A stretch of DNA of 64,000 bases from Collinsella aerofaciens (GTDB lineage: Bacteria; Actinomycetota; Coriobacteriia; Coriobacteriales; Coriobacteriaceae), in NCBI RefSeq assembly GCF_019131995.1, contig NZ_JAHONA010000006.1, positions 45,219 through 109,218 of the forward strand, in the 5' to 3' direction. How positions within the stretch are numbered: the first letter of the stretch is position 1; each line of letters starts with the position of its first letter. Of the stretch, positions 1 through 64,000 are shown one piece after another. The translations under genes and the position numbers were made by a program. A model generated the notes under the pieces. It was not told the origin of the DNA, searched no databases, and worked only from the letters and a program-made list of their open reading frames with translations.

Positions 1-241
1 TGGACTCGTCGGCGCGGCCCTCGAGCACATCGGCGAGCAGATCGCTCAGCGCGCTCAGGCCCACGCGGCAGGGCGTACACTTGCCGCAGCTCTGTGTCGA
101 GCACAGGTTGACGAGCGCCGCCGTAAACTCAACGGGGCACGGGGCGAGCGAACTCACCGCCAGACGGCGTCCGAGCGCATCGTGCAGGTCGTCCATGACG
201 GCTTGAGCGTGGCTGCGTTCCATTACGTGCAGTCGTGCCAT
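1..241 (-). CDS. NuoF-like iron-sulfur binding protein, partial
   Basis: This is the amino-terminal 80 residues of a protein that runs off the left edge of the window. It contains SCGKCTPCRVG (Cys52, Cys55, Cys58), the 4Fe-4S motif of the NADH-ubiquinone oxidoreductase F / HydB family, where the cluster passes electrons from flavin. Here the motif comes only about 50 residues from the start, so no NADH/FMN domain precedes it. The protein is therefore either a stand-alone iron-sulfur domain or a differently arranged subunit. The ATG at 241 follows a GAGGGG ribosome site. The partner reaction cannot be told from this fragment. Confidence 0.7.
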   Translation of the reverse strand, partial: MARLHVMERSHAQAVMDDLHDALGRRLAVSSLAPCPVEFTAALVNLCSTQSCGKCTPCRVGLSALSDLLADVLEGRADES

Positions 242-428
242 AAGATCCCCTCTCACATGGCAGCCCGGAGGCGAGGCCGAGCGAAATTGCTACACGCACA
301 ACACTGAGCTAAAAAGTTGTTAGGTCTCCACACGGTTCGGCAGGCGGTATAAAATGTCACCCCCAGCGGTGAAATAGAACATTACCGCAGATAAAAGCCA
401 TATTTGATAAAACGCGTTACCAAATGAC

Positions 429-464
429 AATGCCCCGCCCACGCAATCACGTGGACGGGGCATT
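429..464 (-). terminator. Hairpin ending the alpha-glucoside PTS operon
   Basis: A 15-bp stem (429-443 with 450-464, one G-T wobble, 6-nt loop) lies 34 bp past the stop of the GH4 gene. The T tract behind it is poor, so termination may be incomplete. The remaining bases from 242 to 428 hold no gene that can be supported. Confidence 0.55.
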
Positions 465-497
465 GCTCCAGGTATGCGGTCAGCGACCCTGTTGCTT

Positions 498-1880
498 TTA
501 CTTAAGCTCGGGCCAGTAACCCTTGTTGGCCTCGATCATGTCGTCGAGAACCTCCTTGGCGACCTTCATCGACGGCACGGTCTTGTTGAGCGTAAAGGCC
601 TTAAGCGCCTTCTCGTACGAGCCCTCGATCGTAGCCTCGACAATGAGCTTCTCGGAGTTCAGCTGCTGCATCATGAGGCCCTGCTGGAACAGCGGAATGT
701 TGTCGCGACTGATGACCTCGGGGCCGTTCTTGCCAATGTAGGCAGGCAGCTCGACCATAGCGTCGTAGGGCATGTTGGGGATGGCGCCCTTGTTCTCGCA
801 AATGACCAGGAAACGCTGCTTGGTGTCGTTCTTCAGAGCGATGGCCAGGTCGGCAATCCAGTCGCCGTGGCTACCCGCATAGAACGTGCTCTCGTCGATC
901 TCGCCCGTCTTCTCGTAGTGATCGATACCATCAAAGAGGTTCTTCTCACGCGTCTCCTCAACCTCGTTAGCACGGGTGCGCTCGGGGTTGGAATGCTCGA
1001 CGAACTCCTTCTGCTGCAGGTAGTAGTTCAGATACGTGTTGGGCAGGTACTCCGGGAAGCACTCCATGATCTCGTACTCGCCCTTCCAGACGTAGTACCA
1101 GCTGCCCTTGGTGTGGCGGTTCTGCTCAGGGTGCTCGTCGGTAGCCTCCTCGGGCTTCTTTGCCATGAGCGAGCCCATGCCCTTGAGGTAAGAATCGGGC
1201 AGCAGAATCTCATGCTCCTTGATGTACTCGCGCAGCTGCGGCAGGACCTCCTCGCCCTTGTGGCGGATCGAGGTGAACCAACCAAAGTGGTTGAGGCCAA
1301 AGTAATCGTACTCGACATCCTTCTTGTCGATATCGAGCGCGGCGCAAACCACGTCGATGATTGCGATCGGCATGTCGCAGATGTTGATGATGCGAGCGTT
1401 GGGACGCAGCACGCGGCAGCCCTCGGAGACGATGGCGGCAGGGTTGGAGTAGTTGAGAATCCAGTAGTCCTTCTTGGCGTACTTCTCAACGTCATCGATC
1501 AGCTCGACCATGGGGAAGATAGTGCGCATGCCATAGGCAAGGCCGCCGCAACCGCAGGTCTCCTGACCCACGCAGCCGTGACGCAGCGGAATCTTCTCGT
1601 CCTGCTCGCGCATGGCGTAGCCGCCCACGCGCATCTGGGCAAACACGAAGCTGGCGTCGGTAAAAGCCGTCTTTTTGTCGGTGGTCACCGTGAGCTTGAT
1701 GTCCAGGCCGAGGTCCTCGTGCAAAATCCAGTCCACGAGCACGCCGATCTTGCGCTGGCGCTCCTCGTTGATGTCGTACAGACGAATCTCGTCAACGTCG
1801 AGCTCGTCCTTGCGCAGGGCGATGGACTTGACGATGCCGGGGGTAAAGGTGGATCCGCCACCACACAGAGTAATGATCAT
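498..1880 (-). CDS. malH: 6-phospho-alpha-glucosidase, glycoside hydrolase family 4
   Basis: Cytoplasmic NAD- and Mn-dependent hydrolase that cleaves phosphorylated alpha-glucosides (maltose-6-phosphate and isomers) delivered by the adjacent PTS. The 460 residues match the GH4 length. The N-terminus has the dinucleotide-binding loop CGGGST (residues 6-11). Later come NYSNPAA (143-149), ICDMPI (167-172) and GLNHFGW (195-201); Cys168 and His198 fit the metal ligands. The CDMP signature is the form known from the alpha-glucosidase rather than the beta-glucosidase branch. It is the last gene of the operon, 3 bp after the PTS gene, and its AAGGAG site lies in the end of that gene. The names glvA and aglB are used for the same enzyme elsewhere. 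Confidence 0.9.
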   Translation of the reverse strand: MIITLCGGGSTFTPGIVKSIALRKDELDVDEIRLYDINEERQRKIGVLVDWILHEDLGLDIKLTVTTDKKTAFTDASFVFAQMRVGGYAMREQDEKIPLRHGCVGQETCGCGGLAYGMRTIFPMVELIDDVEKYAKKDYWILNYSNPAAIVSEGCRVLRPNARIINICDMPIAIIDVVCAALDIDKKDVEYDYFGLNHFGWFTSIRHKGEEVLPQLREYIKEHEILLPDSYLKGMGSLMAKKPEEATDEHPEQNRHTKGSWYYVWKGEYEIMECFPEYLPNTYLNYYLQQKEFVEHSNPERTRANEVEETREKNLFDGIDHYEKTGEIDESTFYAGSHGDWIADLAIALKNDTKQRFLVICENKGAIPNMPYDAMVELPAYIGKNGPEVISRDNIPLFQQGLMMQQLNSEKLIVEATIEGSYEKALKAFTLNKTVPSMKVAKEVLDDMIEANKGYWPELK

Positions 1881-1883
1881 TGT

Positions 1884-3482
1884 TTACTGCTCCTTCTCAA
1901 TTGCGTTCTCGACCTTGTCGCGCATCTCGGCGACCTTCATGCCAAAGATGATCTGAATATTGTTGCCGTTGCGGTTGATGCCGCTGTTGGGCACGTGGTT
2001 GATGAGGTTCTCATCGATGAGGTCCGGGTTCTTAACGTTCACGCGGAGACGCGTAAAGCAGTTCTCGAGCTCCTCAATGTTGTCCTTGCCGCCAAGACCT
2101 GCGACCAGGTCGGCAATACCTGCATCGACGCCCTCTGCGGGAGCCGCGGCAACAGCGCCCTGCTTCACCGCGACAGACGCGGCAGCTTCGCCCTCGGCAA
2201 CGGACTCAGCAAGCTCGGACTCTTCCTCGCGACCAGGCGTGTGGAGGTTGAGCTTCTTAATAAGGAAGGTGAAGAGGAAGAAGTACAGAGCGGCGTTGAC
2301 GACTCCGAGCACCAGCATAACCGGCCAGTTGGTCTTATCGACACCAAGAACCAGGTTGGAGACCACGATGTTGATGATGCCGCCTGCAGTCGAAGCGGGC
2401 ACGGAGAGGACCTTGAGCAGGACCAGGAAGATGCCGGAAAGAACCGAGTGAACGACAAAGACAAAGAGGAAGTCCATGGGCTCGGTCACGCAGGAGAGCA
2501 CGGCGGTGATGATCAGCGGGATGATAACGGCTTTGGTCTTGTCCTTGTTCCCCTTGTAAGCGGTGACGATAAAGGCGAGACCGATGCCGATGTAGGGCCA
2601 CAGGTTGTTGAAGGTATAGCTGTTGAAGTAGGTGCTATCGGAGAAGGGCTGGCCCGTCATTGCCATCTCGGCGACACGGATGGGATAGGCGCCGGCGATA
2701 ACCTGATCACCCAGCGTCAGGGTGCCACCCACATCGGAGAACTGGAACGGGGTGTAGATGAGGTGGTGCAGGCCAGTGGGAACGAGCAGCTTGTTGAGCA
2801 TACCGTAGATAAACAGACCGATGTTGCCCGACTCCTTAATGATGCCGGCAACGGAGGAGATGGCACCCTGGACAGGAGGCCAAACGATGCAGAAGCCAGC
2901 GCCCATGATCCAGGAGATGATGATCATGATCAGGAACGGAAAGCGAACGCCCGAGAACATCGAAAGGGCAATGGGGAACTGCTTGTTCGAATACTTGTTG
3001 AACACGGCACCGGTGATGCAGCCCAGAATGATGCCGCCAAACACGCCGGTATCGAGCACCTGAATGCCCATAACGGTGGCCTGGCCGGTTCCGGTAAGGC
3101 CGAGCATGCCGCTCGCATCGGCAAGAGAGCCGGTGGCGTTGAGCACGATGTTGTTAGCCTGCAGGAACAGGAAGAACGACATCAGGGCGATCAGCGAAGC
3201 ATGGCCCTTGTTCTTCTTTGCCATGGCGCCGGCGATGCCCACACAGAACAGAATCGAGAGGTTGTTGATGATAAACATCAGCGACTGGTAGACAACGGCG
3301 CCCACAAGCTGGAACGGACCGGAGCCCAGTACGGGGACCAAAGCACAAATGGTCTTGTTGGTCAGAATGATGCCCACGATGAGCAGGATGCCGGCAACCG
3401 AGAGATACATCATCGGCTGGACGATCGACTTCGCGAACACCTCCAACGGCGCTTTGAGGTTAACTTTCTTTTTTGCGGCCAT
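1884..3482 (-). CDS. PTS alpha-glucoside transporter subunit IICB
   Basis: Membrane permease and phosphocarrier that imports and phosphorylates alpha-glucosides, making the substrate for the next gene. The start at 3482 (MAAKKKVNLK) is chosen because it follows GGAAGGGGAG at good spacing; an upstream start at 3509 would add nine basic residues without a better site. The IIC domain with about ten membrane segments covers roughly residues 15-430. A linker rich in Ala and Glu follows, then a IIB domain with its phospho-cysteine in ENCFTRLRV (Cys475). There is no fused IIA; the IIA gene at 4455 supplies it. It resembles the GlvC/AglA/MalP group. Exact sugar preference is inferred from the GH4 neighbour. 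Confidence 0.9.
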   Translation of the reverse strand: MAAKKKVNLKAPLEVFAKSIVQPMMYLSVAGILLIVGIILTNKTICALVPVLGSGPFQLVGAVVYQSLMFIINNLSILFCVGIAGAMAKKNKGHASLIALMSFFLFLQANNIVLNATGSLADASGMLGLTGTGQATVMGIQVLDTGVFGGIILGCITGAVFNKYSNKQFPIALSMFSGVRFPFLIMIIISWIMGAGFCIVWPPVQGAISSVAGIIKESGNIGLFIYGMLNKLLVPTGLHHLIYTPFQFSDVGGTLTLGDQVIAGAYPIRVAEMAMTGQPFSDSTYFNSYTFNNLWPYIGIGLAFIVTAYKGNKDKTKAVIIPLIITAVLSCVTEPMDFLFVFVVHSVLSGIFLVLLKVLSVPASTAGGIINIVVSNLVLGVDKTNWPVMLVLGVVNAALYFFLFTFLIKKLNLHTPGREEESELAESVAEGEAAASVAVKQGAVAAAPAEGVDAGIADLVAGLGGKDNIEELENCFTRLRVNVKNPDLIDENLINHVPNSGINRNGNNIQIIFGMKVAEMRDKVENAIEKEQ

Positions 3483-3581
3483 AGCGGTACTCCCCTTCCT
3501 TTTCCGCAAATTGAGACAGATGTGCCCTGGACAAGACCGTAAGCCCTGCCTTATATCAATCGATGTGTGGGCACGTTATGC

Positions 3582-4448
3582 CTAGAGACCAGGTTCTCCA
3601 AGCAGGTTAACAATGTGATACGCGAGATAACTCTTCTCGGCATCGGTAACGACAACGTTATAGGTAGACGACAAGTGGGCGGCTATGGCGTCCGCGCACG
3701 AGAATGCGCACGGATACGCCGTTTCATCGATTCGGAACAGCGCGTCGCCATTGATTTGCCCGGCCGTGGGGTCAAGCGCCCGCTGTGCGAAAAACTGCAG
3801 GTGGCGGACGAAACGCTCATAGGGCAACGAGGTGTCGTCGAGGGTCGTAGCATAGCGTTCGGAAACAATCGCGAGCACGTCGCGAACAAGCTGGACCGAA
3901 ACGATCAGGCGGTCAGAGCGCTGCGGCATGGTGGCGTTGACGATATGCAGCGTAATGAAACCCTGCTCTTCCTCGCTCATCTGGATGCCCATATACTCCT
4001 TGATAATCTGCAGCGCACGGCCCGCAAGTGCATACTCCTTGCGATAGAACTGCTGAATCTCGAGCAGCAACGGATTCTCACAGGGGACGCCCTTGCGCTC
4101 GCGCTCCAAAGCAAGGCTGATATGGTCTGCGAGAGCGATGAGAATCTTGTCATTGATATCGACATTGAGCTCTCGACGAAGCATCTGAACGATGTCCTCG
4201 GAAATCACGAGGTTGACGGTGGGGATGGACTCTAAAAGATGTGCCAAGCGGTCGATCGTACGCGAATCCTGAGAAGTTCCCTCCTGCAACGCGTAGGTCT
4301 TTTCGACTGATGCCTCGTCGATGGCATCGCCGGCATGACGGCCAAAGCAGAGGCCTCGACCGATGACGATGAGCTCGGAGCCATCGTCCGAAGTGACCAT
4401 TGCGACGTTGTTGTTAAAAACTCGCTTGATAACCACGGTACCCACCAC
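3582..4448 (-). CDS. licT: BglG/LicT family transcriptional antiterminator
   Basis: RNA-binding antiterminator controlled by PTS phosphorylation. An N-terminal CAT domain (KRVFNNNVAM, then VIGRGLCFG) binds a ribonucleic antiterminator stem. Two PRD modules follow, ending with the conserved SYLAYHIVNL. The family reads sugar supply through histidine phosphorylation by EIIB and HPr. The start is uncertain: GTG codons at 4448, 4445 and 4436 are in frame, and the last gives the canonical short N-terminus and follows GGTGGG. It lies between the IIA and IICB genes of the same operon, so it probably regulates its own operon through the leader at 4994-5080. Which sugar is sensed is inferred from context. 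Confidence 0.88.
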   Translation of the reverse strand: MVGTVVIKRVFNNNVAMVTSDDGSELIVIGRGLCFGRHAGDAIDEASVEKTYALQEGTSQDSRTIDRLAHLLESIPTVNLVISEDIVQMLRRELNVDINDKILIALADHISLALERERKGVPCENPLLLEIQQFYRKEYALAGRALQIIKEYMGIQMSEEEQGFITLHIVNATMPQRSDRLIVSVQLVRDVLAIVSERYATTLDDTSLPYERFVRHLQFFAQRALDPTAGQINGDALFRIDETAYPCAFSCADAIAAHLSSTYNVVVTDAEKSYLAYHIVNLLGEPGL

Positions 4449-4454
4449 AAGAAT

Positions 4455-4967
4455 TTACTCGGAAAGCCAGATAACAGGCTCTTTAACAGCAACAGGGCCG
4501 GAAGCATGCTCGCGAAGAGTCGAGTTCTCCGAGCGCTCGCACACGATAACGAAGACCGTGGGATCGAAGCCGGCGGCGCGGACCACGTCGAAATCGACCT
4601 CGACGAGGGGCTGGCCCGCGTCAACGTGATCACCCTGGGCAACAAGCGCATGGAAGCCCTTGCCCTCAAGTTTAACAGTGTCGATTCCGATATGCAGCAT
4701 CACCTGAGCAGAGCTGTCGTCGGACATGATGCCCAGCGCGTGCTCAGTCGGAAACAGCGCCGCGACGGTGCCGGAAACAGGAGCGCACACCGTTCCCTCT
4801 TGGGGAACCACGGCAACGCCATCGCCCACTGCACGGCTGCTAAAAGCGGGGTCATTGGTATTTTCTAGATGAACAAGCTCGCCGGAAACGGGAGCGAGGA
4901 TTTCGAACTCGGAAGCCGCAGTCGTCTGCTTATCCGAGCCACCCATTAGGCGAGAAAAGAAACCCAT
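4455..4967 (-). CDS. PTS glucose-type IIA component
   Basis: Soluble phosphocarrier of the glucose/crr IIA type, passing phosphate from HPr to the IIB domain of the 1884-3482 transporter. The 170 residues show APVSGELVHL, then the paired histidines of EHALGI (His76) and VMLHIGIDTV (His92, the phosphorylated one). The start at 4967 follows AAGGGA; an upstream ATG at 4985 is in frame but lacks a ribosome site. It is the first gene of the operon, 6 bp before the antiterminator gene. Confidence 0.88.
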   Translation of the reverse strand: MGFFSRLMGGSDKQTTAASEFEILAPVSGELVHLENTNDPAFSSRAVGDGVAVVPQEGTVCAPVSGTVAALFPTEHALGIMSDDSSAQVMLHIGIDTVKLEGKGFHALVAQGDHVDAGQPLVEVDFDVVRAAGFDPTVFVIVCERSENSTLREHASGPVAVKEPVIWLSE

Positions 4968-4993
4968 GGTGACATGTCCCTTCATAAATATAG

Positions 4994-5080
4994 CCCAACC
5001 AAAATCAATCGAATGCGCCCATTGAGACGCTCGCGATCAAAGACTTTGGTTAGGCCCACGTCCGAGGGGACTCGGTAACC
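4994..5080 (-). promoter_or_regulatory. Candidate antiterminator/terminator stems in PTS operon leader
   Basis: On the minus strand GGTTA-CCGAG (5071-5080) pairs with CTCGG and TAACC (5048-5052, 5062-5066), leaving a 9-nt bulge on one side, which recalls the bulged RAT stem bound by LicT-type proteins. The TAACC arm is also part of AACCAAA, which pairs with TTTGGTT further down (4997-5003), giving a second, mutually exclusive stem. This is a structural match, not a match to the published RAT sequence. Confidence 0.4.
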
Positions 5081-5104
5081 TTCCGCATTTCTTTTACGGG
5101 GGTT

Positions 5105-5132
5105 ATTGTAGACAAGCCCAAAGCCGGAACAA
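5105..5132 (-). promoter_or_regulatory. Promoter of alpha-glucoside PTS operon
   Basis: The minus strand carries TTGTTC (5127-5132), 16 bp, then TACAAT (5105-5110), a good sigma-70 type match about 140 bp before the IIA start. Confidence 0.5.
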
Positions 5133-5147
5133 TCATTATGACCGGCG

Positions 5148-5178
5148 AACGGTATTTTTTCTCCGATAAACGGTATTT
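5148..5178 (-). promoter_or_regulatory. LytTR-like direct repeats upstream of the PTS promoter
   Basis: Two identical 10-mers, AAATACCGTT on the minus strand, start exactly 21 bp apart (5148-5157, 5169-5178). ACCGTTTAT matches the known LytTR half-site pattern in full and ACCGTTCGC matches all but the last base, with the usual 12-bp spacer. They lie just upstream of the -35 box, as an activator site would. No LytTR regulator gene is in the window. Confidence 0.4.
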
Positions 5179-5188
5179 ATGCGGTACT

Positions 5189-5289
5189 TAGGGACGTTCC
5201 TTTTCTGCCGGCACCCGGGGACACTCCTTGCTCTGGTGCATTGGGGACAGGTTTGTTTGCACCAGGTCGGTGCAGATTAACCTGGCCCC
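5189..5289. repeat. Dispersed intergenic repeats, including a 47-bp palindrome
   Basis: 5243-5289 is a 47-bp imperfect palindrome (GGGGACAGGTT, TGCACC / GGTGCA, AACCTGGCCCC). A sister copy of the same length lies at 19963-20009 and half copies at 50266 and 63382. 5189-5228 carries GGGACGTTCC, TGCCGGCA and GGGGACACTCC, the family also seen at 24739-24820. Confidence 0.75.
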
Positions 5290-5310
5290 ATTGCGCCAAT
5301 TTCGTATGCG

Positions 5311-6072
5311 CTAGATGAAGAGCTCGCATTCCTTCCGCACGACGCAAACCTTGCTCAGCATCTGGGAAACAGCGGATAGTTTGCTGGAATCAAGCTTGCG
5401 AGCACCTCGCGGACATACGGCGATGCAGCGCATGCAGGAGATGCACGCCTCGCCAGCTGCTCGTTTGGGGTCACCCTTGTCGATAGCACAAACGGGGCAC
5501 GCCGCGGCGCATGCACCGCAGGAGACGCAATCCTCTGTTGCCTCGGGCGCCATGCGGTGACCTCCAGCTTGTTTATAAGGACGATTGCCGGGGATAGAGG
5601 GCTCGGACGCATCCTCAGCCAACAGCTTTTGCTGAATTTGCTGAGCAAACTCAGCAAGCTGCGCCGCATCCTGCGCATCCGGACGACCGGCAGCAAACTG
5701 TCGCGCAATGGAATGTTCTGCAATGGCCGCAACTGCCGCGATCACCCGGAATCCCGCATGCTTCGCAACGTCCTCCAGCTCTACGAGCGTGTCCTCAAAC
5801 GCGCGGTTTCCGTAGACGCACACCAGAACGGCCCGCGCTCCGTTGCCGTGAACCATGCCCAACCGGTCAGCCACCACAGCCGGGATTCTACCGGCATACG
5901 CCGGCACAGAGATTACGGCCACGTCGTCCTCAGTCATCGAGACAGCGCTGAAATCTAGCCCGCTATCGGTCAGATCGACGGTAACGGTATTCTTGTCCAG
6001 TGCCCCGGCCACAAGGCCAGACACCTTCTGCGTTCCACCCGTCGGACTAAACACAATTTCGAATACGCTCAT
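5311..6072 (-). CDS. EFR1-type flavodoxin/ferredoxin fusion protein
   Basis: Predicted electron-transfer protein of 253 residues. The N-terminal half is a flavodoxin-like fold with the FMN phosphate loop SPTGGT (9-14). The C-terminal quarter has two 4Fe-4S ferredoxin motifs, CVSCGACAAAC (182-192) and CISCMRCIAVC (210-220), each followed by Pro. The family (EFR1 ferrodoxin) is common in strict anaerobes; its electron partners are mostly unknown. The start at 6072 follows GGAGGGGG. The gene stands alone, separated from the PTS operon by a promoter and repeats. Confidence 0.85.
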   Translation of the reverse strand: MSVFEIVFSPTGGTQKVSGLVAGALDKNTVTVDLTDSGLDFSAVSMTEDDVAVISVPAYAGRIPAVVADRLGMVHGNGARAVLVCVYGNRAFEDTLVELEDVAKHAGFRVIAAVAAIAEHSIARQFAAGRPDAQDAAQLAEFAQQIQQKLLAEDASEPSIPGNRPYKQAGGHRMAPEATEDCVSCGACAAACPVCAIDKGDPKRAAGEACISCMRCIAVCPRGARKLDSSKLSAVSQMLSKVCVVRKECELFI

Positions 6073-6629
6073 CGAGACACCCTCCCCCTACGTCTGGCAA
6101 CGCGTCAAGCCGTTTTCACATCCAGCCAGAGTATACGGCACGTGGGATCCCCATTTTGGTGCATCAAGCACCCCAATGCACCAACCCTACGCTGTCTGCC
6201 TCTTCGTTTTGTATAAATTACGGTACAGATTGTATATATTTACGGGATACCGCCGTGTTCTCCCGAGGTACCCCATCCTGGCCCGTGCAAAAAACGGAGT
6301 ATTCTGCAACGTGACCGCGCCAGCAATACCCCGAGCGGGCAAACCTTTAGGGCGCTGCGTCATTTTGGGTTCCGACATGGCGAGAATGACGCGCCCCTGC
6401 TCCGGAAAACGACGAAATCTGACTCAGAACGCTCGCTAGGGATATCCGAAAGCCACCGTTGGCGACGTCAAATCATATGCAGACAACTCGAACTGCAGAA
6501 TACTCCAAAAAATGCACGGCGCACCCCATGGGACCCATTGCCGCATGGTAGGAAACAGGCCCACGGCATCCTCTAGATGCATTCCCGAGGAAATCACATT
6601 TGAACTAGCGATCGGATACGGCAAACAAA
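6073..6629. other. Gene-poor intergenic region with an inverted motif pair
   Basis: No supported gene. A 24-bp motif containing GGAGTATTCTGCA occurs at 6287-6310 and, inverted, at 6492-6515; both copies share the leading GTGCA and differ mainly in the A/T tract between. A small hairpin (TTGGTGCAT / ATGCACCAA, 6156-6184) lies in the probable leader of the EFR1 gene. Confidence 0.6.
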
Positions 6630-6661
6630 AAGGGCCCCGAGCGTAGTTGCTCGGGGCCCTT
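6630..6661 (-). terminator. Rho-independent terminator of the helicase gene
   Basis: A perfect 13-bp GC-rich stem (AAGGGCCCCGAGC) with a 6-nt loop and a T run on the minus strand, 33 bp beyond the helicase stop. Confidence 0.9.
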
Positions 6662-6693
6662 GGTTCACCTCGCTCTAGCGGGCGATGCGTATG

Positions 6694-8952
6694 TTACTTG
6701 CGCTTGCCGCCGCCGTCACCGGGGCGACGGGAGCTGCCGCCGCGCTTGCCGCCACGACTATTGCCATAGCTACCACGATTATCGCGACCGCCGGCACGGC
6801 CGCCGCGGGAGCCGGCCTGGTTGCCGCCACGCCCGCCACGATAGCCGCCACGACGCTCCTCGCGGGTATCGTCGTAGTTGCGCCAGTCATCGCGACGATC
6901 GCGGCTGGCACGCGGATCGCGGCGATCGCGCGACTCGTTAGAGCGGCCAGCACCGCTGCGGCTGCCATTGCCACGAGTGCCCTCGCGATGCTCGCCGCCA
7001 CGGCCACCGCGCTCATCAAAGCGCTTGCCGCCACGGGACTCGCCGCCGCGAGTACCACGCTCGCCACGCGAACCGCGGCCCTCGCCGCCACGGCGCTCAT
7101 CACGGCCGCCGCGCTCGCCATCGCGACCGGAACGACGACGATCGCCCGAACCACGCTTGCCGCCACGCGAGCCACGGCCCTCGTCCTCGCGCTCAACACG
7201 GCGACGACCGCCGCGGTCCTCGTCCTCGCGGCGACGGCGATGCGCCTCGCCCTGGAACTGCTTGGCACGGCGCTCGGCACGGTTGCCGCGCGGGGCCTGC
7301 TCAACGACACCAGCACCGCCGCGCTCCTCGGCAGCCACCTCGCGGGCCACGCTCTCCACAGCCTCGTCCACGCGAGCCTGAACGCCCTCGCGCACGCGGG
7401 TCTTGCCGCCGCGCTTGGGACGGCTCGGACGCTCACCGTCGCCGCGACGCTCGTCTCGACCGCGGTTGGAACGACCGGCCACATCACCGTAATCGTCGCC
7501 GTTGCGTTTGCCGTCGCGACGCGCCTGCTCAAGCTTCTTCTTGCTCTTGGACTTGCCGCGCTTGGTCTTCTTCTTCACCTTAAAGGCCGCAGGATCGCGC
7601 TCGGGGTCAACCGCGGGCGGATTGGGGCCCACATGCAGGTCGCCGGCCTCGTAGATGTCGGCGGTCTTGTCCATGAGCTTCTCGATCTCGTAGAACTCAT
7701 CGACATCCTGCTCGGTCACAAACGTGATGGCCCAGCCCAGCTCGCCGGCGCGGCCCGTACGGCCAATACGGTGGATGTAGTCGGTCGGCTCGGCCGGCAC
7801 GTCAAAGTTCACGACGTAGCGCACGTCGCTGATGTCGATGCCGCGGGCGAGCACGTCGGTTGCCACCAACACGTCGACGGTACCGTCGCGGAAGGCCGAA
7901 AGGGCACGCTCGCGCTGAGCCTGGCTGCGGTTGCCGTGAATCGCGGCGGCCTTGATGCCCTTGCGCTCCAGACGACGGCAGCAGCTGTCGGCGCGGTGCT
8001 TGGTGCGCATAAAGACGATGGTGCGCTCCGGGCCCTCCTTCTTGAGGAACTCGGGCAGCAGGTTGTTTTTGGCCTCGATGGACACCGGGAACACAAACTG
8101 GTCGACGGTGTCGGCGGTCGACGTGGCAGGTGTGATCTCCACGCGAGCCGGGTCGCTCACCAGGTCGGTGATCTCGCCCACGGCCTCCTCGTCGAGGGTC
8201 GCCGAGAACAGCAGCGTCTGACGCTCGGCCGGCGTCTCGCGCACAATGCGCCGGACGGCGGGCAAAAAGCCCATGTCGAGCATACGGTCGGCCTCGTCGA
8301 GCACCAGGACCTTAACCTCGTCCAGGTGGCAGGCGCCCTGCTCGATCAGATCGACCAGACGGCCCGGCGTTGCGACCAGGATGTCGCAGCCGTACTTAAG
8401 TGCCGCGGTCTGCGGCTTGTAGCTCACGCCGCCCACGACGGTCACGGCAACATGGCCGGTGACGTCGGCGATTTTGCTTGCGACCTCGTCGATCTGCTGG
8501 GCGAGCTCGCGCGTGGGGGTGATGACGAGCATCACGGGGCCGCGGCCGTTGCCCTCGGGCTTTTTAACACCGCGACGGCGGTTGCGGCCGCCGCGCTCGC
8601 GCACGGGCTTGGGCGGAGCAATGTGCTCCAAATTGTTCATGGTCGGCAGCAAAAAGGCGGCCGTCTTGCCGGTGCCGGTCTGAGCGGCGGCAAGCAGGTC
8701 GCGGCCCTCGAGCACCACGGGGATAGAGCCGGCCTGAACGGGCGTGGGCGCCGTGTAGCCCAGGTTCTCGATAGCACGGAGCATCTCGTCGGAGAGGCCC
8801 AGCTCGTCAAAGGCGGGCAGGCTCTCGGTAGCGGACTCGACGGCCTGGGCAGCATTTGCCTCGTCGGCGGCATCGAAGGCAGCCTGGGTCATGGCCTCGC
8901 GGGTCTCGTCCAGAATCTCGGCGTCGGTGACGTCGGATACAGAATTACGCAT
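6694..8952 (-). CDS. DEAD-box RNA helicase with RGG-rich tail
   Basis: ATP-dependent RNA helicase of the CsdA/DeaD/RhlE type, acting in ribosome assembly or RNA turnover. Order of motifs: Q motif GYTAPTPVQ, Walker A AQTGTGKT (90-97), DEAD in LDEADRMLDMGF (about 225), FSATL, and HRIGRTGR. From about residue 490 the protein is a 260-residue low-complexity tail of Arg, Gly, Asp and Glu with many RGG and GGR steps, typical of RNA-binding or phase-separating tails and longer than in most helicases. The start at 8952 (MRNSV) follows AAGGAA; a GTG at 8988 is in frame but less likely. The tail coding sequence also reads open on the opposite strand, which is a composition effect. Confidence 0.92.
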   Translation of the reverse strand: MRNSVSDVTDAEILDETREAMTQAAFDAADEANAAQAVESATESLPAFDELGLSDEMLRAIENLGYTAPTPVQAGSIPVVLEGRDLLAAAQTGTGKTAAFLLPTMNNLEHIAPPKPVRERGGRNRRRGVKKPEGNGRGPVMLVITPTRELAQQIDEVASKIADVTGHVAVTVVGGVSYKPQTAALKYGCDILVATPGRLVDLIEQGACHLDEVKVLVLDEADRMLDMGFLPAVRRIVRETPAERQTLLFSATLDEEAVGEITDLVSDPARVEITPATSTADTVDQFVFPVSIEAKNNLLPEFLKKEGPERTIVFMRTKHRADSCCRRLERKGIKAAAIHGNRSQAQRERALSAFRDGTVDVLVATDVLARGIDISDVRYVVNFDVPAEPTDYIHRIGRTGRAGELGWAITFVTEQDVDEFYEIEKLMDKTADIYEAGDLHVGPNPPAVDPERDPAAFKVKKKTKRGKSKSKKKLEQARRDGKRNGDDYGDVAGRSNRGRDERRGDGERPSRPKRGGKTRVREGVQARVDEAVESVAREVAAEERGGAGVVEQAPRGNRAERRAKQFQGEAHRRRREDEDRGGRRRVEREDEGRGSRGGKRGSGDRRRSGRDGERGGRDERRGGEGRGSRGERGTRGGESRGGKRFDERGGRGGEHREGTRGNGSRSGAGRSNESRDRRDPRASRDRRDDWRNYDDTREERRGGYRGGRGGNQAGSRGGRAGGRDNRGSYGNSRGGKRGGSSRRPGDGGGKRK

Positions 8953-9540
8953 ATGTTGTTGTTCCTTATCTGCACGCGCAAGGGGCACGGCATGCGGCCG
9001 CGCGGGCGTGCTTGGTAGTGCGCTAATACATACAAAAACGGGTGCGCACAGAGAGGACGTTGCTCAGCACGCTGGCGATCGCTTTGGCAGCCCTATCACG
9101 CGCCGTCCAGACGCAGCGGCCCTAAGCGATGGAGCAGATTCGCCGCCGGTTAGTATACCCGTACTCCGTATGCCCCCACGTAAACCACAGATGACGAGGC
9201 GGACGAGGTGGGCCCGGCTGATTGTCTCGGTCTGTAACATCTACAGGGCAAATCTTCCTCTACGTGTTACAGATCGAGACAAACGGTCGACACGGCTCAC
9301 AAACGTCTCAATCTGTAACAGTTAACGAGTAAAATCGGCCCTAATTGTTATAGATCAAGACAGAGGGGGATTTCCGTCCAGTCCAAACCAAATCTCTCAG
9401 TCTTCCTGCAATTTCGAACATGTGGCCTATAATGTTGCTTTGGTTACGCTATATATTGCGCAGCCATTTAATACGTCGCCCACCGGGGGCCATTAATTCC
9501 TATCGCCATATTGGCTAGGAAGCAATCAAAGGAGGTATCC
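8953..9540. other. Divergent intergenic region, helicase and FHA gene leaders
   Basis: No gene. It holds two 59-bp palindromic units (see 9223-9362) and a TATAAT box at 9428-9433 that may serve the FHA gene. The 200 bp next to the helicase could be a long mRNA leader of the kind known for cold-shock helicases; this is inference. Confidence 0.5.
9223..9362. repeat. Two 59-bp palindromic units in tandem
   Basis: Units 9223-9281 and 9304-9362, linker 22 bp. Each has outer arms TGTCTCGATCTGTAACA and its inverse, with a few substitutions, around a 25-bp core. Confidence 0.9.
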
Positions 9541-10503
9541 GTGGCAGCAGAGACGCCTTGCTCGGTCCTCTATAACGATATTCGCTCGTTCGGCGGTCTT
9601 AAACATCTCGAGATCGCCCGAATGCTCATCAATGGAAACTCTTATCTCGGCAGTACCCTGCTCGAGAAATGCTCTTCCAACCGCTCGTATCTCACCCGTT
9701 ACATCGTCCATCGCAAGCCTGACCAGTGCGCGCCCTCCATCTACAGCGACTTTACCGTCACCACGCTCAACCTTTCCTCGGCAATCTGCAGCAAGCTCGG
9801 CGGCGGCGAGTCCGCCTATCGGGCAATCGCCGAGCACTATCGCGGTCCGGCCGCCAACGAAATGATGTCGGCTCTCGCCAGCTACAAGCTGGACAGCCGC
9901 CTATATGCAAATGCCCTCAATCGCATCGACAACTTTGACGGCAATGCCGTGCGCGAGAAAAGCACGCTTTACCTTATGCTCTTTGTGGCAACGGGGGCGC
10001 TCGCCGATCCCGTTCAGGGCGTGGCCACCGTCGAGCGCTTTTGCGACAGCAAGACGGGCGAGCACTTTGGCACCACCGAAACTACCGTCGGACGTGGCTT
10101 TATGAGCAGCCTGGAGCAGCCGCGCACCGTCGCCCCCAACCTCGGTCTGCTCAGAACCCATGCCGACAACTGCGCCGACATGCAAATCCATCCCCTCACA
10201 CGCGATCCGCACGGCACCGTGATTGGTTCTTTGCCCAAAACCTCGCCCAGCATCACCGATGTGGGCGCCGACGCATCGCGCGAGCATCTTCGCATTTGGC
10301 TTGAGGGTGAGCACTGGTACGCCCAGGGCCTTGGATCGACCAACGGCACGGTGCTCGAATCGGGTGCAGGCGACGGCGATATTGTGATTGAGCCGCCGCG
10401 CGACCAACGCGAGCCCGGCAAGATTTATCCCCCAGTGGAAATCGAAAACAGCGACAGGCTCCATCTGGGTCTCTACACGACATTCCTTGTCATTGTGGAC
10501 TAG
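9541..10503 (+). CDS. FHA-domain protein
   Basis: The 320-residue protein ends in a forkhead-associated domain, a phosphothreonine reader: TVIGSLP, then SREHLRIW, then GSTNGT, at roughly residues 230-320. The N-terminal 220 residues are helical and not recognised. The start is GTG at 9541, directly after AAAGGAGGT; a TTG at 9511 is in frame but lies before that site. The next gene is a Ser/Thr kinase on the same strand, so this is a likely substrate or partner. A terminator-like hairpin separates the two. Confidence 0.85.
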   Translation: MAAETPCSVLYNDIRSFGGLKHLEIARMLINGNSYLGSTLLEKCSSNRSYLTRYIVHRKPDQCAPSIYSDFTVTTLNLSSAICSKLGGGESAYRAIAEHYRGPAANEMMSALASYKLDSRLYANALNRIDNFDGNAVREKSTLYLMLFVATGALADPVQGVATVERFCDSKTGEHFGTTETTVGRGFMSSLEQPRTVAPNLGLLRTHADNCADMQIHPLTRDPHGTVIGSLPKTSPSITDVGADASREHLRIWLEGEHWYAQGLGSTNGTVLESGAGDGDIVIEPPRDQREPGKIYPPVEIENSDRLHLGLYTTFLVIVD

Positions 10504-10506
10504 CGC

Positions 10507-10545
10507 GGACGGCGATCGAAAGACGGTCGCCGTCCGTCTTTCGTC
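10507..10545 (+). terminator. Hairpin after the FHA gene
   Basis: Stem GGACGGCGA / TCGCCGTCC (10507-10515, 10527-10535) followed by a T-rich stretch, 4 bp after the stop. Confidence 0.6.
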
Positions 10546-10580
10546 TTCTACCTTCTGCGTCGTAAACGACAATGCTCAGC

Positions 10581-10643
10581 GGTATACGTGGGCAGTGCGG
10601 CTATCGTGGTACTTTACCGATATCCGCACTGTTCGCGTATACG
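10581..10643. promoter_or_regulatory. Inverted repeat before the kinase gene
   Basis: Two 20-bp arms matching at 16 of 20 positions (10581-10600 and 10624-10643, core GTATACG and CAGTGCGG) with a 23-bp centre, ending 32 bp before the kinase start. It could be an operator or a leader stem. Confidence 0.4.
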
Positions 10644-10674
10644 TGCGGCAACCCATGCCAGACAAAGGAACGCC

Positions 10675-12759
10675 ATGGATACTACCGATAGCGCCTATGG
10701 CGACAAACTCATCCGTCTCGACACGTTCGATACCGCCGTGGCGGTCGACCCCAGTGCCGAGGACGACGCCAAACGTCGGTTTATGACGCTTATTCTCCAG
10801 ACGGCCCACCGCAACAACGGCAACATCGGGCACGTGCTGCGCGCGACCAACACGAGCGGCGAGGTCTTTGCCGTCAAGCTGCTCAAGGACAACGCTATCC
10901 TTTCCGGCCAAGCCCCCGACCGCTCCGCCGAGCAATCGGCAGCGCACCTGGCCAGCACCGCCGCGCTGTTCGAGGAGTACCGTCATCTGTATACCGTCTC
11001 GCACCTGCGCGGATTTCCGCGCGTCTATGGCTACGGATCGTGCGAGGATGACCCTCTCATCCTCATGGAGTGGGTCGAGGGCACCTCGCTCAAGCAGGCG
11101 CTGCCCCTGCTTCCGCACGACGCCTCGGGCGGGCTGACCACCCAGATGGTCGCCGCCGTCGGAAACGCCGTGCTTCGTGCGCTCTTGATGACCCAAGGCC
11201 TCGTGAATCCGGTCATCCATCGCGACCTGTCGCCTGCCAATATCATGTTCCGCACCACCAGCCGAACGCTCGAGCAGCAGATTGCTGATTGTTCCTTTGA
11301 CCCCTGCCTCATCGACATGGGCTCCGCGACCATGGCTCTCGGCGACGACACGATCACCCGACGCGCCGACATCGGGCGCTTTGCCACGCCCGCATACGCC
11401 GCGCCCGAGATGCTCACGCAGGATATCGAAGGCATCGCGGCCCTTCGCCGTTCGCCGGCAATCGACGTCTATGCGCTTTCGAGCATTCTGTACCAGCTCT
11501 ACAGCGGTCGCAAACCGTTTGACTTTGAGTCGACGGACGCCGCTGCAACCGGCTCGTTCTATCTCGTAAAGACCAAGACCAAGCCGGCACCGCTCGAGCC
11601 GCGCTGCGAGGGCGATGAAGCGCTCGTCCAAATCATCATGAAGGGTCTCTCAGTCGAGCAGTGCGATCGTCCCACCGAGCAGCAGATGCTCGAGGTGCTC
11701 TCGGCATACCTCACCGATGCCGAATCCGAGGGCCGCGAAGGCACAGGAGACGAGGCCGCGATTGACATCGACTCCGGTACGCACCTTAAGGTCGACGTCG
11801 CCGGCGAGCGCGCGCGAGAGATCCTGGAGCAGGCCCGGAACGATGCCATGACCCGCCGTCGCTTTATTATCGGCGGCGTCGCTGCAGTCGTTGCGGGGCT
11901 CGGCGTCATTGGCGCGGCAACCCATGGCTTTGGCATCCCCGACTACCTCGATGGCATCCGCGGTTCACTTGACGACTACACCTGGGATCAGCTGCAGGAG
12001 ATTTCGCTCAAGATTAAGGCCGCCGAGACCCGTAGCGAGGCACGCGAGATTGCCAAGCGCTACCACCTGCTCGATGCCGATGGGCATATCCCCTATCCGT
12101 GTACCAAGCGCGTGAAACTCACCAACGGGCTGGAGGTCGGCGCGCAGCTTGTGGGCATCCGTCACGATGAGCTTCTGGACGGTACGGGCAAGGCAGGGCT
12201 AACGTTTATGTTCGACGCCGGTATTGCCGAGCGCAACGCTGCGGCTGAACCGCCGAGCTCCGGCTGGGCAGATTGCGAGCTGCGAGAATGGCTCGACGGC
12301 GACGGCCTTAAGCTGCTGCCCAATGAGCTACGCGCACTCATCAAATCTGTCAAAAAGGTCTCGAATAACGCTGGCGCCGCCAACAGTGCATCGTGTCTGA
12401 GCGAGTTGCCCGCAACCCTTTGGCTGCCCGCTATGGTCGAGCTGTGCGGTACGCAACCGCCCGATTCGTTTGCCAAGGACTATCACTACCTGGCAGACAT
12501 CTACAACGGCGAGGGCAAAGAGTATCAGCTCTTCCGCGAGCTCAAGGTGAGCCCGTATTCCACGAACGAGACGATGGTCCGCCAGTGGAAGGGCAAGGAC
12601 ACCTGCTGGTGGGAGCGCACGGTGAGTCCTGACACATCGGAGAGTGGAGGCACACTCTATTTGAATCGCGTGGGCCACGACGGCGACGCCTTTACGTACG
12701 CAACGCCTGCGGACAAGCCAAACAAGCTAACCTGTGTGATCCCCGGGTTCTGCATCTAG
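10675..12759 (+). CDS. Membrane Ser/Thr protein kinase with external DUF6273-like domain
   Basis: PknB-like kinase of 694 residues. The kinase domain has the ATP lysine in FAVKLLK (about 69), catalytic loop HRDLSPAN (about 182), DMG in place of DFG (about 213) and the APE motif in YAAPEM. A helical linker and one membrane segment (GGVAAVVAGLGVIGAA, about 400-415) follow. The C-terminal 270 residues, outside the cell, include WADCELREWLDGD, as in DUF6273 domains, which may sense a ligand. The start at 10675 follows AAAGGAA. The FHA protein upstream suggests a signalling pair. Signals and substrates are unknown. Confidence 0.87.
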   Translation: MDTTDSAYGDKLIRLDTFDTAVAVDPSAEDDAKRRFMTLILQTAHRNNGNIGHVLRATNTSGEVFAVKLLKDNAILSGQAPDRSAEQSAAHLASTAALFEEYRHLYTVSHLRGFPRVYGYGSCEDDPLILMEWVEGTSLKQALPLLPHDASGGLTTQMVAAVGNAVLRALLMTQGLVNPVIHRDLSPANIMFRTTSRTLEQQIADCSFDPCLIDMGSATMALGDDTITRRADIGRFATPAYAAPEMLTQDIEGIAALRRSPAIDVYALSSILYQLYSGRKPFDFESTDAAATGSFYLVKTKTKPAPLEPRCEGDEALVQIIMKGLSVEQCDRPTEQQMLEVLSAYLTDAESEGREGTGDEAAIDIDSGTHLKVDVAGERAREILEQARNDAMTRRRFIIGGVAAVVAGLGVIGAATHGFGIPDYLDGIRGSLDDYTWDQLQEISLKIKAAETRSEAREIAKRYHLLDADGHIPYPCTKRVKLTNGLEVGAQLVGIRHDELLDGTGKAGLTFMFDAGIAERNAAAEPPSSGWADCELREWLDGDGLKLLPNELRALIKSVKKVSNNAGAANSASCLSELPATLWLPAMVELCGTQPPDSFAKDYHYLADIYNGEGKEYQLFRELKVSPYSTNETMVRQWKGKDTCWWERTVSPDTSESGGTLYLNRVGHDGDAFTYATPADKPNKLTCVIPGFCI

Positions 12760-12800
12760 GCGGCGGGCGTCTTGCCGTGACGGGACCCCTCCCCGGCAAT

Positions 12801-12859
12801 TGTCTTGATCTGTAACGGTTAGAGGTCATATTTGCTGCTAGATGTTACAGAACGAGACA
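12801..12859. repeat. Single 59-bp palindromic unit
   Basis: Same family as 9223-9362, arms TGTCTTGATCTGTAAC and TGTTACAGAACGAGACA. It sits 41 bp after the kinase stop. The remainder of 12760-12999 shows no gene. Confidence 0.88.
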
Positions 12860-12999
12860 TTAGCTTGCCGAGAACTTCGACTCATAAATGTGACTCAAGT
12901 GTGTCGATATTTTCTTGCCAATGTTGCGCAACAGAAACCCTTTCGGCGGTCGTAACGTACGAATTGTCATAGGTACCCCTTCAACGATTGGGAGAAGAA

Positions 13000-15900
13000 A
13001 TGGCAAAGTACGCACCTAAACACTTGGAAGTCTCAGGCGGCGCCGAGCCCCATCGCGCATTCGCGGGTCACAAGACCGCGCGACTCGCCGTCACCGCAGC
13101 CACCACCATCGCAATGACCGGCTCGTCGTTGCTCGCCCCGTTCTCGGCATTTGCCAACGATCTGAGCGACACCACGGCACAGGACGCAATCATGTCCCCG
13201 CTCGCCGCCCACGCCGGCGAGGCGGCAGGCTCCGCAGTAAAGACGAACGCCCAGAAAATTGCCGACTTGCAGGCCGCAATCGACGCCGCAAAGGCTGCCG
13301 AGGCAGAAGCCAAGTCCGACTACGACACGGCGGTTGCCCCCTATACCGAAAAGCAGACGGTCCGCGACAACGCCCAGACTGCCTACGACGCTTCCGTCTC
13401 CAACAATTCGCAGGCAGAAGCCGCCGCGCGTGCCGAATACGCCCGTCAACTCGATGAAAGCGTCAAGGCGGCCAACAGCGCCAGCGCCACGTTAAAGGAT
13501 GCCCAGAGCAAGCTCGACACGGCCAAGGCCGATGCCGAAAGCAAGACGAAGGCACTCGACTCCGCAAAGCAGGCGGCAGCCGACGCACGGGCCAAGCTTG
13601 AGGAAGCCCAGAAGGCAGCCGCCAACGCAACGCCGGAGGAAATCAAGGCCGCCGAGCAGTCTGCCGCAGATGCCCAGAAGGTTCTTGACCAGGCAAAGGC
13701 CGCAAAAACCGCTGCCGACTCCGCACTCGCCGATGCCCAGCAGGCTCGGAGCGCCGCGCAGAGCGCTTACAACGAGGCGTCAGGCACGCTGGCTTCCGCT
13801 CAACAGGCAAAGACCGCCGCGGATGGTAAGGTAGTCGCGGCACAGGCAGCGTATGACAGCGCGCAAGCCGATTTGGCAGCCGCAAAGGCAGGCGCCGAGG
13901 GCCCGGAGTATGACGCCGCTCAGGCAAAGGTCGATGCCGCCCAAAGCGCACTCGATCAGGCGAAGCAGCAGCAGGCGGCTGCCGAAGCAGGTCTTTCTCA
14001 GGCAAATAGTGACGTTGCATCCAAGCGGGACGCCCTCACCGGTGCCGAAAGCGAGCTCGAAGCCAAGAAGCAGACAGTCGCAGCAGCCGAAAATGATGTA
14101 ACGGCAGCCCAGGCGAAAGCCGATGCGGCGCAATCGGAGTTGACCTCGGCAAAGCAGGTGCATGCTGCCGAGCTGGAGAAGGCAAAGGCCGCTCAGAAAC
14201 AAGTCGACCAGGCAAAAGCCGAGAAGGAGCAAGCAGACAAGGCGCTCGAAACTGCCAAGACAAACCAGGCGGCCGCCGATCAAGCCGTTGTCGATGCACA
14301 GAAAGCATACGATACGTGCAAGGCGGCAGCCGATAAGGCTACGACGGCGGAGGCGCAGAGCGTCATCGGCTTTTACCAATTCATCGGTGCCAACGATGCT
14401 GCAGACATCATCTATAAGCAGAGCGACTTAAACCCAACGACCATCGGCGATAAAAAGGACGGCACGTCACTCGACAACGCCAAGCTTTCGTTTGGCAAGC
14501 TGCGCGAGATTAATGAATATCGCAAAAGCGTCGGCCTTAGCGAGCTTAAGGTGACGGCCGAGCAGATGGCAATTGCTCAGTCGAACTCCAATTACTCAGA
14601 CGCCATGCTAGACCATTCAGACTATGCGCGATTCGAAAATGCCGCATGGAACTATGACTTGAAAAGAAATGTCGCACACCAGTGGGTTGATGAGGAAAAG
14701 AATATATTTGACCAGGCCGCAGCGAAAGCCGGCCTTGGCGAAATTGCCCCCAAAGATGCTTGGGATACTTTCTGGAGCCACGGCACCGAATTCGGAGAGC
14801 AAAAGGTAGGCTTTGGCACCGTCGGCCACTATTTGAATATCGTACAGCCTGACGCCAAAACCATGGGATACGGCATTAATTCTCGAGGAACTCATCTCTC
14901 ATATACCTACATCTTGGAGGTTGACGACAACTACGGTTCGTACGAGAAAGAATATTCAATCGATGAACTCGAGAGTCTCTTTGATCAGTATCAGCTGAGT
15001 CTCTCCAAGGCCAGCGAAAACCTTGCCGCTGCAAAAGCGAACCTTGAGCAAAAGCGCAGCACAGCGGCATCGAAAGCCGATGCCGTAAAGGCAGCAGAGA
15101 CCCTCGTCGCTCAAAAGCGAGAAGGCGTTGATACCGCGAACAGCAACCTTGCCACCGAAAATGGCAACGTGGCAGGTGCCGCTGCCGAGGTCGCTCAAGC
15201 AGAGCAGAATCTCGCCAAGGCAAACGGAAAAGTTGCCGAAGCCGAAGACCAGGTTAAAGCCGCCCAAAGCAACGTGGCGCCCGCAGAGCAGGTCGTCAAC
15301 CAGAAGCGCGCCGAGCTTAAGGCATCGCAAGAGCAAGCCGCTCAGAGTCAGAAGAAGGTTGATGACGCCAAGGCAGAGGCTCTCTTAAAGCAGCAGGCTC
15401 TGCAAGATGCAAGGAAGGAACTTGCCAAGTATTCTGCCGATGTTGCTGCGGCCCAGGAGAAGGCTGACAAGGCCCATCAAACGCTCGATGAAGCCACGGC
15501 GGCTCAGACGTCTGCCCAGAGCGCTCTTGAAAAGGCGGAGCGCGACGCGGCTGCCAAGAAGCAGGCCCTCACTATCGCCAAGGACGGCGTCGAGGCCAAG
15601 GCAGCGACCGCGGAGCACGCCGCGAGCGATCTGACCACGGCGGAAAACGACTTTGCTTCAAAGCAGGCACATGCCGATGCGTTGAACAACGCGGCCGATA
15701 ATCTCGCCACGGCCGAGGCAGCCAAGAAGGACGCCGACGCAGCAGTGACTGCGGCCGAAACTGCTCTTAGTGCGACGAATGATGCCGTAGCGAATGCCGA
15801 GCAGGCGGTCGAGAATTCTCAGGCCGCACCGGACGCCGCTGCCGCCGCTCTCGGAAAGCTCAAGTCCGTCAATGTCGAAAACGGCATCGCAACCGGCTCC

Positions 15901-16335
15901 GATGCAAACGCGAACGATACGCTCAATGCCCTCTTTGCCAAGTGCGTCGCCGCCAAGCAGGCAGAACATAACGCAAAGGCCGCACTTGATGCCGCTCAGG
16001 CAGACCTTGATGCTGCGACGCCCGCCTACACCGCGGCGCTCAATGCCTACAACGAGGCGAAGGCAAAACGCGTAGCCGCCGAGCAAGCCCTGAAGGACGA
16101 GATCGCCCGCCAGGAGCAAGAGGCATCGAAGGCCGAGCAGGCCAAGATCACGCAGGCTGCCGCTAAGCCGGTTGCTGGAAAGCCGTCTGCTGGCAACGCC
16201 AAGACGGCCGCCAACTCGGCACTTCCCATCACAGGCGACAATGCTGCGCTCGCCGGTGAGACGTTTGTCATCGGAGGCGTCGTGCTTGTAGCCGCCGGCG
16301 TCTTCCTAACCGACAAGAAACGTCGTCAGGAGTAA
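13000..16335 (+). CDS. LPxTG-anchored coiled-coil surface protein with CAP domain
   Basis: Secreted wall-anchored protein of 1111 residues. A signal peptide ends near residue 50 (hydrophobic stretch followed by AFAND). Residues about 80-450 and 660-1040 are Ala/Lys/Glu/Asp-rich heptad-type coiled coil. Between them (about 495-650) lies a CAP/SCP-like domain with LREINEYRKSVGL, HSD and VGHYLNIV. The C-terminus has the sortase signal LPITG at 1075, a hydrophobic segment and KKRRQE. The start at 13000 follows GGGAGAAG. Two long rods flanking a globular domain suggest an adhesin or spacer; that role is inference. No sortase gene is in the window. Confidence 0.88.
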   Translation: MAKYAPKHLEVSGGAEPHRAFAGHKTARLAVTAATTIAMTGSSLLAPFSAFANDLSDTTAQDAIMSPLAAHAGEAAGSAVKTNAQKIADLQAAIDAAKAAEAEAKSDYDTAVAPYTEKQTVRDNAQTAYDASVSNNSQAEAAARAEYARQLDESVKAANSASATLKDAQSKLDTAKADAESKTKALDSAKQAAADARAKLEEAQKAAANATPEEIKAAEQSAADAQKVLDQAKAAKTAADSALADAQQARSAAQSAYNEASGTLASAQQAKTAADGKVVAAQAAYDSAQADLAAAKAGAEGPEYDAAQAKVDAAQSALDQAKQQQAAAEAGLSQANSDVASKRDALTGAESELEAKKQTVAAAENDVTAAQAKADAAQSELTSAKQVHAAELEKAKAAQKQVDQAKAEKEQADKALETAKTNQAAADQAVVDAQKAYDTCKAAADKATTAEAQSVIGFYQFIGANDAADIIYKQSDLNPTTIGDKKDGTSLDNAKLSFGKLREINEYRKSVGLSELKVTAEQMAIAQSNSNYSDAMLDHSDYARFENAAWNYDLKRNVAHQWVDEEKNIFDQAAAKAGLGEIAPKDAWDTFWSHGTEFGEQKVGFGTVGHYLNIVQPDAKTMGYGINSRGTHLSYTYILEVDDNYGSYEKEYSIDELESLFDQYQLSLSKASENLAAAKANLEQKRSTAASKADAVKAAETLVAQKREGVDTANSNLATENGNVAGAAAEVAQAEQNLAKANGKVAEAEDQVKAAQSNVAPAEQVVNQKRAELKASQEQAAQSQKKVDDAKAEALLKQQALQDARKELAKYSADVAAAQEKADKAHQTLDEATAAQTSAQSALEKAERDAAAKKQALTIAKDGVEAKAATAEHAASDLTTAENDFASKQAHADALNNAADNLATAEAAKKDADAAVTAAETALSATNDAVANAEQAVENSQAAPDAAAAALGKLKSVNVENGIATGSDANANDTLNALFAKCVAAKQAEHNAKAALDAAQADLDAATPAYTAALNAYNEAKAKRVAAEQALKDEIARQEQEASKAEQAKITQAAAKPVAGKPSAGNAKTAANSALPITGDNAALAGETFVIGGVVLVAAGVFLTDKKRRQE

Positions 16336-16393
16336 GGATTTCGGGAGGACGGCTTCTCTTCCCTTCCACCGCTTCGCAAACCCTGCTCAGCAT

Positions 16394-16431
16394 ACGCCGG
16401 GGCACCCATCACGCGGGCGCCCCGGCGTTTT
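16394..16431 (+). terminator. Terminator of the surface protein gene
   Basis: Stem ACGCCGGGGC / GCCCCGGCGT with additional pairs inside, then TTTTAC. Confidence 0.85.
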
Positions 16432-16463
16432 ACATTGAACGGCCAGGGCATCTGCTCCGAGAT

Positions 16464-16683
16464 TGTCTCGATCTGCAACAACTAGGACCCAAATATCGGT
16501 CTTACTGTTACAGATTGAGATGTTCGGGTTACCCTCGAATGGTTTGTCTCGATCTGTAACATCTAGCAGGCAAAACAGTCCCCAGATGTTACAGATTGAG
16601 ACGTTAAGTTGTGGCTCGATGTAATATCTAGATCTGTAACAGTTACTCGACAAAAACGGGTCTAGTTGTTACAGATTGAGACA
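16464..16683. repeat. Three 59-bp palindromic units in tandem
   Basis: Units 16464-16522, 16545-16603 and 16625-16683, linkers 22 and 21 bp. The left arm of the third unit is eroded (TATCTAG for TGTCTCG). The array lies between the surface protein terminator and the copper promoter. Confidence 0.9.
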
Positions 16684-16760
16684 TTAGACCGGCTACGGTC
16701 CGCCGACCTGGCTATCACCTCGGCCAATAACAGAATGGCATACATTTCAATCTCCACTGT

Positions 16761-16790
16761 ATACCCCCAGGGGGTATGGGTGTATAGTAT
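16761..16790 (+). promoter_or_regulatory. CsoR operator and promoter of the copper operon
   Basis: ATACCCCC-A-GGGGGTAT (16761-16777) is a perfect palindrome of the CsoR operator type. It overlaps a promoter whose -10 box is TATAGT (16783-16788), so CsoR binding would block transcription until Cu(I) is bound. Confidence 0.8.
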
Positions 16791-16835
16791 CAGCAGGTTA
16801 ACAATTCCAACACCAAATTACAGAAAGGAGAAGCC

Positions 16836-19175
16836 ATGGCTCAGGATAAGTTTGACGTGGGCGGTATGACGTGCGCCGCGTGCCAAGCGCACGTGGACCG
16901 TGCCGTGAGCAAGCTCGACGGCGTCCAAAGCGTCGCGGTCAATCTGCTCGCCGGCTCTATGCTGGTGGACTACGACCCTGCGCAGGTCTCCCCCGACGAT
17001 ATCTGCACCGCTGTCGATCGCGCTGGCTACTCGGCCTCGCCCATCAGCGCGGGCACCGACGCCGCCTCAAGCGGCAGCTCGCAGGCCAGGTCTGGCGTCA
17101 CCCATATGGAGTCGCCCACCAAAAAGCTGGAGGCCGCCGCCTCTGCCATGCGTACCCGCCTCATCATCTCGATCATCTTCCTCATCCCGCTGTTCTACAT
17201 AGGCATGGGGCACATGCTCGGTTGGCCACTGCCCGGCGTCTTCACCGACCACACCCACAGCATGACGCTCACGCTCACCGAGCTCGTCCTGCTCATCCCC
17301 ATCGTCTATGTCAACGACGCGTACTTTATCAATGGGTTTAAATCGCTCGCGCACGGCGCGCCCACCATGGACGCCCTCATCGCCGTCGGCGCCACCGCGT
17401 CCATTGCCTGGTCGCTCTACGCCATGTTTATCATGGCCGACCAGCTGGCCACAGGTCAGGTACACGAGGCCATGATAACGGGCATGGACAATCTGTATTT
17501 TGAGAGCGCCGGCACGATCCTGTCGCTGGTCACCGTGGGCAAATACCTCGAGACGCGCAGCAAGTCCAAGACCGGCGGCGCCATCGAGGCGCTCATCGAC
17601 CTGGCGCCCAAGACCGCGACCATCGTGGCCGACGACGGCACCGAGACCGCTGTGGACGTCGACGCCATCCTTCCCGGCCAGGTGCTGCGCGTGCGCCCCG
17701 GCGAGTCCATCCCTGTCGACGGCGTCGTACTCGAGGGCGCTTCGGCCGTGGACGAGAGCGCGCTCACCGGCGAGTCCATCCCCGTGGAAAAGACCGCCGG
17801 CGACACCGTCAACGCCGCCACTGTCAACCGTACCGGCTCGTTTACCTTCCGTGCCACACGCGTGGGCGCCGACACGTCGCTCGCCAAGATTATCCAGCTC
17901 GTCGAGGACGCCAACGCCACCAAGGCGCCTATCGCCCGCATGGCCGACAAAGTCGCCGGCGTGTTCGTGCCCGTGGTGTTTGCGATCTCGGCCGTGACCT
18001 TTGCGGTGTGGATGGCACTGACCGGCAGCATAAACGAGGCGCTCACCTCCGCCGTGGCCGTGCTGGTGATCAGCTGTCCGTGCGCGCTGGGCCTGGCCAC
18101 GCCCGTCGCCATTATGGTCGGCACCGGCAAGGGCGCCGAAATGGGCATTCTGTTTAAGAGCGCCGAGGCGCTGGAGAACCTACGCAGCGTGGGCACCGTG
18201 GTGCTCGACAAGACGGGCACCGTCACCCGCGGCAAGCCGGCTGTGACCGATATCACGGTAGCCACGCGCGCTGACGGCTCGCCCGCCATGAGCGAAAAGG
18301 CATTGCTCAAGCTGGCCGCTGCGCTGGAGCGCTCAAGCGAGCACCCGCTGGCCGAGGCGATTATGGCCGAGTGCGAGGCGCGCGGAATCGTCGCACGCAT
18401 GGTCGAGGACTTTACCGCCGTGCCCGGGCGAGGCGTTACGGCACGCGAGGGGCAGAATGTCATCGCCGCCGGCAACGTGCGTCTGATGGACGAGCTGGGC
18501 GTGAAGGTTCCCGCCGGCCTTGCCGAACAGTTCGCGGCCGAGGGCAAGACGCCGCTGTTCTTTGCCAAGAACAGCGAGCTTGTCGGTACCATCGCCGTGG
18601 CGGACGAGGTCAAGGAGACGAGCGCCGGGGCCATCGCCGCACTGCGCTCGCTTGGCGTCGACGTGTGCATGCTCACCGGCGACAACCGCGTGACGGCCGA
18701 GGCCATCGCCCGCCGCGTGGGGTTGAGCAGCGAGCAGGTCATCGCCGACGTCCTCCCCGCCGACAAGGAACGCCACGTGCGCGAGCTGCAGGATGCGGGC
18801 AGCAAGGTCGCCATGGTGGGCGACGGCATCAACGACTCCCCCGCCCTGGCGCGCGCCGACGTGGGCCTTGCGATCGGCACCGGCGCCGACATCGCCAAGG
18901 AGGGGGCAGATGTGGTGCTCATGCGCAGCGACCTCATGGACGTCGCCCGCGCCATCGAGCTGTCGCGCGCCACGATCCGCAACATCAAGCAGGACTTGTT
19001 CTGGGCGCTGTTCTACAACGGCATCGGCATTCCGCTTGCCGCGGGCGTGTTCTTCCCTCTCACGAGTTGGCAGCTCTCGCCGATGTTCGGCGCCGCGGCC
19101 ATGAGCCTGTCGAGTGTCTGCGTCGTGTCCAATGCGCTGCGCCTGCGAACCTTTAAGCCGAAAGTGGCAAAATAG
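16836..19175 (+). CDS. copA: Cu(I)-exporting P1B-type ATPase
   Basis: Inner-membrane copper efflux pump, 779 residues. It has one N-terminal HMA domain (GMTCAAC, 10-16), TGES in the actuator, the membrane metal site CPC (414-416), the phosphorylated Asp458 in DKTGTVTRG, the SEHPLAEA motif, [10 protein letters not shown], and C-terminal YNGIGIP and MSLSS as in Cu(I) pumps. The start follows AGAAAGGAG. It is first in a copA-copZ-csoR locus under a CsoR box. On the opposite strand this gene also reads open for long stretches; those readings have no support. Confidence 0.95.
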
Positions 19176-19322
19176 GCTCACCATTCAGTCCATTTAGAAC
19201 GGGTTTTCCAGATGCCCGAGATTGACCTGAAAGAGGAGCGACGCGTACTTTGATACGCGAGCGACGGCTTGAAGGTCAAGGTCGGGTGCCTGGGAAAGCC
19301 GACACAACAGAGAGGAATATCC

Positions 19323-19544
19323 ATGCGTTTCACAATTAAGACTTCCGGCCTTATGTGCGGCCACTGCGACGCCACCGTCGAGACGGCGCTGCTCAACGTT
19401 GCCGGCGTGACCGATGCCGACGCCGATCACGAGACCCAGACTGTCCAGGTGGAGTGCGCCGACACCGTGACCGCCGAGCAGCTCGCCGCCGCCGTCGAGG
19501 GCGCCGGCGAGAAATTCCATGCCCTGTCCGTAACCGCCGCGTAG
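19323..19544 (+). CDS. copZ: Copper chaperone, HMA domain
   Basis: Small cytoplasmic metallochaperone of 73 residues carrying Cu(I) to CopA. MxCxxC is present in GLMCGHC near residue 12, and the rest fits a single ferredoxin-like HMA fold. The start at 19323 follows GAGAGGAAT; an in-frame ATG at 19269 would add 18 residues without a ribosome site. The 147 bp after copA hold no further gene. Confidence 0.9.
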   Translation: MRFTIKTSGLMCGHCDATVETALLNVAGVTDADADHETQTVQVECADTVTAEQLAAAVEGAGEKFHALSVTAA

Positions 19545-19570
19545 CAGGCGCTGCCTACTCAATCCTCAGA

Positions 19571-19637
19571 AGTTGCGGTGAAATACGGACTGTTGGGCCG
19601 CCCTAGACCTTTGAACAGTCCGTATTTCACCGCAACT
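19571..19637. repeat. 67-bp palindromic element between copZ and csoR
   Basis: Perfect 24-bp inverted arms (19571-19594, 19614-19637; outer end AGTTGCGGTGAAATACGG) around a 19-bp core. A second element of the same length and arms, with a different core, is at 33672-33738. It could form a strong hairpin in the copper transcript. Confidence 0.9.
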
Positions 19638-19679
19638 GACGGGGGCATCCGGAAGATTGACCAGAAACGAGGACCCGCC

Positions 19680-19952
19680 ATGATGGCAGACCACAAATCG
19701 GTGACCCGCATGCTCAAGACGGCACGCGGCCAGATCGACGGCATCTTGCGGATGGTCGATGAGGACCGCTACTGCGTCGATATTTCCACGCAGCTCATGG
19801 CAACGCAGGCGCTCATTGCGCGCATCAACGCCGACGTGCTCAAGGCGCATATCGAGGGCTGCGTGACTTCGGCAATCGAATCGGGCGACGAAGATCTCAA
19901 AGCCGCCAAGCTCGCCGAGATCGAACGCGTCGTCGACAAGCTCTCCAAGTAA
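19680..19952 (+). CDS. csoR: Copper-sensing transcriptional repressor
   Basis: DUF156 family repressor of 90 residues that leaves DNA when it binds Cu(I). The metal ligands Cys32, His57 and Cys61 (YCVDI, AHIEGC) are all present. It most likely controls the palindrome at 16761-16777. The start at 19680 (MMADHK) follows a GAGG site; ATG at 19683 is an alternative. Confidence 0.92.
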   Translation: MMADHKSVTRMLKTARGQIDGILRMVDEDRYCVDISTQLMATQALIARINADVLKAHIEGCVTSAIESGDEDLKAAKLAEIERVVDKLSK

Positions 19953-19962
19953 TTGGGGCATT

Positions 19963-20009
19963 GGGGACAGGTATGTTTGCACCACATTGGTGCAGATTAA
20001 CCTGTCCCC
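19963..20009. repeat. 47-bp palindromic repeat
   Basis: Second full copy of the element at 5243-5289, same length, outer arms GGGGACAGGT / ACCTGTCCCC and inner TGCACCA / TGGTGCA. It lies 10 bp after csoR. Confidence 0.85.
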
Positions 20010-20064
20010 CTTGCTCTAAATCGGGTATAAAGGCGTGCAGCATATCGAACGAAAGGCAATTTGC

Positions 20065-20538
20065 ATGAATGACTTTATGAAGGGTCGCAATGGTGCCGAT
20101 GAACTCACCATCGTGATGGGTTTTGCCGGCATCGTCATCGCGATGGTCGGATCGATAGCCCGCATCCAGTGGCTCAGCTGGATCGCCATCGCCGTTATCG
20201 TGATTGGCGTGCTGCGCGGCCTGTCCAAAAACGTCGACGCACGTCGCAAGGAGAACGAGGCCTTTGTCGCCGCGACCGCGAACGTCCCCGGCCTGGGCAA
20301 GTTCGTCGCCAGCTTGGGCGGTAGAACTGCAGCGGCCAGCACCTCGCGCGCGGCCGGCACCAGCAAGGAAGACTTTGAGCGCGCCAAGCGCACGGCCAAG
20401 AAGATGTGGAAGGGTCGCAAAACCACGGCATACCTCAAGTGCCCCAACTGCGGCCAGATGCTCTCCGTTCCCAAGGGCAAGGGCAAGATTCGCGTCACCT
20501 GCCCCAAGTGCCACGCCAAGATGGAGACGCGCTCCTAG
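20065..20538 (+). CDS. Small membrane protein with C-terminal zinc ribbon
   Basis: Unknown function, 157 residues. Two adjacent hydrophobic segments (about 15-35 and 38-55) are followed by a basic linker and a zinc ribbon, CPNCG (about 130) and CPKCH (about 148). The start at 20065 follows AAAGG. It is separated from csoR by a repeat and may have its own promoter. The ribbon resembles those in bacterial zinc-ribbon membrane proteins, but no family name can be given. Confidence 0.75.
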   Translation: MNDFMKGRNGADELTIVMGFAGIVIAMVGSIARIQWLSWIAIAVIVIGVLRGLSKNVDARRKENEAFVAATANVPGLGKFVASLGGRTAAASTSRAAGTSKEDFERAKRTAKKMWKGRKTTAYLKCPNCGQMLSVPKGKGKIRVTCPKCHAKMETRS

Positions 20539-20560
20539 CCGCCATACCATGGGACAAAAT

Positions 20561-20598
20561 AAAAGCCGAGGCCTCGTGTTGAGACCTCGGCTTTTTTT
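20561..20598 (+). terminator. Bidirectional terminator
   Basis: Stem AAAAGCCGAGG / CCTCGGCTTTTTTT between two converging genes. Directly after it, 20605-20627 is a perfect 23-bp palindrome (GACAAAGGGAC, C, GTCCCTTTGTC) reaching the amidohydrolase stop. Confidence 0.9.
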
Positions 20599-20631
20599 GA
20601 TTATGACAAAGGGACCGTCCCTTTGTCACAC

Positions 20632-22002
20632 CTATGCTACGCCATCGCGGGCGAGCTCCTCGGCAAGCGCTTCGGCAGGCATGGCCATAATCGCGTCGAG
20701 CTCGGCGTCCACCTCGGGAATGCGCTTCACCTTGAGCTTGCGCACCAGATCGCCGCGACACATCACGTGCGTCGGCTCACGCAGTGCGCACAGGTCATCG
20801 AGCGGGTTCTTGCGTGTCACCAGGATATCGGCGGCCTTGTCGCACTCGATTGTGCCGGTCTCGCCGCCCAGCCCCAGCAGCTCGGCATTGACCTGCGTGG
20901 CCGTATGCAGCGCGAAGGCGTTACTCACGCCGACATACTTGGCAAAATAGGCCACCTCACGCCACATGTCGTACTGCGTCACGAACGGGCAGCTCGAGTC
21001 CGTGCCAAGGCCCACCTTAACGCCAGCTTCCAGTGCGGCACGGGCGCTCTCAATGATGCCCGAGCACACGATGTCGCCGTTCTTCTTTTGCGTATCGGTC
21101 GAATGGGTCTTTTCCGGGTCGAGCAATACAAACGGCAGCGCCGGGCTGATAGTGCAGGTAACGCTGGGCGCACGCCCCTCGAGCTGCGTGCCCGCGGCGC
21201 CACGGTACAGCTCCAGGATCTCGGGCGTCAGCGGAGCGCCGTGCTCAATCGTGTCAACGCCGGCCTCAAGTGCGGCCTTCACACCCTCGGTACTCTCGAC
21301 ATGGGCCATAACCGGAAGGCCCATATCGTGCGCCGCCTTGCATGCCGCCGCGGCAACCTCCACCGGCATACGCAGCACGCCCGGCTCGCCCACCTCGGTC
21401 GCATCGAACACGCCGCCCGTCACGAACAGCTTAATGACGTCGGCACCACGCGCGTACAGGTCGCGCACCTGTTCGGCTGCCTCGGCGGGACTGTTGGCCA
21501 CCTGGGCGAACAAGCCCGCACCATGGCCGCCCGGCACCGTGACGCCCGTTCCCGGCGCCACCAGGCGAGGACCTTGATACTTGCCGGCGTCGATGGCATT
21601 ACGAACGGCGATGTCGGCAAACAGTGGGTCGCCCGCGCCGCGCACCGTGGTCACGCCGCTTGCCAGTTGTTGTTGGGCGCTGCCCTTAAGAATATGGCGC
21701 ACGATGGCGCGCCCCACGGGATTATCGAGCTTCTTCATCAGCGCGCCCGCATCGCCGGCCGAGACAGGCTTGCCCGAACCGCACAGATGCACATGCATAT
21801 TGATGAGACCGGGCATGAGATACGCACCCGCCAGGTCGATAACCTCGGCACCCGCAGGCGCCTGCGCCACAGCACTCGGCCCCATCCACGTGATGACACC
21901 GCGCTCAACAGTCACGGCCATATCGGGTTGCGGCTCCATATCCTCCGAACCATCCAGGACGGTCGCATTGATAAACAACGTGGAACGATCGGCAGACGCC
22001 AT
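20632..22002 (-). CDS. Amidohydrolase family protein
   Basis: Metal-dependent hydrolase of 456 residues with a TIM-barrel active site: HVH in NMHVHLCG, a lysine in VIKLFVTGG that is a likely carboxylated bridging ligand, histidines in AHVEST and TIEHGA, and Asp in GTDSSC. These fit the imidazolonepropionase/Xaa-Pro dipeptidase-like branch with two metals. The substrate cannot be read from the sequence. The start at 22002 (MASADRS) follows GGGGGAGGAG; the frame is open further upstream without a ribosome site. It has no operon partner. Confidence 0.85.
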   Translation of the reverse strand: MASADRSTLFINATVLDGSEDMEPQPDMAVTVERGVITWMGPSAVAQAPAGAEVIDLAGAYLMPGLINMHVHLCGSGKPVSAGDAGALMKKLDNPVGRAIVRHILKGSAQQQLASGVTTVRGAGDPLFADIAVRNAIDAGKYQGPRLVAPGTGVTVPGGHGAGLFAQVANSPAEAAEQVRDLYARGADVIKLFVTGGVFDATEVGEPGVLRMPVEVAAAACKAAHDMGLPVMAHVESTEGVKAALEAGVDTIEHGAPLTPEILELYRGAAGTQLEGRAPSVTCTISPALPFVLLDPEKTHSTDTQKKNGDIVCSGIIESARAALEAGVKVGLGTDSSCPFVTQYDMWREVAYFAKYVGVSNAFALHTATQVNAELLGLGGETGTIECDKAADILVTRKNPLDDLCALREPTHVMCRGDLVRKLKVKRIPEVDAELDAIMAMPAEALAEELARDGVA

Positions 22003-22150
22003 ATCGAGCTCCTCCCCCTCAGAAAACTTGAACATCTGTCCATTATTATCCAGTGTAGCCCGATTGCCACAGACATATCGGTTAACGGAGGGAAGAGGGG
22101 ATGTGGGGGACGGAATACGCTGCAGTCCCACCCCAGCGACACCAGGGAAG

Positions 22151-22290
22151 TGTCTCGATCTGTAACAGATACAGGGTTGTTGGGCCCCTTGCTGTTACAG
22201 ATCAAGACATTCGGTCGACGCTTCACCGGTTTGTCTCGATCTGTAACAGTTACGAGCTCAAATAACCTCTAAACGTTACAGATTGAGACA
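22151..22290. repeat. Two 59-bp palindromic units
   Basis: Units 22151-22209 and 22232-22290 with a 22-bp linker. The second ends 7 bp before the stop codon of the DUF559-like gene. The linker resembles the one at 9282-9303 (both contain CGGTCGAC). Confidence 0.9.
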
Positions 22291-22297
22291 AAACCTC

Positions 22298-23374
22298 TCA
22301 GCGCCCATACCACTGACGTCTCCACTCCTCAGCCAAATCGGGCCGTCGCGGAATACCCGCCAACCTCATCTTCTCAACCAGCTTCCCCGGATTCTTGAGC
22401 TCATCAAACGTAAACCGAAGCACCTTGTGCCCGAGCATTGTCAGATGGGACTCCCGTTGACGTTCTGCCACGAATGGGTCGACCGACTCCCAGCCCTCGC
22501 CGTTCTGCAAGGCATACTTCCCCTTTCCGTCGAGCTCGCCAATCACGCACGTTCCGTCCTCGAACCGCCAAAAATAGTCGACGCGAAACACCTGGCTCGG
22601 ATCGAGCGGGTCGCGAAACTCCACCTGCAGCTCCGGAACCGGAAAGCCGTACGCAATAAAGAACGCTCGGAACCGAGACTCGCCGCCGTTTTCGGACAGC
22701 CCGTCCGCATACGACGCGATCACCTGTGCCCTGCGATACCCTCGCCTGCCCTCGCAATCGGCGCGGAGGCGCTCGCACAAATCCCCACGTGATACGCCTT
22801 TCGCCCGCAGTGCAGAATCGGCAATCGCCAACCCGTAGGAGAACGGCGCACGCAGCAAGCATTCCTCCACCGTGCGCCAAAACGACGTCACCCGCACGCC
22901 ATCAACACGCTCGAGCGCGCCCGCCATCTGTGGACGCAACAACCTGCACCCGCTGCTCAACGTCACCGAACAACCCGTCTTAACAAGAAAACGCGGCCCA
23001 AGCAGATCGTTCGGCACCTCCAGACCCCATATCAGTGCGGCGTCATATCCCCAAAACGCCCAATCGGGATGAAATTCCGCAAGCCCTCTGATAGTCCTCA
23101 GCGCTCGCTCCGCCGGCGTCAATGCATCCCAATCATGCTGAAAACAGAACAGGTACGGCTCGGGCTCCGCGATATCGTCGGTTCCAACATGGCGTCGCAG
23201 CCACATGAGCTCGGTATTGTCATGCGTTGCGAGCAGCGCACCTTGCTTGGCCGTCTCCGTGAGCCGCGCGAGCATCCTATTCCGCGCCAACGTGTTGCGA
23301 GTCGCATGTTTGTGTTTGAGAACGGTATTAGACACTTTCATCACCACCACGTCAGACAAATGGACCATCGTCAC
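22298..23374 (-). CDS. DUF559-like PD-(D/E)XK-fold protein in a repeat array
   Basis: Protein of 358 residues. The N-terminal two thirds resemble the AbiEi-type regulators of actinobacteria that often carry a DUF559 C-terminus. The C-terminal part has a Vsr/DUF559-like core: Asp266 in VDYFWRF, Glu280 and Lys284 in ELDGK, then RESHLTMLGHKVLRF. This D..ExxxK pattern is close to, but not the exact, ExK nuclease signature, so activity is uncertain. GTG at 23374 sits 5 nt after GGAGG; ATG at 23368 is the alternative. The gene is tightly bracketed by 59-bp palindrome arrays on both sides. No partner toxin or antitoxin gene adjoins it. Confidence 0.65.
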   Translation of the reverse strand: MTMVHLSDVVVMKVSNTVLKHKHATRNTLARNRMLARLTETAKQGALLATHDNTELMWLRRHVGTDDIAEPEPYLFCFQHDWDALTPAERALRTIRGLAEFHPDWAFWGYDAALIWGLEVPNDLLGPRFLVKTGCSVTLSSGCRLLRPQMAGALERVDGVRVTSFWRTVEECLLRAPFSYGLAIADSALRAKGVSRGDLCERLRADCEGRRGYRRAQVIASYADGLSENGGESRFRAFFIAYGFPVPELQVEFRDPLDPSQVFRVDYFWRFEDGTCVIGELDGKGKYALQNGEGWESVDPFVAERQRESHLTMLGHKVLRFTFDELKNPGKLVEKMRLAGIPRRPDLAEEWRRQWYGR

Positions 23375-23393
23375 CGTTGCCTCCGCTGACAAA

Positions 23394-23693
23394 TGTCTTG
23401 ATCTGTAACAGGAAGACCGATTTTTGGCCGCTAGATGTTACAGATCGAGATCTTTCGACACCGCGTCCAACCTTTGTCTCGATTTGTAACAGGTAGGTCG
23501 AGTTTTGGCCTGTAGATGTTACAGATTGAGACATTCCCCCAACCAGGTGCCAAACGTCTCGATCTGTAACAGTTAGACGTTCTCCAGCCCCCCAAACGTT
23601 ACAGATTTAGACAAACCAGCGGCGCCCAAGCGTTCGTCTCAATCTGTAACAGGTAGACCGGTTTTTTGTCCCTAAACGTTACAGATCGAGACA
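23394..23693. repeat. Four 59-bp palindromic units in tandem
   Basis: Units 23394-23452, 23475-23533, 23555-23613 and 23635-23693 with linkers of 22, 21 and 21 bp. This is the largest array in the window. It begins 20 bp upstream of the start of the DUF559-like gene, so it must contain or overlap that gene's promoter. Confidence 0.92.
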
Positions 23694-23728
23694 AATAGAC
23701 ACGCGGCGGCGCTGCGACAGCCCATCCC

Positions 23729-24436
23729 TTACTCCCATTCCTGTTCGTAGATGTTGAGCGACTTCACGTAGCGCCCCTGGGCGCCCATGATGTCGCGGAC
23801 CAGGCGCAAAAAGAAGCTGACGCACGAGGTGTCAAAGCCGTCCTGCAGATCCTCGGGATGCACCGCACCCGGTCCATCGACCGCCGTGTCACTCAGGCGC
23901 GCGATGTCATACAGATAGAGCTGTCCCGCCGTCAGCCAGACATCGTCGATGCAGGCGAGGCGCACCGCGATCGCGCCGTCGCTCCAATGCTCCTTTTGCA
24001 CGATATGCGGGTCGTAGACATCAAAGCGACGGTCGGCACGCGTATCCTTCAGCGCAACCATGCCGTTCGCAGGATCCTTGTCCAAAATGCCAAAGCGCGA
24101 GAAATACTGCGTGTCGCGTACCTGCTCGAGCCGCTTGAGCGAGGCAGGCGAAAGCGATGTCGGCGGCTCTTCAACATACAGCTCGAGCAGCGTCTTGCCA
24201 TGGCGATAGGGGCGCTCGAAGAGCAGCCAATCGGTAAATGCCATGTTGTAGGCCATGATTTCGTTTTGCGAAGGCTCGGTGCAATAGCTGAGCCACGGGT
24301 CGACAATGATCTCGAACTGTTCGCGTGCCGGCTCCAAAAACTGGAACTTCCGCAGCATCCAAAAATGGGCCATGTCGGCAATATCGTTGCCGACGGCTTC
24401 AGCCAGCTGCGCTCGGTCTAAAACGTGGTCAGTCAC
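23729..24436 (-). CDS. Hypothetical protein
   Basis: Soluble protein of 235 residues that I do not recognise. It is acidic and rich in aromatic residues, with no signal peptide or membrane segment. The sequence LYLYDIARLSD and the repeated Trp/Tyr content suggest a compact globular fold. The start is GTG at 24436 after GAGGAGG at good spacing. It lies on the same strand as the DUF559-like gene but an array separates them. Confidence 0.75.
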   Translation of the reverse strand: MTDHVLDRAQLAEAVGNDIADMAHFWMLRKFQFLEPAREQFEIIVDPWLSYCTEPSQNEIMAYNMAFTDWLLFERPYRHGKTLLELYVEEPPTSLSPASLKRLEQVRDTQYFSRFGILDKDPANGMVALKDTRADRRFDVYDPHIVQKEHWSDGAIAVRLACIDDVWLTAGQLYLYDIARLSDTAVDGPGAVHPEDLQDGFDTSCVSFFLRLVRDIMGAQGRYVKSLNIYEQEWE

Positions 24437-24851
24437 GGCATCCTCCTCAAACTGATGAACCTCAATTTGAGCTTACGAGGAGGGTGGGCAGCCACGACCA
24501 GCGCGGGCAAAATAGGCCTCCGGCTGCAAACCAGATGCTGACCAAACACTTGACGGGACACTTGACCGAATGAGCGCACCGCAAAGAAACCGCAGGTAGA
24601 TATAGACAGTCAGTTCACTCATTTGAGGCAAACGCCCGCTACCACCACAGAAAGAGCAGAGTAGCACAGTCGCAAACGTCGACGAATGAACACTTGCACG
24701 TCGGCAAATGACAAAGTCGCCTGCGAACTCGCAAGGAGTGTCCCCGAATGCCGGCACATAAGGAACGTCCCCAGCTGCCGGCACTTGGGGACGTTCCTTT
24801 TGGGCCGGCATTCGGGGACAGCCCTTGACGATTCAGCTGTGGACAGCCGCC
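24437..24851. repeat. Gene-free stretch with a nested 82-bp palindrome
   Basis: 24739-24820 is a nested palindrome: outer perfect 17-bp arms (TGTCCCCGAATGCCGGC and inverse), inner perfect 14-bp arms (AAGGAACGTCCCCA and inverse), 12-bp centre. It lies 31 bp past the gltD stop and may terminate that transcript. The rest of the stretch (24437-24738) shows nothing that can be supported. Confidence 0.85.
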
Positions 24852-26333
<1,482 letters not shown>

Positions 26334-26338
26334 GGCAC

Positions 26339-29300
26339 TTACGCCTCCTTCTTGGTCGAAGCAACAGAGCTGGCGGTGGCGGGCGCAGCGCCAGCGACAC
26401 CACCCGCCACATCAAAGCGAGCGACATCCGCGGCACTCGCGCGGCCGGTCACAATGTCAAACGCCAGCTCCTCGGCCTGCGCATGCGTCTTGCCCACGGC
26501 CTCGGCGGCGGCGACAATCGCCAGCACGCGCTCGTACTCGGTTGGAATGACCTTCACAAAGTGCTTGCTCATCGTCTCAAAGCTGTAGAGCAGCTTAATA
26601 CCGCGCGGGCTCTGCGTCGCGTCCACGTGCTCCTGGATGAGCTCGCGAATCTGCGCCAGCTCGCCGGACGTCGGGGCTTTAAGCTCAACGCTCTCGTGGT
26701 TCACACGGGCATCGAGCGTGCCGTACTGGTCAAAGACATAGGCCACGCCACCCGTCATGCCGGCGGCGAAGTTCTGCCCGACCTCGCCCAGGATGAGCGC
26801 CAGACCACCCGTCATGTACTCGCAGCCATGGTTGCCGCAGCCCTCGACCACCACCGTGGCACCGGAGTTGCGTACGCCAAAGCGCTGGCCTGCCAGGCCG
26901 TTAATGAAGCCGCGGCCGCTCGTAGCGCCAAAGAACGCAACGTTGCCCACGATGATGTTCTCGTCGAACTTGTAGGTCGCATGCGGGTTGGGGCGCACCG
27001 ACACCTCGCCGCCCGAAAGGCCCTTGCCAAAGTAGTCGTTGGCGTCGCCGCACACGTTGAGCGTAATGCCGCGCGGCAGGAAGGCGCCAAAGCTCTGACC
27101 GGCCGAACCATCGCAATCGATGGTGATGGAGCCGGCGGGCAGGCCCTCGGGATGCGCCTTGGTCACCGCGTTGCCCAAGATGGTGCCCACGCAGCGGTTG
27201 ACGTTGGCGATATCGGCGCGAAAGCGAATCGGACGCAGGTGCGCACGGGCATCGGCCGTATAGGGCACAAACAACGTGGAGTCGAGCGTCTTATCGAGCT
27301 CGCTGTCCGCAGCCATCTGGGGCAGGAAGTGACGGCCGTCGGCGCCCGGGATGTGGGCACCAAACTCACAGGTCGCGCTTGCCAGCACGGGCGACAGATC
27401 GAGCAGGTTGGCCTTGCGGTTGCCCGGGACCTCGATCTGGCGCAGGCACTCGGGATGGCCGACCATCTCGTCGACGGTGCGGAAGCCCAGGCTCGCCATG
27501 ACCTCGCGCAGTTGCTCGGCAACAAAGAGCATAAAGTGCTCAACGTGCTCGGGCTTGCCGCGGAAGCCGCGACGCAGGCGGCAGTTTTGCGTAGCGATGC
27601 CGGCGGGGCAGGTATCCTGCTGGCAGTCGCGCTGCATGAGGCAGCCCATCGAGATGAGCGGCATGGTCGCAAAGCCAAACTCCTCGGCACCCAGCAGGCA
27701 GGCGACGGCAACATCGGTGCCGTCCATGAGCTTGCCGTCGGCCTCGAGCACCACGCGCGAGCGCAGGCCGTTTTGCAGCAGCGTCTGCTGGGCCTCGGCA
27801 AGACCGAGCTCCAGCGGCAGACCGGCGTGCCAAATGGAATCGCGAGCAGCGGCACCCGAGCCGCCGTTGTGGCCGCTGATCAAAATCTTGTCGGCAGCGC
27901 CCTTGGCAACACCAGTGGCGATGGTGCCGACGCCGGCCTCGCTGACCAGCTTGACCGACACGCGCGCGCCGGGGTTGGCGTTCTTAAGGTCAAAGATCAG
28001 CTCTGCCAGGTCCTCGATGGAGTAGATGTCGTGGTGCGGCGGAGGCGAGATCAGGCCGATGCCGGGCGTGGACTGACGGACCTCGGCAATCCAGGGGTAG
28101 ACCTTCTTGCCGGGCAGGTGACCGCCCTCGCCGGGCTTGGCGCCCTGGGCCATCTTGATCTGAATCTCGAAGGCGCTGCACAGGTAGCGGCTCGTCACGC
28201 CAAATCGCGCACTTGCCACCTGCTTGATCGCGGAGTTCTTGGAGTCACCGTTAGCCAGCGGGGTCTCGCGGCGCGGGTCCTCGCCGCCCTCGCCGGAGTT
28301 GGAACGGCCATGCAGGCGGTTCATGGCGATGGCCATGCACTCGTGTGCCTCTTTGCTAATGGAACCGTACGACATGGCGCCGGTGTTAAAGCGGCGGACG
28401 ATGTTGAGCGCGGGCTCCACCTCGTCGAGCGAAACCGGCGTGCGGCCGCTGCCGTCAAAGTCGAGCAGGTCGCGCAGGCGCACGGCACGGCCGGTGCGGT
28501 GCAGGCGAGCGCTGTACTCCTTAAAGGTGTCGTAGCTGTCCTCGCGGCAGGCAGTCTGCAGCAAGTAGACAGTCTGCGGATCGATGAGGTGATCCTCGCC
28601 GCCGAGCGGGCGCCACTTGGTCAGGCCCAACGTGGGCAGTTGATCGGGAGCCGGGCTCTTAAGGATAGCGAGCGCGGCGTCGTAACGCTCGTTTTGCTCG
28701 CGCTCAACGTCCTCGACACCCATACCGCCCACACGGCTCACCGTGCCGGCGAAGTACGCGTTGACGAACTCCGGCGTAAAGCCAACGGCCTCAAAGAGTT
28801 GCGCGGAGTGGTAGCTCTGCACCGTGGAGATGCCCATCTTGGACATGATGGAGACGATGCCCGCCGTCGCGGCCTTGTTGTAATTGGCGATGCCCTGCTC
28901 GGCCGTCACGTCCAGGTCGCCGCGTGCCGCCAGATTGCGGATGCACGCATGCGCGTTGTACGGGTAGATGCCGCTTGCGGAGTAGCCCACCAGCGCCGCA
29001 AAGTCGTGCGGAGACACGGCATCGCCGCACTCCACCACGATATCGGCAAAGGTGCGCACACCGGCACGGATCAGGTGGTTGTGCACGCAGCCCACGGCGA
29101 GCAGCGACGGCACGGGTACCTCGCCCGCAGCGGCACGGTCGCTCAGCACCACGATGTTCACGCCATCGCGAACCGCAGCCTCGACGTCTTCGGCAAGCTG
29201 CTTGAGCGCAGCCTGCAGCGCGCCCTCACCCGCGTCGCGGCGGTACACGGCACGGAACCGGCGGGTCTTAAAGCCAACACGGTCAATCGCGCAAATACGC

Positions 29301-31036
29301 TCGAACTCCTCCTCGCTCAGCAGCGGACGCTCCAGACGCACCAGCTGGCAGGCCGTACGGGAGTCCTCGAGCAGGTTGCCGTGGTTGCCCAGGTAGAGCG
29401 TGGTCGAGGTGACCATATGCTCGCGCAGGGCGTCGATCGGCGGGTTCGTGACCTGGGCAAACAGCTGATAGAAGTAGTCGAAGAACGAGCGCGTCTTCTT
29501 GGACAGGCAGGCCAGCGGCGCATCGATACCCATCGAGGCGAGCGGCGCCTTGCCCTGCTGGGCCATGGGACGCACGACTTCGTCAACATCCTCCCAGTGA
29601 TACCCGAGCTTGGCCATGCGCACGGCGGCGGGCACCTCGGTATCCTCGGCGGGCGTGGGCGCGACGGGCTTGTCGAGCGCGTCGACGGTCAGTGTCTCTT
29701 CGGCGATCCAGTCGCGATAGGGCTTTTCCTTGGCGTAACGGGCACGCAGCTCATCGTTGTAGATGACGCGCCCGCGGGCAAAGTCGACCTCGAGCATCTG
29801 GCCCGGTCCTAGGCAGCCGCTCGTCAGGATGTTCTCGGGGCTCACCTCGATGGTGCCCACCTCGCTCGCCAGCATAAAGCGACCGTCGCGCGTCACATAG
29901 TAGCGGGCGGGACGCAGGCCGTTACGGTCGAGGGCGGCACCCAGCGTGCGACCGTCGGTAAAGGCGATGGCCGCCGGGCCATCCCACGGCTCCATGAGCA
30001 TGGACTGGTAAGCGTCGTAGGCGCGGCACTCCTCACTCAGGCTGTCGTTGTGGTCCCACGGCTCGGGCAGCAGCATGGATGCGGCACGCGTGAGCGGACG
30101 ACCGTTCATGACCAAAAACTCAAGCACATTGTCCAGAATCGCGGAGTCGGAGCCCTCGCGGTTGATGATGGGCATCACGCGCTCAAGATCGTGCTGCAGC
30201 ACGGGGCTGTACAGGTTGGGTTCGCGGGCGCGAATCCAGTTGACGTTGCCCTTGAGGGTATTGATCTCGCCGTTGTGGATGATAAAGCGGTTGGGATGTG
30301 CGCGCTCCCAGCTGGGCGTGGTGTTGGTGGAGTAGCGCGAGTGGACGAGCGCCACGGCCGTTTTGACGGCGGCGTCGTTGAGGTCGATGAAGAAACGGCG
30401 CATCTGCGTGGCCACAAGCATGCCCTTGTACACGATGGTGCGCGAGCTCATGGAGCACACATAGAAGATCTTGTCGCGCAGGGCGAACTCAGCGTCGGCC
30501 TTCTTTTCGATGGTGCGGCGGCACACGTACAGGCGACGCTCAAAGGCATCGCCGGCGGGCGTGTCGTCCGGACGGCCCAGGAAAGCCTGCAGGATAGTAG
30601 GCATGCAGGCGCGGGCCGTCTCGCCCAGGTCGTGCGGGTCGACCGGCACCTCGCGCCAGAAGAGCAGCGGCACGCCGGCTTCGGCGCAGCCCTCCTCAAA
30701 CACGCGGCGGGCATCCTCTACGCCCTTGTCGTCCTGCGGGAAGAACAGCATGGCCACGCCATAGTCGCCCTCTGCCGGCAGAATCTGGCCGCACTTTTGG
30801 GCCTCTTTACGGAAAAAGTGATGCGGAACCTGGAACAGGATGCCGGCGCCGCCGCCGGTGTTCTTCTCGAGTCCCGTACCGCCGCGGTGCTCCAAGTTGA
30901 CCAGAATGGACAGTGCGTCGTCCAGAATCTGGTGATGGCGCTCGCCGTTGATATCGGCAAGCGCGCCGATGCCACATGCATCGTGGTCGAATTCGGGGCG
31001 ATAAAGGCCCTGCTGCTGAGCGAAATCTGCCTGCAT
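26339..31036 (-). CDS. gltB: Glutamate synthase (NADPH) large subunit
   Basis: Makes two glutamates from glutamine and 2-oxoglutarate, the GS-GOGAT route of ammonia assimilation. The 1565 residues fit the family. A short propeptide precedes the class II amidotransferase nucleophile, Cys21 in HDACGIGAL. Later come the FMN/2-oxoglutarate synthase domain (AKPGEGGHLPGKKV), the 3Fe-4S motif CLMQRDCQQDTC and the C-terminal glutamate synthase beta-helix (GGNHGCEYMTGG-like repeats). The start at 31036 follows GGGAGGAT. Long open readings on the opposite strand of this gene are composition effects. Confidence 0.96.
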   Translation of the reverse strand: MQADFAQQQGLYRPEFDHDACGIGALADINGERHHQILDDALSILVNLEHRGGTGLEKNTGGGAGILFQVPHHFFRKEAQKCGQILPAEGDYGVAMLFFPQDDKGVEDARRVFEEGCAEAGVPLLFWREVPVDPHDLGETARACMPTILQAFLGRPDDTPAGDAFERRLYVCRRTIEKKADAEFALRDKIFYVCSMSSRTIVYKGMLVATQMRRFFIDLNDAAVKTAVALVHSRYSTNTTPSWERAHPNRFIIHNGEINTLKGNVNWIRAREPNLYSPVLQHDLERVMPIINREGSDSAILDNVLEFLVMNGRPLTRAASMLLPEPWDHNDSLSEECRAYDAYQSMLMEPWDGPAAIAFTDGRTLGAALDRNGLRPARYYVTRDGRFMLASEVGTIEVSPENILTSGCLGPGQMLEVDFARGRVIYNDELRARYAKEKPYRDWIAEETLTVDALDKPVAPTPAEDTEVPAAVRMAKLGYHWEDVDEVVRPMAQQGKAPLASMGIDAPLACLSKKTRSFFDYFYQLFAQVTNPPIDALREHMVTSTTLYLGNHGNLLEDSRTACQLVRLERPLLSEEEFERICAIDRVGFKTRRFRAVYRRDAGEGALQAALKQLAEDVEAAVRDGVNIVVLSDRAAAGEVPVPSLLAVGCVHNHLIRAGVRTFADIVVECGDAVSPHDFAALVGYSASGIYPYNAHACIRNLAARGDLDVTAEQGIANYNKAATAGIVSIMSKMGISTVQSYHSAQLFEAVGFTPEFVNAYFAGTVSRVGGMGVEDVEREQNERYDAALAILKSPAPDQLPTLGLTKWRPLGGEDHLIDPQTVYLLQTACREDSYDTFKEYSARLHRTGRAVRLRDLLDFDGSGRTPVSLDEVEPALNIVRRFNTGAMSYGSISKEAHECMAIAMNRLHGRSNSGEGGEDPRRETPLANGDSKNSAIKQVASARFGVTSRYLCSAFEIQIKMAQGAKPGEGGHLPGKKVYPWIAEVRQSTPGIGLISPPPHHDIYSIEDLAELIFDLKNANPGARVSVKLVSEAGVGTIATGVAKGAADKILISGHNGGSGAAARDSIWHAGLPLELGLAEAQQTLLQNGLRSRVVLEADGKLMDGTDVAVACLLGAEEFGFATMPLISMGCLMQRDCQQDTCPAGIATQNCRLRRGFRGKPEHVEHFMLFVAEQLREVMASLGFRTVDEMVGHPECLRQIEVPGNRKANLLDLSPVLASATCEFGAHIPGADGRHFLPQMAADSELDKTLDSTLFVPYTADARAHLRPIRFRADIANVNRCVGTILGNAVTKAHPEGLPAGSITIDCDGSAGQSFGAFLPRGITLNVCGDANDYFGKGLSGGEVSVRPNPHATYKFDENIIVGNVAFFGATSGRGFINGLAGQRFGVRNSGATVVVEGCGNHGCEYMTGGLALILGEVGQNFAAGMTGGVAYVFDQYGTLDARVNHESVELKAPTSGELAQIRELIQEHVDATQSPRGIKLLYSFETMSKHFVKVIPTEYERVLAIVAAAEAVGKTHAQAEELAFDIVTGRASAADVARFDVAGGVAGAAPATASSVASTKKEA

Positions 31037-31218
31037 CGCGATCCTCCCCTAGCTATTAGACAGTCAGTTGACTAGGCATACTAGGTGCATCGCCGGCCCG
31101 TTGTGTTTCCCGCCCGTTTCGAAACAATCGCGTAACGCACGCCCTACGAGTGGACACCGCCGACCTCAAGGGCGACAACATAGGCCCCAAGTTCGGCCTG
31201 TAAGCTCACCGCTTCAAA

Positions 31219-31277
31219 CATCTCAATCCGTAACAGTAAGACCCAATTTCCATCCCTAGTTGTTACAGATCAAGACA
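31219..31277. repeat. Single 59-bp palindromic unit
   Basis: Left arm CATCTCAATCCGTAACA-type with two changes, right arm TGTTACAGATCAAGACA, 25-bp core. Confidence 0.88.
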
Positions 31278-31323
31278 TTTCAGCAATCCCCTTTCACCAT
31301 CCTATTCAAATACAACAATTTTG

Positions 31324-31362
31324 TTAGTCTTGGTTAACTTTTGAGCCTAAAACGGGTATCCT
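31324..31362 (+). promoter_or_regulatory. mntH promoter with a possible DtxR/MntR-type box
   Basis: TTAACT (31334-31339), 17 bp, TATCCT (31357-31362). The 19 bp at 31324-31342 match the DtxR/IdeR consensus at 12 positions and overlap the -35 box, fitting metal-dependent repression. The match is only moderate. Confidence 0.4.
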
Positions 31363-31398
31363 TTGCGGCGTCAAACAAACGGCACGCAGGAGCTCACC

Positions 31399-32655
31399 AT
31401 GCTCAACCATCTCAAACAACACTTTGGCTGCCGACGCACCGGTGGTCACGGAGGCCTAGACATTGCGCGGCACATCGGCCCCGGGCTGCTCGTGACCGTC
31501 GGCTTTATCGACCCGGGCAACTGGGCCTCCAATATGGCCGCGGGCTCGCAGTTTGGCTACGCGCTGCTGTGGATCGTCACACTGTCCACGATTATGCTCA
31601 TTGTGCTGCAGCACAATGCGGCGCACCTGGGTATCGCCACGGGCGCCTGTCTTGCCGAGGCCACGACCCGCTTTCTCCCCCGCATCGTGGGACGCGCGGT
31701 GCTCGGCAGCGCCTATCTCGCGACCATCGCCACCGCCATGGCCGAAGTCCTGGGTGGCGCGATTGCCCTTCAAATGCTCTTTGGGCTGCCCGTGCGCGCG
31801 GGCTGCGTCATCGTGGCGGCAGTATCGATGGCGATGCTCATGACGAACTCCTACAAGCGTGCCGAACGCTGGATCATCGCCTTCGTAGGCGTGGTAGGAC
31901 TCTCGTTTTTGGCCGAGCTTGCACTAGTCAAGGTCGACTGGCCGCAAGCCGCCGCAAGCTGGATCACGCCCAGTATGCCCACTGGCTCTGCCGCGATTAT
32001 CGTGAGTGTCCTGGGTGCGGTCGTTATGCCCCACAACCTCTTTCTACACTCCGAGGTCATCCAATCCATGCACTTCGAAGGCCAAGGCGAGCAGGTTATC
32101 GAAGAGCGTCTGCGCTATGAGCTCTTCGACACGCTCTTTTCGATGGGCGTGGGCTGGGCAATCAACTCGGCCATGGTCATCCTGGCCGCAACGACCTTCT
32201 TTGCGCACGGCATTGTCGTAGACGACCTCGCCGTCGCAGCGGACACGCTCTCCCCCATTCTGGGCCCAGCAAGCTCGACCATCTTTGCGGTGGCGCTGCT
32301 GTTTGCGGGCCTCTCGAGTAGTGTGACGGCAGGCATGGCGGCAGGCACCATCACCGCAGGCATGTTCGACGAGGAATACGACGTCCACGACCGACATTCC
32401 TCGATCGGGGTGGTGGCCTGTTTCGCCGGCGCAGTGGCGGCGTGCCTGGTCGTCCCAAATCCTTTTGAGGGTCTCATTTGGAGTCAGGCGCTGCTGTCGC
32501 TTCAGTTGCCGATTACGGTCTTTGTGCTCATACGACTCACCAGTTCGCCCCGCGTCATGGGCAAATACGCCAACTCGCGCCCGCTCAACGCGTTGCTCGT
32601 AGGAATCGGCGTCATCGTAACGGTTCTCGACATCGTGCTGCTAACGGGGATGTAA
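31399..32655 (+). CDS. mntH: Nramp family divalent metal transporter
   Basis: Proton-coupled Mn(II)/Fe(II) importer with about eleven membrane segments, 418 residues. The metal-site motifs are present: DPGNWA in segment 1 (FIDPGNWA, about 37-44) and MPHNLFLHS in segment 6. The start at 31399 follows CAGGAG; the frame is open upstream but without a better site. It is transcribed alone. Mn versus Fe preference is not readable from these motifs. Confidence 0.92.
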   Translation: MLNHLKQHFGCRRTGGHGGLDIARHIGPGLLVTVGFIDPGNWASNMAAGSQFGYALLWIVTLSTIMLIVLQHNAAHLGIATGACLAEATTRFLPRIVGRAVLGSAYLATIATAMAEVLGGAIALQMLFGLPVRAGCVIVAAVSMAMLMTNSYKRAERWIIAFVGVVGLSFLAELALVKVDWPQAAASWITPSMPTGSAAIIVSVLGAVVMPHNLFLHSEVIQSMHFEGQGEQVIEERLRYELFDTLFSMGVGWAINSAMVILAATTFFAHGIVVDDLAVAADTLSPILGPASSTIFAVALLFAGLSSSVTAGMAAGTITAGMFDEEYDVHDRHSSIGVVACFAGAVAACLVVPNPFEGLIWSQALLSLQLPITVFVLIRLTSSPRVMGKYANSRPLNALLVGIGVIVTVLDIVLLTGM

Positions 32656-32683
32656 TTGGGATGGCGTGACTGTCCAGATATAA

Positions 32684-32726
32684 CGTCTCAATCTGTAACA
32701 CGTAAGGCCGTTTTAAACCGTCAGAT
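32684..32726. repeat. Truncated 59-bp palindromic unit
   Basis: Left arm CGTCTCAATCTGTAACA and most of a core (GTAAGGCC, TTTT, CGTCAGATA) are present, but the right arm is missing. The rubredoxin terminator begins a few bases further on. Confidence 0.75.
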
Positions 32727-32732
32727 AAATCA

Positions 32733-32768
32733 AAAGGGCCCCGGCCGGAATATCCAGCCGGGACCCTT
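32733..32768. terminator. Bidirectional terminator between mntH and rubredoxin genes
   Basis: Stem AAGGGCCCCGGC / GCCGGGACCCTT with one mismatch; a T-rich run follows on the minus strand. Confidence 0.8.
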
Positions 32769-32808
32769 GGACAGAGCTCTGTATGGCTAATCGCCGTGTG
32801 TCTACGAG

Positions 32809-32952
32809 TTACTCCTCGACGAGCTCAAACTCATCGGGGCCGACGCCGCAGACCGGGCATACGTAGTCCTCGGGCAGCTCGGGCGTGTCGACCTCAACCT
32901 CGTAGCCGCAAACGGTGCACACAAACTTATACGTCTTCTTCTCCTCAGCCAT
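32809..32952 (-). CDS. Rubredoxin
   Basis: Short one-iron electron carrier of 47 residues. Both rubredoxin cysteine pairs are present: CTVCGY (12-17) and CPVCGVG (32-38), with the usual YVCP spacing. The ATG at 32952 follows AGAGGAGAA. It lies just downstream of a flavin reductase on the same strand; in some anaerobes these two domains are fused in one protein (Hrb) that feeds electrons to oxygen- or NO-reducing flavodiiron proteins. That role here is inference. Confidence 0.92.
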
Positions 32953-32995
32953 GATGTTCTCCTCTCGAACGTGACTGCTGGTGTACTTGCTTATT

Positions 32996-33023
32996 AGTAT
33001 ATATTCTCAATAATATAATGCAA
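32996..33023 (-). promoter_or_regulatory. Promoter of the rubredoxin gene
   Basis: TTGCAT (33018-33023), 16 bp, TATACT (32996-33001) on the minus strand in a markedly AT-rich stretch. ATATT and AATAT inside the spacer form an imperfect 16-bp palindrome that might be an operator. Confidence 0.6.
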
Positions 33024-33040
33024 GTATTTTTAGAACATTT

Positions 33041-33544
33041 CTAGCCTTGATACGACGAGGCTTTGGGCGGCGTCTTGCCCTTTAGCACCTTGTGATAGTA
33101 GTCATAGGTCAGCGGGGTCTCGCCGCTCAAGCGCTCGGCATCCTCCACCTCGCCGATAAAGAGCAGGTGCGTGCCCACGTCCACGGTATCAATCAAACGA
33201 CAGCTAAACAAGGCCGCCGCGTGCTCAGGCACATAGGGCATGCCCAGAGCCGTCTCGCGGGTCTCGTATTTGGCAAACTTGTCATAATCGCTGCTGGTGC
33301 GGAACCCAAAGTTACCGATGTAGAGCATGTCGGCAGTCTGATCGATCACGGTCAGCGCGAACGCTTTGGCCGATGCGATGACGCCCGAGGTGACATTGTC
33401 CTTGTTCACGGCAACCGAAATACGCGGCGGCATGCACGTCACCTGCACCGCTGTGTTGATAACGCAGCCGGCACGCAGCCCGTCGGCCGCGGCACTCACC
33501 ACATACAGGCCGCTCGGCATCGTAAAGAACGCAGTTTTGTCCAT
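33041..33544 (-). CDS. Flavin reductase family protein
   Basis: FMN-binding split-barrel protein of 167 residues, the flavin reductase-like domain of flavoredoxin and Hrb. It has MPSGLYVVSA near the start, the FMN-loop region ISVAVNKDNVT, and the conserved FGFRTSSDYDKF and YDYYHKVLKG. The start at 33544 (MDKTAFF) follows GGGGAGTG; the frame extends upstream into the repeat region without a ribosome site. With the rubredoxin gene 88 bp downstream it forms a probable split electron-transfer pair. Confidence 0.88.
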   Translation of the reverse strand: MDKTAFFTMPSGLYVVSAAADGLRAGCVINTAVQVTCMPPRISVAVNKDNVTSGVIASAKAFALTVIDQTADMLYIGNFGFRTSSDYDKFAKYETRETALGMPYVPEHAAALFSCRLIDTVDVGTHLLFIGEVEDAERLSGETPLTYDYYHKVLKGKTPPKASSYQG

Positions 33545-33598
33545 AACGATCACTCCCCTAACCCAGGATTGAACCTCATGGATGTATGTACCCACAAA

Positions 33599-33629
33599 AA
33601 AGGCGGCACCCATAACGGACGCCGCCTTT
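33599..33629 (-). terminator. Terminator of the smpB transcript
   Basis: Perfect 9-bp stem AAAGGCGGC / GCCGCCTTT, 13-nt loop, T run on the minus strand. Confidence 0.8.
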
Positions 33630-33671
33630 GAGACATATGTGTCAAAACAGCAAGCAAGATGAGGCGCCCGC

Positions 33672-33738
33672 AGTTGCGGTGAAATAGGGACTGAATAGCC
33701 CCTCAAACAGGCAAAACAGTCCGTATTCCACCGCAACT
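33672..33738. repeat. 67-bp palindromic element, second copy
   Basis: Same total length as 19571-19637 and the same outer arms (AGTTGCGGTGAAATA.. and ..CCACCGCAACT), with substitutions inside and a different core. It ends 12 bp past the smpB stop. Confidence 0.85.
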
Positions 33739-33750
33739 TATACAGAGTAC

Positions 33751-34221
33751 CTAGCGGTTGCGTTCCTTAAGGGCGCGGTCGATCTCGCGTTGGACATCAC
33801 GCTTGGCCATGTCCTCGCGCTTGTCGTAGAGCTTCTTGCCGCGACCCAGACCCAGCAGCAGCTTTACGCGGCCGTCCGTATTAAAGTAGAGCTCCAAAGG
33901 AACCAGCGCATAACCACGGTTGCGAAGTTTACCGTCAAGAAAGTCGATCTCCTTGCGGTGCAGCAGCAGACGACGCCGACGGTCGGGATCGCGATTCCAC
34001 ACGCCACCATGGCTATAAGGGTGGATATGCAGGCCGACGAGCCAGCACTCCCCGCCGCGGATCAGCGCGAAGGTATCGGTGATCTGGCAGGCGCGCTCGC
34101 GAATCGACTTGACCTCGGTGCCGCTCAGTTCAATGCCGCACTCAAAGGTCTCATCGATAAAGTACTCGTGATGTGCCGAGCGATTCTTGGAAATGAGCTT
34201 GCGCTCGCGCTTACTGGGCAT
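33751..34221 (-). CDS. smpB: SsrA-binding protein
   Basis: Partner of tmRNA in trans-translation, bringing it to stalled ribosomes. The 156 residues show the typical core ELSGTEVKSIRERACQI, LHIHPYSHGG, RRRLLLHRKEI and the basic tail KKLYDKREDMAKRD. The start at 34221 lies inside the end of the upstream TPR gene (11-bp overlap), with its GGAGG site in that gene. Confidence 0.96.
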   Translation of the reverse strand: MPSKRERKLISKNRSAHHEYFIDETFECGIELSGTEVKSIRERACQITDTFALIRGGECWLVGLHIHPYSHGGVWNRDPDRRRRLLLHRKEIDFLDGKLRNRGYALVPLELYFNTDGRVKLLLGLGRGKKLYDKREDMAKRDVQREIDRALKERNR

Positions 34222-35128
34222 CGCCGGCCTCCTTGGCGCCATCGGCGTTTGAGCCCGCAGCCTCGCGCTTTGCCTTGCGCTCGGCATTGAGCTCAGCATC
34301 GCTCTCGCGCACCAGTTTGATAATCGCCGCGCAGGCTTCCTCGCCCACCAAGTCGCGAGCACGCACCGTCAGGCGCGTCGCCTCCTGCTTGTCGCCGTCG
34401 CTTGCGGCATCGGTCGCGCACATAATCAGGCAGATGGCAATCTCGGCCGAAGGTGAGGTCGGAACGCCTTGCAACGCCAGCTCGCCCATCACGTGCTCGT
34501 CGCTCTCATCGGCGGCATCCGGATAGGTGGTATGGATCTTGTTGAGCAGGCGCGTCGTATGCGCATCGTTGGGCGCCAGGCGCAGCGCCAGACGCGCGCA
34601 GCCCACGGCAGCCGAAACGTTCTCGGTCTCGGGCTCCAAGAAGTACTGACCTAGATTGGCGTAAGCGCGGGCGGCGCACTTGCCATCACTTGCACGCTCC
34701 AGCACCGAGAACGAGAGCGATGCCCATTCCTGCTTGTCCTCGAGTGCGCGGAACAGCTCGGCCAAATCCAAGCGATAGTTGCAGTTCATGGGGTCCCAAC
34801 GCACGGCCTGCATCAGGGCATTGCGAGCGCTCACATAATCCTGCTGGCGAATGTAGGCAAACGCCATGTCAGAGTACAGGCGGTCAAAAGGCACCTCGAC
34901 CTGCACGAGCTCGCGCGGATCCTTCTCCACGCGGCGATAGGCCAAGCGCTCAAACTTGCTATCGAAGCTAAAGTATTGGCGCTTCTCCTCCGTCTTGCAC
35001 TCGGCGTCGATATACTCCTCGGCGAGCTCCACCAAGCGCTCCAGCAGCGGCGTCGCCGTAGCCAGGTCGCCCTGCGCCAGATAGTTCTCGGCATACGTGA
35101 TGTCTTGCAAGCTGATGGGCAGGTCCAT
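34211..35128 (-). CDS. TPR-repeat protein
   Basis: Cytoplasmic helical-repeat protein of 305 residues without signal peptide. Helical pairs of TPR type run from about residue 10 to 240 (AENYLAQGDLATATPLLERL, ARNALMQAVRWDP, AYANLGQYF). The C-terminal 40 residues are charged and low-complexity. It overlaps smpB and is probably co-transcribed with it. Function unknown; TPR proteins usually mediate protein contacts. Confidence 0.78.
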   Translation of the reverse strand: MDLPISLQDITYAENYLAQGDLATATPLLERLVELAEEYIDAECKTEEKRQYFSFDSKFERLAYRRVEKDPRELVQVEVPFDRLYSDMAFAYIRQQDYVSARNALMQAVRWDPMNCNYRLDLAELFRALEDKQEWASLSFSVLERASDGKCAARAYANLGQYFLEPETENVSAAVGCARLALRLAPNDAHTTRLLNKIHTTYPDAADESDEHVMGELALQGVPTSPSAEIAICLIMCATDAASDGDKQEATRLTVRARDLVGEEACAAIIKLVRESDAELNAERKAKREAAGSNADGAKEAGDAQ

Positions 35129-35191
35129 GACAACTCCTCGGTCCGGGCGGCAGACTCAACGCGCGCCTTAAACATCGGTCAATACACAAAA

Positions 35192-35215
35192 CCCGGGTCT
35201 CTTACGAGGCCCGGG
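35192..35215 (-). terminator. Terminator of the tRNA transcript
   Basis: Stem CCCGGGTCTC / GAGGCCCGGG with one G-T pair, then TTTTG on the minus strand, just after tRNA-Glu. Confidence 0.75.
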
Positions 35216-35225
35216 CGTTCAATTT

Positions 35226-35302
35226 TGGTAGCCCGTACCAGATTCGAACTGGTGATCTCCGCCTTGAGAGGGCGGCGTCCTAAACCGCTAGACGAACGGG
35301 CC
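35226..35302 (-). tRNA. tRNA-Glu (CTC)
   Basis: Cloverleaf of 77 nt with encoded CCA. Acceptor GGCCCGT / ACGGGCT, anticodon loop CTCTCAA (anticodon CTC, reads GAG), T loop TTCGAAT. Confidence 0.95.
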
Positions 35303-35319
35303 ATATGTAGCAAATGCAA

Positions 35320-35393
35320 TGGCTGGGATGGAGGGAGTCGAACCCCCATTGACGGAACCAGAATCCGCTGTCCTGCCATTAGACGACATCCCA
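35320..35393 (-). tRNA. tRNA-Gln (CTG)
   Basis: Cloverleaf of 74 nt with encoded CCA. Acceptor TGGGATG / CATCCCA, anticodon loop TTCTGGT (anticodon CTG, reads CAG), T loop TTCGACT. It is transcribed before tRNA-Glu from the same promoter. Confidence 0.95.
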
Positions 35394-35437
35394 ATGACTG
35401 CATCGCTGCGCTCGGCTGTGCCTTTGCGCAAGAAAGA

Positions 35438-35466
35438 AATATACGGGAAGTCTCGCCGTGACGCAA
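35438..35466 (-). promoter_or_regulatory. Promoter of the tRNA-Gln/tRNA-Glu unit
   Basis: TTGCGT (35461-35466), 17 bp, TATATT (35438-35443) on the minus strand. An AT-rich imperfect inverted repeat (35470-35504) just upstream could act as an UP element. Confidence 0.7.
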
Positions 35467-35669
35467 GCCCCAATTTTGACTTTTTTAAAATTCAGTCAAA
35501 TTGGCCTAATTTAGTCCAACCCGTGAAGGACCTGTGAAGCCAACCGCTGTACACGAAGGGCAAAACGCCGCGAGCGGTAGCCGTCAACCGTTGGCAGATT
35601 CTACCGTGAAAACGATAGCACCAGGCAACACAATCGAAGTATCAATGATTGCGTAGATATCGAGGCGCC

Positions 35670-36080
35670 ATGGACGAAGAGCTTGATTACCTATGGGAGA
35701 CCCTGGGCCTCGAGATCACTGCTGACCTTTGGCCCGAACGGGACAAAATCCATCCCACACTGCGCCCCGCCATCACGGTGATGCAGGCAAAATACCGCCG
35801 TGCATCCTTTTTGATCATGCGGGTGTCATGGCACGCGGGACTCCCCGACCTTAAGCGAATCCAGGCAAGCCTCGTCGAGCTGTCCGGTATGCCGACCGTC
35901 ATATCCGAGGCGCACCTGGAGCAGCGCCAGCGCGAGCGACTGCAACAGCAGCGGATTCCCTTTATCTGCCCCGGCGTTCAGGCATATCTGCCCTTTATGG
36001 ACGAGGAGTACTGGAGCGGCAAGCCCAACAAACACGTAAAGGTCTACGATCCGCACGAATGGGCACAGCTGGCGGACTGA
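35670..36080 (+). CDS. Hypothetical protein, resembles part of a MarR-type regulator
   Basis: Protein of 136 residues. The stretch QRIPFICPGVQAYLPFMDE resembles a segment seen before the winged helix in some regulator proteins of Firmicutes, but no DNA-binding helix follows, so it may be a shortened relative. The start at 35670 follows GAGG; an upstream in-frame start adds seven residues. It is a lone gene between the tRNAs and a reductase. The likeness is from memory and weak. Confidence 0.55.
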   Translation: MDEELDYLWETLGLEITADLWPERDKIHPTLRPAITVMQAKYRRASFLIMRVSWHAGLPDLKRIQASLVELSGMPTVISEAHLEQRQRERLQQQRIPFICPGVQAYLPFMDEEYWSGKPNKHVKVYDPHEWAQLAD

Positions 36081-36187
36081 CTGGGGCAGGCCCGCCGGCG
36101 GAAGGTGCGCCCCAAATTTCAAGCTCAAACTGGTCCCCACTTTCCCGTCGAGCCCTCAACCGGAAACCGTGTCCCACAATCGAAGCT

Positions 36188-36242
36188 CAGAATGGGACGT
36201 GCTTTCCGCAACCGGCCACTTTGGGAAAGTGCATCCCATTCT
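36188..36242. repeat. 55-bp palindrome
   Basis: Outer arms CAGAATGGGA / TCCCATTCTG are perfect, with inner CTTTCC / GGAAAG pairs. It lies between two converging genes and may serve as a terminator or be a further dispersed repeat; CTTTCC motifs recur on both sides. Confidence 0.65.
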
Positions 36243-36276
36243 GGAAGCGAATTCCGGGTCGCACTTTCCGCAGCCG

Positions 36277-36636
36277 CTACAGCAACGCCTCGGCCCAAGC
36301 CGCTTCCCTAAAGCCGGGAATCGCAAAGTCGTCGCCCACCAGCAGCGGACGCTTGACCAGCATGCCGTCGGTCGCCAGCAGCTCGTAGCACTCCCGATCC
36401 GTCATGCCCGCATCCAGACGCGCCTTCAGGCCCAGCTCTCGATATTTCATGCCCGACGAATTAAAGAAGCGCCGCACCGGCAGCCCCGAACGAGCGATCC
36501 AGGTCGCAAGCTCATCAGCCGTGGGATTGTCCAAAACGATATCGCGATCGATATACTCTACCCCATGTTCGTCCAGCCATGCCTTGGCCTTCTTACAGGT
36601 CGAGCACTTGGGATATTCAACAAACAATACCGCCAT
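36277..36636 (-). CDS. ArsC/Spx/MgsR family protein
   Basis: Thioredoxin-fold protein of 119 residues. CSTCKKA near residue 11 gives a CxxC pair, and LPVRRFFNSSGMKYRELGL and KRPLLV match the arsenate reductase-like family. Spx/MgsR members act on RNA polymerase, ArsC members reduce arsenate with a single Cys; the CxxC form fits either a Spx-like regulator or the YffB branch. The start at 36636 follows AGAAAGGAAA. No arsenic genes adjoin it. Confidence 0.82.
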   Translation of the reverse strand: MAVLFVEYPKCSTCKKAKAWLDEHGVEYIDRDIVLDNPTADELATWIARSGLPVRRFFNSSGMKYRELGLKARLDAGMTDRECYELLATDGMLVKRPLLVGDDFAIPGFREAAWAEALL

Positions 36637-36758
36637 GGGATTTCCTTTCTTAGAGAAAACAGGTGTCTGGAAAACTGCACATCGACGACCACTCGCGATT
36701 GCAGCCGTTATTGTAGTCAATGTCGAAGCATAGGCAGTCGCAATGTCTCGTCTTAAGG

Positions 36759-37340
36759 CTAGCGCCTCGCATGGGCGCCGATCGGCCGAGTCGCATGGCG
36801 CACCAACGCCGCTGCCAGCAATACCAACAGCATGGCGGTGACATAGCCCGCAGCATCGAATCCTAAATCGATAACGTCGAAATGCCTGCCGGGAACAAAA
36901 ATCTTATGTACCTGATCGCCAACGGAGCAGGCGGCGCAAAAGAGCAATACGGGCACGCAACGGGAGCATACGCTCCACGGACGCCTGGAAAAGCAAACCA
37001 CGACCACGGAGGCGAATAATCCGACGAAGAAAAACTCTACGGTATGGGCAACGCGACGGACGTTCGTGCCCACCCACATGCGAATGGAAGCAAGTCGGCC
37101 AGACCGGACATTCGAGGCAGCCGAATCGGTGCCCCCGGTCATTCCGTTCTCCGTCTGGGCTTCACCCGTGGCATCGGCAGCCTGAACGCCCGTAGCCTGA
37201 TCCTCCACCACACGCGCGGTGGACTCGCTCAGCAACGACGTCTCCACCGCATTTTGCTCCGTCAGCACCCAGATGCCCACCAGCGTTGCAGCGAACAGAA
37301 CGATCGCGGTCCATCCGATTATTTGTTTTACGCGCGCCAA
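36759..37340 (-). CDS. VanZ-like membrane protein
   Basis: Protein of 193 residues with about four membrane segments. The C-terminal half carries the VanZ signature (HTVEFFFVGL, DQVHKIFVPGRHFDVIDL). An unusual Asp/Glu/Thr-rich loop of about 60 residues sits between the first segment and the core. The start is a TTG at 37340 preceded by AAAGGAGGT at good spacing. VanZ gives low-level teicoplanin resistance elsewhere, but most relatives have no known role. Confidence 0.82.
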   Translation of the reverse strand: MARVKQIIGWTAIVLFAATLVGIWVLTEQNAVETSLLSESTARVVEDQATGVQAADATGEAQTENGMTGGTDSAASNVRSGRLASIRMWVGTNVRRVAHTVEFFFVGLFASVVVVCFSRRPWSVCSRCVPVLLFCAACSVGDQVHKIFVPGRHFDVIDLGFDAAGYVTAMLLVLLAAALVRHATRPIGAHARR

Positions 37341-37445
37341 GGGCCAACCTCCTTTTTTTGAATATCAGCGAGTGTAGCCCCAAATGACATCGTCACCGTA
37401 TCAAAATTTGAATCGCAACAGGAAGCGACAAAGCGACGCAAACCC

Positions 37446-38051
37446 CTACCCCGCCTCGCGCATCCAGCGATCGAACGTCCCCACGCACACGCCCAGGCAC
37501 TTTGCTGCCTGGCTGCGGGTAATATCACCCGCCTCATAGCTATCGCGCACCAGCTCAAACTGAGGAGGGCACGGCTTGCGAGGTCGACCGAAACGGACCC
37601 CTCGCGCCCGCGCCGCTGCAATTCCCTCCGCCTGGCGCCGATGGATATTCTCGCGCTCCACCTGCGCCACGTAGCTCAGCAGTTGCAGCACAATATCGGC
37701 AATCAGGGTGTTGGTCACATCCGGCGCGCCGCTGGCCCTGACGCGCGTGTCAAGCAATGGCATGTCCAACACCACAATGGCAACCCCGAGCTCCTTGGTA
37801 ATGCGTCGCCATTCCTCAAGAATCTCGGAGTAATTACGACCGAGTCGGTCGATAGATAGCACCACCAGTACGTCCCCGTCTCCCAGGACGTGCAGCAGCT
37901 CGCGATAACGCGGTCGATCGAAGTCCTTGCCGCTCGCATGGTCGGCATAAATATTCGCCGAGCCCACGCCATAGGCGCCCAGCGCATCCAGCTGCCGATT
38001 AAGGTTCTGATCGCGCGAACTCACCCGCGCATAACCGTACACCGTCGCCAT
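37446..38051 (-). CDS. Serine recombinase, resolvase/invertase type
   Basis: Site-specific recombinase of 201 residues. The catalytic domain starts YGYARVSSRDQNLNRQ with the nucleophile serine in VSS, and contains SIDRLGRN and the long E helix. The C-terminus has a Hin-type helix-turn-helix (ITRSQAAKCLGVCVGTFDRW). Size fits small resolvases or invertases. No transposase, inverted switch region or terminal repeats were found beside it, so its target is unknown. The start at 38051 has only a weak GGGGA site. Confidence 0.88.
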   Translation of the reverse strand: MATVYGYARVSSRDQNLNRQLDALGAYGVGSANIYADHASGKDFDRPRYRELLHVLGDGDVLVVLSIDRLGRNYSEILEEWRRITKELGVAIVVLDMPLLDTRVRASGAPDVTNTLIADIVLQLLSYVAQVERENIHRRQAEGIAAARARGVRFGRPRKPCPPQFELVRDSYEAGDITRSQAAKCLGVCVGTFDRWMREAG

Positions 38052-38070
38052 CTCATCCCCGCTTTCTTGT

Positions 38071-38109
38071 AAACCTGCCAAAAAGGGACAGGTTTATTTT
38101 GGTAGGTTT
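38071..38109. repeat. 39-bp palindromic repeat
   Basis: Arms AAACCTGCCAAAA / TTTTGGTAGGTTT, with GGGACAGGTTTA between. A sister copy is at 50197-50235. Confidence 0.75.
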
Positions 38110-38171
38110 TACCTCTCAAATAGCAGGTAAGCGGGCGGCCGAGCAGACGGCAAGGTAGCCGCGATTCAAAT

Positions 38172-38203
38172 GCGGAGGGCGGTCCCAAAAGGCCGCCCTC
38201 CGC
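38172..38203 (-). terminator. Hairpin after rnr
   Basis: Perfect 11-bp stem GCGGAGGGCGG / CCGCCCTCCGC with a 10-nt loop, 26 bp past the rnr stop. Confidence 0.75.
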
Positions 38204-38228
38204 TCCCCCACCATCAGTCGGGATTTGG

Positions 38229-40364
38229 CTAATGGATAAGCTTAAAGTCCAAGTGCCCACGCGTGGTATTGACGCGCGAGACCTCGATGATCACGCGCTG
38301 CCCCAGCTCGTAACGGGTGCCCGTGTCGGCACCCGTGAGCGTTAGCGCGTCCTCGTCGAACTCGAACCACTCGTTGCCCAGGCTCTTGATCGAAACCAAG
38401 CCTTCGACCTGCGTCAGGTCCAAGCGCACAAAGAGGCCCATGCTGCTAACCCACGAGACGGTTCCGGCATAGCGCTCGCCTAGACGGTCCTCATAGTACT
38501 GGGCAATCTTGATCTTTTGCGTCGCATGGCTGGCGGCGTCTGCCGCGCGCTCGGCATCACTGCATGCGCGGCAGATCTGCGGCAGAATGCGCGGCAGCGA
38601 CTCGCGTCCCTTGCCGATCAGCCGCGGCGTACGGACCAAGGCGTCCTTGCCGCCGAGCTGCTCATAGGCCAACTGCAGCTTGAGTACGCGGTGCACCACC
38701 AGATCGGGGTAGCGACGGATGGGACTCGTAAAGTGGCAGTAGCACGGCGCGGCGAGCGCAAAGTGGCCCTCGTTGCGCGGCTTGTACAGCGCGCGCTGCA
38801 TGCTGCGCAGAAGCAGCGTGTTGACGAGCGGTGCGTTTGCCGTACCGGCGGCAGCATCAACTGCAGCCTGCAGCTCATCGGGACTCCCCAGGGCAATACC
38901 GGCAGCACGGCGATCGTCGATGATGCCTAGCTGCGCCAGCGCAACGGCGGCACCGTGCAGGCTATCGGGGCTCGGATCCTCATGCACGCGATAGCAGGCC
39001 TCGATATCACGGTCTGCCAGCCACTCTGCAACGCACTCGTTGGCGAGCAGCATGGCTTCCTCGATAAGCGACGTGGCACACGAACGCTCACGCGCCACAA
39101 TCTGCACGGGCACTCCGTCCTCATCCAATAGAGCGCGAATCTCGGCCGTGTCAAAATCGACTGAGCCGCGGGCGCGACGAATACGACGGCGAAGTTCGGC
39201 GAGTTCGTTAGCGGCGACAAGGAAATCGCCGAGGTCGATGTTGTAGCCGCGGGCAGTCTCCTCGCACGCAAGACCGCGCTCAAGCGCTTCCTCGCGCGAG
39301 GCCTCGGCAGCCGCAACATCCTCGGCTGCACCCTCCAGCACCGAATACTCAACCGCGCCGGCACGCACCAGCAGCGCCTCGGCGCCGTCATAGTCCATAC
39401 GCACACGCGAGCGAATCACGCTGGGATACGGATCGTAATGCCGCACGCGACCCTGCGCATCGAGCTCGATATCGACGGTAAACGCAAGACGGTCCTCGTC
39501 AGGGCGAAGCGAGCACAGGTCACAGGACAGGCGTTCGGGCAGCATGGGAAGCACGCGATCGGCCAGATACACCGATGTCGTACGATGGCGAGCCTCAAGA
39601 TCGATATGCCCGTCCCAAGCCACATAGTGTGAAACGTCGGCGATATGCACACCCAGCTTGTAGCCACCCTCGGGCGTGCGCTCCAACGAAATGGCATCGT
39701 CAAAGTCGCGCGCGTCGACCGGGTCGATCGTGATGACAAAGCGGTCGCGCAGATCGCGGCGGAGCGGGTCCTTAAGCGCCGCGGACACATCGAGCGAAAG
39801 CCCCTCGGCCTCGTCCAGCGCGGCCTCGGGATAGCTATCGGTATAGCCGTAACGCGCCATCACATATTGAACGCCCAAATCGGGCGCGTCATCTCCGCCA
39901 ATGCGGCGTTCGATCGTCACAGTGCCCGATTCCAGGCGCGTCGGGTAGGTCAAAATGCGCGCGACAACGGCATCACCCGGGTGGACACCCAGACGATCCG
40001 CCGAGGCATCCTCGGGCAAAATGAAGAAGTCGGCCTTCAAGCGCGAATCGAGCGGCTCGATCACACCGAGCGGACCGGCGGTCTGGTACGTACCCACCAC
40101 GCTTATGGCTGCGCGCTCAACTACGCCCTCGATCACGGCGCGACGCTCGCCATGCGGGCTATTCTTAATGCTCACGGCAACGGTATCGCCATCCATGATC
40201 TCGCGCTTACCACGGCCCATGACCTTGTAGTCGCCGTTTTCGGTTACAACGTAGGCACTGTGCTCATAGAGCTGCACGCGCCCGGTCAGGCTCGGACGGC
40301 GTTCGCTGCGCACCGGCCCGCGCTTATTGCGAGCTCCACGCTTATGCTTGTTATTGCGCCCCAT
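38229..40364 (-). CDS. rnr: Ribonuclease R family exoribonuclease
   Basis: 3'-5' exonuclease degrading structured RNA, also partner of trans-translation. The 711 residues comprise a basic N-terminus, cold-shock-like domains, the RNB catalytic domain with metal aspartates in DPVDARDFDDAISL (about 217-230), and a C-terminal S1 domain (YAGTVSWVSSMGLFVRL). It lacks the long C-terminal basic tail of E. coli RNase R. The start at 40364 follows AGGAGG. smpB is only 4 kb away on the same strand. Confidence 0.94.
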   Translation of the reverse strand: MGRNNKHKRGARNKRGPVRSERRPSLTGRVQLYEHSAYVVTENGDYKVMGRGKREIMDGDTVAVSIKNSPHGERRAVIEGVVERAAISVVGTYQTAGPLGVIEPLDSRLKADFFILPEDASADRLGVHPGDAVVARILTYPTRLESGTVTIERRIGGDDAPDLGVQYVMARYGYTDSYPEAALDEAEGLSLDVSAALKDPLRRDLRDRFVITIDPVDARDFDDAISLERTPEGGYKLGVHIADVSHYVAWDGHIDLEARHRTTSVYLADRVLPMLPERLSCDLCSLRPDEDRLAFTVDIELDAQGRVRHYDPYPSVIRSRVRMDYDGAEALLVRAGAVEYSVLEGAAEDVAAAEASREEALERGLACEETARGYNIDLGDFLVAANELAELRRRIRRARGSVDFDTAEIRALLDEDGVPVQIVARERSCATSLIEEAMLLANECVAEWLADRDIEACYRVHEDPSPDSLHGAAVALAQLGIIDDRRAAGIALGSPDELQAAVDAAAGTANAPLVNTLLLRSMQRALYKPRNEGHFALAAPCYCHFTSPIRRYPDLVVHRVLKLQLAYEQLGGKDALVRTPRLIGKGRESLPRILPQICRACSDAERAADAASHATQKIKIAQYYEDRLGERYAGTVSWVSSMGLFVRLDLTQVEGLVSIKSLGNEWFEFDEDALTLTGADTGTRYELGQRVIIEVSRVNTTRGHLDFKLIH

Positions 40365-40445
40365 GGCGCCTCCTAACTATCGATTGCGAACTCCAAAGAG
40401 TCTACCCAAATGATTCGCTTTCCTGCCGTCCCCTAGGGATCAAAA

Positions 40446-40475
40446 AACGGGCCGCCCCATAAGAGACGACCCGTT
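40446..40475 (-). terminator. Terminator of ftsEX
   Basis: Stem AACGGGCCG / CGACCCGTT with one G-T pair and six T on the minus strand, 24 bp past ftsX. Confidence 0.85.
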
Positions 40476-40499
40476 GGAAGGGATGAATTCCAGGCATGC

Positions 40500-41420
40500 C
40501 TACACGCGCAGGTAGCGACGCATGGCGATGGCAGAACCAAAGAGGCCGATAATCACGCCGACCAGAATCAGCGCAGCATAGGTCACCAGGTAGTACTGCA
40601 TCGGCAGGGCAAACGACATCCAGCCGATGCTCTCCTGCAAACGCGGAATCATCAGATTGCGCAGCAGCTCCAGAACGCCGATGGAAAGCAGCGAGCCCAA
40701 AATGGCCTGCAGTACGCCCTCGGTGATAAACGGGCCACGAATGAAGCCGTTGCTGGCGCCGACCAGACGCATAATCGCAATCTCACGACGACGCGCCGTA
40801 ATGGACAGGCGAATCGTGTTGTTGATGAAGATGAATGCGATAAAGGTCAGAAGGCCAACGAGCACCACGGCGGCGATGCGGATGTAGTTGGTCACCTGGA
40901 ACAGGTGGCTCACTTCCTCCTGGCCGTACAGCACGCTCGCGTTGACGTCGCCGTCATCCGCGATCTTCTGGAAATCGGCATTCTTCTTGAGCTTCTCTGC
41001 CGTGCTTTCGACCTTGGACGGATCGTCCATCTCAATTGCAAACGAAGCCGGCAGCGGGTTCTGGCCATCGAGCGCGCTCATGGTGGCGTCAGCGTTGCCC
41101 GACATCTTGCTCGTATACTCGGCCAGCGCATCGTCCTTGTCCTTATAGGTCACGGACTTGACGTTATTCCACGTCTTAAGCTCGGCCTCAAAAGCCTGAA
41201 CATCGGCCTGATCGGCGTCATCACTAATGAACGCGTTGATGACAACCTGATCCTCGACGGTGCCGATCACGGAGTTCAGCATCGCGGAGCCCATGATAAA
41301 CAGGCCGATGATAAACAGCGAAAGGAAGATCGTGATGACGGCGCCGAGCGAGGTAGTCCAGTTACGGAAGAAGTGGCTGATTGCCTCTTTGAAGGAGTAG
41401 CCAACGTTAGTTGGTGCCAT
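40500..41420 (-). CDS. ftsX: Cell division ABC transporter permease FtsX
   Basis: Inner-membrane partner of FtsE that controls wall hydrolases at the septum. The 306 residues have a cytoplasmic N-terminus, one membrane segment (about 25-48), an outside loop of about 120 residues, and three C-terminal segments, the FtsX arrangement. It overlaps the ftsE 3' end by 14 bp, so the two are coupled. Confidence 0.94.
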   Translation of the reverse strand: MAPTNVGYSFKEAISHFFRNWTTSLGAVITIFLSLFIIGLFIMGSAMLNSVIGTVEDQVVINAFISDDADQADVQAFEAELKTWNNVKSVTYKDKDDALAEYTSKMSGNADATMSALDGQNPLPASFAIEMDDPSKVESTAEKLKKNADFQKIADDGDVNASVLYGQEEVSHLFQVTNYIRIAAVVLVGLLTFIAFIFINNTIRLSITARRREIAIMRLVGASNGFIRGPFITEGVLQAILGSLLSIGVLELLRNLMIPRLQESIGWMSFALPMQYYLVTYAALILVGVIIGLFGSAIAMRRYLRV

Positions 41421-42627
41421 AGTTGCCGTAACCTCCCCTCTCCTGGTCGCGGATAACGTGGCCGCCCTCGAGGGCGATCACGCGACGGTGCATGCTATCG
41501 ACCATCTCGCGGTCGTGCGTGGCGACGATCACGGTGGTGCCGGTGCGGTTAATACGCTCGAGCAGCTTCATGATTCCCAGCGAGATCGCCGGGTCGAGGT
41601 TGCCCGTCGGCTCGTCGCAGATAAGCAGCGGCGGACGGTTGACCATAGCGCGGGCGACGGCAACGCGCTGCTGCTCGCCACCGGAAAGCTGGTCGGGCAG
41701 GGAGTCCATCTGATCGGCCAGACCGACCAGACGCAGCACCTCGGGCACCTGGCTGCGAATGACGCCCTTGGGCTTGCCGATGCACTGCAGGGCAAACGCC
41801 ACGTTTTCGTAGGCGGTCTTTTGCGGCAGAAGCTTAAAGTCCTGGAACACGGCGCCAATCTGGCGGCGCAGGAACGGAACCTTGCGGTTCTTGATCTTCA
41901 TGAGGTCCTGACCGGCAACCAGGATGCGGCCGCTCGTCGGCTTGACGTCGCGGTTGAGCGTCGACAGCAGCGTGGTCTTACCCGAGCCGGAGTGACCGAC
42001 CAGGAAGACGAACTCGCCAGGATAGATCTCGATGTTGATGTCGTCGAGTGCGGGCTTGTTGGGCTGTGCCGGATAGATCTTGGTGACATGCTCCATAAGG
42101 ATGACGGGCTCGACACCGGCCTGCTTGGCCATCTTCTTGCGGCTGGCCTGCGGATCGATGGGCGCAAACACCGACGTAAAATCGGGGTTGTTGAGCGCGT
42201 TATCGAGGCTTGCGACCTCGGCGGCCTGATCGCTCTCGACCACCGGGGCAGCAGGCTGCGTGGGGTCGGGAATAGCGGCAAAGAGACCGGACTGCGCAGG
42301 CTGAGGAGCCGGCGTCGCAGGGGCCATGGGGTCGGGAATGCCGGCCATGGTAGGCTGCGGCGTGGCGGCGCCAGCCTGAGGCTGCTCCACGCGAGCGGTC
42401 ACGGGCTGAACGGGCTCAAAACCCGCCGTGCCGGAAAGCGCGACATCGCTGGTGGGATTGTAGGCAAAGGGATCGGATGCCGGCTGTGCCTGATCTGCCG
42501 GCTGAGCGGGGGCCTGAGCAACAGGCTGGCCCTCTGAATCCGGAGTGGCGAAACGACTGCCCTGGACGCCTGCCTGCGTCTTGGGGGCATCATCGCCCGC
42601 ACCGGAGGTACGGAAGTGGTTACCCAC
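41407..42627 (-). CDS. ftsE: Cell division ATP-binding protein FtsE with long N-terminal extension
   Basis: ATPase of the FtsEX complex. The nucleotide-binding domain (about residues 172-400) has Walker A GHSGSGKT, signature LSGGEQQR and Walker B LLICDEPTGN. It is preceded by about 170 residues of Pro/Ala/Gln-rich low complexity, while FtsE normally has 220-230 residues in all. The start is GTG at 42627 after AAGGAG; internal methionines just before the domain lack a good site. Repeated short motifs (GIPDPM, AIPDPT) occur in the tail. It could bind a divisome partner, but that is inference. Confidence 0.93.
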   Translation of the reverse strand: MGNHFRTSGAGDDAPKTQAGVQGSRFATPDSEGQPVAQAPAQPADQAQPASDPFAYNPTSDVALSGTAGFEPVQPVTARVEQPQAGAATPQPTMAGIPDPMAPATPAPQPAQSGLFAAIPDPTQPAAPVVESDQAAEVASLDNALNNPDFTSVFAPIDPQASRKKMAKQAGVEPVILMEHVTKIYPAQPNKPALDDINIEIYPGEFVFLVGHSGSGKTTLLSTLNRDVKPTSGRILVAGQDLMKIKNRKVPFLRRQIGAVFQDFKLLPQKTAYENVAFALQCIGKPKGVIRSQVPEVLRLVGLADQMDSLPDQLSGGEQQRVAVARAMVNRPPLLICDEPTGNLDPAISLGIMKLLERINRTGTTVIVATHDREMVDSMHRRVIALEGGHVIRDQERGGYGNYGTN

Positions 42628-42731
42628 TGGTGCTCCTTATCGTCGTGCGTTTAAACTACATGAGCGCTTTATATTTTAGCAGCATTAGCTTTGCTGCACA
42701 TAAGAAGCATGGCGTGCTTAGGGATCCCGTC

Positions 42732-42854
42732 GGCCGGGCACAGGGTTACTCTCCAAATCGTCCTCGGACATGTCGGAGCCCCCGCTGCGCACTTCGCGCG
42801 GCGGGGGCTCCTCCGTCCTGCGGAAAGATTTGGAGAGTAACCCTGTGCCCGGCC
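42732..42854. repeat. 123-bp inverted repeat with nested hairpin
   Basis: Perfect 28-bp arms (42732-42759, 42827-42854; outer end GGCCGGGCACAGGG) enclose a second perfect 9-bp hairpin (AGCCCCCGC / GCGGGGGCT, 42777-42809). It lies between the transketolase terminator and ftsE, about 105 bp upstream of the ftsE start. Confidence 0.9.
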
Positions 42855-42995
42855 TGCGGTAACTAAGGGGTCGCTGCGTTTTATTTGGGTGCAGCAGCGC
42901 TATGCTTGGGGGCTGAATTGCACTTGGCTGGGATGGGCCCGTTTCCCGGAGGAAGCCCTTGCTTGGTGCGGGCCTGTCTTGTTTGTTGCCGAAAA

Positions 42996-43028
42996 AACAG
43001 GGGCGCCCTCTTTGGGGACGCCCCTGTT
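42996..43028 (-). terminator. Terminator of the transketolase operon
   Basis: Stem AACAGGGGCG / CGCCCCTGTT with T6 on the minus strand, 47 bp past the stop. Confidence 0.88.
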
Positions 43029-43074
43029 CTGGCTTGTATGTGGTTGTTGAGGCGATACTTTGCCTCGTCTTGTC

Positions 43075-44016
43075 CTAGGCCAAGAACTCCTTGGTGGTCG
43101 CCACGATGTTGGCCGCGTCCAAGCCGTACTTGTGCAGGAGCTCGGCGCCCGGGCCAGACTCACCGAAGGTGTCGTTGACGCCGATCTTCTTGAGCGGCGT
43201 CGGGCACTGCTCGCACAGGACGTCGGCAACGGCGCTGCCCAGGCCACCGATCACGGAGTGCTCCTCGACGGTCACGACGTGGCCGGTCTTGGTGGCGCTC
43301 TTGACGATCAGGTCGGCGTCGATGGGCTTGATGGTGTGCATGTTGATGACCTCGGCATCGATGCCCTCGGCAGCAAGCTGCTCAGCAGCCTCGAGCGCCT
43401 CGCCGACCATCAGGCCGCAGGCGATGATGGTGACGTCGGTGCCCTCGCGCATGACGATGCCCTTGCCCAGCTCGAACTTGTAGGTCTCGGAATCGTTGAT
43501 GACCGGCGAGGCCAGACGGGCGAAGCGCATGTACACGGGGCCGTCGCACTCGTAGGCGGCGCGCGTCACGGCGCGGGCCTCGACGTCGTCGGCGGGAACA
43601 ATCACGGTCATGCCGGGGATAACACGCATGAGGGCGATATCCTCGCAGCACTGGTGCGTGGCGCCATCCTCGCCCACCGAGATACCGGCGTGCGTGGCAC
43701 CGATCTTAACGTTAAGGTGCGGGTAGCCGATGGAATTGCGGACCTGCTCAAAGGCGCGGCCGGCGGCGAACATGGCAAAGCTGCTCGCGAAGGCAACGCG
43801 GCCGGTGGTTGCGATACCGGCGGCAACACCCATCAGGTTGCTCTCGGCAATGCCCACATCGAAGAAGCGGTCGGGGCAGGCTGCCCTGAACTTGCCAGTC
43901 TGCGTGGCGGCGGCCAGGTCGGCGTCGAGGACCACAAAGTCATCGTGCTCGTTGGCGAGTTCGACGAGGGCCTCGCCGTAGCTTACACGCGTGGCGATTT
44001 TCTTGACGTCTGCCAT
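43075..44016 (-). CDS. Transketolase, C-terminal subunit
   Basis: Carries the pyrimidine-binding and C-terminal domains of a two-subunit transketolase, which moves two-carbon units in the pentose phosphate pathway. The 313 residues include ATRVSYGEAL, the cofactor-activating Glu in VGIAESNLMGVAAG, HAGISVGEDGATHQ and TVEEHSVIGGLG. The start at 44016 (MADVKK) is 1 bp after the N-terminal subunit stop. A split gene is common in anaerobic bacteria and archaea, so it is not a frameshift. Confidence 0.92.
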   Translation of the reverse strand: MADVKKIATRVSYGEALVELANEHDDFVVLDADLAAATQTGKFRAACPDRFFDVGIAESNLMGVAAGIATTGRVAFASSFAMFAAGRAFEQVRNSIGYPHLNVKIGATHAGISVGEDGATHQCCEDIALMRVIPGMTVIVPADDVEARAVTRAAYECDGPVYMRFARLASPVINDSETYKFELGKGIVMREGTDVTIIACGLMVGEALEAAEQLAAEGIDAEVINMHTIKPIDADLIVKSATKTGHVVTVEEHSVIGGLGSAVADVLCEQCPTPLKKIGVNDTFGESGPGAELLHKYGLDAANIVATTKEFLA

Positions 44017-44017
44017 C

Positions 44018-44848
44018 CTAGAGCTCCTCTCCGGCGGCCGTGAGCTCTGCCATGGCCTGCTCAAACTGTTCATCGTTGGGGGCCTTGCCGTGCCAACCAA
44101 CCTGGTTCTCCATAAAGGACACGCCCTTGCCCTTCAGGGTCTCGGCGATAATGGCGGTCGGCTGCCCCTTGGTGGCGCGAGCCTCGGCAAAGGCGGCGCG
44201 GATCTGGTCGAAGTCGTTGCCGTCGGCGAGCTCCACCACGTGGAACTTAAAGGCGCGGAACTTGTCGGCGAGCGGCATGGGGTCGTTGACCTCCTCGACG
44301 GGGCCGTCGATCTGCAGGCCGTTGTGGTCGACGATCACACAGAGGTTGTCGAGCTGCTGGTTGCCGGCAAACATGGCGGCCTCCCAGACCTGGCCCTCCT
44401 CGCTCTCGCCATCGCCCAGCAGGGCGTACGTGCGATAAGTATCGCCCCAGTGCTTGGCGGCAACGGCCATGCCCACGGCGGCGGAGATGCCCTGGCCGAG
44501 CGAACCGGTGGACATGTCAACGCCCGGAGTGTCGTTCATGTTGGGATGACCCTGCAGGTGGCTGCCGATGTGGCGCAGCGTCTCGAGGTCCTCCTTGGGG
44601 AAGAACCCGCGCTCGGCGAGCACAGCGTACAGACCAGGTGCACAGTGGCCCTTGGAAAGCACAAAGCGATCGCGGTCGGCCTTGCGGGGATGGGCCGGGT
44701 CGACGTTCATTTCCTCAAAGTACAGATAGGTCATGATGTCGGCAGCGCCGAGCGAACCGCCCGGATGGCCGGACTTGGCAGCGTGCACGCCGGTGACGAT
44801 GCCCTTCCTTACCTCGTTGGCAACCTTTTTGAGCTCTTCGTCGCTCAT
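44018..44848 (-). CDS. Transketolase, N-terminal subunit
   Basis: Thiamine diphosphate-binding half of transketolase, 276 residues. It has SGHPGGSLGAADI, KGHCAPGLYA, the ThDP motif GDGESEEG ending in VIVDHN, and TGSLGQGIS. The start at 44848 follows AAGGAAGG. It is the first gene of the two-gene operon. The 207 bp upstream of it hold a probable promoter region but no clear boxes. Confidence 0.93.
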   Translation of the reverse strand: MSDEELKKVANEVRKGIVTGVHAAKSGHPGGSLGAADIMTYLYFEEMNVDPAHPRKADRDRFVLSKGHCAPGLYAVLAERGFFPKEDLETLRHIGSHLQGHPNMNDTPGVDMSTGSLGQGISAAVGMAVAAKHWGDTYRTYALLGDGESEEGQVWEAAMFAGNQQLDNLCVIVDHNGLQIDGPVEEVNDPMPLADKFRAFKFHVVELADGNDFDQIRAAFAEARATKGQPTAIIAETLKGKGVSFMENQVGWHGKAPNDEQFEQAMAELTAAGEEL

Positions 44849-45055
44849 TGTGCCTTCCTTTCATCCTCATTAGACAAAATGCGCACGGCACCGAAGGTAA
44901 TCCCAACACAGCCGCAATGCACGTACGTCATTCATTATGCTGGAAACTGATGGCTTTACCAGAGTTTTTATCATTATTTGAACAATTTAGCAGGCAGAAC
45001 CGCTGATGAAACGGTTTATCAATGTGAACGTCTTTTGGATGGAACGCGGTCGCCC

Positions 45056-45946
45056 CTACGCGTTAATGTCCTTAAAGCCCTCGCCGAAGGCTTCCGTAAC
45101 GTCGGCAACCGTCACGATGGCATGAGGATCGCGCTCGCGCACAATCGTCTTGAGGGTATTGAGCTCTCGACGGCTCACGATGACCATAATCACCGGCTTC
45201 TCGGCACCCGAATACATGCCAGTCGCCTTAAACTTGGTACAACCACGACCCAGGCCATACATGATATCGGCAGCGATATCAGGGAACTTGTCCGAGATGA
45301 TGAGTACCATACGGCGCTTGTTGCCACCATCGACCACGGCATCGATCACGTAGCCGCTAATGACCATCGAAAGGCCTGCATATAGTGCGTTTTCGATTGA
45401 AAAGACCGGAGCCGATAGCGCGCATACGGCAACATCGATCGCCATGACGGTCGAGCCCACCGGCAGCGAGGTGTTACGCGAGATGATTTGGCCAATCGTG
45501 TCCGAGCCGCCGGTGTTGGCGCCGGCGCGCAACACCATGCCGTAACCGATGCCCGTAATAATGCCGCCCCACATGGCAGGGAGCATCAGGTCCGCATCCG
45601 CCAGAGGTGCTACAAACGGGGCGAACAGATCGGTAAAGAAGCCCAGCAGCACAAAGCCCGTCGCGGTCTGCACCACGTAGAACATGCCGCCCTCGCGCAT
45701 AACGACCAACAACAGCAAGGCGTTCATCACGATCGTCTGAATACCAACGGGAAGCGATAGGCCGCGCGCCGCGCCGACCGCCTGGATAATGGTGGCAAGG
45801 CCCGTAACGCCACCGGCGGCAAGACCGTTGGGAATCAAAAACAAGTCGGTCGCGATGGCGGCCAAGGCACACCCCAACATGATCTGGGGCAGGTCGTGAA
45901 AGAAGTTCATCGAAAGAATGCGCTTGATGTCCAGACGATATGCCAT
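45056..45946 (-). CDS. YitT family membrane protein
   Basis: Protein of 296 residues with five or six membrane segments and a C-terminal cytoplasmic DUF2179 domain. Signatures include PNGLAAGGVTGLATI, GYGMVLRAGANTGGSD, and MVLIISDKFPDIA. The start at 45946 follows GAGGGAGG. The role of the family is not established. It has no obvious operon partner. Confidence 0.88.
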   Translation of the reverse strand: MAYRLDIKRILSMNFFHDLPQIMLGCALAAIATDLFLIPNGLAAGGVTGLATIIQAVGAARGLSLPVGIQTIVMNALLLLVVMREGGMFYVVQTATGFVLLGFFTDLFAPFVAPLADADLMLPAMWGGIITGIGYGMVLRAGANTGGSDTIGQIISRNTSLPVGSTVMAIDVAVCALSAPVFSIENALYAGLSMVISGYVIDAVVDGGNKRRMVLIISDKFPDIAADIMYGLGRGCTKFKATGMYSGAEKPVIMVIVSRRELNTLKTIVRERDPHAIVTVADVTEAFGEGFKDINA

Positions 45947-45960
45947 GCTGCCTCCCTCAA

Positions 45961-45987
45961 AAAAGCGCACCCCATCGGATGCGCTTT
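45961..45987 (-). terminator. Terminator of prfB
   Basis: Stem AAAGCGCA / TGCGCTTT with a T6 run on the minus strand. The 125 bp between it and prfB hold a weak hairpin (46047-46069) and nothing else. Confidence 0.75.
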
Positions 45988-46111
45988 GAACTTCTTCTTG
46001 TATTCGATTCTACCGATTCGCCGAACAAAAACCACCCCTGCGCAGGGTTTATTCTGGATACAAACCCGTCCAACCGTTGGGCTTGGCATCGGCTTGAAGC
46101 CGCCCGATGTT

Positions 46112-47259
46112 TTAGACCTCCGAGCCTTCTGCATCGGCGTTGCCGGTGGCCCAACGATGGTAGCCAATAACAAACGGGTCCAGGTCGCCATCGTCAAGGA
46201 CGGCCTCGACATTGCTGGTCTCCACGCCCGTGCGTAGGTCTTTGACCATCTGGTACGGGTAGAGCACGTAGCTGCGAATCTGGTTGCCAAAACCAATCGT
46301 GGTCTTGGGTCCGCGAATCTCATCGAGCGCCTCGGCGCGCTTCTCGAGCTCAATCTCGTACAGGCGAGCCTTGAGGATCTGCATGCACGCGGCCTTGTTC
46401 TGGATCTGGCTGCGCTCGTTTTGGCAGGTGACCACAATGCCGCTGGGGAAATGCGTCACGCGCACGGCGGAGTCGGTGGTGTTAACGCCCTGACCGCCCG
46501 GGCCGCTCGCGTGGTACACGTCCACGCGGATGTCATCGGGACTGATTTCGATGTCGATATCATCGGGTAGCACGGGGATGACCTCGACGCCGGCAAACGT
46601 GGTCTGGCGGCGCTTCTTGTCATCGGTGGGGCTAATGCGAACCAAGCGGTGGACACCGGCCTCGGCGCGCAGCATGCCAAATGCGTCCTTGCCCTCGACG
46701 GTAAAGGTCGCGCGGTCGATGCCGATGACCTCGGCCGCGGGACAGTCGTTGATGGTGACCTTCCAGCCGCGACGCTGGCAATACTTCATATACATCTTAA
46801 AGAGCATGAAGGTCCAGTCCTGGGCCTCCAGACCACCCTGTCCGGGCTTGATGGTCACAATGGCATCGCCGTGATCGAACTCACCGGTAAACCAGCTCGA
46901 AAGCTCAAGCTCATCGATGGCACGGGCCAGGCGCTCAGCCGTGGCTGTAGCCTCCTCGCGAAGGGCGACGGCGTCGGGGTCATCCCCCATCTCCTCGGCA
47001 AGCTCCAGCGCGGCGCGGGCATCGGAAAGCTCGCCGCGCGCGGTGTCCACGGCAGCGATATCTTCCTTGGTGCGCGCGATCTCCTCCATGGTGGCACGGG
47101 CGGCGTCGGCGTCATCCCAAAAGCCAGGGGCAACACTTTTGGCCTCGAGCTCGAACACGCGGGTACGCTTCTCGTCCAGGTGGAGATACGACTCGACCTC
47201 ACCGAGCCGGTCCGCAAACGCGTCCAGCTCGGCGGGCGTTACCTCTAAAGCCTCAGCCA

Positions 47260-47260
<1 letters not shown>
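46112..47260 (-). CDS. prfB: Peptide chain release factor 2
   Basis: Terminates translation at UGA and UAA. The 382 residues include the peptidyl-hydrolysis loop GPGGQGVN. The codon-recognition tripeptide normally SPF in RF2 reads SPT here (HRLVRISPTDDKKRR). The gene is continuous, so the programmed +1 frameshift found in many RF2 genes is absent. It starts within the secA stop (TAATG, one shared base), suggesting translational coupling to secA. Confidence 0.93.
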
Positions 47261-50067
<2,807 letters not shown>

Positions 50068-50196
50068 GTGGTTTTCCTTTTTGGCCATCGCCCACGCCGT
50101 GCAGCTGCGGGCGAGTTAAACACAGATGATTGTACTTTAGCCAAACAAGGCGCGGCCTATACGGTCGACCTCGACCGCCACGTAATAACTACGACC

Positions 50197-50294
50197 AACC
50201 TGCCAAAAGGGGACTGGTTTATTTTGGCAGTTTTTATCTGGGCAAACGCCGCCTCTCTGCCATTTGGTGCAATGGGGGCAGGTTGGTTTGCACC
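50197..50294. repeat. Two intergenic repeats upstream of secA
   Basis: 50197-50235 is a palindrome of the 38071-38109 family (AACCTGCCAAAA / TTTTGGCAG). 50266-50294 is a half copy of the 47-bp family (GGTGCAATGGGGGCAGG, TTTGCACC). Confidence 0.7.
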
Positions 50295-50307
50295 AATAAA
50301 AAGAAAA

Positions 50308-50337
50308 GGACCGCGCACCCAAACGGATGCACGGCCC
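50308..50337 (-). terminator. Terminator of rpmE
   Basis: Stem GGACCGCGCA / TGCACGGCCC with two wobble pairs followed by TTTTCTTTTT on the minus strand. Confidence 0.7.
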
Positions 50338-50374
50338 TTATGCCATGAATGCGAGTGATTCCGCGGCGAGCTAT

Positions 50375-50800
50375 TTACTCAGCAGCCTCGGTGGTCTCGG
50401 CCTCGGCAGCGGTCTCCTCGACGGGAGCCTCTGCGGGAGCCTCGGCGGCCTGCTTGGCAGCCTCCTCGGCAAACTTAGCGGCACGCTTAGCCTTCTCGGC
50501 AGCCTTAGCCTCAGCGGCGGCCTTGCGAGCGGCCTCGGCCTCAGCAGCCTTGGCGGCCTTGGCAGCCTTGGCCTCCTCAGCCTTCTTGAGCTGGGCGGCA
50601 GCGGCGCCACCGAACTTGTCGGCGAAGCGCTGGACGCGTCCACCGGTGTCGACGAACTTCTGCTGGCCGGTGTAGAACGGATGGCACTCGTTGCAAAGCT
50701 CGACCTTCATCTCGGACACGGTAGCGTGCGTCTTGAAGGTGTTGCCGCAGGAGCACGTCACCGTGCACTCGACATACTGGGGATGGATACCCTGCTTCAT
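50375..50800 (-). CDS. rpmE: Ribosomal protein bL31 with Ala-rich C-terminal extension
   Basis: Zinc-type L31: CSCG (17-20) and [21 protein letters not shown]. The ribosomal part ends near residue 70. A further 70 residues of Ala, Glu and Lys follow ([16 protein letters not shown]), predicted as one long charged helix; usual L31 has about 70-90 residues in all. The start at 50800 follows AAGGAGT. The extension is in frame and the hairpin terminator follows it, so it is probably real. Confidence 0.93.
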
Positions 50801-50986
50801 GGTAGGACTCCTTATTGGTCAGGCGCTGGTTACCGATCAGCGCATAAGGCGTCTTGGTTTCCGACCAAGACAACAAACTTGGCTATGGTACCACGGCGCC
50901 GCGTGTCCCACAAAAGGTTCACGGTCTTTTCGGAACGACACGAGCTGGACCTTAAATATCAACTTCATCCGAACACTCCCCCACAT

Positions 50987-51560
50987 TCATCTCTCGTATG
51001 TATCGAGGTATTCCTGCTTGAGCGTCTGCGAGGACGACTCGGTCTTTTCCACGAGCGTGCCGGCCTCGATGAAGTAGAACGAGTCGGTGAGGTCTGCCAG
51101 GTCGTCGAGCAGATGGCTTGAGATGAGCACGCTGCGTCCCCGCTCCACCTCGCTGCGCATCGCGTCGCAGGAGGTTTTCCGTTTTCCCGGATCGAGGCCG
51201 TTCAGCGGTTCATCGAGGATGAGGTACGGGCAATCGGTCGCTATCGCCATGGCAAGCTTTACCTGCTGCTTCATTCCTGTCGAGAGTTTACGGGTCGGCT
51301 TGTCGAGATATGGGGAGATTCCGAGGGAGTTGCAGAGCGAGTCGATGTCGGCGGCCGATTTCCACGCCTCCCTAACGAAAGAGAGGTGCTCGCGGGCCGA
51401 TAGCGTGGGGTAGAGATCCGCGCCGCCCGAAGAGCTCAGGTAGACGAGTTCTGCGAATTCGGCTGATCGACGTTGGTAGATTCCGTCTGCCAACAGGCTT
51501 CCCGAGCGGATGCGGGTGGGAAATTGGCCCGACAGCGCTTCAAGAAAGGTGGTTTCCCCG
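50987..51560 (-). pseudogene. ABC transporter ATPase part, out of frame
   Basis: Continues the ATP-binding domain begun in the 51436-52794 reading frame. It encodes TTFLEALSGQFP, the signature-region STGMKQQVKLAMAI, Walker B YLILDEPLNGLDP and ISSHLLDD. One base is missing in the Walker A codons near 51552-51558: the run reads GGGGAAACC where GGGGAAAACC would keep the frame. So one gene is split by a frameshift, from mutation or a base-calling error. Programmed slippage is possible but there is no other support. Confidence 0.75.
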
Positions 51561-52794
51561 AGCCGTTGGGAGCGACGAGCCCCGCCGCCGTTCCCGGGCT
51601 CAGGAAAAGCGATCCGATTGAAAGTATCGTCGTGCTTCCGTATCCCACGCTCACGTCCAGAAGCTCGAGCCCATGGTGCTTTTTCGCGGGTCCAGACTGT
51701 TTGGGCGAACGCGTCGCAACGGCGCCGACCGCGAAAAGGACCGCGACGTATACCAGGGCCACGGCAAGCATCGATGCGCCGCCCGAACCGGAGCCAATGA
51801 ATTCCGTCGGGAAGCATCCTACGTAACCCGTTGCCTCGATAGGCGAGAACACGGCCAGCGGCAGGAGCTCGAGCGCGGCATTATGCCCCAGTGCCGAATC
51901 GGACAATAACGGGAATGCCGGGGCCGCGACAAGCAACGCGGAGGTAAGGGGGCCCGCGAAGACGCGCCTCGTTGCGGTCGATAGGACGACGGAACAAACG
52001 GATATCAAGGTTCCACCCGCGAGCAGCGCGAGAAGTATGGTCGTGAAGACGTTTCCCGCGGTCGTGGTAGTGAGCGCGCCGTTATGGAAGAAGGCGATCG
52101 GGTACCCGATCTGCCCGAAGCCGTTTAGGGCCAAGGCGCAAATGCCCCCGGGTGCAAGGCCGGCGAGGAGCATCGCGGTCCCCGCGCCAATTATCGAAAA
52201 CACGGTTTGGATAAGGCGCCGGAATTTGGGCACGGGCGCCTTTGCCGCCAGGGTCGCAGGCCTTGTGGCGCCGAGCACGAGTATCGACGAGAGAAGGAAG
52301 GGGATGAAGGGAAGGAAGGACGGCGCCTGGGCAATGGCGTAGGGCAGGAAGGAGAGGAACGGCAGGTCGTTTGCGGAGGCCGGGATATCCGCGATGCCGG
52401 AGCTGCTCAGGGCACGGCAATATGCGAGCTCTGCGTCATTGGTCTCCTGGTCCCCCACGATGGACCCGGATTGGAAGCCCTCGTCCATGAGCGCGTAGTA
52501 GCTCTCGGCAGAGTCGAGAAAGGCGGCGTCGGTTTGAGCGGCGAGGGCGGCGTTCGCGTATCTTGCAAGCTCAGCGTCATCTTGCTGCTCTGGCGATAGG
52601 TCTGTGCCGCTGGCCTGGGGCGCGCGCGTATTGAATGCGTCGACAAAGCCCTGCATGCCCTGCTTCATAAAGAAGGGGCCGTAGATGGGTGAATTGAACG
52701 CAATGGGGATGGAGAAGGCTGCAGCAAGAACGAGCGTGGAAATCCATACGGCCTTGTCTCTTAGGATTAGTTTGAGAAGAAGTCGACAGTACAT
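51436..52794 (-). CDS. ABC-2 type permease joined to the start of an ATPase
   Basis: The 452 residues begin with a membrane segment, a long outside loop (about 40-150) and five or six further segments, as in ABC-2 exporters. From about residue 380 the reading enters an ATPase domain (LELLDVSVGYGS, GLVAPNGSGK) and then runs off frame as PPFLKRCR. Intact, it would be a permease-ATPase fusion of about 600 residues. The start is ATG at 52794 with a weak ribosome site. The next upstream locus has a similar exporter, so the cluster may act in peptide export or self-protection; this is inference. Confidence 0.7.
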   Translation of the reverse strand: MYCRLLLKLILRDKAVWISTLVLAAAFSIPIAFNSPIYGPFFMKQGMQGFVDAFNTRAPQASGTDLSPEQQDDAELARYANAALAAQTDAAFLDSAESYYALMDEGFQSGSIVGDQETNDAELAYCRALSSSGIADIPASANDLPFLSFLPYAIAQAPSFLPFIPFLLSSILVLGATRPATLAAKAPVPKFRRLIQTVFSIIGAGTAMLLAGLAPGGICALALNGFGQIGYPIAFFHNGALTTTTAGNVFTTILLALLAGGTLISVCSVVLSTATRRVFAGPLTSALLVAAPAFPLLSDSALGHNAALELLPLAVFSPIEATGYVGCFPTEFIGSGSGGASMLAVALVYVAVLFAVGAVATRSPKQSGPAKKHHGLELLDVSVGYGSTTILSIGSLFLSPGTAAGLVAPNGSGKPPFLKRCRANFPPASAREACWQTESTNVDQPNSQNSST

Positions 52795-52947
52795 TCAGAA
52801 GCACCTGCATTCCTCAAAGAATCGTTAGATTAAAAGTAACAGACCGGATGAAGATGCGTAAGATGGGGGCGAGGCGAATGGCTGAACGGTATCGATACGC
52901 GGGTTCAACGGTATCACATTGGCCACATAGATTTTTAACTTGCATTT

Positions 52948-53697
52948 CTACCCGCCCTTTTCGTAGAGTCGCCGATACGTGCTTAGCGCACCCTCGGCGC
53001 GTCCGGCAGGCTTTGCGAAATGGGATCCAGGAGACTTCGGCGCAGCATCATCTTGCGGAATGCTTCTAATGAGCCTCCCATCCTTCAAAAACAGAATCTC
53101 ATCGCACAGCCTATCGACCGAATCCAAGATGTGGGATGACATGATGATGCACGTACCAGAATCGGCCAGCTTCCTGAGAATCTCGGAATGCAAGTCCACC
53201 CTGCTGGGGTCGAGCGCGTTCATGGGCTCATCTAATAGAAGGTACCGCGCGCCCGTCGCATACGCAATCGCCAGGGTAAGCTGCTGCTTCATGCCCTGGC
53301 TCAGAGTGCGGATCCTCATCTTCGCGAACTCGCCTATCTGCGTTTGTTCCACTATCTCTTCGATATCGCGAGCATGCGGCCACATATCGCAAACCATCTT
53401 GAGGTGATCTTCCGCACGCAATCCGGGATACAGCAGCGTCCCCTCACCAGGTGCATAGAAGATCATAGAACGGACCTCTCTCGCACCCGTACCCTGCACC
53501 TCATCCAGAACGATGCTCCCGTCCACGCGAGGACCCGGCAAACCTGCCATCGCACGCAGCAACGTCGTCTTTCCATGCCCGTTCGGAGCGACGAGACCGT
53601 AGACCGTACCCGGGGCAAACTCAGCGTTCACCGAATCTACGAGCACCTTCTTTCCATAAGAGATCGTCAGCGTTTGAAGGTCAATCATCGAGATCAT
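52948..53697 (-). CDS. ABC transporter ATP-binding protein
   Basis: ATPase of 249 residues powering the adjacent permease. Walker A is APNGHGKTTL with His where Ser or Cys is usual. The signature reads LSQGMKQQL and Walker B YLLLDEPMNALDP. The ATG at 53697 overlaps the permease stop (ATGA), suggesting coupled translation; ATG at 53688 (MIDLQTL) has better spacing from AGGGG. It is similar to the frameshifted ATPase at 50987, so the two exporters are related. Confidence 0.88.
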   Translation of the reverse strand: MISMIDLQTLTISYGKKVLVDSVNAEFAPGTVYGLVAPNGHGKTTLLRAMAGLPGPRVDGSIVLDEVQGTGAREVRSMIFYAPGEGTLLYPGLRAEDHLKMVCDMWPHARDIEEIVEQTQIGEFAKMRIRTLSQGMKQQLTLAIAYATGARYLLLDEPMNALDPSRVDLHSEILRKLADSGTCIIMSSHILDSVDRLCDEILFLKDGRLIRSIPQDDAAPKSPGSHFAKPAGRAEGALSTYRRLYEKGG

Positions 53698-55916
53698 CCC
53701 CTTTCGATCTTTGGAACACTCAGGCGCACCATCAACGGAGATACGGCGCCCAAGACCACCAGCAGAGCGCCCGATGCGCCGACGACCTCTCCAAAAGGCA
53801 TCGCGTTCGTCCCTCGCCCAAGGAACCCAATCGTCCCCACCTGGGAAGCGGGATCAAACGAGGCGAATGGAGCCAGCAGCGCGACGCCCATGCCCACGCT
53901 TTCAACATGAGCGCTCAACGAACCCAACACCAAGAGAACCGCGCAAACCATTCCGGTGACAACGGGGTTGCGGCTAATCGCTGCTGTCAACGCAGCGACG
54001 ACGGAAATCACGCCGTATGCCATGACCAGCAACGGAATACTGCACAACACCGCCTCCCCCACCGTGGACGTTGTCGAAGCTCCCGCCCGAATGAGAGCGA
54101 CGGGATACTCCGATCCACCCGCACCGTTCTTAATCACGGACACAACGACAGCGGGAACCATCGACACCAAAAGCAGCACCAAGCCAAGCAGGAGAGCCAG
54201 CGCAACAGCCGTCAGAAAACGCACATGCGCTGTTGCGGGGATCTGGAGAACCAGAAGGGAACGACACTGCAGGTGGGTGCACGCGAGCGATGTGACAACC
54301 ACGGGCAACAGCAAAAATAAGGAGGGAAGCGCTGCCTGGAGATACGAAAGGAGGATTAATGGGGGCATCTTCGTACTTAACTCGTAAACCTTGGGGTCCG
54401 GCAAGTTCGCGATCGACTCAAGCAGAAGGGCGCGCGCCTCCGCACGAGAAGGAGTCTCCGGCTCGATTCCGATCGATTGCAGGAGAGTCGCATCTGCCGC
54501 GCCCAGCTCACCTCGAGCGCGCTCGTACGTCGCAAGGCTTCGAAACCCCTCCGCAGGCATAGGCGCGTACACGAAACCCGAAAGAGCATCCCGCATGTCT
54601 TCCAGGGCCGCTTTGCCCTCGACGTCCATATTCGCAGCGTTCTGCTCTAGATACCGATCTATTGAACGGAGCTCCCCATCCCTATACCGAACAGCGGAAA
54701 CGTTATCAGCGTCAGGAAACATCTCGACCAGAGCCGGGGCCAGCATCGTCGTCGACATTGCAATCGCGCATACGGCGAGGGTAGGAGAACGCAGGAGCAG
54801 TTTCCCCATCGTTCTTACGTATGCAACGGCGGAGGCACAAGCGCTCGAACGAGTTGCCGTTCTCGATGCAGTGAAGGAACCTCTCTCAAGACAAATCGGG
54901 GATATCGGGCACGCGCAGCCGCTCTTTCCAGCAACGCAAAGCAGGCTAATTGCCAGCACCTCGATCCCGATTGCGCATACGAGGGCAATCGCGCCACGCT
55001 CGAAGCAAAGTCCAGGCAGATTCACTATCTGCGTTGTCGGGTACGGGCTATAGGCGCCGACGGTCAACTCAGTGTTCGCATACGTAAGGGGATTCAACAG
55101 GGCGAACTCACGTAAAGCGATGGATCTTCCGTAATACCCGGGAACCATCGTCACCCCCATCAGGGCACATACGAACACGATTCCAAGCGTAGGGTTATTG
55201 GCAATCTTCACGGCAAGGTGAACGACAAGCGAGATGAACGCTGCCACCAAGAATTGCAAGATGGCCGTCTGCGCGAACACCAGCCAAGCCGGTTTGATAA
55301 CCGGAGTCGCATATTGAATGTAGCCTATCGGATAGAACGGCGAGCCCGGGCCATTCTTCACAAGCGCGGCGATTATCCCTGGAAGATTGATGGCGAGGAC
55401 GGCAAGCATTGCAAAAACACTCGCCCATACGCTCGATGCAACAAGTCTACCCAGCTCGCCCATCGGTGCCTGGATGATGAGCTTTTCACGTTTGTTAAGA
55501 CGCGCGGCAAGGAACGAGACGGCAACGGCCGTTGCGACCCATAGCAAGTACTCCTTCGATCCGTCATAATAGGTGTACTCTCCATCCGATATCTGCAGAA
55601 ACGGAAGTAGGGGAGAGAGCGGTGCCAAGATAAGACGTCCCGCGGCAAGAGGGTACAGAAGCGCGGGCATGCTTGATGAAGAGGTATAGACACCGTCCTC
55701 CCCCGCATTCACAAGCGCATCCGCATAGGATGCTGACAATTCCTGCTCAACACGGGTTATTCCCGACTCGAGGTATTCGACCCGTCCGTCGATGCCAGCC
55801 GCGCTCCTGAAGACGGGCAGAGCACAAAGAACCATCAACGCAACAACGACAACACAGAGCGACCTGGAGGAGAGAAGCGACCTAAAGATCGCCTTCGAGA
55901 TTTTGAGCATATTCAT
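53694..55916 (-). CDS. Large ABC-2 permease with two tandem halves
   Basis: Protein of 740 residues in which the same layout appears twice: a membrane segment, a helical outside loop of about 100 residues, then about five segments (about 10-330 and 360-740). Each half carries the motif VKNGPGSPFYPIGYIQ or VIKNGAGGSEYPVALI. So two permease halves have been fused, giving a complete pore with one ATPase. The start at 55916 follows AAGGTT; ATG at 55934 is the alternative. Substrate unknown. Confidence 0.8.
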   Translation of the reverse strand: MNMLKISKAIFRSLLSSRSLCVVVVALMVLCALPVFRSAAGIDGRVEYLESGITRVEQELSASYADALVNAGEDGVYTSSSSMPALLYPLAAGRLILAPLSPLLPFLQISDGEYTYYDGSKEYLLWVATAVAVSFLAARLNKREKLIIQAPMGELGRLVASSVWASVFAMLAVLAINLPGIIAALVKNGPGSPFYPIGYIQYATPVIKPAWLVFAQTAILQFLVAAFISLVVHLAVKIANNPTLGIVFVCALMGVTMVPGYYGRSIALREFALLNPLTYANTELTVGAYSPYPTTQIVNLPGLCFERGAIALVCAIGIEVLAISLLCVAGKSGCACPISPICLERGSFTASRTATRSSACASAVAYVRTMGKLLLRSPTLAVCAIAMSTTMLAPALVEMFPDADNVSAVRYRDGELRSIDRYLEQNAANMDVEGKAALEDMRDALSGFVYAPMPAEGFRSLATYERARGELGAADATLLQSIGIEPETPSRAEARALLLESIANLPDPKVYELSTKMPPLILLSYLQAALPSLFLLLPVVVTSLACTHLQCRSLLVLQIPATAHVRFLTAVALALLLGLVLLLVSMVPAVVVSVIKNGAGGSEYPVALIRAGASTTSTVGEAVLCSIPLLVMAYGVISVVAALTAAISRNPVVTGMVCAVLLVLGSLSAHVESVGMGVALLAPFASFDPASQVGTIGFLGRGTNAMPFGEVVGASGALLVVLGAVSPLMVRLSVPKIERG

Positions 55917-55947
55917 CGCCAACCTTAACCTCATCCAGTCGGAACAG

Positions 55948-55974
55948 AGGGGCCGAACAAAATGCTCGGCCCTT
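55948..55974 (-). promoter_or_regulatory. Hairpin in the permease leader
   Basis: Stem AAGGGCCGA / TCGGCCCCT (one wobble pair) 32 bp before the permease start. It could attenuate transcription or shield the ribosome site. Confidence 0.4.
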
Positions 55975-55979
55975 ATTAC

Positions 55980-56014
55980 TTGCCGGCAAAGTCAATTTAA
56001 CATAAACTGTTAAA
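55980..56014 (+). promoter_or_regulatory. Promoter and operator of the DUF2975/HTH pair
   Basis: TTGCCG (55980-55985), 17 bp, TAAACT (56003-56008). A perfect palindrome TTTAACA-taaac-TGTTAAA (55996-56014) covers the -10 box, fitting repression by a dimeric Cro-like protein such as the one encoded at 56574. Confidence 0.6.
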
Positions 56015-56051
56015 AAGTAACCTGAGTTTTTTAAATTCTTCGGAGGTTATT

Positions 56052-56564
56052 ATGAGTTCCGACAATCGCACTCCCCGGCTTCATTCCTTCCGCATCGCAT
56101 GTGCGATAGCCTCTGCGACCCTTTGCGCCACCGCCATCGCACAAGTGGCGTTCTCCTTAAAGCCAGCAATCGAAGTGCTCGACAACCCTGTAATTGCAGA
56201 CTCCCCCGCGTATCCAGCCCTTGCGATCTCGACATTGGTCCCTGCCGTCATCGGTATCGCTACGACCATCCTCAGCGCCGTTCTCGTGTGGACGATCAAG
56301 AGCGGAGACCCCTTCAAGAAAGGGTCTGCGACATGCTTGAAGGTGCTCGGCATTCTCTTCGTTGTTCAAGCTGCCACCAGCCTCTACGCCGGCTCACTCA
56401 AAACCTCCGTTTCGATGTTTGGCGGCGAGGGGGCCGTCGGCGCCCAAGAGATCGCTTCATCATTCGATTGGACCTCTCTGGTTCTCGGCATCGTCCTGTT
56501 CATGCTTTCCCAGCTCTTCTTGTACGCCCGAGAGCTGCACCTCGACTCCGACGAGATTGCGTAA
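56052..56564 (+). CDS. DUF2975-like membrane protein
   Basis: Protein of 170 residues with four membrane segments (about 15-35, 55-80, 95-115, 135-155). Four-helix proteins of this kind are often encoded next to a small YozG-type regulator, as here. The start follows GGAGG. It probably anchors or modulates the regulator; the role of the family is not established. Confidence 0.75.
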   Translation: MSSDNRTPRLHSFRIACAIASATLCATAIAQVAFSLKPAIEVLDNPVIADSPAYPALAISTLVPAVIGIATTILSAVLVWTIKSGDPFKKGSATCLKVLGILFVVQAATSLYAGSLKTSVSMFGGEGAVGAQEIASSFDWTSLVLGIVLFMLSQLFLYARELHLDSDEIA

Positions 56565-56573
56565 GGAAACGCC

Positions 56574-56825
56574 ATGCCCGTAATTGTTCGCCTCGACAAG
56601 ATCATGGCCGAGCGAAAGATTTCCTCGAACGAACTTGCCGAAAGGATTGGAACCACGCCCGTGAACCTGTCCCGCATTAAAAAAGGGCATATTCGCGGCA
56701 TTCGCTTCAACACACTCGAGCAGCTATGCCTCGCCCTTCGTTGCCAACCCGGAGACCTTCTCGAAGTCATGAGCGAAGAGGATGCCCGAAAGGAGTTCGG
56801 ACTCGATTGGTCCGCCGAGGATTAG
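56574..56825 (+). CDS. Cro/CI-type regulator, YozG-like
   Basis: Small HTH protein of 83 residues: MAERKISSNELAERIGTTP and LSRIKKGHIRGIRFNTLEQL form the helix-turn-helix, followed by LCLALRCQPGDLLE typical of YozG-like proteins. It lies 9 bp after the membrane protein gene. It likely binds the palindrome at 55996-56014. Confidence 0.88.
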   Translation: MPVIVRLDKIMAERKISSNELAERIGTTPVNLSRIKKGHIRGIRFNTLEQLCLALRCQPGDLLEVMSEEDARKEFGLDWSAED

Positions 56826-57212
56826 AGGGCGGTCGTACTCGCCCTGCGCACGGGGATGCGAATCGGCGAGGTCTGCGGCCTTCGGTGGTGCGATGTGGAT
56901 TTCGAGACGGGCCTGATCTCGATCAGACACTCGGTGGCGTACGCGAAGGGAATGGGTTCGTTCATCAAGGACGCCATGGCGACGCTCAACGTCTACGCCG
57001 ACATCGAGCCCATCTCCAAAATCCATAACATGCTGCGCGCCACGCCGTGCCTTTGGCGCGGGCACCTCGGGCCGAGGGTCGATCCGGGTCCCATGTTCCA
57101 ACAGAGGATCCAGGAGTCCATCGAGACGCTCCAGGCGTTCGGCTACGGCATCACCGAGCCGGACGACCGAAATATCGCCATACGCGACGTGAAGACGAAC
57201 AGTTGGCTCTAG
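56826..57212 (+). pseudogene. Tyrosine recombinase remnant
   Basis: Directly after the TAG of the HTH gene, and in the same frame, the sequence encodes TGMRIGEVCGLRWCDVDF, the conserved core of phage-type integrases, with no start codon of its own. After about 60 residues the likeness stops and an unrelated reading continues to a stop at 57212; the catalytic His-x-x-Arg and Tyr are not seen. This looks like a fragment left by an integration or deletion event. Confidence 0.65.
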
Positions 57213-57608
57213 CTCACCGAGTACGCGGCAGTGCTGGGCCCATCCCAACTGAGGTCACGGTGGTCCGATAGGGGCGCCGCCCGCGGCATGCGCCGCGGAG
57301 CGGTATCCCCTACCGAAGGGCGGGGATGCCCTCCGCTTCCAGTTCGGAATCAGCCGTCGGAGGCGTTCGGCTGACTGCGGGAACGGCCTGTCCGCTCAAT
57401 GTGTTCGGCTGAGATCGGAAATCAACCCAACACGAGCCGGACACGCGCCAGACGGCTCTTCCCCGTACGGCCTTCCCCCTTACGCTCATGTTGCAGGCAT
57501 GTAACGCCGCAGCGAGCGCGCCTTTTTTGCGCCAGACAGGTACAATGATGAACACTGTACCGTAGCGGAGCGCCCCGCGCGCACCGCAACCACGCGAAAG
57601 GGTTTCCC
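57213..57608. other. Intergenic region, no gene found
   Basis: Several GC-rich partial palindromes (for example CCGCGG at 57281-57297) and a TACAAT box at 57541-57546 that may serve the ACT gene. Short open readings on the minus strand are not supported. Confidence 0.4.
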
Positions 57609-57896
57609 ATGGCCGAGATCTCGTCCTCCCGCATCGTCATCACCGTCCTTGGCAAGAACCGCCCCGGCATCGTCGCCGGCGTCACCCGCGTTTTGGGCGA
57701 GGCCAACGTCGACATCCGCGACATCACGCAGTCCATTATCGAGGACATCTTCACCATGACCATGCTGGCCGACACCGCCGAGTCCAAGCTCGACTTCGCC
57801 GAGCTGCAGAAGGCGCTGGCCGAGGCCGGCGAGCTTTCGGGCGTCAACGTGTCCATCCAGCGCGAGGACGTCTTTAACTTTATGTACCGCCTGTAG
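57609..57896 (+). CDS. ACT domain-containing protein
   Basis: Protein of 95 residues covering a single ACT domain (ITVLGKNRPGIVAGVTRVL, VDIRDITQSI), of the UPF0237 type. ACT domains bind amino acids; family members are usually encoded with a PFL-like DUF711 protein, which is missing here. Citrate synthase follows after 77 bp with its own ribosome site. Confidence 0.88.
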   Translation: MAEISSSRIVITVLGKNRPGIVAGVTRVLGEANVDIRDITQSIIEDIFTMTMLADTAESKLDFAELQKALAEAGELSGVNVSIQREDVFNFMYRL

Positions 57897-57973
57897 CGAA
57901 CAAGCCGCTCGGGGCAGCTTGACGTCATATCGTCCAAGCGCGCGGCCCCAAAGCGGACCGGAGAGGAGCGCGC

Positions 57974-59392
57974 ATGGCCTACGACGCCAAGAAAATCTAC
58001 TACCGCTTCGACGATCACCTGAGCCGCCTGGTTCTGGATTACGAGGCGAGCCGTCAGATTTCGCCCGAAAGCGAAAACCTCTACCACGGCCTGCCGACCG
58101 CCCCGTACGACGAGGACCTGTTCGTAGAGCACAACGTCAAACGCGGCCTGCGCAATGCCGACGGCTCGGGCGTGGTCGCGGGCCTTACCCGCATCTCGGA
58201 CGTGCACGGCTACAACAAGGTCGACGGCAAAGTCGTGCCCGATCAGGGCAAGCTCACGCTTCGTGGCTACAGCATCGAGGATCTGGTCAACAACGCCCAG
58301 GCCGAGAACCGCTACGGCTACGAAGAGGTCGCCTACCTGCTCATCACGGGCTCGCTGCCCACCAAAGAGGAACTCGACGGTTTTTGCGGACGCCTGGGTG
58401 CTTTTAGGCACCTGAGCGACGAATTCGTCCGTGAGTTCCCCATGACCACGGTGTCGTCGAGCATCATGAATGTGCTTCAGCGCGCCGTGCTGCTGCTCTA
58501 CGCCTTCGACGCCGAGCCCGACGCCATTACACCCGAACACGAAATCGACGTCGCCATCTCCATGCTCGCCCGTCTCCCCCGCATCGCCGCCTTCGCGCAT
58601 ATGGCCTCGGTCGCCAAGCGCCGCGGCTCCGAGGTTCATGTGCCGCACCCCACACCCGGCCTCTCCACCGCTGAGACCATCCTGCAGGTCCTACGCGGCG
58701 GCATGGCATTCACCCGCGACGAGGCCATGCTGCTCGACGTGATGCTTATGCTGCATGCCGAGCACGGCGGCGGCAACAACTCCACCTTCGCTTGCCGCGT
58801 GCTGTCGTCTTCGGCCACCGACCCGTATTCCGCCTACGCCGCGGCTATCGGCTCGCTCAAGGGCCCGCGCCACGGCGGCGCCAATGCCAAGGTCGTGTCT
58901 ATGCACGAGGACATCCGCGCGCATGTCTCCAACTGGGAGGACGAGGACGAGGTCGCGGCCTACCTGGGCAAGATCCTCGACAAGCAGGCCTTCGACGGCA
59001 CGGGCCTCATCTACGGCATGGGCCACGCCGTCTATACGCTCAGCGACCCGCGCGCCGAGGTCTGCCGCCGTTACGCGCGCTCACTGGCAGCCAAGAAGGA
59101 CTTGGGCGAAGAGTTCGCACTCATCGAGCGTATCGAGCGCCTGGCACCGCAGGTGATGCGCGACCACGGCATGACCAAGCCCATCTGTGCCAACATCGAC
59201 CTGTACACGGGCTTTATCTACAAGATGCTCGGCGTACCCGAGACGCTTTTTACGCCGCTATTCGCCGTCGCCCGCATGGCCGGCTGGTCGGCACACCGCA
59301 TGGAAGAGCTCTTCTGCGCGCACCGCATTATTCGCCCCGCGTATCGCCCGGTTATCGAGCCGCTGGAGTACAAGCCGCTCGCCGATCGCTAG
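57974..59392 (+). CDS. gltA: Citrate/2-methylcitrate synthase
   Basis: Condenses acetyl-CoA and oxaloacetate. The 472 residues contain the catalytic residues: His in HAEHGGGNNST (about 262), His in GMGHAVYTL (about 350) and Asp in CANIDLYTGF (about 409). The N-terminal 60 residues exceed those of the short bacterial enzymes. With gltB and gltD in the same region it can supply 2-oxoglutarate for glutamate. The start follows GGAGAGGAG. Confidence 0.93.
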   Translation: MAYDAKKIYYRFDDHLSRLVLDYEASRQISPESENLYHGLPTAPYDEDLFVEHNVKRGLRNADGSGVVAGLTRISDVHGYNKVDGKVVPDQGKLTLRGYSIEDLVNNAQAENRYGYEEVAYLLITGSLPTKEELDGFCGRLGAFRHLSDEFVREFPMTTVSSSIMNVLQRAVLLLYAFDAEPDAITPEHEIDVAISMLARLPRIAAFAHMASVAKRRGSEVHVPHPTPGLSTAETILQVLRGGMAFTRDEAMLLDVMLMLHAEHGGGNNSTFACRVLSSSATDPYSAYAAAIGSLKGPRHGGANAKVVSMHEDIRAHVSNWEDEDEVAAYLGKILDKQAFDGTGLIYGMGHAVYTLSDPRAEVCRRYARSLAAKKDLGEEFALIERIERLAPQVMRDHGMTKPICANIDLYTGFIYKMLGVPETLFTPLFAVARMAGWSAHRMEELFCAHRIIRPAYRPVIEPLEYKPLADR

Positions 59393-59415
59393 GACGCGGA
59401 CCGTTATAGAACCCG

Positions 59416-59454
59416 AGCGTGGCCAGGGCATCATCGCCCTCGGCCACGCTTTTT
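59416..59454 (+). terminator. Terminator of citrate synthase
   Basis: Stem AGCGTGGCC-AGGGC / GCCCT-CGGCCACGCT followed by T5. Confidence 0.92.
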
Positions 59455-59479
59455 ATGCCAGCAGAAAGGGCTGCATCAA

Positions 59480-60322
59480 ATGATTGTGTTTTCCGATATG
59501 GATGGAACGCTGTTGACGAGCGATAAGCAGATGAGCGATGCCACCTGGGCGATGCTCGACGAGCTCGCTCGACGCGGGATTGAATTTGTGCCCTGCACGG
59601 GACGTCCGCTGTCGGGCATCTTTGAGCCCATCCTCGCCCATACCGCCGTGCACTATGCCGTTTGCGCCAATGGCGCCAGCGTCTGGCAGCTCGACGACGA
59701 TGTGCCCACCGACGCCTCGCGCGCCACGTGCATCTTGAGCCGTCCGCTCGATTGCGGCATTGCCCATCGCATCCATCGCATCGCCGCCGGCCACGATGTG
59801 ACCTTCGATATCTTCGCGGATGGGCAGTGCTTCCTCCCCCGCTCGCTCTACACGCGCCTGGACGAATTCTGCGGCGGCGACCCCCACATCGCGGCTTCGC
59901 TCAAGCGCACACGAACACCGATCGACATGGATATCGACAGCAAGATCGACGAGGTCGAGACGCTCGAGCGCATCGCCATGTACTGGCACAACCCGGCTGA
60001 TCGCGACGCCATCGCGGCGGAACTCGACACGCTCGGAGGCATTGAAGTCACGCGTTCGTACGCCATGAATATCGAGGTCATGGGCGAGGGTGCCACCAAG
60101 GGAACGGCCCTCACGTGGCTATGCGAGCATCTGGGCGAGCGTCTCGCCGACGCCTGGGCCTTCGGCGACAACATCAACGACATCCCCATGCTGCAGGCAG
60201 CGGGCCACGGCATGGCCATGATCAACGCCGAGCCCGAGGACCGCAAGGCCGCCGACGCCATCACCGAGTTCGACAACGACCACGACGGCGTCGCCCGCAC
60301 CATCATGACCGTCCTCGCCTAG
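59480..60322 (+). CDS. HAD-IIB family phosphatase, Cof-like
   Basis: Sugar-phosphate phosphatase type protein of 280 residues. Motif I is FSDMDGTLL (5-13), motif II PCTGRPL, motif III lysine in EGATKGTAL, motif IV GDNINDIPML. The substrate is not predictable. The start follows AAAGGG. Its stop codon TAG is the beginning of the repeat at 60319. Confidence 0.9.
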   Translation: MIVFSDMDGTLLTSDKQMSDATWAMLDELARRGIEFVPCTGRPLSGIFEPILAHTAVHYAVCANGASVWQLDDDVPTDASRATCILSRPLDCGIAHRIHRIAAGHDVTFDIFADGQCFLPRSLYTRLDEFCGGDPHIAASLKRTRTPIDMDIDSKIDEVETLERIAMYWHNPADRDAIAAELDTLGGIEVTRSYAMNIEVMGEGATKGTALTWLCEHLGERLADAWAFGDNINDIPMLQAAGHGMAMINAEPEDRKAADAITEFDNDHDGVARTIMTVLA

Positions 60323-60425
60323 TCATTGGACGTTCTTAAACGACTAGTCGTTGGGGACACTCTTCGCGAAAAGCTGCAAGAACTGTCCCCCACTGCCGGC
60401 AGAACAAGAACGTCCCCATCTGTCG
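60319..60425. repeat. Dispersed repeat beginning at the stop codon
   Basis: CTAGTCATTGGACGTTCTT, then the palindrome AACGACTAGTCGTT (60339-60352), then GGGGACACTCTT; a second part (60380-60418) has CTGTCCCC, CTGCCGGCAG and AAGAACGTCCCC. The first part matches the sequence after the adenine deaminase gene. Confidence 0.8.
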
Positions 60426-60427
60426 GA

Positions 60428-61222
60428 TTAAGCGAGGCCCTCCAGCACGCGACGAAGCTCCTGCTGGACGGCGTGGTCGCGGTTACAACCCACCACGCGA
60501 TCGGCCACCGCCTTGAGCGCGGGGCGCGCGTTTTCCATCGCGCAGCCCGTGCCGACAAAGCGAATGATCTCGTAGTCGTTCATCGAGTCGCCAAACGCCA
60601 TGACCTCGTTGCGTTCAATGCCGTAATGCTCCGCGAGCTGCGCGATACCCGAGGCCTTCGACACACCAGGCTGCATGGCATCGATCCACGCGTTGCCCGA
60701 AGGTGCAAAAGTAAAGAGCTGACCAAGTTCGCGCTGTAGCACGTACGCACTGTCCATAACGGCACCGTCATCGCAAAAGATGCTCGCCTTGATGATATTT
60801 GCGCTGGGATCGGGCAGCTCCCAAATGCGCTCGGCATTGGGAAGGTCCTTATCGACCTCACGCACGAACTTGCACTCGTCATCGAGCAGGAAGGACTTGG
60901 TTCGGTCAAAGAGCGCAAGATGCAGATTGGGAAACGTCCTGACGGCTTGGGCGAGCCTTCGAATCGCCAGGTGCGAATACACCTCACGGTCTACCATCTT
61001 ACCGTCGGCGTAGACCTGGGCGCCGTTAGCGGCGACAAAGTCCATCTTGTCGCGAACGGGCGCAAAGAACTCACACAGGCGATCGTAGCGACGACCTGAC
61101 GATGCGGCGAAATGCACGCCATGCTCGTGTAGCGCCAGAATCAGTTCATAGGTCTCGGGAGGCACCTGGCCGTTTTCGTCAAGCAGTGTGCCGTCCATAT
61201 CGGATGCAATCAGTTTAAACAT
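60428..61222 (-). CDS. HAD-IIB family phosphatase, Cof-like
   Basis: Protein of 264 residues with IASDMDGTLLDE (5-16), ASSGRRYDR, Lys in SKASGIAQL and GDSMNDYEIIRF. Related to but distinct from the HAD gene at 59480, which converges on it. The start at 61222 follows AAGGGAG. Confidence 0.9.
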   Translation of the reverse strand: MFKLIASDMDGTLLDENGQVPPETYELILALHEHGVHFAASSGRRYDRLCEFFAPVRDKMDFVAANGAQVYADGKMVDREVYSHLAIRRLAQAVRTFPNLHLALFDRTKSFLLDDECKFVREVDKDLPNAERIWELPDPSANIIKASIFCDDGAVMDSAYVLQRELGQLFTFAPSGNAWIDAMQPGVSKASGIAQLAEHYGIERNEVMAFGDSMNDYEIIRFVGTGCAMENARPALKAVADRVVGCNRDHAVQQELRRVLEGLA

Positions 61223-61243
61223 AGAAAAGCTCCCTTCGGGCTT

Positions 61244-61273
61244 GTTGGAATCGAACGCGTATCCGATTCCAAC
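61244..61273. promoter_or_regulatory. Palindrome upstream of the HAD gene
   Basis: Perfect 10-bp arms GTTGGAATCG / CGATTCCAAC with a 10-bp centre, 21 bp before the HAD start. It could be an operator. Confidence 0.4.
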
Positions 61274-61385
61274 GTACCCAAAGGAAGCTCAAATAAGACT
61301 CCGCGGGCGTAAACGTTGCAAGGACCTGGCAAATAGCTCACACATGCCAGAGGTCCTACGGTCGCGGCGTCAGGCAGCCCGCCAA

Positions 61386-61431
61386 AGAGTGTCCCCGACG
61401 GCTAGTCGTTTAAGAACGTCCCCGATGACTA
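61386..61431. repeat. Dispersed repeat beginning at the adenine deaminase stop
   Basis: Read on the minus strand from the stop codon: CTAGTCATCGGGGACGTTCT, TAAACGACTAG, CGGGGACACT. It matches the repeat at 60319 almost base for base. Confidence 0.85.
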
Positions 61432-63249
61432 GTCGGCGTAGGTGAAGGTCGTGACGTCGAACATGCCCTCGGGGCGGATGCGGAGCGTCGGGATGACCGG
61501 CAGGGGCAGGAAGATGATGCCCATGATAGGGTCGAGCGGCGGCTCAATACCCATGGCGCGCGCCTTGACCATAAAGTCGTCGTGCTGCGCGGCAACGTCC
61601 TCGGCCGTGCCTTCGCTCATCAGGCCACCGAGCGCCAGCGGAATGCGCGCCACGACCTCGCCGTTGCGCACCAGCACGTGACCACCTTGGCCCACGGCCT
61701 CAACGGCGGCCATCATATCGGCGGCGTTGTCGCCCACCACGCACACGTTGTGCGAGTCGTGGCCGATCGTGGAGGCAATGGCGCCACCCGTGATGGTGAA
61801 ACCGCGCACCCAGCCGCGACCGATATGCTTGCCGACCAGGCCCAGGCCAGCGGGGCCGTCGCCGTCGGCGCCCTCGGCCTGCAGCGACACGCCGCGGCCA
61901 TGGCGCTCAATCAGCATAATGCGACGCAAGTCCTCGTCAGTCTCGGGACGAACCATGCCCGTGATGGCCTTGCCCGGCACCACGTCAATCACGGCCTCGC
62001 CCGGCTTAAAGGCATAGTCGAATACGTCGAGCGAAAGCTTCGGCAGCTTAACGGAGGCACGCAGCTCATCGGCAAGGGCCGCAACCTCGGCCATCTCGGG
62101 TGCGATCTCGCCCACAAAGGTACCGTCCTGCGCCACCAGAGCACCGGCGGCATATACGCGATGCGGAGCCGTGGCAAACGTCAGGTCATTGAGCACCAGC
62201 AGGTCGGCACGCTTACCCGGGGCAATCGCACCGCGGAGCTCATGCGGGTCGCGGCAGCCGTGATCCAGGCCAAACGCCTCGGCCGTGGAGAGGGACGCCA
62301 TAGAGATAGCGACCACGGGGTCGATACCGGCCTCAATCGCCACGCGGCAGGCATTGTCGATCATGCCGGTTGCAAGCGCATCGGAAGGGGCGCGGTCGTC
62401 AGTCGCAAAGCAGCAGCGGCGGGCGCGCGCGGGATTCTCCAGCAACATCGGAGACAGGTTAGCCAGGTCATGGCTGCACGTACCTTCGCGCAGCATCACA
62501 TACATGCCGCGAGATAGCTTGTCGAGTGCCTCCTCGGGAATCGTCGACTCATGGTCGGCGATAATGCCCGCCGCGGCATAGGCGTTGAGGTCCTTGCCGG
62601 CAACGAGTGGGGCGTGACCGTCAACCTGTTTGGACGGCGTCTGGTTGGCAGCGTCGATACGAGCACAGGTCTCGGGATCGGCCATAAAGACGCCCGGCAG
62701 GTTCATCATCTCGCCCAGACCAAAGACATCGCCCGGATGCTCGGCAAAAAACGCCTGCATATCGGCAGCCGAAATAACGGCACCGGCCTGCTCATCGGGC
62801 AGCGCGGGCACGCACGAAGGCATCATGTACTTGATGGAGATGGGTGCGCGGCGGCCATCCTCAATCATAAAGCGCAAGCCGTCGAGACCGGCAACATTGG
62901 CAATCTCGTGGCTGTCGGCAATGGCAGTGGTGGTGCCGCGCGTCGCCGCCATGCGCGCATACTCGGCGGGACGGATGTTCGAGGACTCGATATGCAGATG
63001 TCCGTCGATAAAGCCGGGGGCGATATAGCGACCCTGACAGTCAATGACCTCGGTCGCCTCGTAGGTGCCGGCGGCATCGTCGCGACCGTTGTAGAGCACG
63101 CCGACGATTACGCCATCCTTGACGGCAACGCTACCGGGCGCCACGCGCTGGCCATATACGTCGACAATCTGCGCATTGGCAAACAGCGTGTCGACGGGCA
63201 CGCGACCCTCGGCTGCATCGATCACAGACCTCATGACCTCAACGGACAT
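61429..63249 (-). CDS. ade: Adenine deaminase
   Basis: Converts adenine to hypoxanthine in purine salvage. The 606 residues fit the Ade family: GFIDGHLHIESS with the metal histidines (about 82-93), SHEIANV, the EMMN motif in GLGEMMNLPG, DGHAPL, and CFATDDRAP with the catalytic Asp. The start at 63249 follows AAAGGAG. No transporter gene is beside it. The last codons, TAC GCC GAC TAG, run into a repeat. Confidence 0.94.
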   Translation of the reverse strand: MSVEVMRSVIDAAEGRVPVDTLFANAQIVDVYGQRVAPGSVAVKDGVIVGVLYNGRDDAAGTYEATEVIDCQGRYIAPGFIDGHLHIESSNIRPAEYARMAATRGTTTAIADSHEIANVAGLDGLRFMIEDGRRAPISIKYMMPSCVPALPDEQAGAVISAADMQAFFAEHPGDVFGLGEMMNLPGVFMADPETCARIDAANQTPSKQVDGHAPLVAGKDLNAYAAAGIIADHESTIPEEALDKLSRGMYVMLREGTCSHDLANLSPMLLENPARARRCCFATDDRAPSDALATGMIDNACRVAIEAGIDPVVAISMASLSTAEAFGLDHGCRDPHELRGAIAPGKRADLLVLNDLTFATAPHRVYAAGALVAQDGTFVGEIAPEMAEVAALADELRASVKLPKLSLDVFDYAFKPGEAVIDVVPGKAITGMVRPETDEDLRRIMLIERHGRGVSLQAEGADGDGPAGLGLVGKHIGRGWVRGFTITGGAIASTIGHDSHNVCVVGDNAADMMAAVEAVGQGGHVLVRNGEVVARIPLALGGLMSEGTAEDVAAQHDDFMVKARAMGIEPPLDPIMGIIFLPLPVIPTLRIRPEGMFDVTTFTYAD

Positions 63250-63381
63250 ACATACTCCTTTAACTGTAGAAATAACTGCGGAGCGGACGAGCCTTCACCG
63301 CAGCAAGCCAATAGCAATTGTATGCCCAAAAGAAGGTCCCGCTAACACCCCATCCGCTTAACGGCACACGCCGCTTGGCGC

Positions 63382-63547
63382 AATGGGGACAGGCTGCTTT
63401 GCACCAATGACAAGGAGTGTCCCAAAGTGCCGGCACAAAAGGAACGTCCCTAACTGCCGCATCCGGAGCAAGACAATGCCGCGGGTAGAGGGCGCAATAG
63501 TCGTTGGGGACGTTCTTAAACGACTAGTCATTCAAGAACGTCCATTA
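63382..63547. repeat. Cluster of dispersed repeats
   Basis: A half copy of the 47-bp family (ATGGGGACAGG, TTTGCACC, 63383-63407), then GGAGTGTCCC, TGCCGGCA, AGGAACGTCCC (63415-63459), then GGGGACGTTCTT and AAGAACGTCC around CGACTAGTC (63504-63543). The stretch 63250-63381 shows no gene. Confidence 0.75.
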
Positions 63548-64000
63548 CAGTCGAAATTGTCAGCCCGGGACCATCTCGGGCTACGATTGAGGCGCGCCCA
63601 GAACGGGCCGCCGACCGGGCGCCCGCGCACGGCCGAACGTCCCTGCCCCCGAGAGGGCCTGTTGGGTGCTGCCGGCGCGGGGCGCGCCGCCCCCGACGGC
63701 TGATAGGAAAGTGCCGGGCAGGCGCCGCGGCTGGTAATGTGAGTGCCGAGGGGGAGGCCATCCGGTCGAACGACTACCGGAAGGATACCACCGTGAAAGC
63801 GCCATCCACCAGACCCGCGGCCGTGCTCGGCCTGGACGTCGGCAAGTCGTCGCACTGGGCCTGCCTGATCGACCGCGACGGGGAGGTGCTGGCCAGCGCC
63901 CCCGTCCGCAACAGGGAGGCCGAGCTCGACGCGCTGTTCGCCTCCGCGCCCGCCGGCACGCTCGTCGTGGTCGACCAGTTCCGCAACATAGGGTCCCTCG
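63548..64000 (+). mobile_element. Left part of an IS110-family insertion sequence
   Basis: A GC-rich stretch of about 245 bp leads into an IS110-type transposase gene cut by the window edge. The repeat cluster ends where the GC-rich stretch begins, so the left end is probably near 63545. In this family the noncoding end can encode the bridge RNA that selects the target; whether it lies in this stretch is not shown. Confidence 0.7.
63793..64000 (+). CDS. IS110 family transposase, partial
   Basis: First 69 residues of a DEDD-type transposase. AVLGLDVGKSSHWACLIDRD carries the first catalytic Asp of the RuvC-like domain, and VVVDQFRNIGSL corresponds to the region of the second acidic residue, here Asp in VVDQ. 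The start is GTG at 63793 after AAGGA. The rest of the gene is outside the window. Confidence 0.88.
   Translation, partial: MKAPSTRPAAVLGLDVGKSSHWACLIDRDGEVLASAPVRNREAELDALFASAPAGTLVVVDQFRNIGSL

Follow-up and report, generated by a model that had tools for sequence, protein, structure and literature searches.

Short inverted repeats of constant size recur in a 64-kb window (the whole stretch of DNA analysed) of Collinsella aerofaciens, a common human gut bacterium, and raise the question of what is being conserved in them. The first-pass annotation had left two answers side by side, a hairpin in RNA or DNA and a protein reading both arms. Palindromic repeats resemble hairpins and are therefore readily mistaken for structured RNA. 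Comparison of the units with their copies in other Collinsella genomes suggests that they evolve as a site gripped by a putative protein in double-stranded DNA, not as an RNA hairpin.

Results

Units in the window and their dimensions

The consensus arm (at most 3 mismatches) matched the 64-kb window 26 times, whereas 100 shuffles gave 0.06 matches on average and never more than 1. The left arm of the unit at 31219 differs from the consensus by more than 3 mismatches and is not one of these 26 matches. We recovered all 13 complete units of the first-pass annotation at their positions (Table 1), each of 59 bp (17+25+17), together with the broken unit, which carries the left arm and core only, and the array linkers of 21 or 22 bp. 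The view that the units are diverged copies of one element was also supported. Ten arrays were compared at the site of unit 31219, and 5 of them hold 3 units.

Table 1. Positions of the repeat units in the window.
Feature	Position	Strand	Remark
59-bp unit, array 1 unit 1	9223..9281	.	core nearly identical to L148:4891 in G023
22-bp linker, array 1	9282..9303	.	
59-bp unit, array 1 unit 2	9304..9362	.	
59-bp unit, single	12801..12859	.	41 bp past stop of protein-kinase gene 10675-12759
59-bp unit, array 3 unit 1	16464..16522	.	
59-bp unit, array 3 unit 2	16545..16603	.	
59-bp unit, array 3 unit 3	16625..16683	.	upstream of metal P-type ATPase gene
59-bp unit, array 4 unit 1	22151..22209	.	
59-bp unit, array 4 unit 2	22232..22290	.	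end 7 bp from stop of 364-aa ORF 22298-23392
59-bp unit, array 5 unit 1	23394..23452	.	
59-bp unit, array 5 unit 2	23475..23533	.	
59-bp unit, array 5 unit 3	23555..23613	.	counterpart in G023 with 26-bp core
59-bp unit, array 5 unit 4	23635..23693	.	
59-bp unit, single in window	31219..31277	.	divergent gltB / Nramp genes on either side
Broken unit, left arm + core	32684..32725	.	adjoins G+C-rich hairpin downstream of Nramp gene

Neighbouring arms (each with at most 3 mismatches, at any distance below 300 bp, in loci that partly overlap) enclosed cores of 24 (1), 25 (456) or 26 bp (6) and linkers of 20 (10), 21 (165) or 22 bp (114). The same listing contained 9 overlapping arm matches (gap -7) and 16 neighbours in the same orientation. 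With overlapping loci removed, and with a core of 20-28 bp and a linker of at most 35 bp permitted, 485 units were found among the matches listed, with cores of 25 (477), 26 (6), 24 (1) and 20 bp (1); the 298 linkers of this set were all 19-22 bp. Genome G001 and NZ_SPFY, whose contigs agree in length, are probably one strain. Leaving G001 out gave 443 units in the window and its relatives, among the matches listed, with cores of 25 (437), 26 (4), 24 (1) and 20 bp (1), and 271 linkers, of 19 (1), 20 (8), 21 (156) and 22 bp (106). The constant length noticed in the window thus held beyond it, in 437 of 443 cores among the matches listed, and many copies of other lengths were not found. Arms come in pairs, as all 32 exact arms of G001 fell inside model-found units when the two lists were compared. 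Arrays contain 1 to 8 units, repeated every 80-81 bp.

Distribution among Collinsella genomes

Only some Collinsella carry the family: among 43 genomes of the genus, 22 carried from about 27 to at least 64 units, 4 carried one and 17 none. C. aerofaciens and its close relatives have roughly forty to sixty copies each, between genes. A search for diverged units in five array-free genomes returned nothing but one match at E=7. All 187 array records among the matches listed had anchored matching flanks in another genome, with no private site, and they fell into 19 groups, corresponding to about 19-25 sites. Individual sites are empty in some genomes, and therefore no single array tested is essential; the empty allele of the clpB site in G024 showed no clean excision. 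Another Collinsella genome, G046, carries a further family of fixed spacing built on a different site, a 16-bp palindrome at a spacing of 52 bp.

In the complete relative G023, 44 units make up 18 arrays. The first-pass annotation had placed all units within one 23-kb part of the window, which is true as local clustering, but the G023 arrays are spread chromosome-wide. Sites of the nucleoid-occlusion proteins Noc and SlmA are not known to occur in the terminus region. In G023, dnaA lies at 1751 kb and the interval 468-1051 kb, with the antipode inside, holds no array, but neither does another of comparable size, 2050-364 kb; an origin-centred distribution was not convincing.

Conservation of the arms and test of their pairing

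Read from the dyad outwards, the half-site is roughly CTAnnTGTTACAGATYRAGAYRWW, with conserved arm positions TGTTACAGAT..AGA. Thirteen of the 17 arm positions are nearly invariant, with 0.021 differences per site in 1107 ortholog pairs selected by core identity of at least 80%; in these pairs the core reached 0.100 and the 18 bp next to the unit on each side 0.37-0.40. When 779 pairs were selected by the outer flank instead, whole arms differed by 0.046 and 0.095, the core by 0.223 and the opposite side by 0.404. Within the arm, conservation is lowest at the outermost base. The conserved arms and the selection of the first-pass annotation are borne out; the arms are far less divergent than cores or adjacent DNA.

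The pairing of the arms is not what is conserved. In the 13 window units, arm pairing was 83.9%, compared with 85.6% when the 3' letters were reshuffled among units. Across 390 distinct units, the arm pairs that vary, 6-54 and 7-53, showed no covariation (z 0.2 and 1.0), the arm pairs 1-59 and 2-58 were slightly negative (z -2.6 and -2.8), and core pairs were depleted (25-35, z -9.0; 29-31, z -12.4); two rarely changing arm pairs showed the opposite trend (8-52, z 3.4; 12-48, z 2.0). Where two arms face each other over a linker, they matched less often than expected at three of the four variable positions (0.25 vs 0.38, 0.34 vs 0.50, 0.36 vs 0.49) and as often as expected at the fourth (0.67 vs 0.67; n=105). 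The first-pass annotation had itself held that its hairpin would fall if pairing was not conserved with more copies aligned. The arms did not covary once more copies were aligned, and by that standard the hairpin fails; pairing in the core was below chance. An RNA or cruciform hairpin was rejected for the lack of covariation in the arms and the mismatched arms across the linkers.

Sequence and phasing of the core

Cores occur in both orientations, as noted at first: among 119 non-redundant units, 44 were A-type, 45 T-type and 30 mixed. The orientations mix within arrays, and the core consensus is almost identical on either strand. Some asymmetry exists, as A-tract-oriented units reached 14.5 bits in the core against 12.4 (sd 0.1) in an equally oriented column-shuffled null. 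W/S periodicity peaked at 10 bp (z 23; 61 non-redundant cores, over a 25 bp span only), and this AT/GC phasing is centred on a dyad in the core, where an A or T tract sits, flanked by G/C-rich sequence 5 bp off and TA steps 10 bp off. WW positions lie directly outside the arms. Neighbouring cores were scarcely more similar than random ones (0.516 vs 0.496, z 2.1), with 0.84 for the most similar pair, and the idea that the units arose by recent tandem duplication was rejected.

Discussion

Operators of neighbouring genes

The intergenic position reported for the window holds in G023, where rough gene calls placed 18 of 18 arrays between genes: 7 between convergent, 7 between codirectional and 4 between divergent genes, the two L150 arrays being classed with the ORF between them taken into account. 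Convergent gaps were not significantly preferred: they held 7 of 18 arrays and made up 11 of the 52 gaps used as background (p=0.12). If the units were operators of a classical transcription regulator acting on neighbouring genes, their strong sequence-specific conservation would be expected, and one array does end about 180 bp upstream of clpB. This reading is nevertheless unlikely given the mixture of gene orientations; no common name or pathway was evident among the neighbouring proteins scanned, and the gene context points to no regulon. The 364-aa ORF between two arrays has no general link to them and was rejected as the binder: among the loci searched, its sole tblastn match below 85% identity, at L018, lay at a distance of 981 bp from an array.

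Mobile elements and structured RNA

A REP/BIME-like origin, in which a palindromic extragenic repeat is spread by a transposase and kept as a hairpin or gyrase site, seems improbable. The units share with REPs of the GTAG and CGTC superfamilies and with BIMEs, as PMC2817692 describes the latter, an extragenic, palindromic, lineage-specific nature, clustering at regular spacing and restriction to a group of species. REPs, however, keep their palindromes, for which the authors infer selection for complementary mutations (PMC2817692), and the Collinsella arms give no sign of complementary changes. According to PMC3733652, the stem measures 5-13 bp and the loop 2-20 bp in GTAG REPs, and 8-9 bp and 4-5 bp in CGTC REPs; the 17-bp arms and 25-bp core are longer than the GTAG dimensions, and no GTAG tag is found. 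TGTC or CGTC does form the outer end of some units, yet at both ends and within the arm. The sites shared among all 187 array records listed also set the units apart from this class.

As for a gyrase site, PMC6379681 gives a symmetric gyrase motif in which GC recurs with a period of 10.75 bp; the phased A+T/G+C pattern is similar to it, and the units display symmetric GC of 10-11 bp periodicity (a 10-bp core period over 25 bp only). Strong sites of Escherichia coli gyrase have similar dyad symmetry and about 10-bp phasing suited to wrapped DNA. The gyrase motif, in contrast, is degenerate and without a fixed 13-position word, whereas each Collinsella arm has such a word, the length involved is 63 bp instead of 130 bp, and the units stand in tandem arrays.

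That each unit is transcribed into a hairpin which terminates or shields mRNA, or undergoes processing, we regard as very unlikely. Most single units fold strongly (-8.6 to -32.7 kcal/mol over the 13 units), like known structured RNA hairpins, and arrays lie 12 to 55 bp past a stop codon at 4 of the 18 G023 sites, which would suit an element acting on mRNA. The evolution of the arms nevertheless ignores pairing, core pairing is depleted, core orientation is mixed within arrays, the arrays between divergent genes (4 of 18) fit poorly, and no Rfam family attains its gathering score at the units (gathering thresholds only).

The remains of a 59-bp miniature transposon (MITE) with 17-bp terminal inverted repeats, spread once in the clade ancestor, would explain the inverted ends, small constant size and site set common and limited to one clade, but a classical MITE was rejected for the lack of a clear target duplication and of private sites among the matches listed, and any version is highly improbable: unit flanks show no duplication of 2-5 bp (0.427 vs 0.430 expected at 2 bp), the small excesses at 6 bp (0.255 vs 0.227) and 8 bp (0.270 vs 0.244), and at 2 bp in array outer flanks (0.490 vs 0.423), being obtained with related rows kept; the outermost arm base is the least conserved, fixed linkers of 19-22 bp are not expected from insertions, and arms that have diverged two to five times less than the cores would not be expected of old copies without a use.

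A putative lattice of protein sites

We consider it reasonably probable, from sequence comparison, that the unit consists of two inverted half-sites in double-stranded DNA for a sequence-specific putative protein. The early suggestion of a protein reading both arms stands, since 13 of 17 arm positions barely change and the core is phased about its dyad. Half-sites 42 bp apart, or four helical turns, would lie on the same helix face; the core between them may be shaped and not read base by base, and its shape would fit DNA bent or wrapped on a protein. Because units recur every 80-81 bp, arrays of 1 to 8 could hold a regular nucleoprotein lattice. With about 20 shared sites per genome, such a lattice may serve as a chromosomal anchor or as an insulator between transcription units, although this function is a guess.

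Noc and SlmA sites offer a partial parallel: they too are sequence-specific and scattered by tens along the chromosome. The Collinsella units differ in their paired non-palindromic 17-bp arms, fixed spacing and arrays, and no extra ParB-type protein is common to the array genomes searched. No binding protein turned up. A second ParB/Noc-type protein, the sole candidate class examined, was not characteristic of array-bearing genomes: 5 of 9 array-rich genomes searched had a single ParB_N match, and extra weak matches occurred with and without arrays. This candidate was rejected on these grounds. Judged by title and abstract, none of the literature searched appears to describe the repeat, and the exact arm words led, by title, to unrelated eukaryotic or viral work.

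A broader and rather doubtful proposal is that Collinsella lattices are lineage-specific: a putative protein pair would wrap about 63 bp and stack every 80-81 bp at about 20 shared intergenic domain anchors, its half-sites whole helical turns apart, and the word would differ by lineage, with 17-bp arms and 42 bp in the C. aerofaciens clade versus a 16-bp palindrome and 52 bp in G046. The test of arm evolution used here is applicable to other "palindromic" repeats, and a strongly conserved array of DNA sites would give direct access to how chromosomes are organised in a class that has been little studied.

Geometry of the Units

The 13 complete units reported in the first-pass annotation were all recovered in place in the window, each of them 59 bp long, and the arm word (up to three mismatches) gave 26 matches there against 0.06 expected. 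The annotated linkers of 21 or 22 bp were confirmed in the window, as was the broken unit. The claim of constant length also held: among the matches listed, 477 of the 485 units from deduplicated loci had a 25-bp core, and the 298 linkers of this set all measured 19-22 bp. When cores were taken from neighbouring arms without imposing any length, those among the matches listed measured 24 (1), 25 (456) or 26 bp (6), with linkers of 20-22 bp. The nearest genome (G001), which has half of the window's sampled words in common with it, and the assembly NZ_SPFY are probably one strain; leaving G001 out gave 443 units, 437 of which have 25-bp cores, and 172 arrays whose 271 linkers all measure 19-22 bp, again among the matches listed. 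The 187 array records among the matches listed comprised one unit (23), two (69), three (66), four (24), five (3), seven (1) or eight (1). Six arms in total had no partner at up to two mismatches: two adjoin masked stretches, two lie at locus ends, one has a degenerate partner and one belongs to the broken unit of the window. In the unconstrained arm listing, nine arm pairs among loci overlapped (gap -7), and a few arms spaced by 32 bp had the same orientation.

Pairing and Selection on the Arms

The hairpin, proposed in the first-pass annotation as one possibility besides a protein reading both arms, was not borne out. In the alignment of the 13 complete window units, the named 22-pair structure paired 83.9% of cells, below the 85.6% of shuffles; it exceeded slid controls (28.7-36.4%), as would be expected of any two inverted words. 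Compensatory changes in the arms did not appear either: across 390 distinct units, orthologs included, neither of the two inner arm pairs with the highest variability covaried, and core pairs formed less often than chance. When a 60% core cut-off reduced the set to 26 units, pairing still fell below expectation at 10 of the 12 core pairs, clearly only at 29-31, and pair 8-52 was positive (z 4.4). Within 119 non-redundant units, mutual information was not significant (1-59, p 0.46; 2-58, p 0.07; 6-54, p 0.54; 7-53, p 0.21). Across linkers, association was found at three of four pairs (p 0.004, 0.003 and 0.018; fourth, p 0.51), the associated pairs leaning towards mismatch. The most economical interpretation is that the units retain their arm words but avoid extended perfect palindromes.

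In pairs of orthologous units chosen at a core identity of at least 80%, a choice favouring the core, divergence was 0.021 at left-arm positions 3-5 and 8-17, 0.100 in the core and 0.37-0.40 in the 18 bp that adjoin on each side. The order was unchanged when pairs were picked by their outer flank (arms 0.046 and 0.095, core 0.223). Degenerate arm positions changed at a rate of 0.17-0.35. These substitution rates by position argue that the arm is a two-part word, TGTTACAGAT and AGA, spaced by two bases. At its dyad the core reads WWW, with S about 5 bp off, TA about 10 bp off and WW just beyond the arms, a layout close to identical on both strands. It is partially asymmetric, with 14.5 bits in A-tract-oriented units vs 12.4 in an equally oriented shuffled null, and, in line with the annotated occurrence of cores in both orientations, orientation was mixed inside arrays.

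Occurrence, Shared Sites and Gene Context

The two-arm pattern was found in at least 120 stretches, every listed one titled as Collinsella and, by our count among the matches listed, from 20 assemblies. Array-rich genomes made up 22 of the 43 from the genus, with 54 to at least 128 model matches each (at least 128 in G013 and G041), that is, about 27 to at least 64 units, since a unit is usually matched on both strands; G001 has about 55 (110 matches, both strands). Four genomes (G030, G040, G045 and G046) had two model matches each, and 17 of the 43 had none at E 1e-4. Among 395 genomes of the order (14 candidates scored per genome), one outside the genus matched (G250, 70% complete, 4 matches).

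Flank comparison placed the 202 array records among the matches listed (187 without overlaps) in 19 groups. When flanks were compared more strictly, with the array as anchor, between different genomes alone and with G001 counted as NZ_SPFY, 19 groups again resulted among the matches listed and no array was private, each being matched in another genome. Four of the 19 groups contain two or three sites that neighbour each other in one genome, which puts the number of sites at about 19 to 25 among the matches listed. The flanks of the lone units of G030, G040, G045 and G046 match array-rich genomes; the G045 unit shares its core exactly with copies from C. aerofaciens, suggestive of transfer or of mixing in the assembly.

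The clpB site carried units in six of seven array-rich genomes and none in G024. At another site, searched in eight genomes, G041, G023 and G024 were empty, G007 had one unit and four had more than one. Two copies of a ~40-bp repeat flank the array in filled alleles L025 and L104/G005, and partly in L112; other filled alleles have one copy, and the empty G041 allele retains one. The repeat matches many other places in the genomes, and arrays may have been lost or gained through recombination between such copies. A two-unit array was also seen on a provirus contig, where it occupies a host site already known from L146; the match to the host locus stops ~70 bp beyond the array.

In the complete relative G023, with two gene calls corrected by us, 7 arrays lie between convergent, 7 between codirectional and 4 between divergent genes, and the preference for convergent genes was not significant against a background of 11 of 52 gaps of at least 100 bp (p=0.12). 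Neighbours of arrays include tuf (824 bp off), dxs, glycogen phosphorylase, glmS, gltA, gltB, clpB, lacG with LacI or DeoR regulators, and a metal P-type ATPase. The 18 G023 arrays lie at 364, 468 and 1051-2050 kb, with dnaA at 1751 kb; 583 kb around the antipode hold none, and as a similar-sized gap exists elsewhere, we claim no distribution pattern. In the window, G001, G023, L027, L037, L058, L082 and L092, the DNA of a 364-aa ORF is flanked by a pair of arrays, with 1103 or 1136 bp separating them. The window also holds a gapless inverted repeat and a ribosomal protein leader.

Coordinates of features in the window and in compared loci
Feature	Location	Remarks
Broken unit	window 32684	right arm lost
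364-aa ORF	window 22298-23392	no Pfam match
48-bp inverted repeat	window 24732-24827	88% complementary, no gap, GGGGAC words
L31-Coriobacteria ribosomal protein leader	window 50808-50843	minus strand
Two-unit array, provirus contig	L192:908-1043	
~40-bp repeat, ACCACCACAAAGG...TTGTGGTGG type	L122:1585-1628	adjoins array; G041 counterpart L223
G046 palindrome pair	L279:17800	36-bp cores differ between pairs
G046 palindrome pair	L281:3856	
G046 palindrome pair	L290:16625	
G046 palindrome pair	L295:9624	
G036 inverted repeat, ~62 bp	L239:11056	closely similar copies, both orientations
G036 inverted repeat, ~62 bp	L239:12821	
G036 inverted repeat, ~62 bp	L240:2106	
G036 inverted repeat, ~62 bp	L252:7592	
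G036 inverted repeat, ~62 bp	L256:15128	

A Second Family

In a 400-kb sample of G046, an assembly 6% contaminated by its own statistics, a 16-bp palindrome occurred in pairs 52 bp apart. Searching the genome at up to one mismatch gave 31 places (12 pairs with a spacing of exactly 52 bp, one with a spacing of 104 bp, and 5 sites standing alone), and the palindrome was absent at this threshold from the 41 other genus genomes searched. This is a different, lineage-specific family from the 59-bp units, and it may work differently, because some of its sites continue as longer palindromes. No paired family with differing cores was found in the samples of G031 and G036; the G036 inverted repeats have GGTGGCATAG ends and are MITE-like.

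Possible Mode of Action

We propose that each unit is a pair of half-sites on DNA that is bent or wrapped, and that units are tiled into a lattice. At 10.5 bp per turn, the half-sites would be four turns apart and the linker would span two, bringing the arms onto almost one face. The two arm words, about one turn apart, would fit a protein that reads DNA with two of its parts at each half-site. Our guess is that such a lattice might sit between transcription units and act there as an anchor or insulator.
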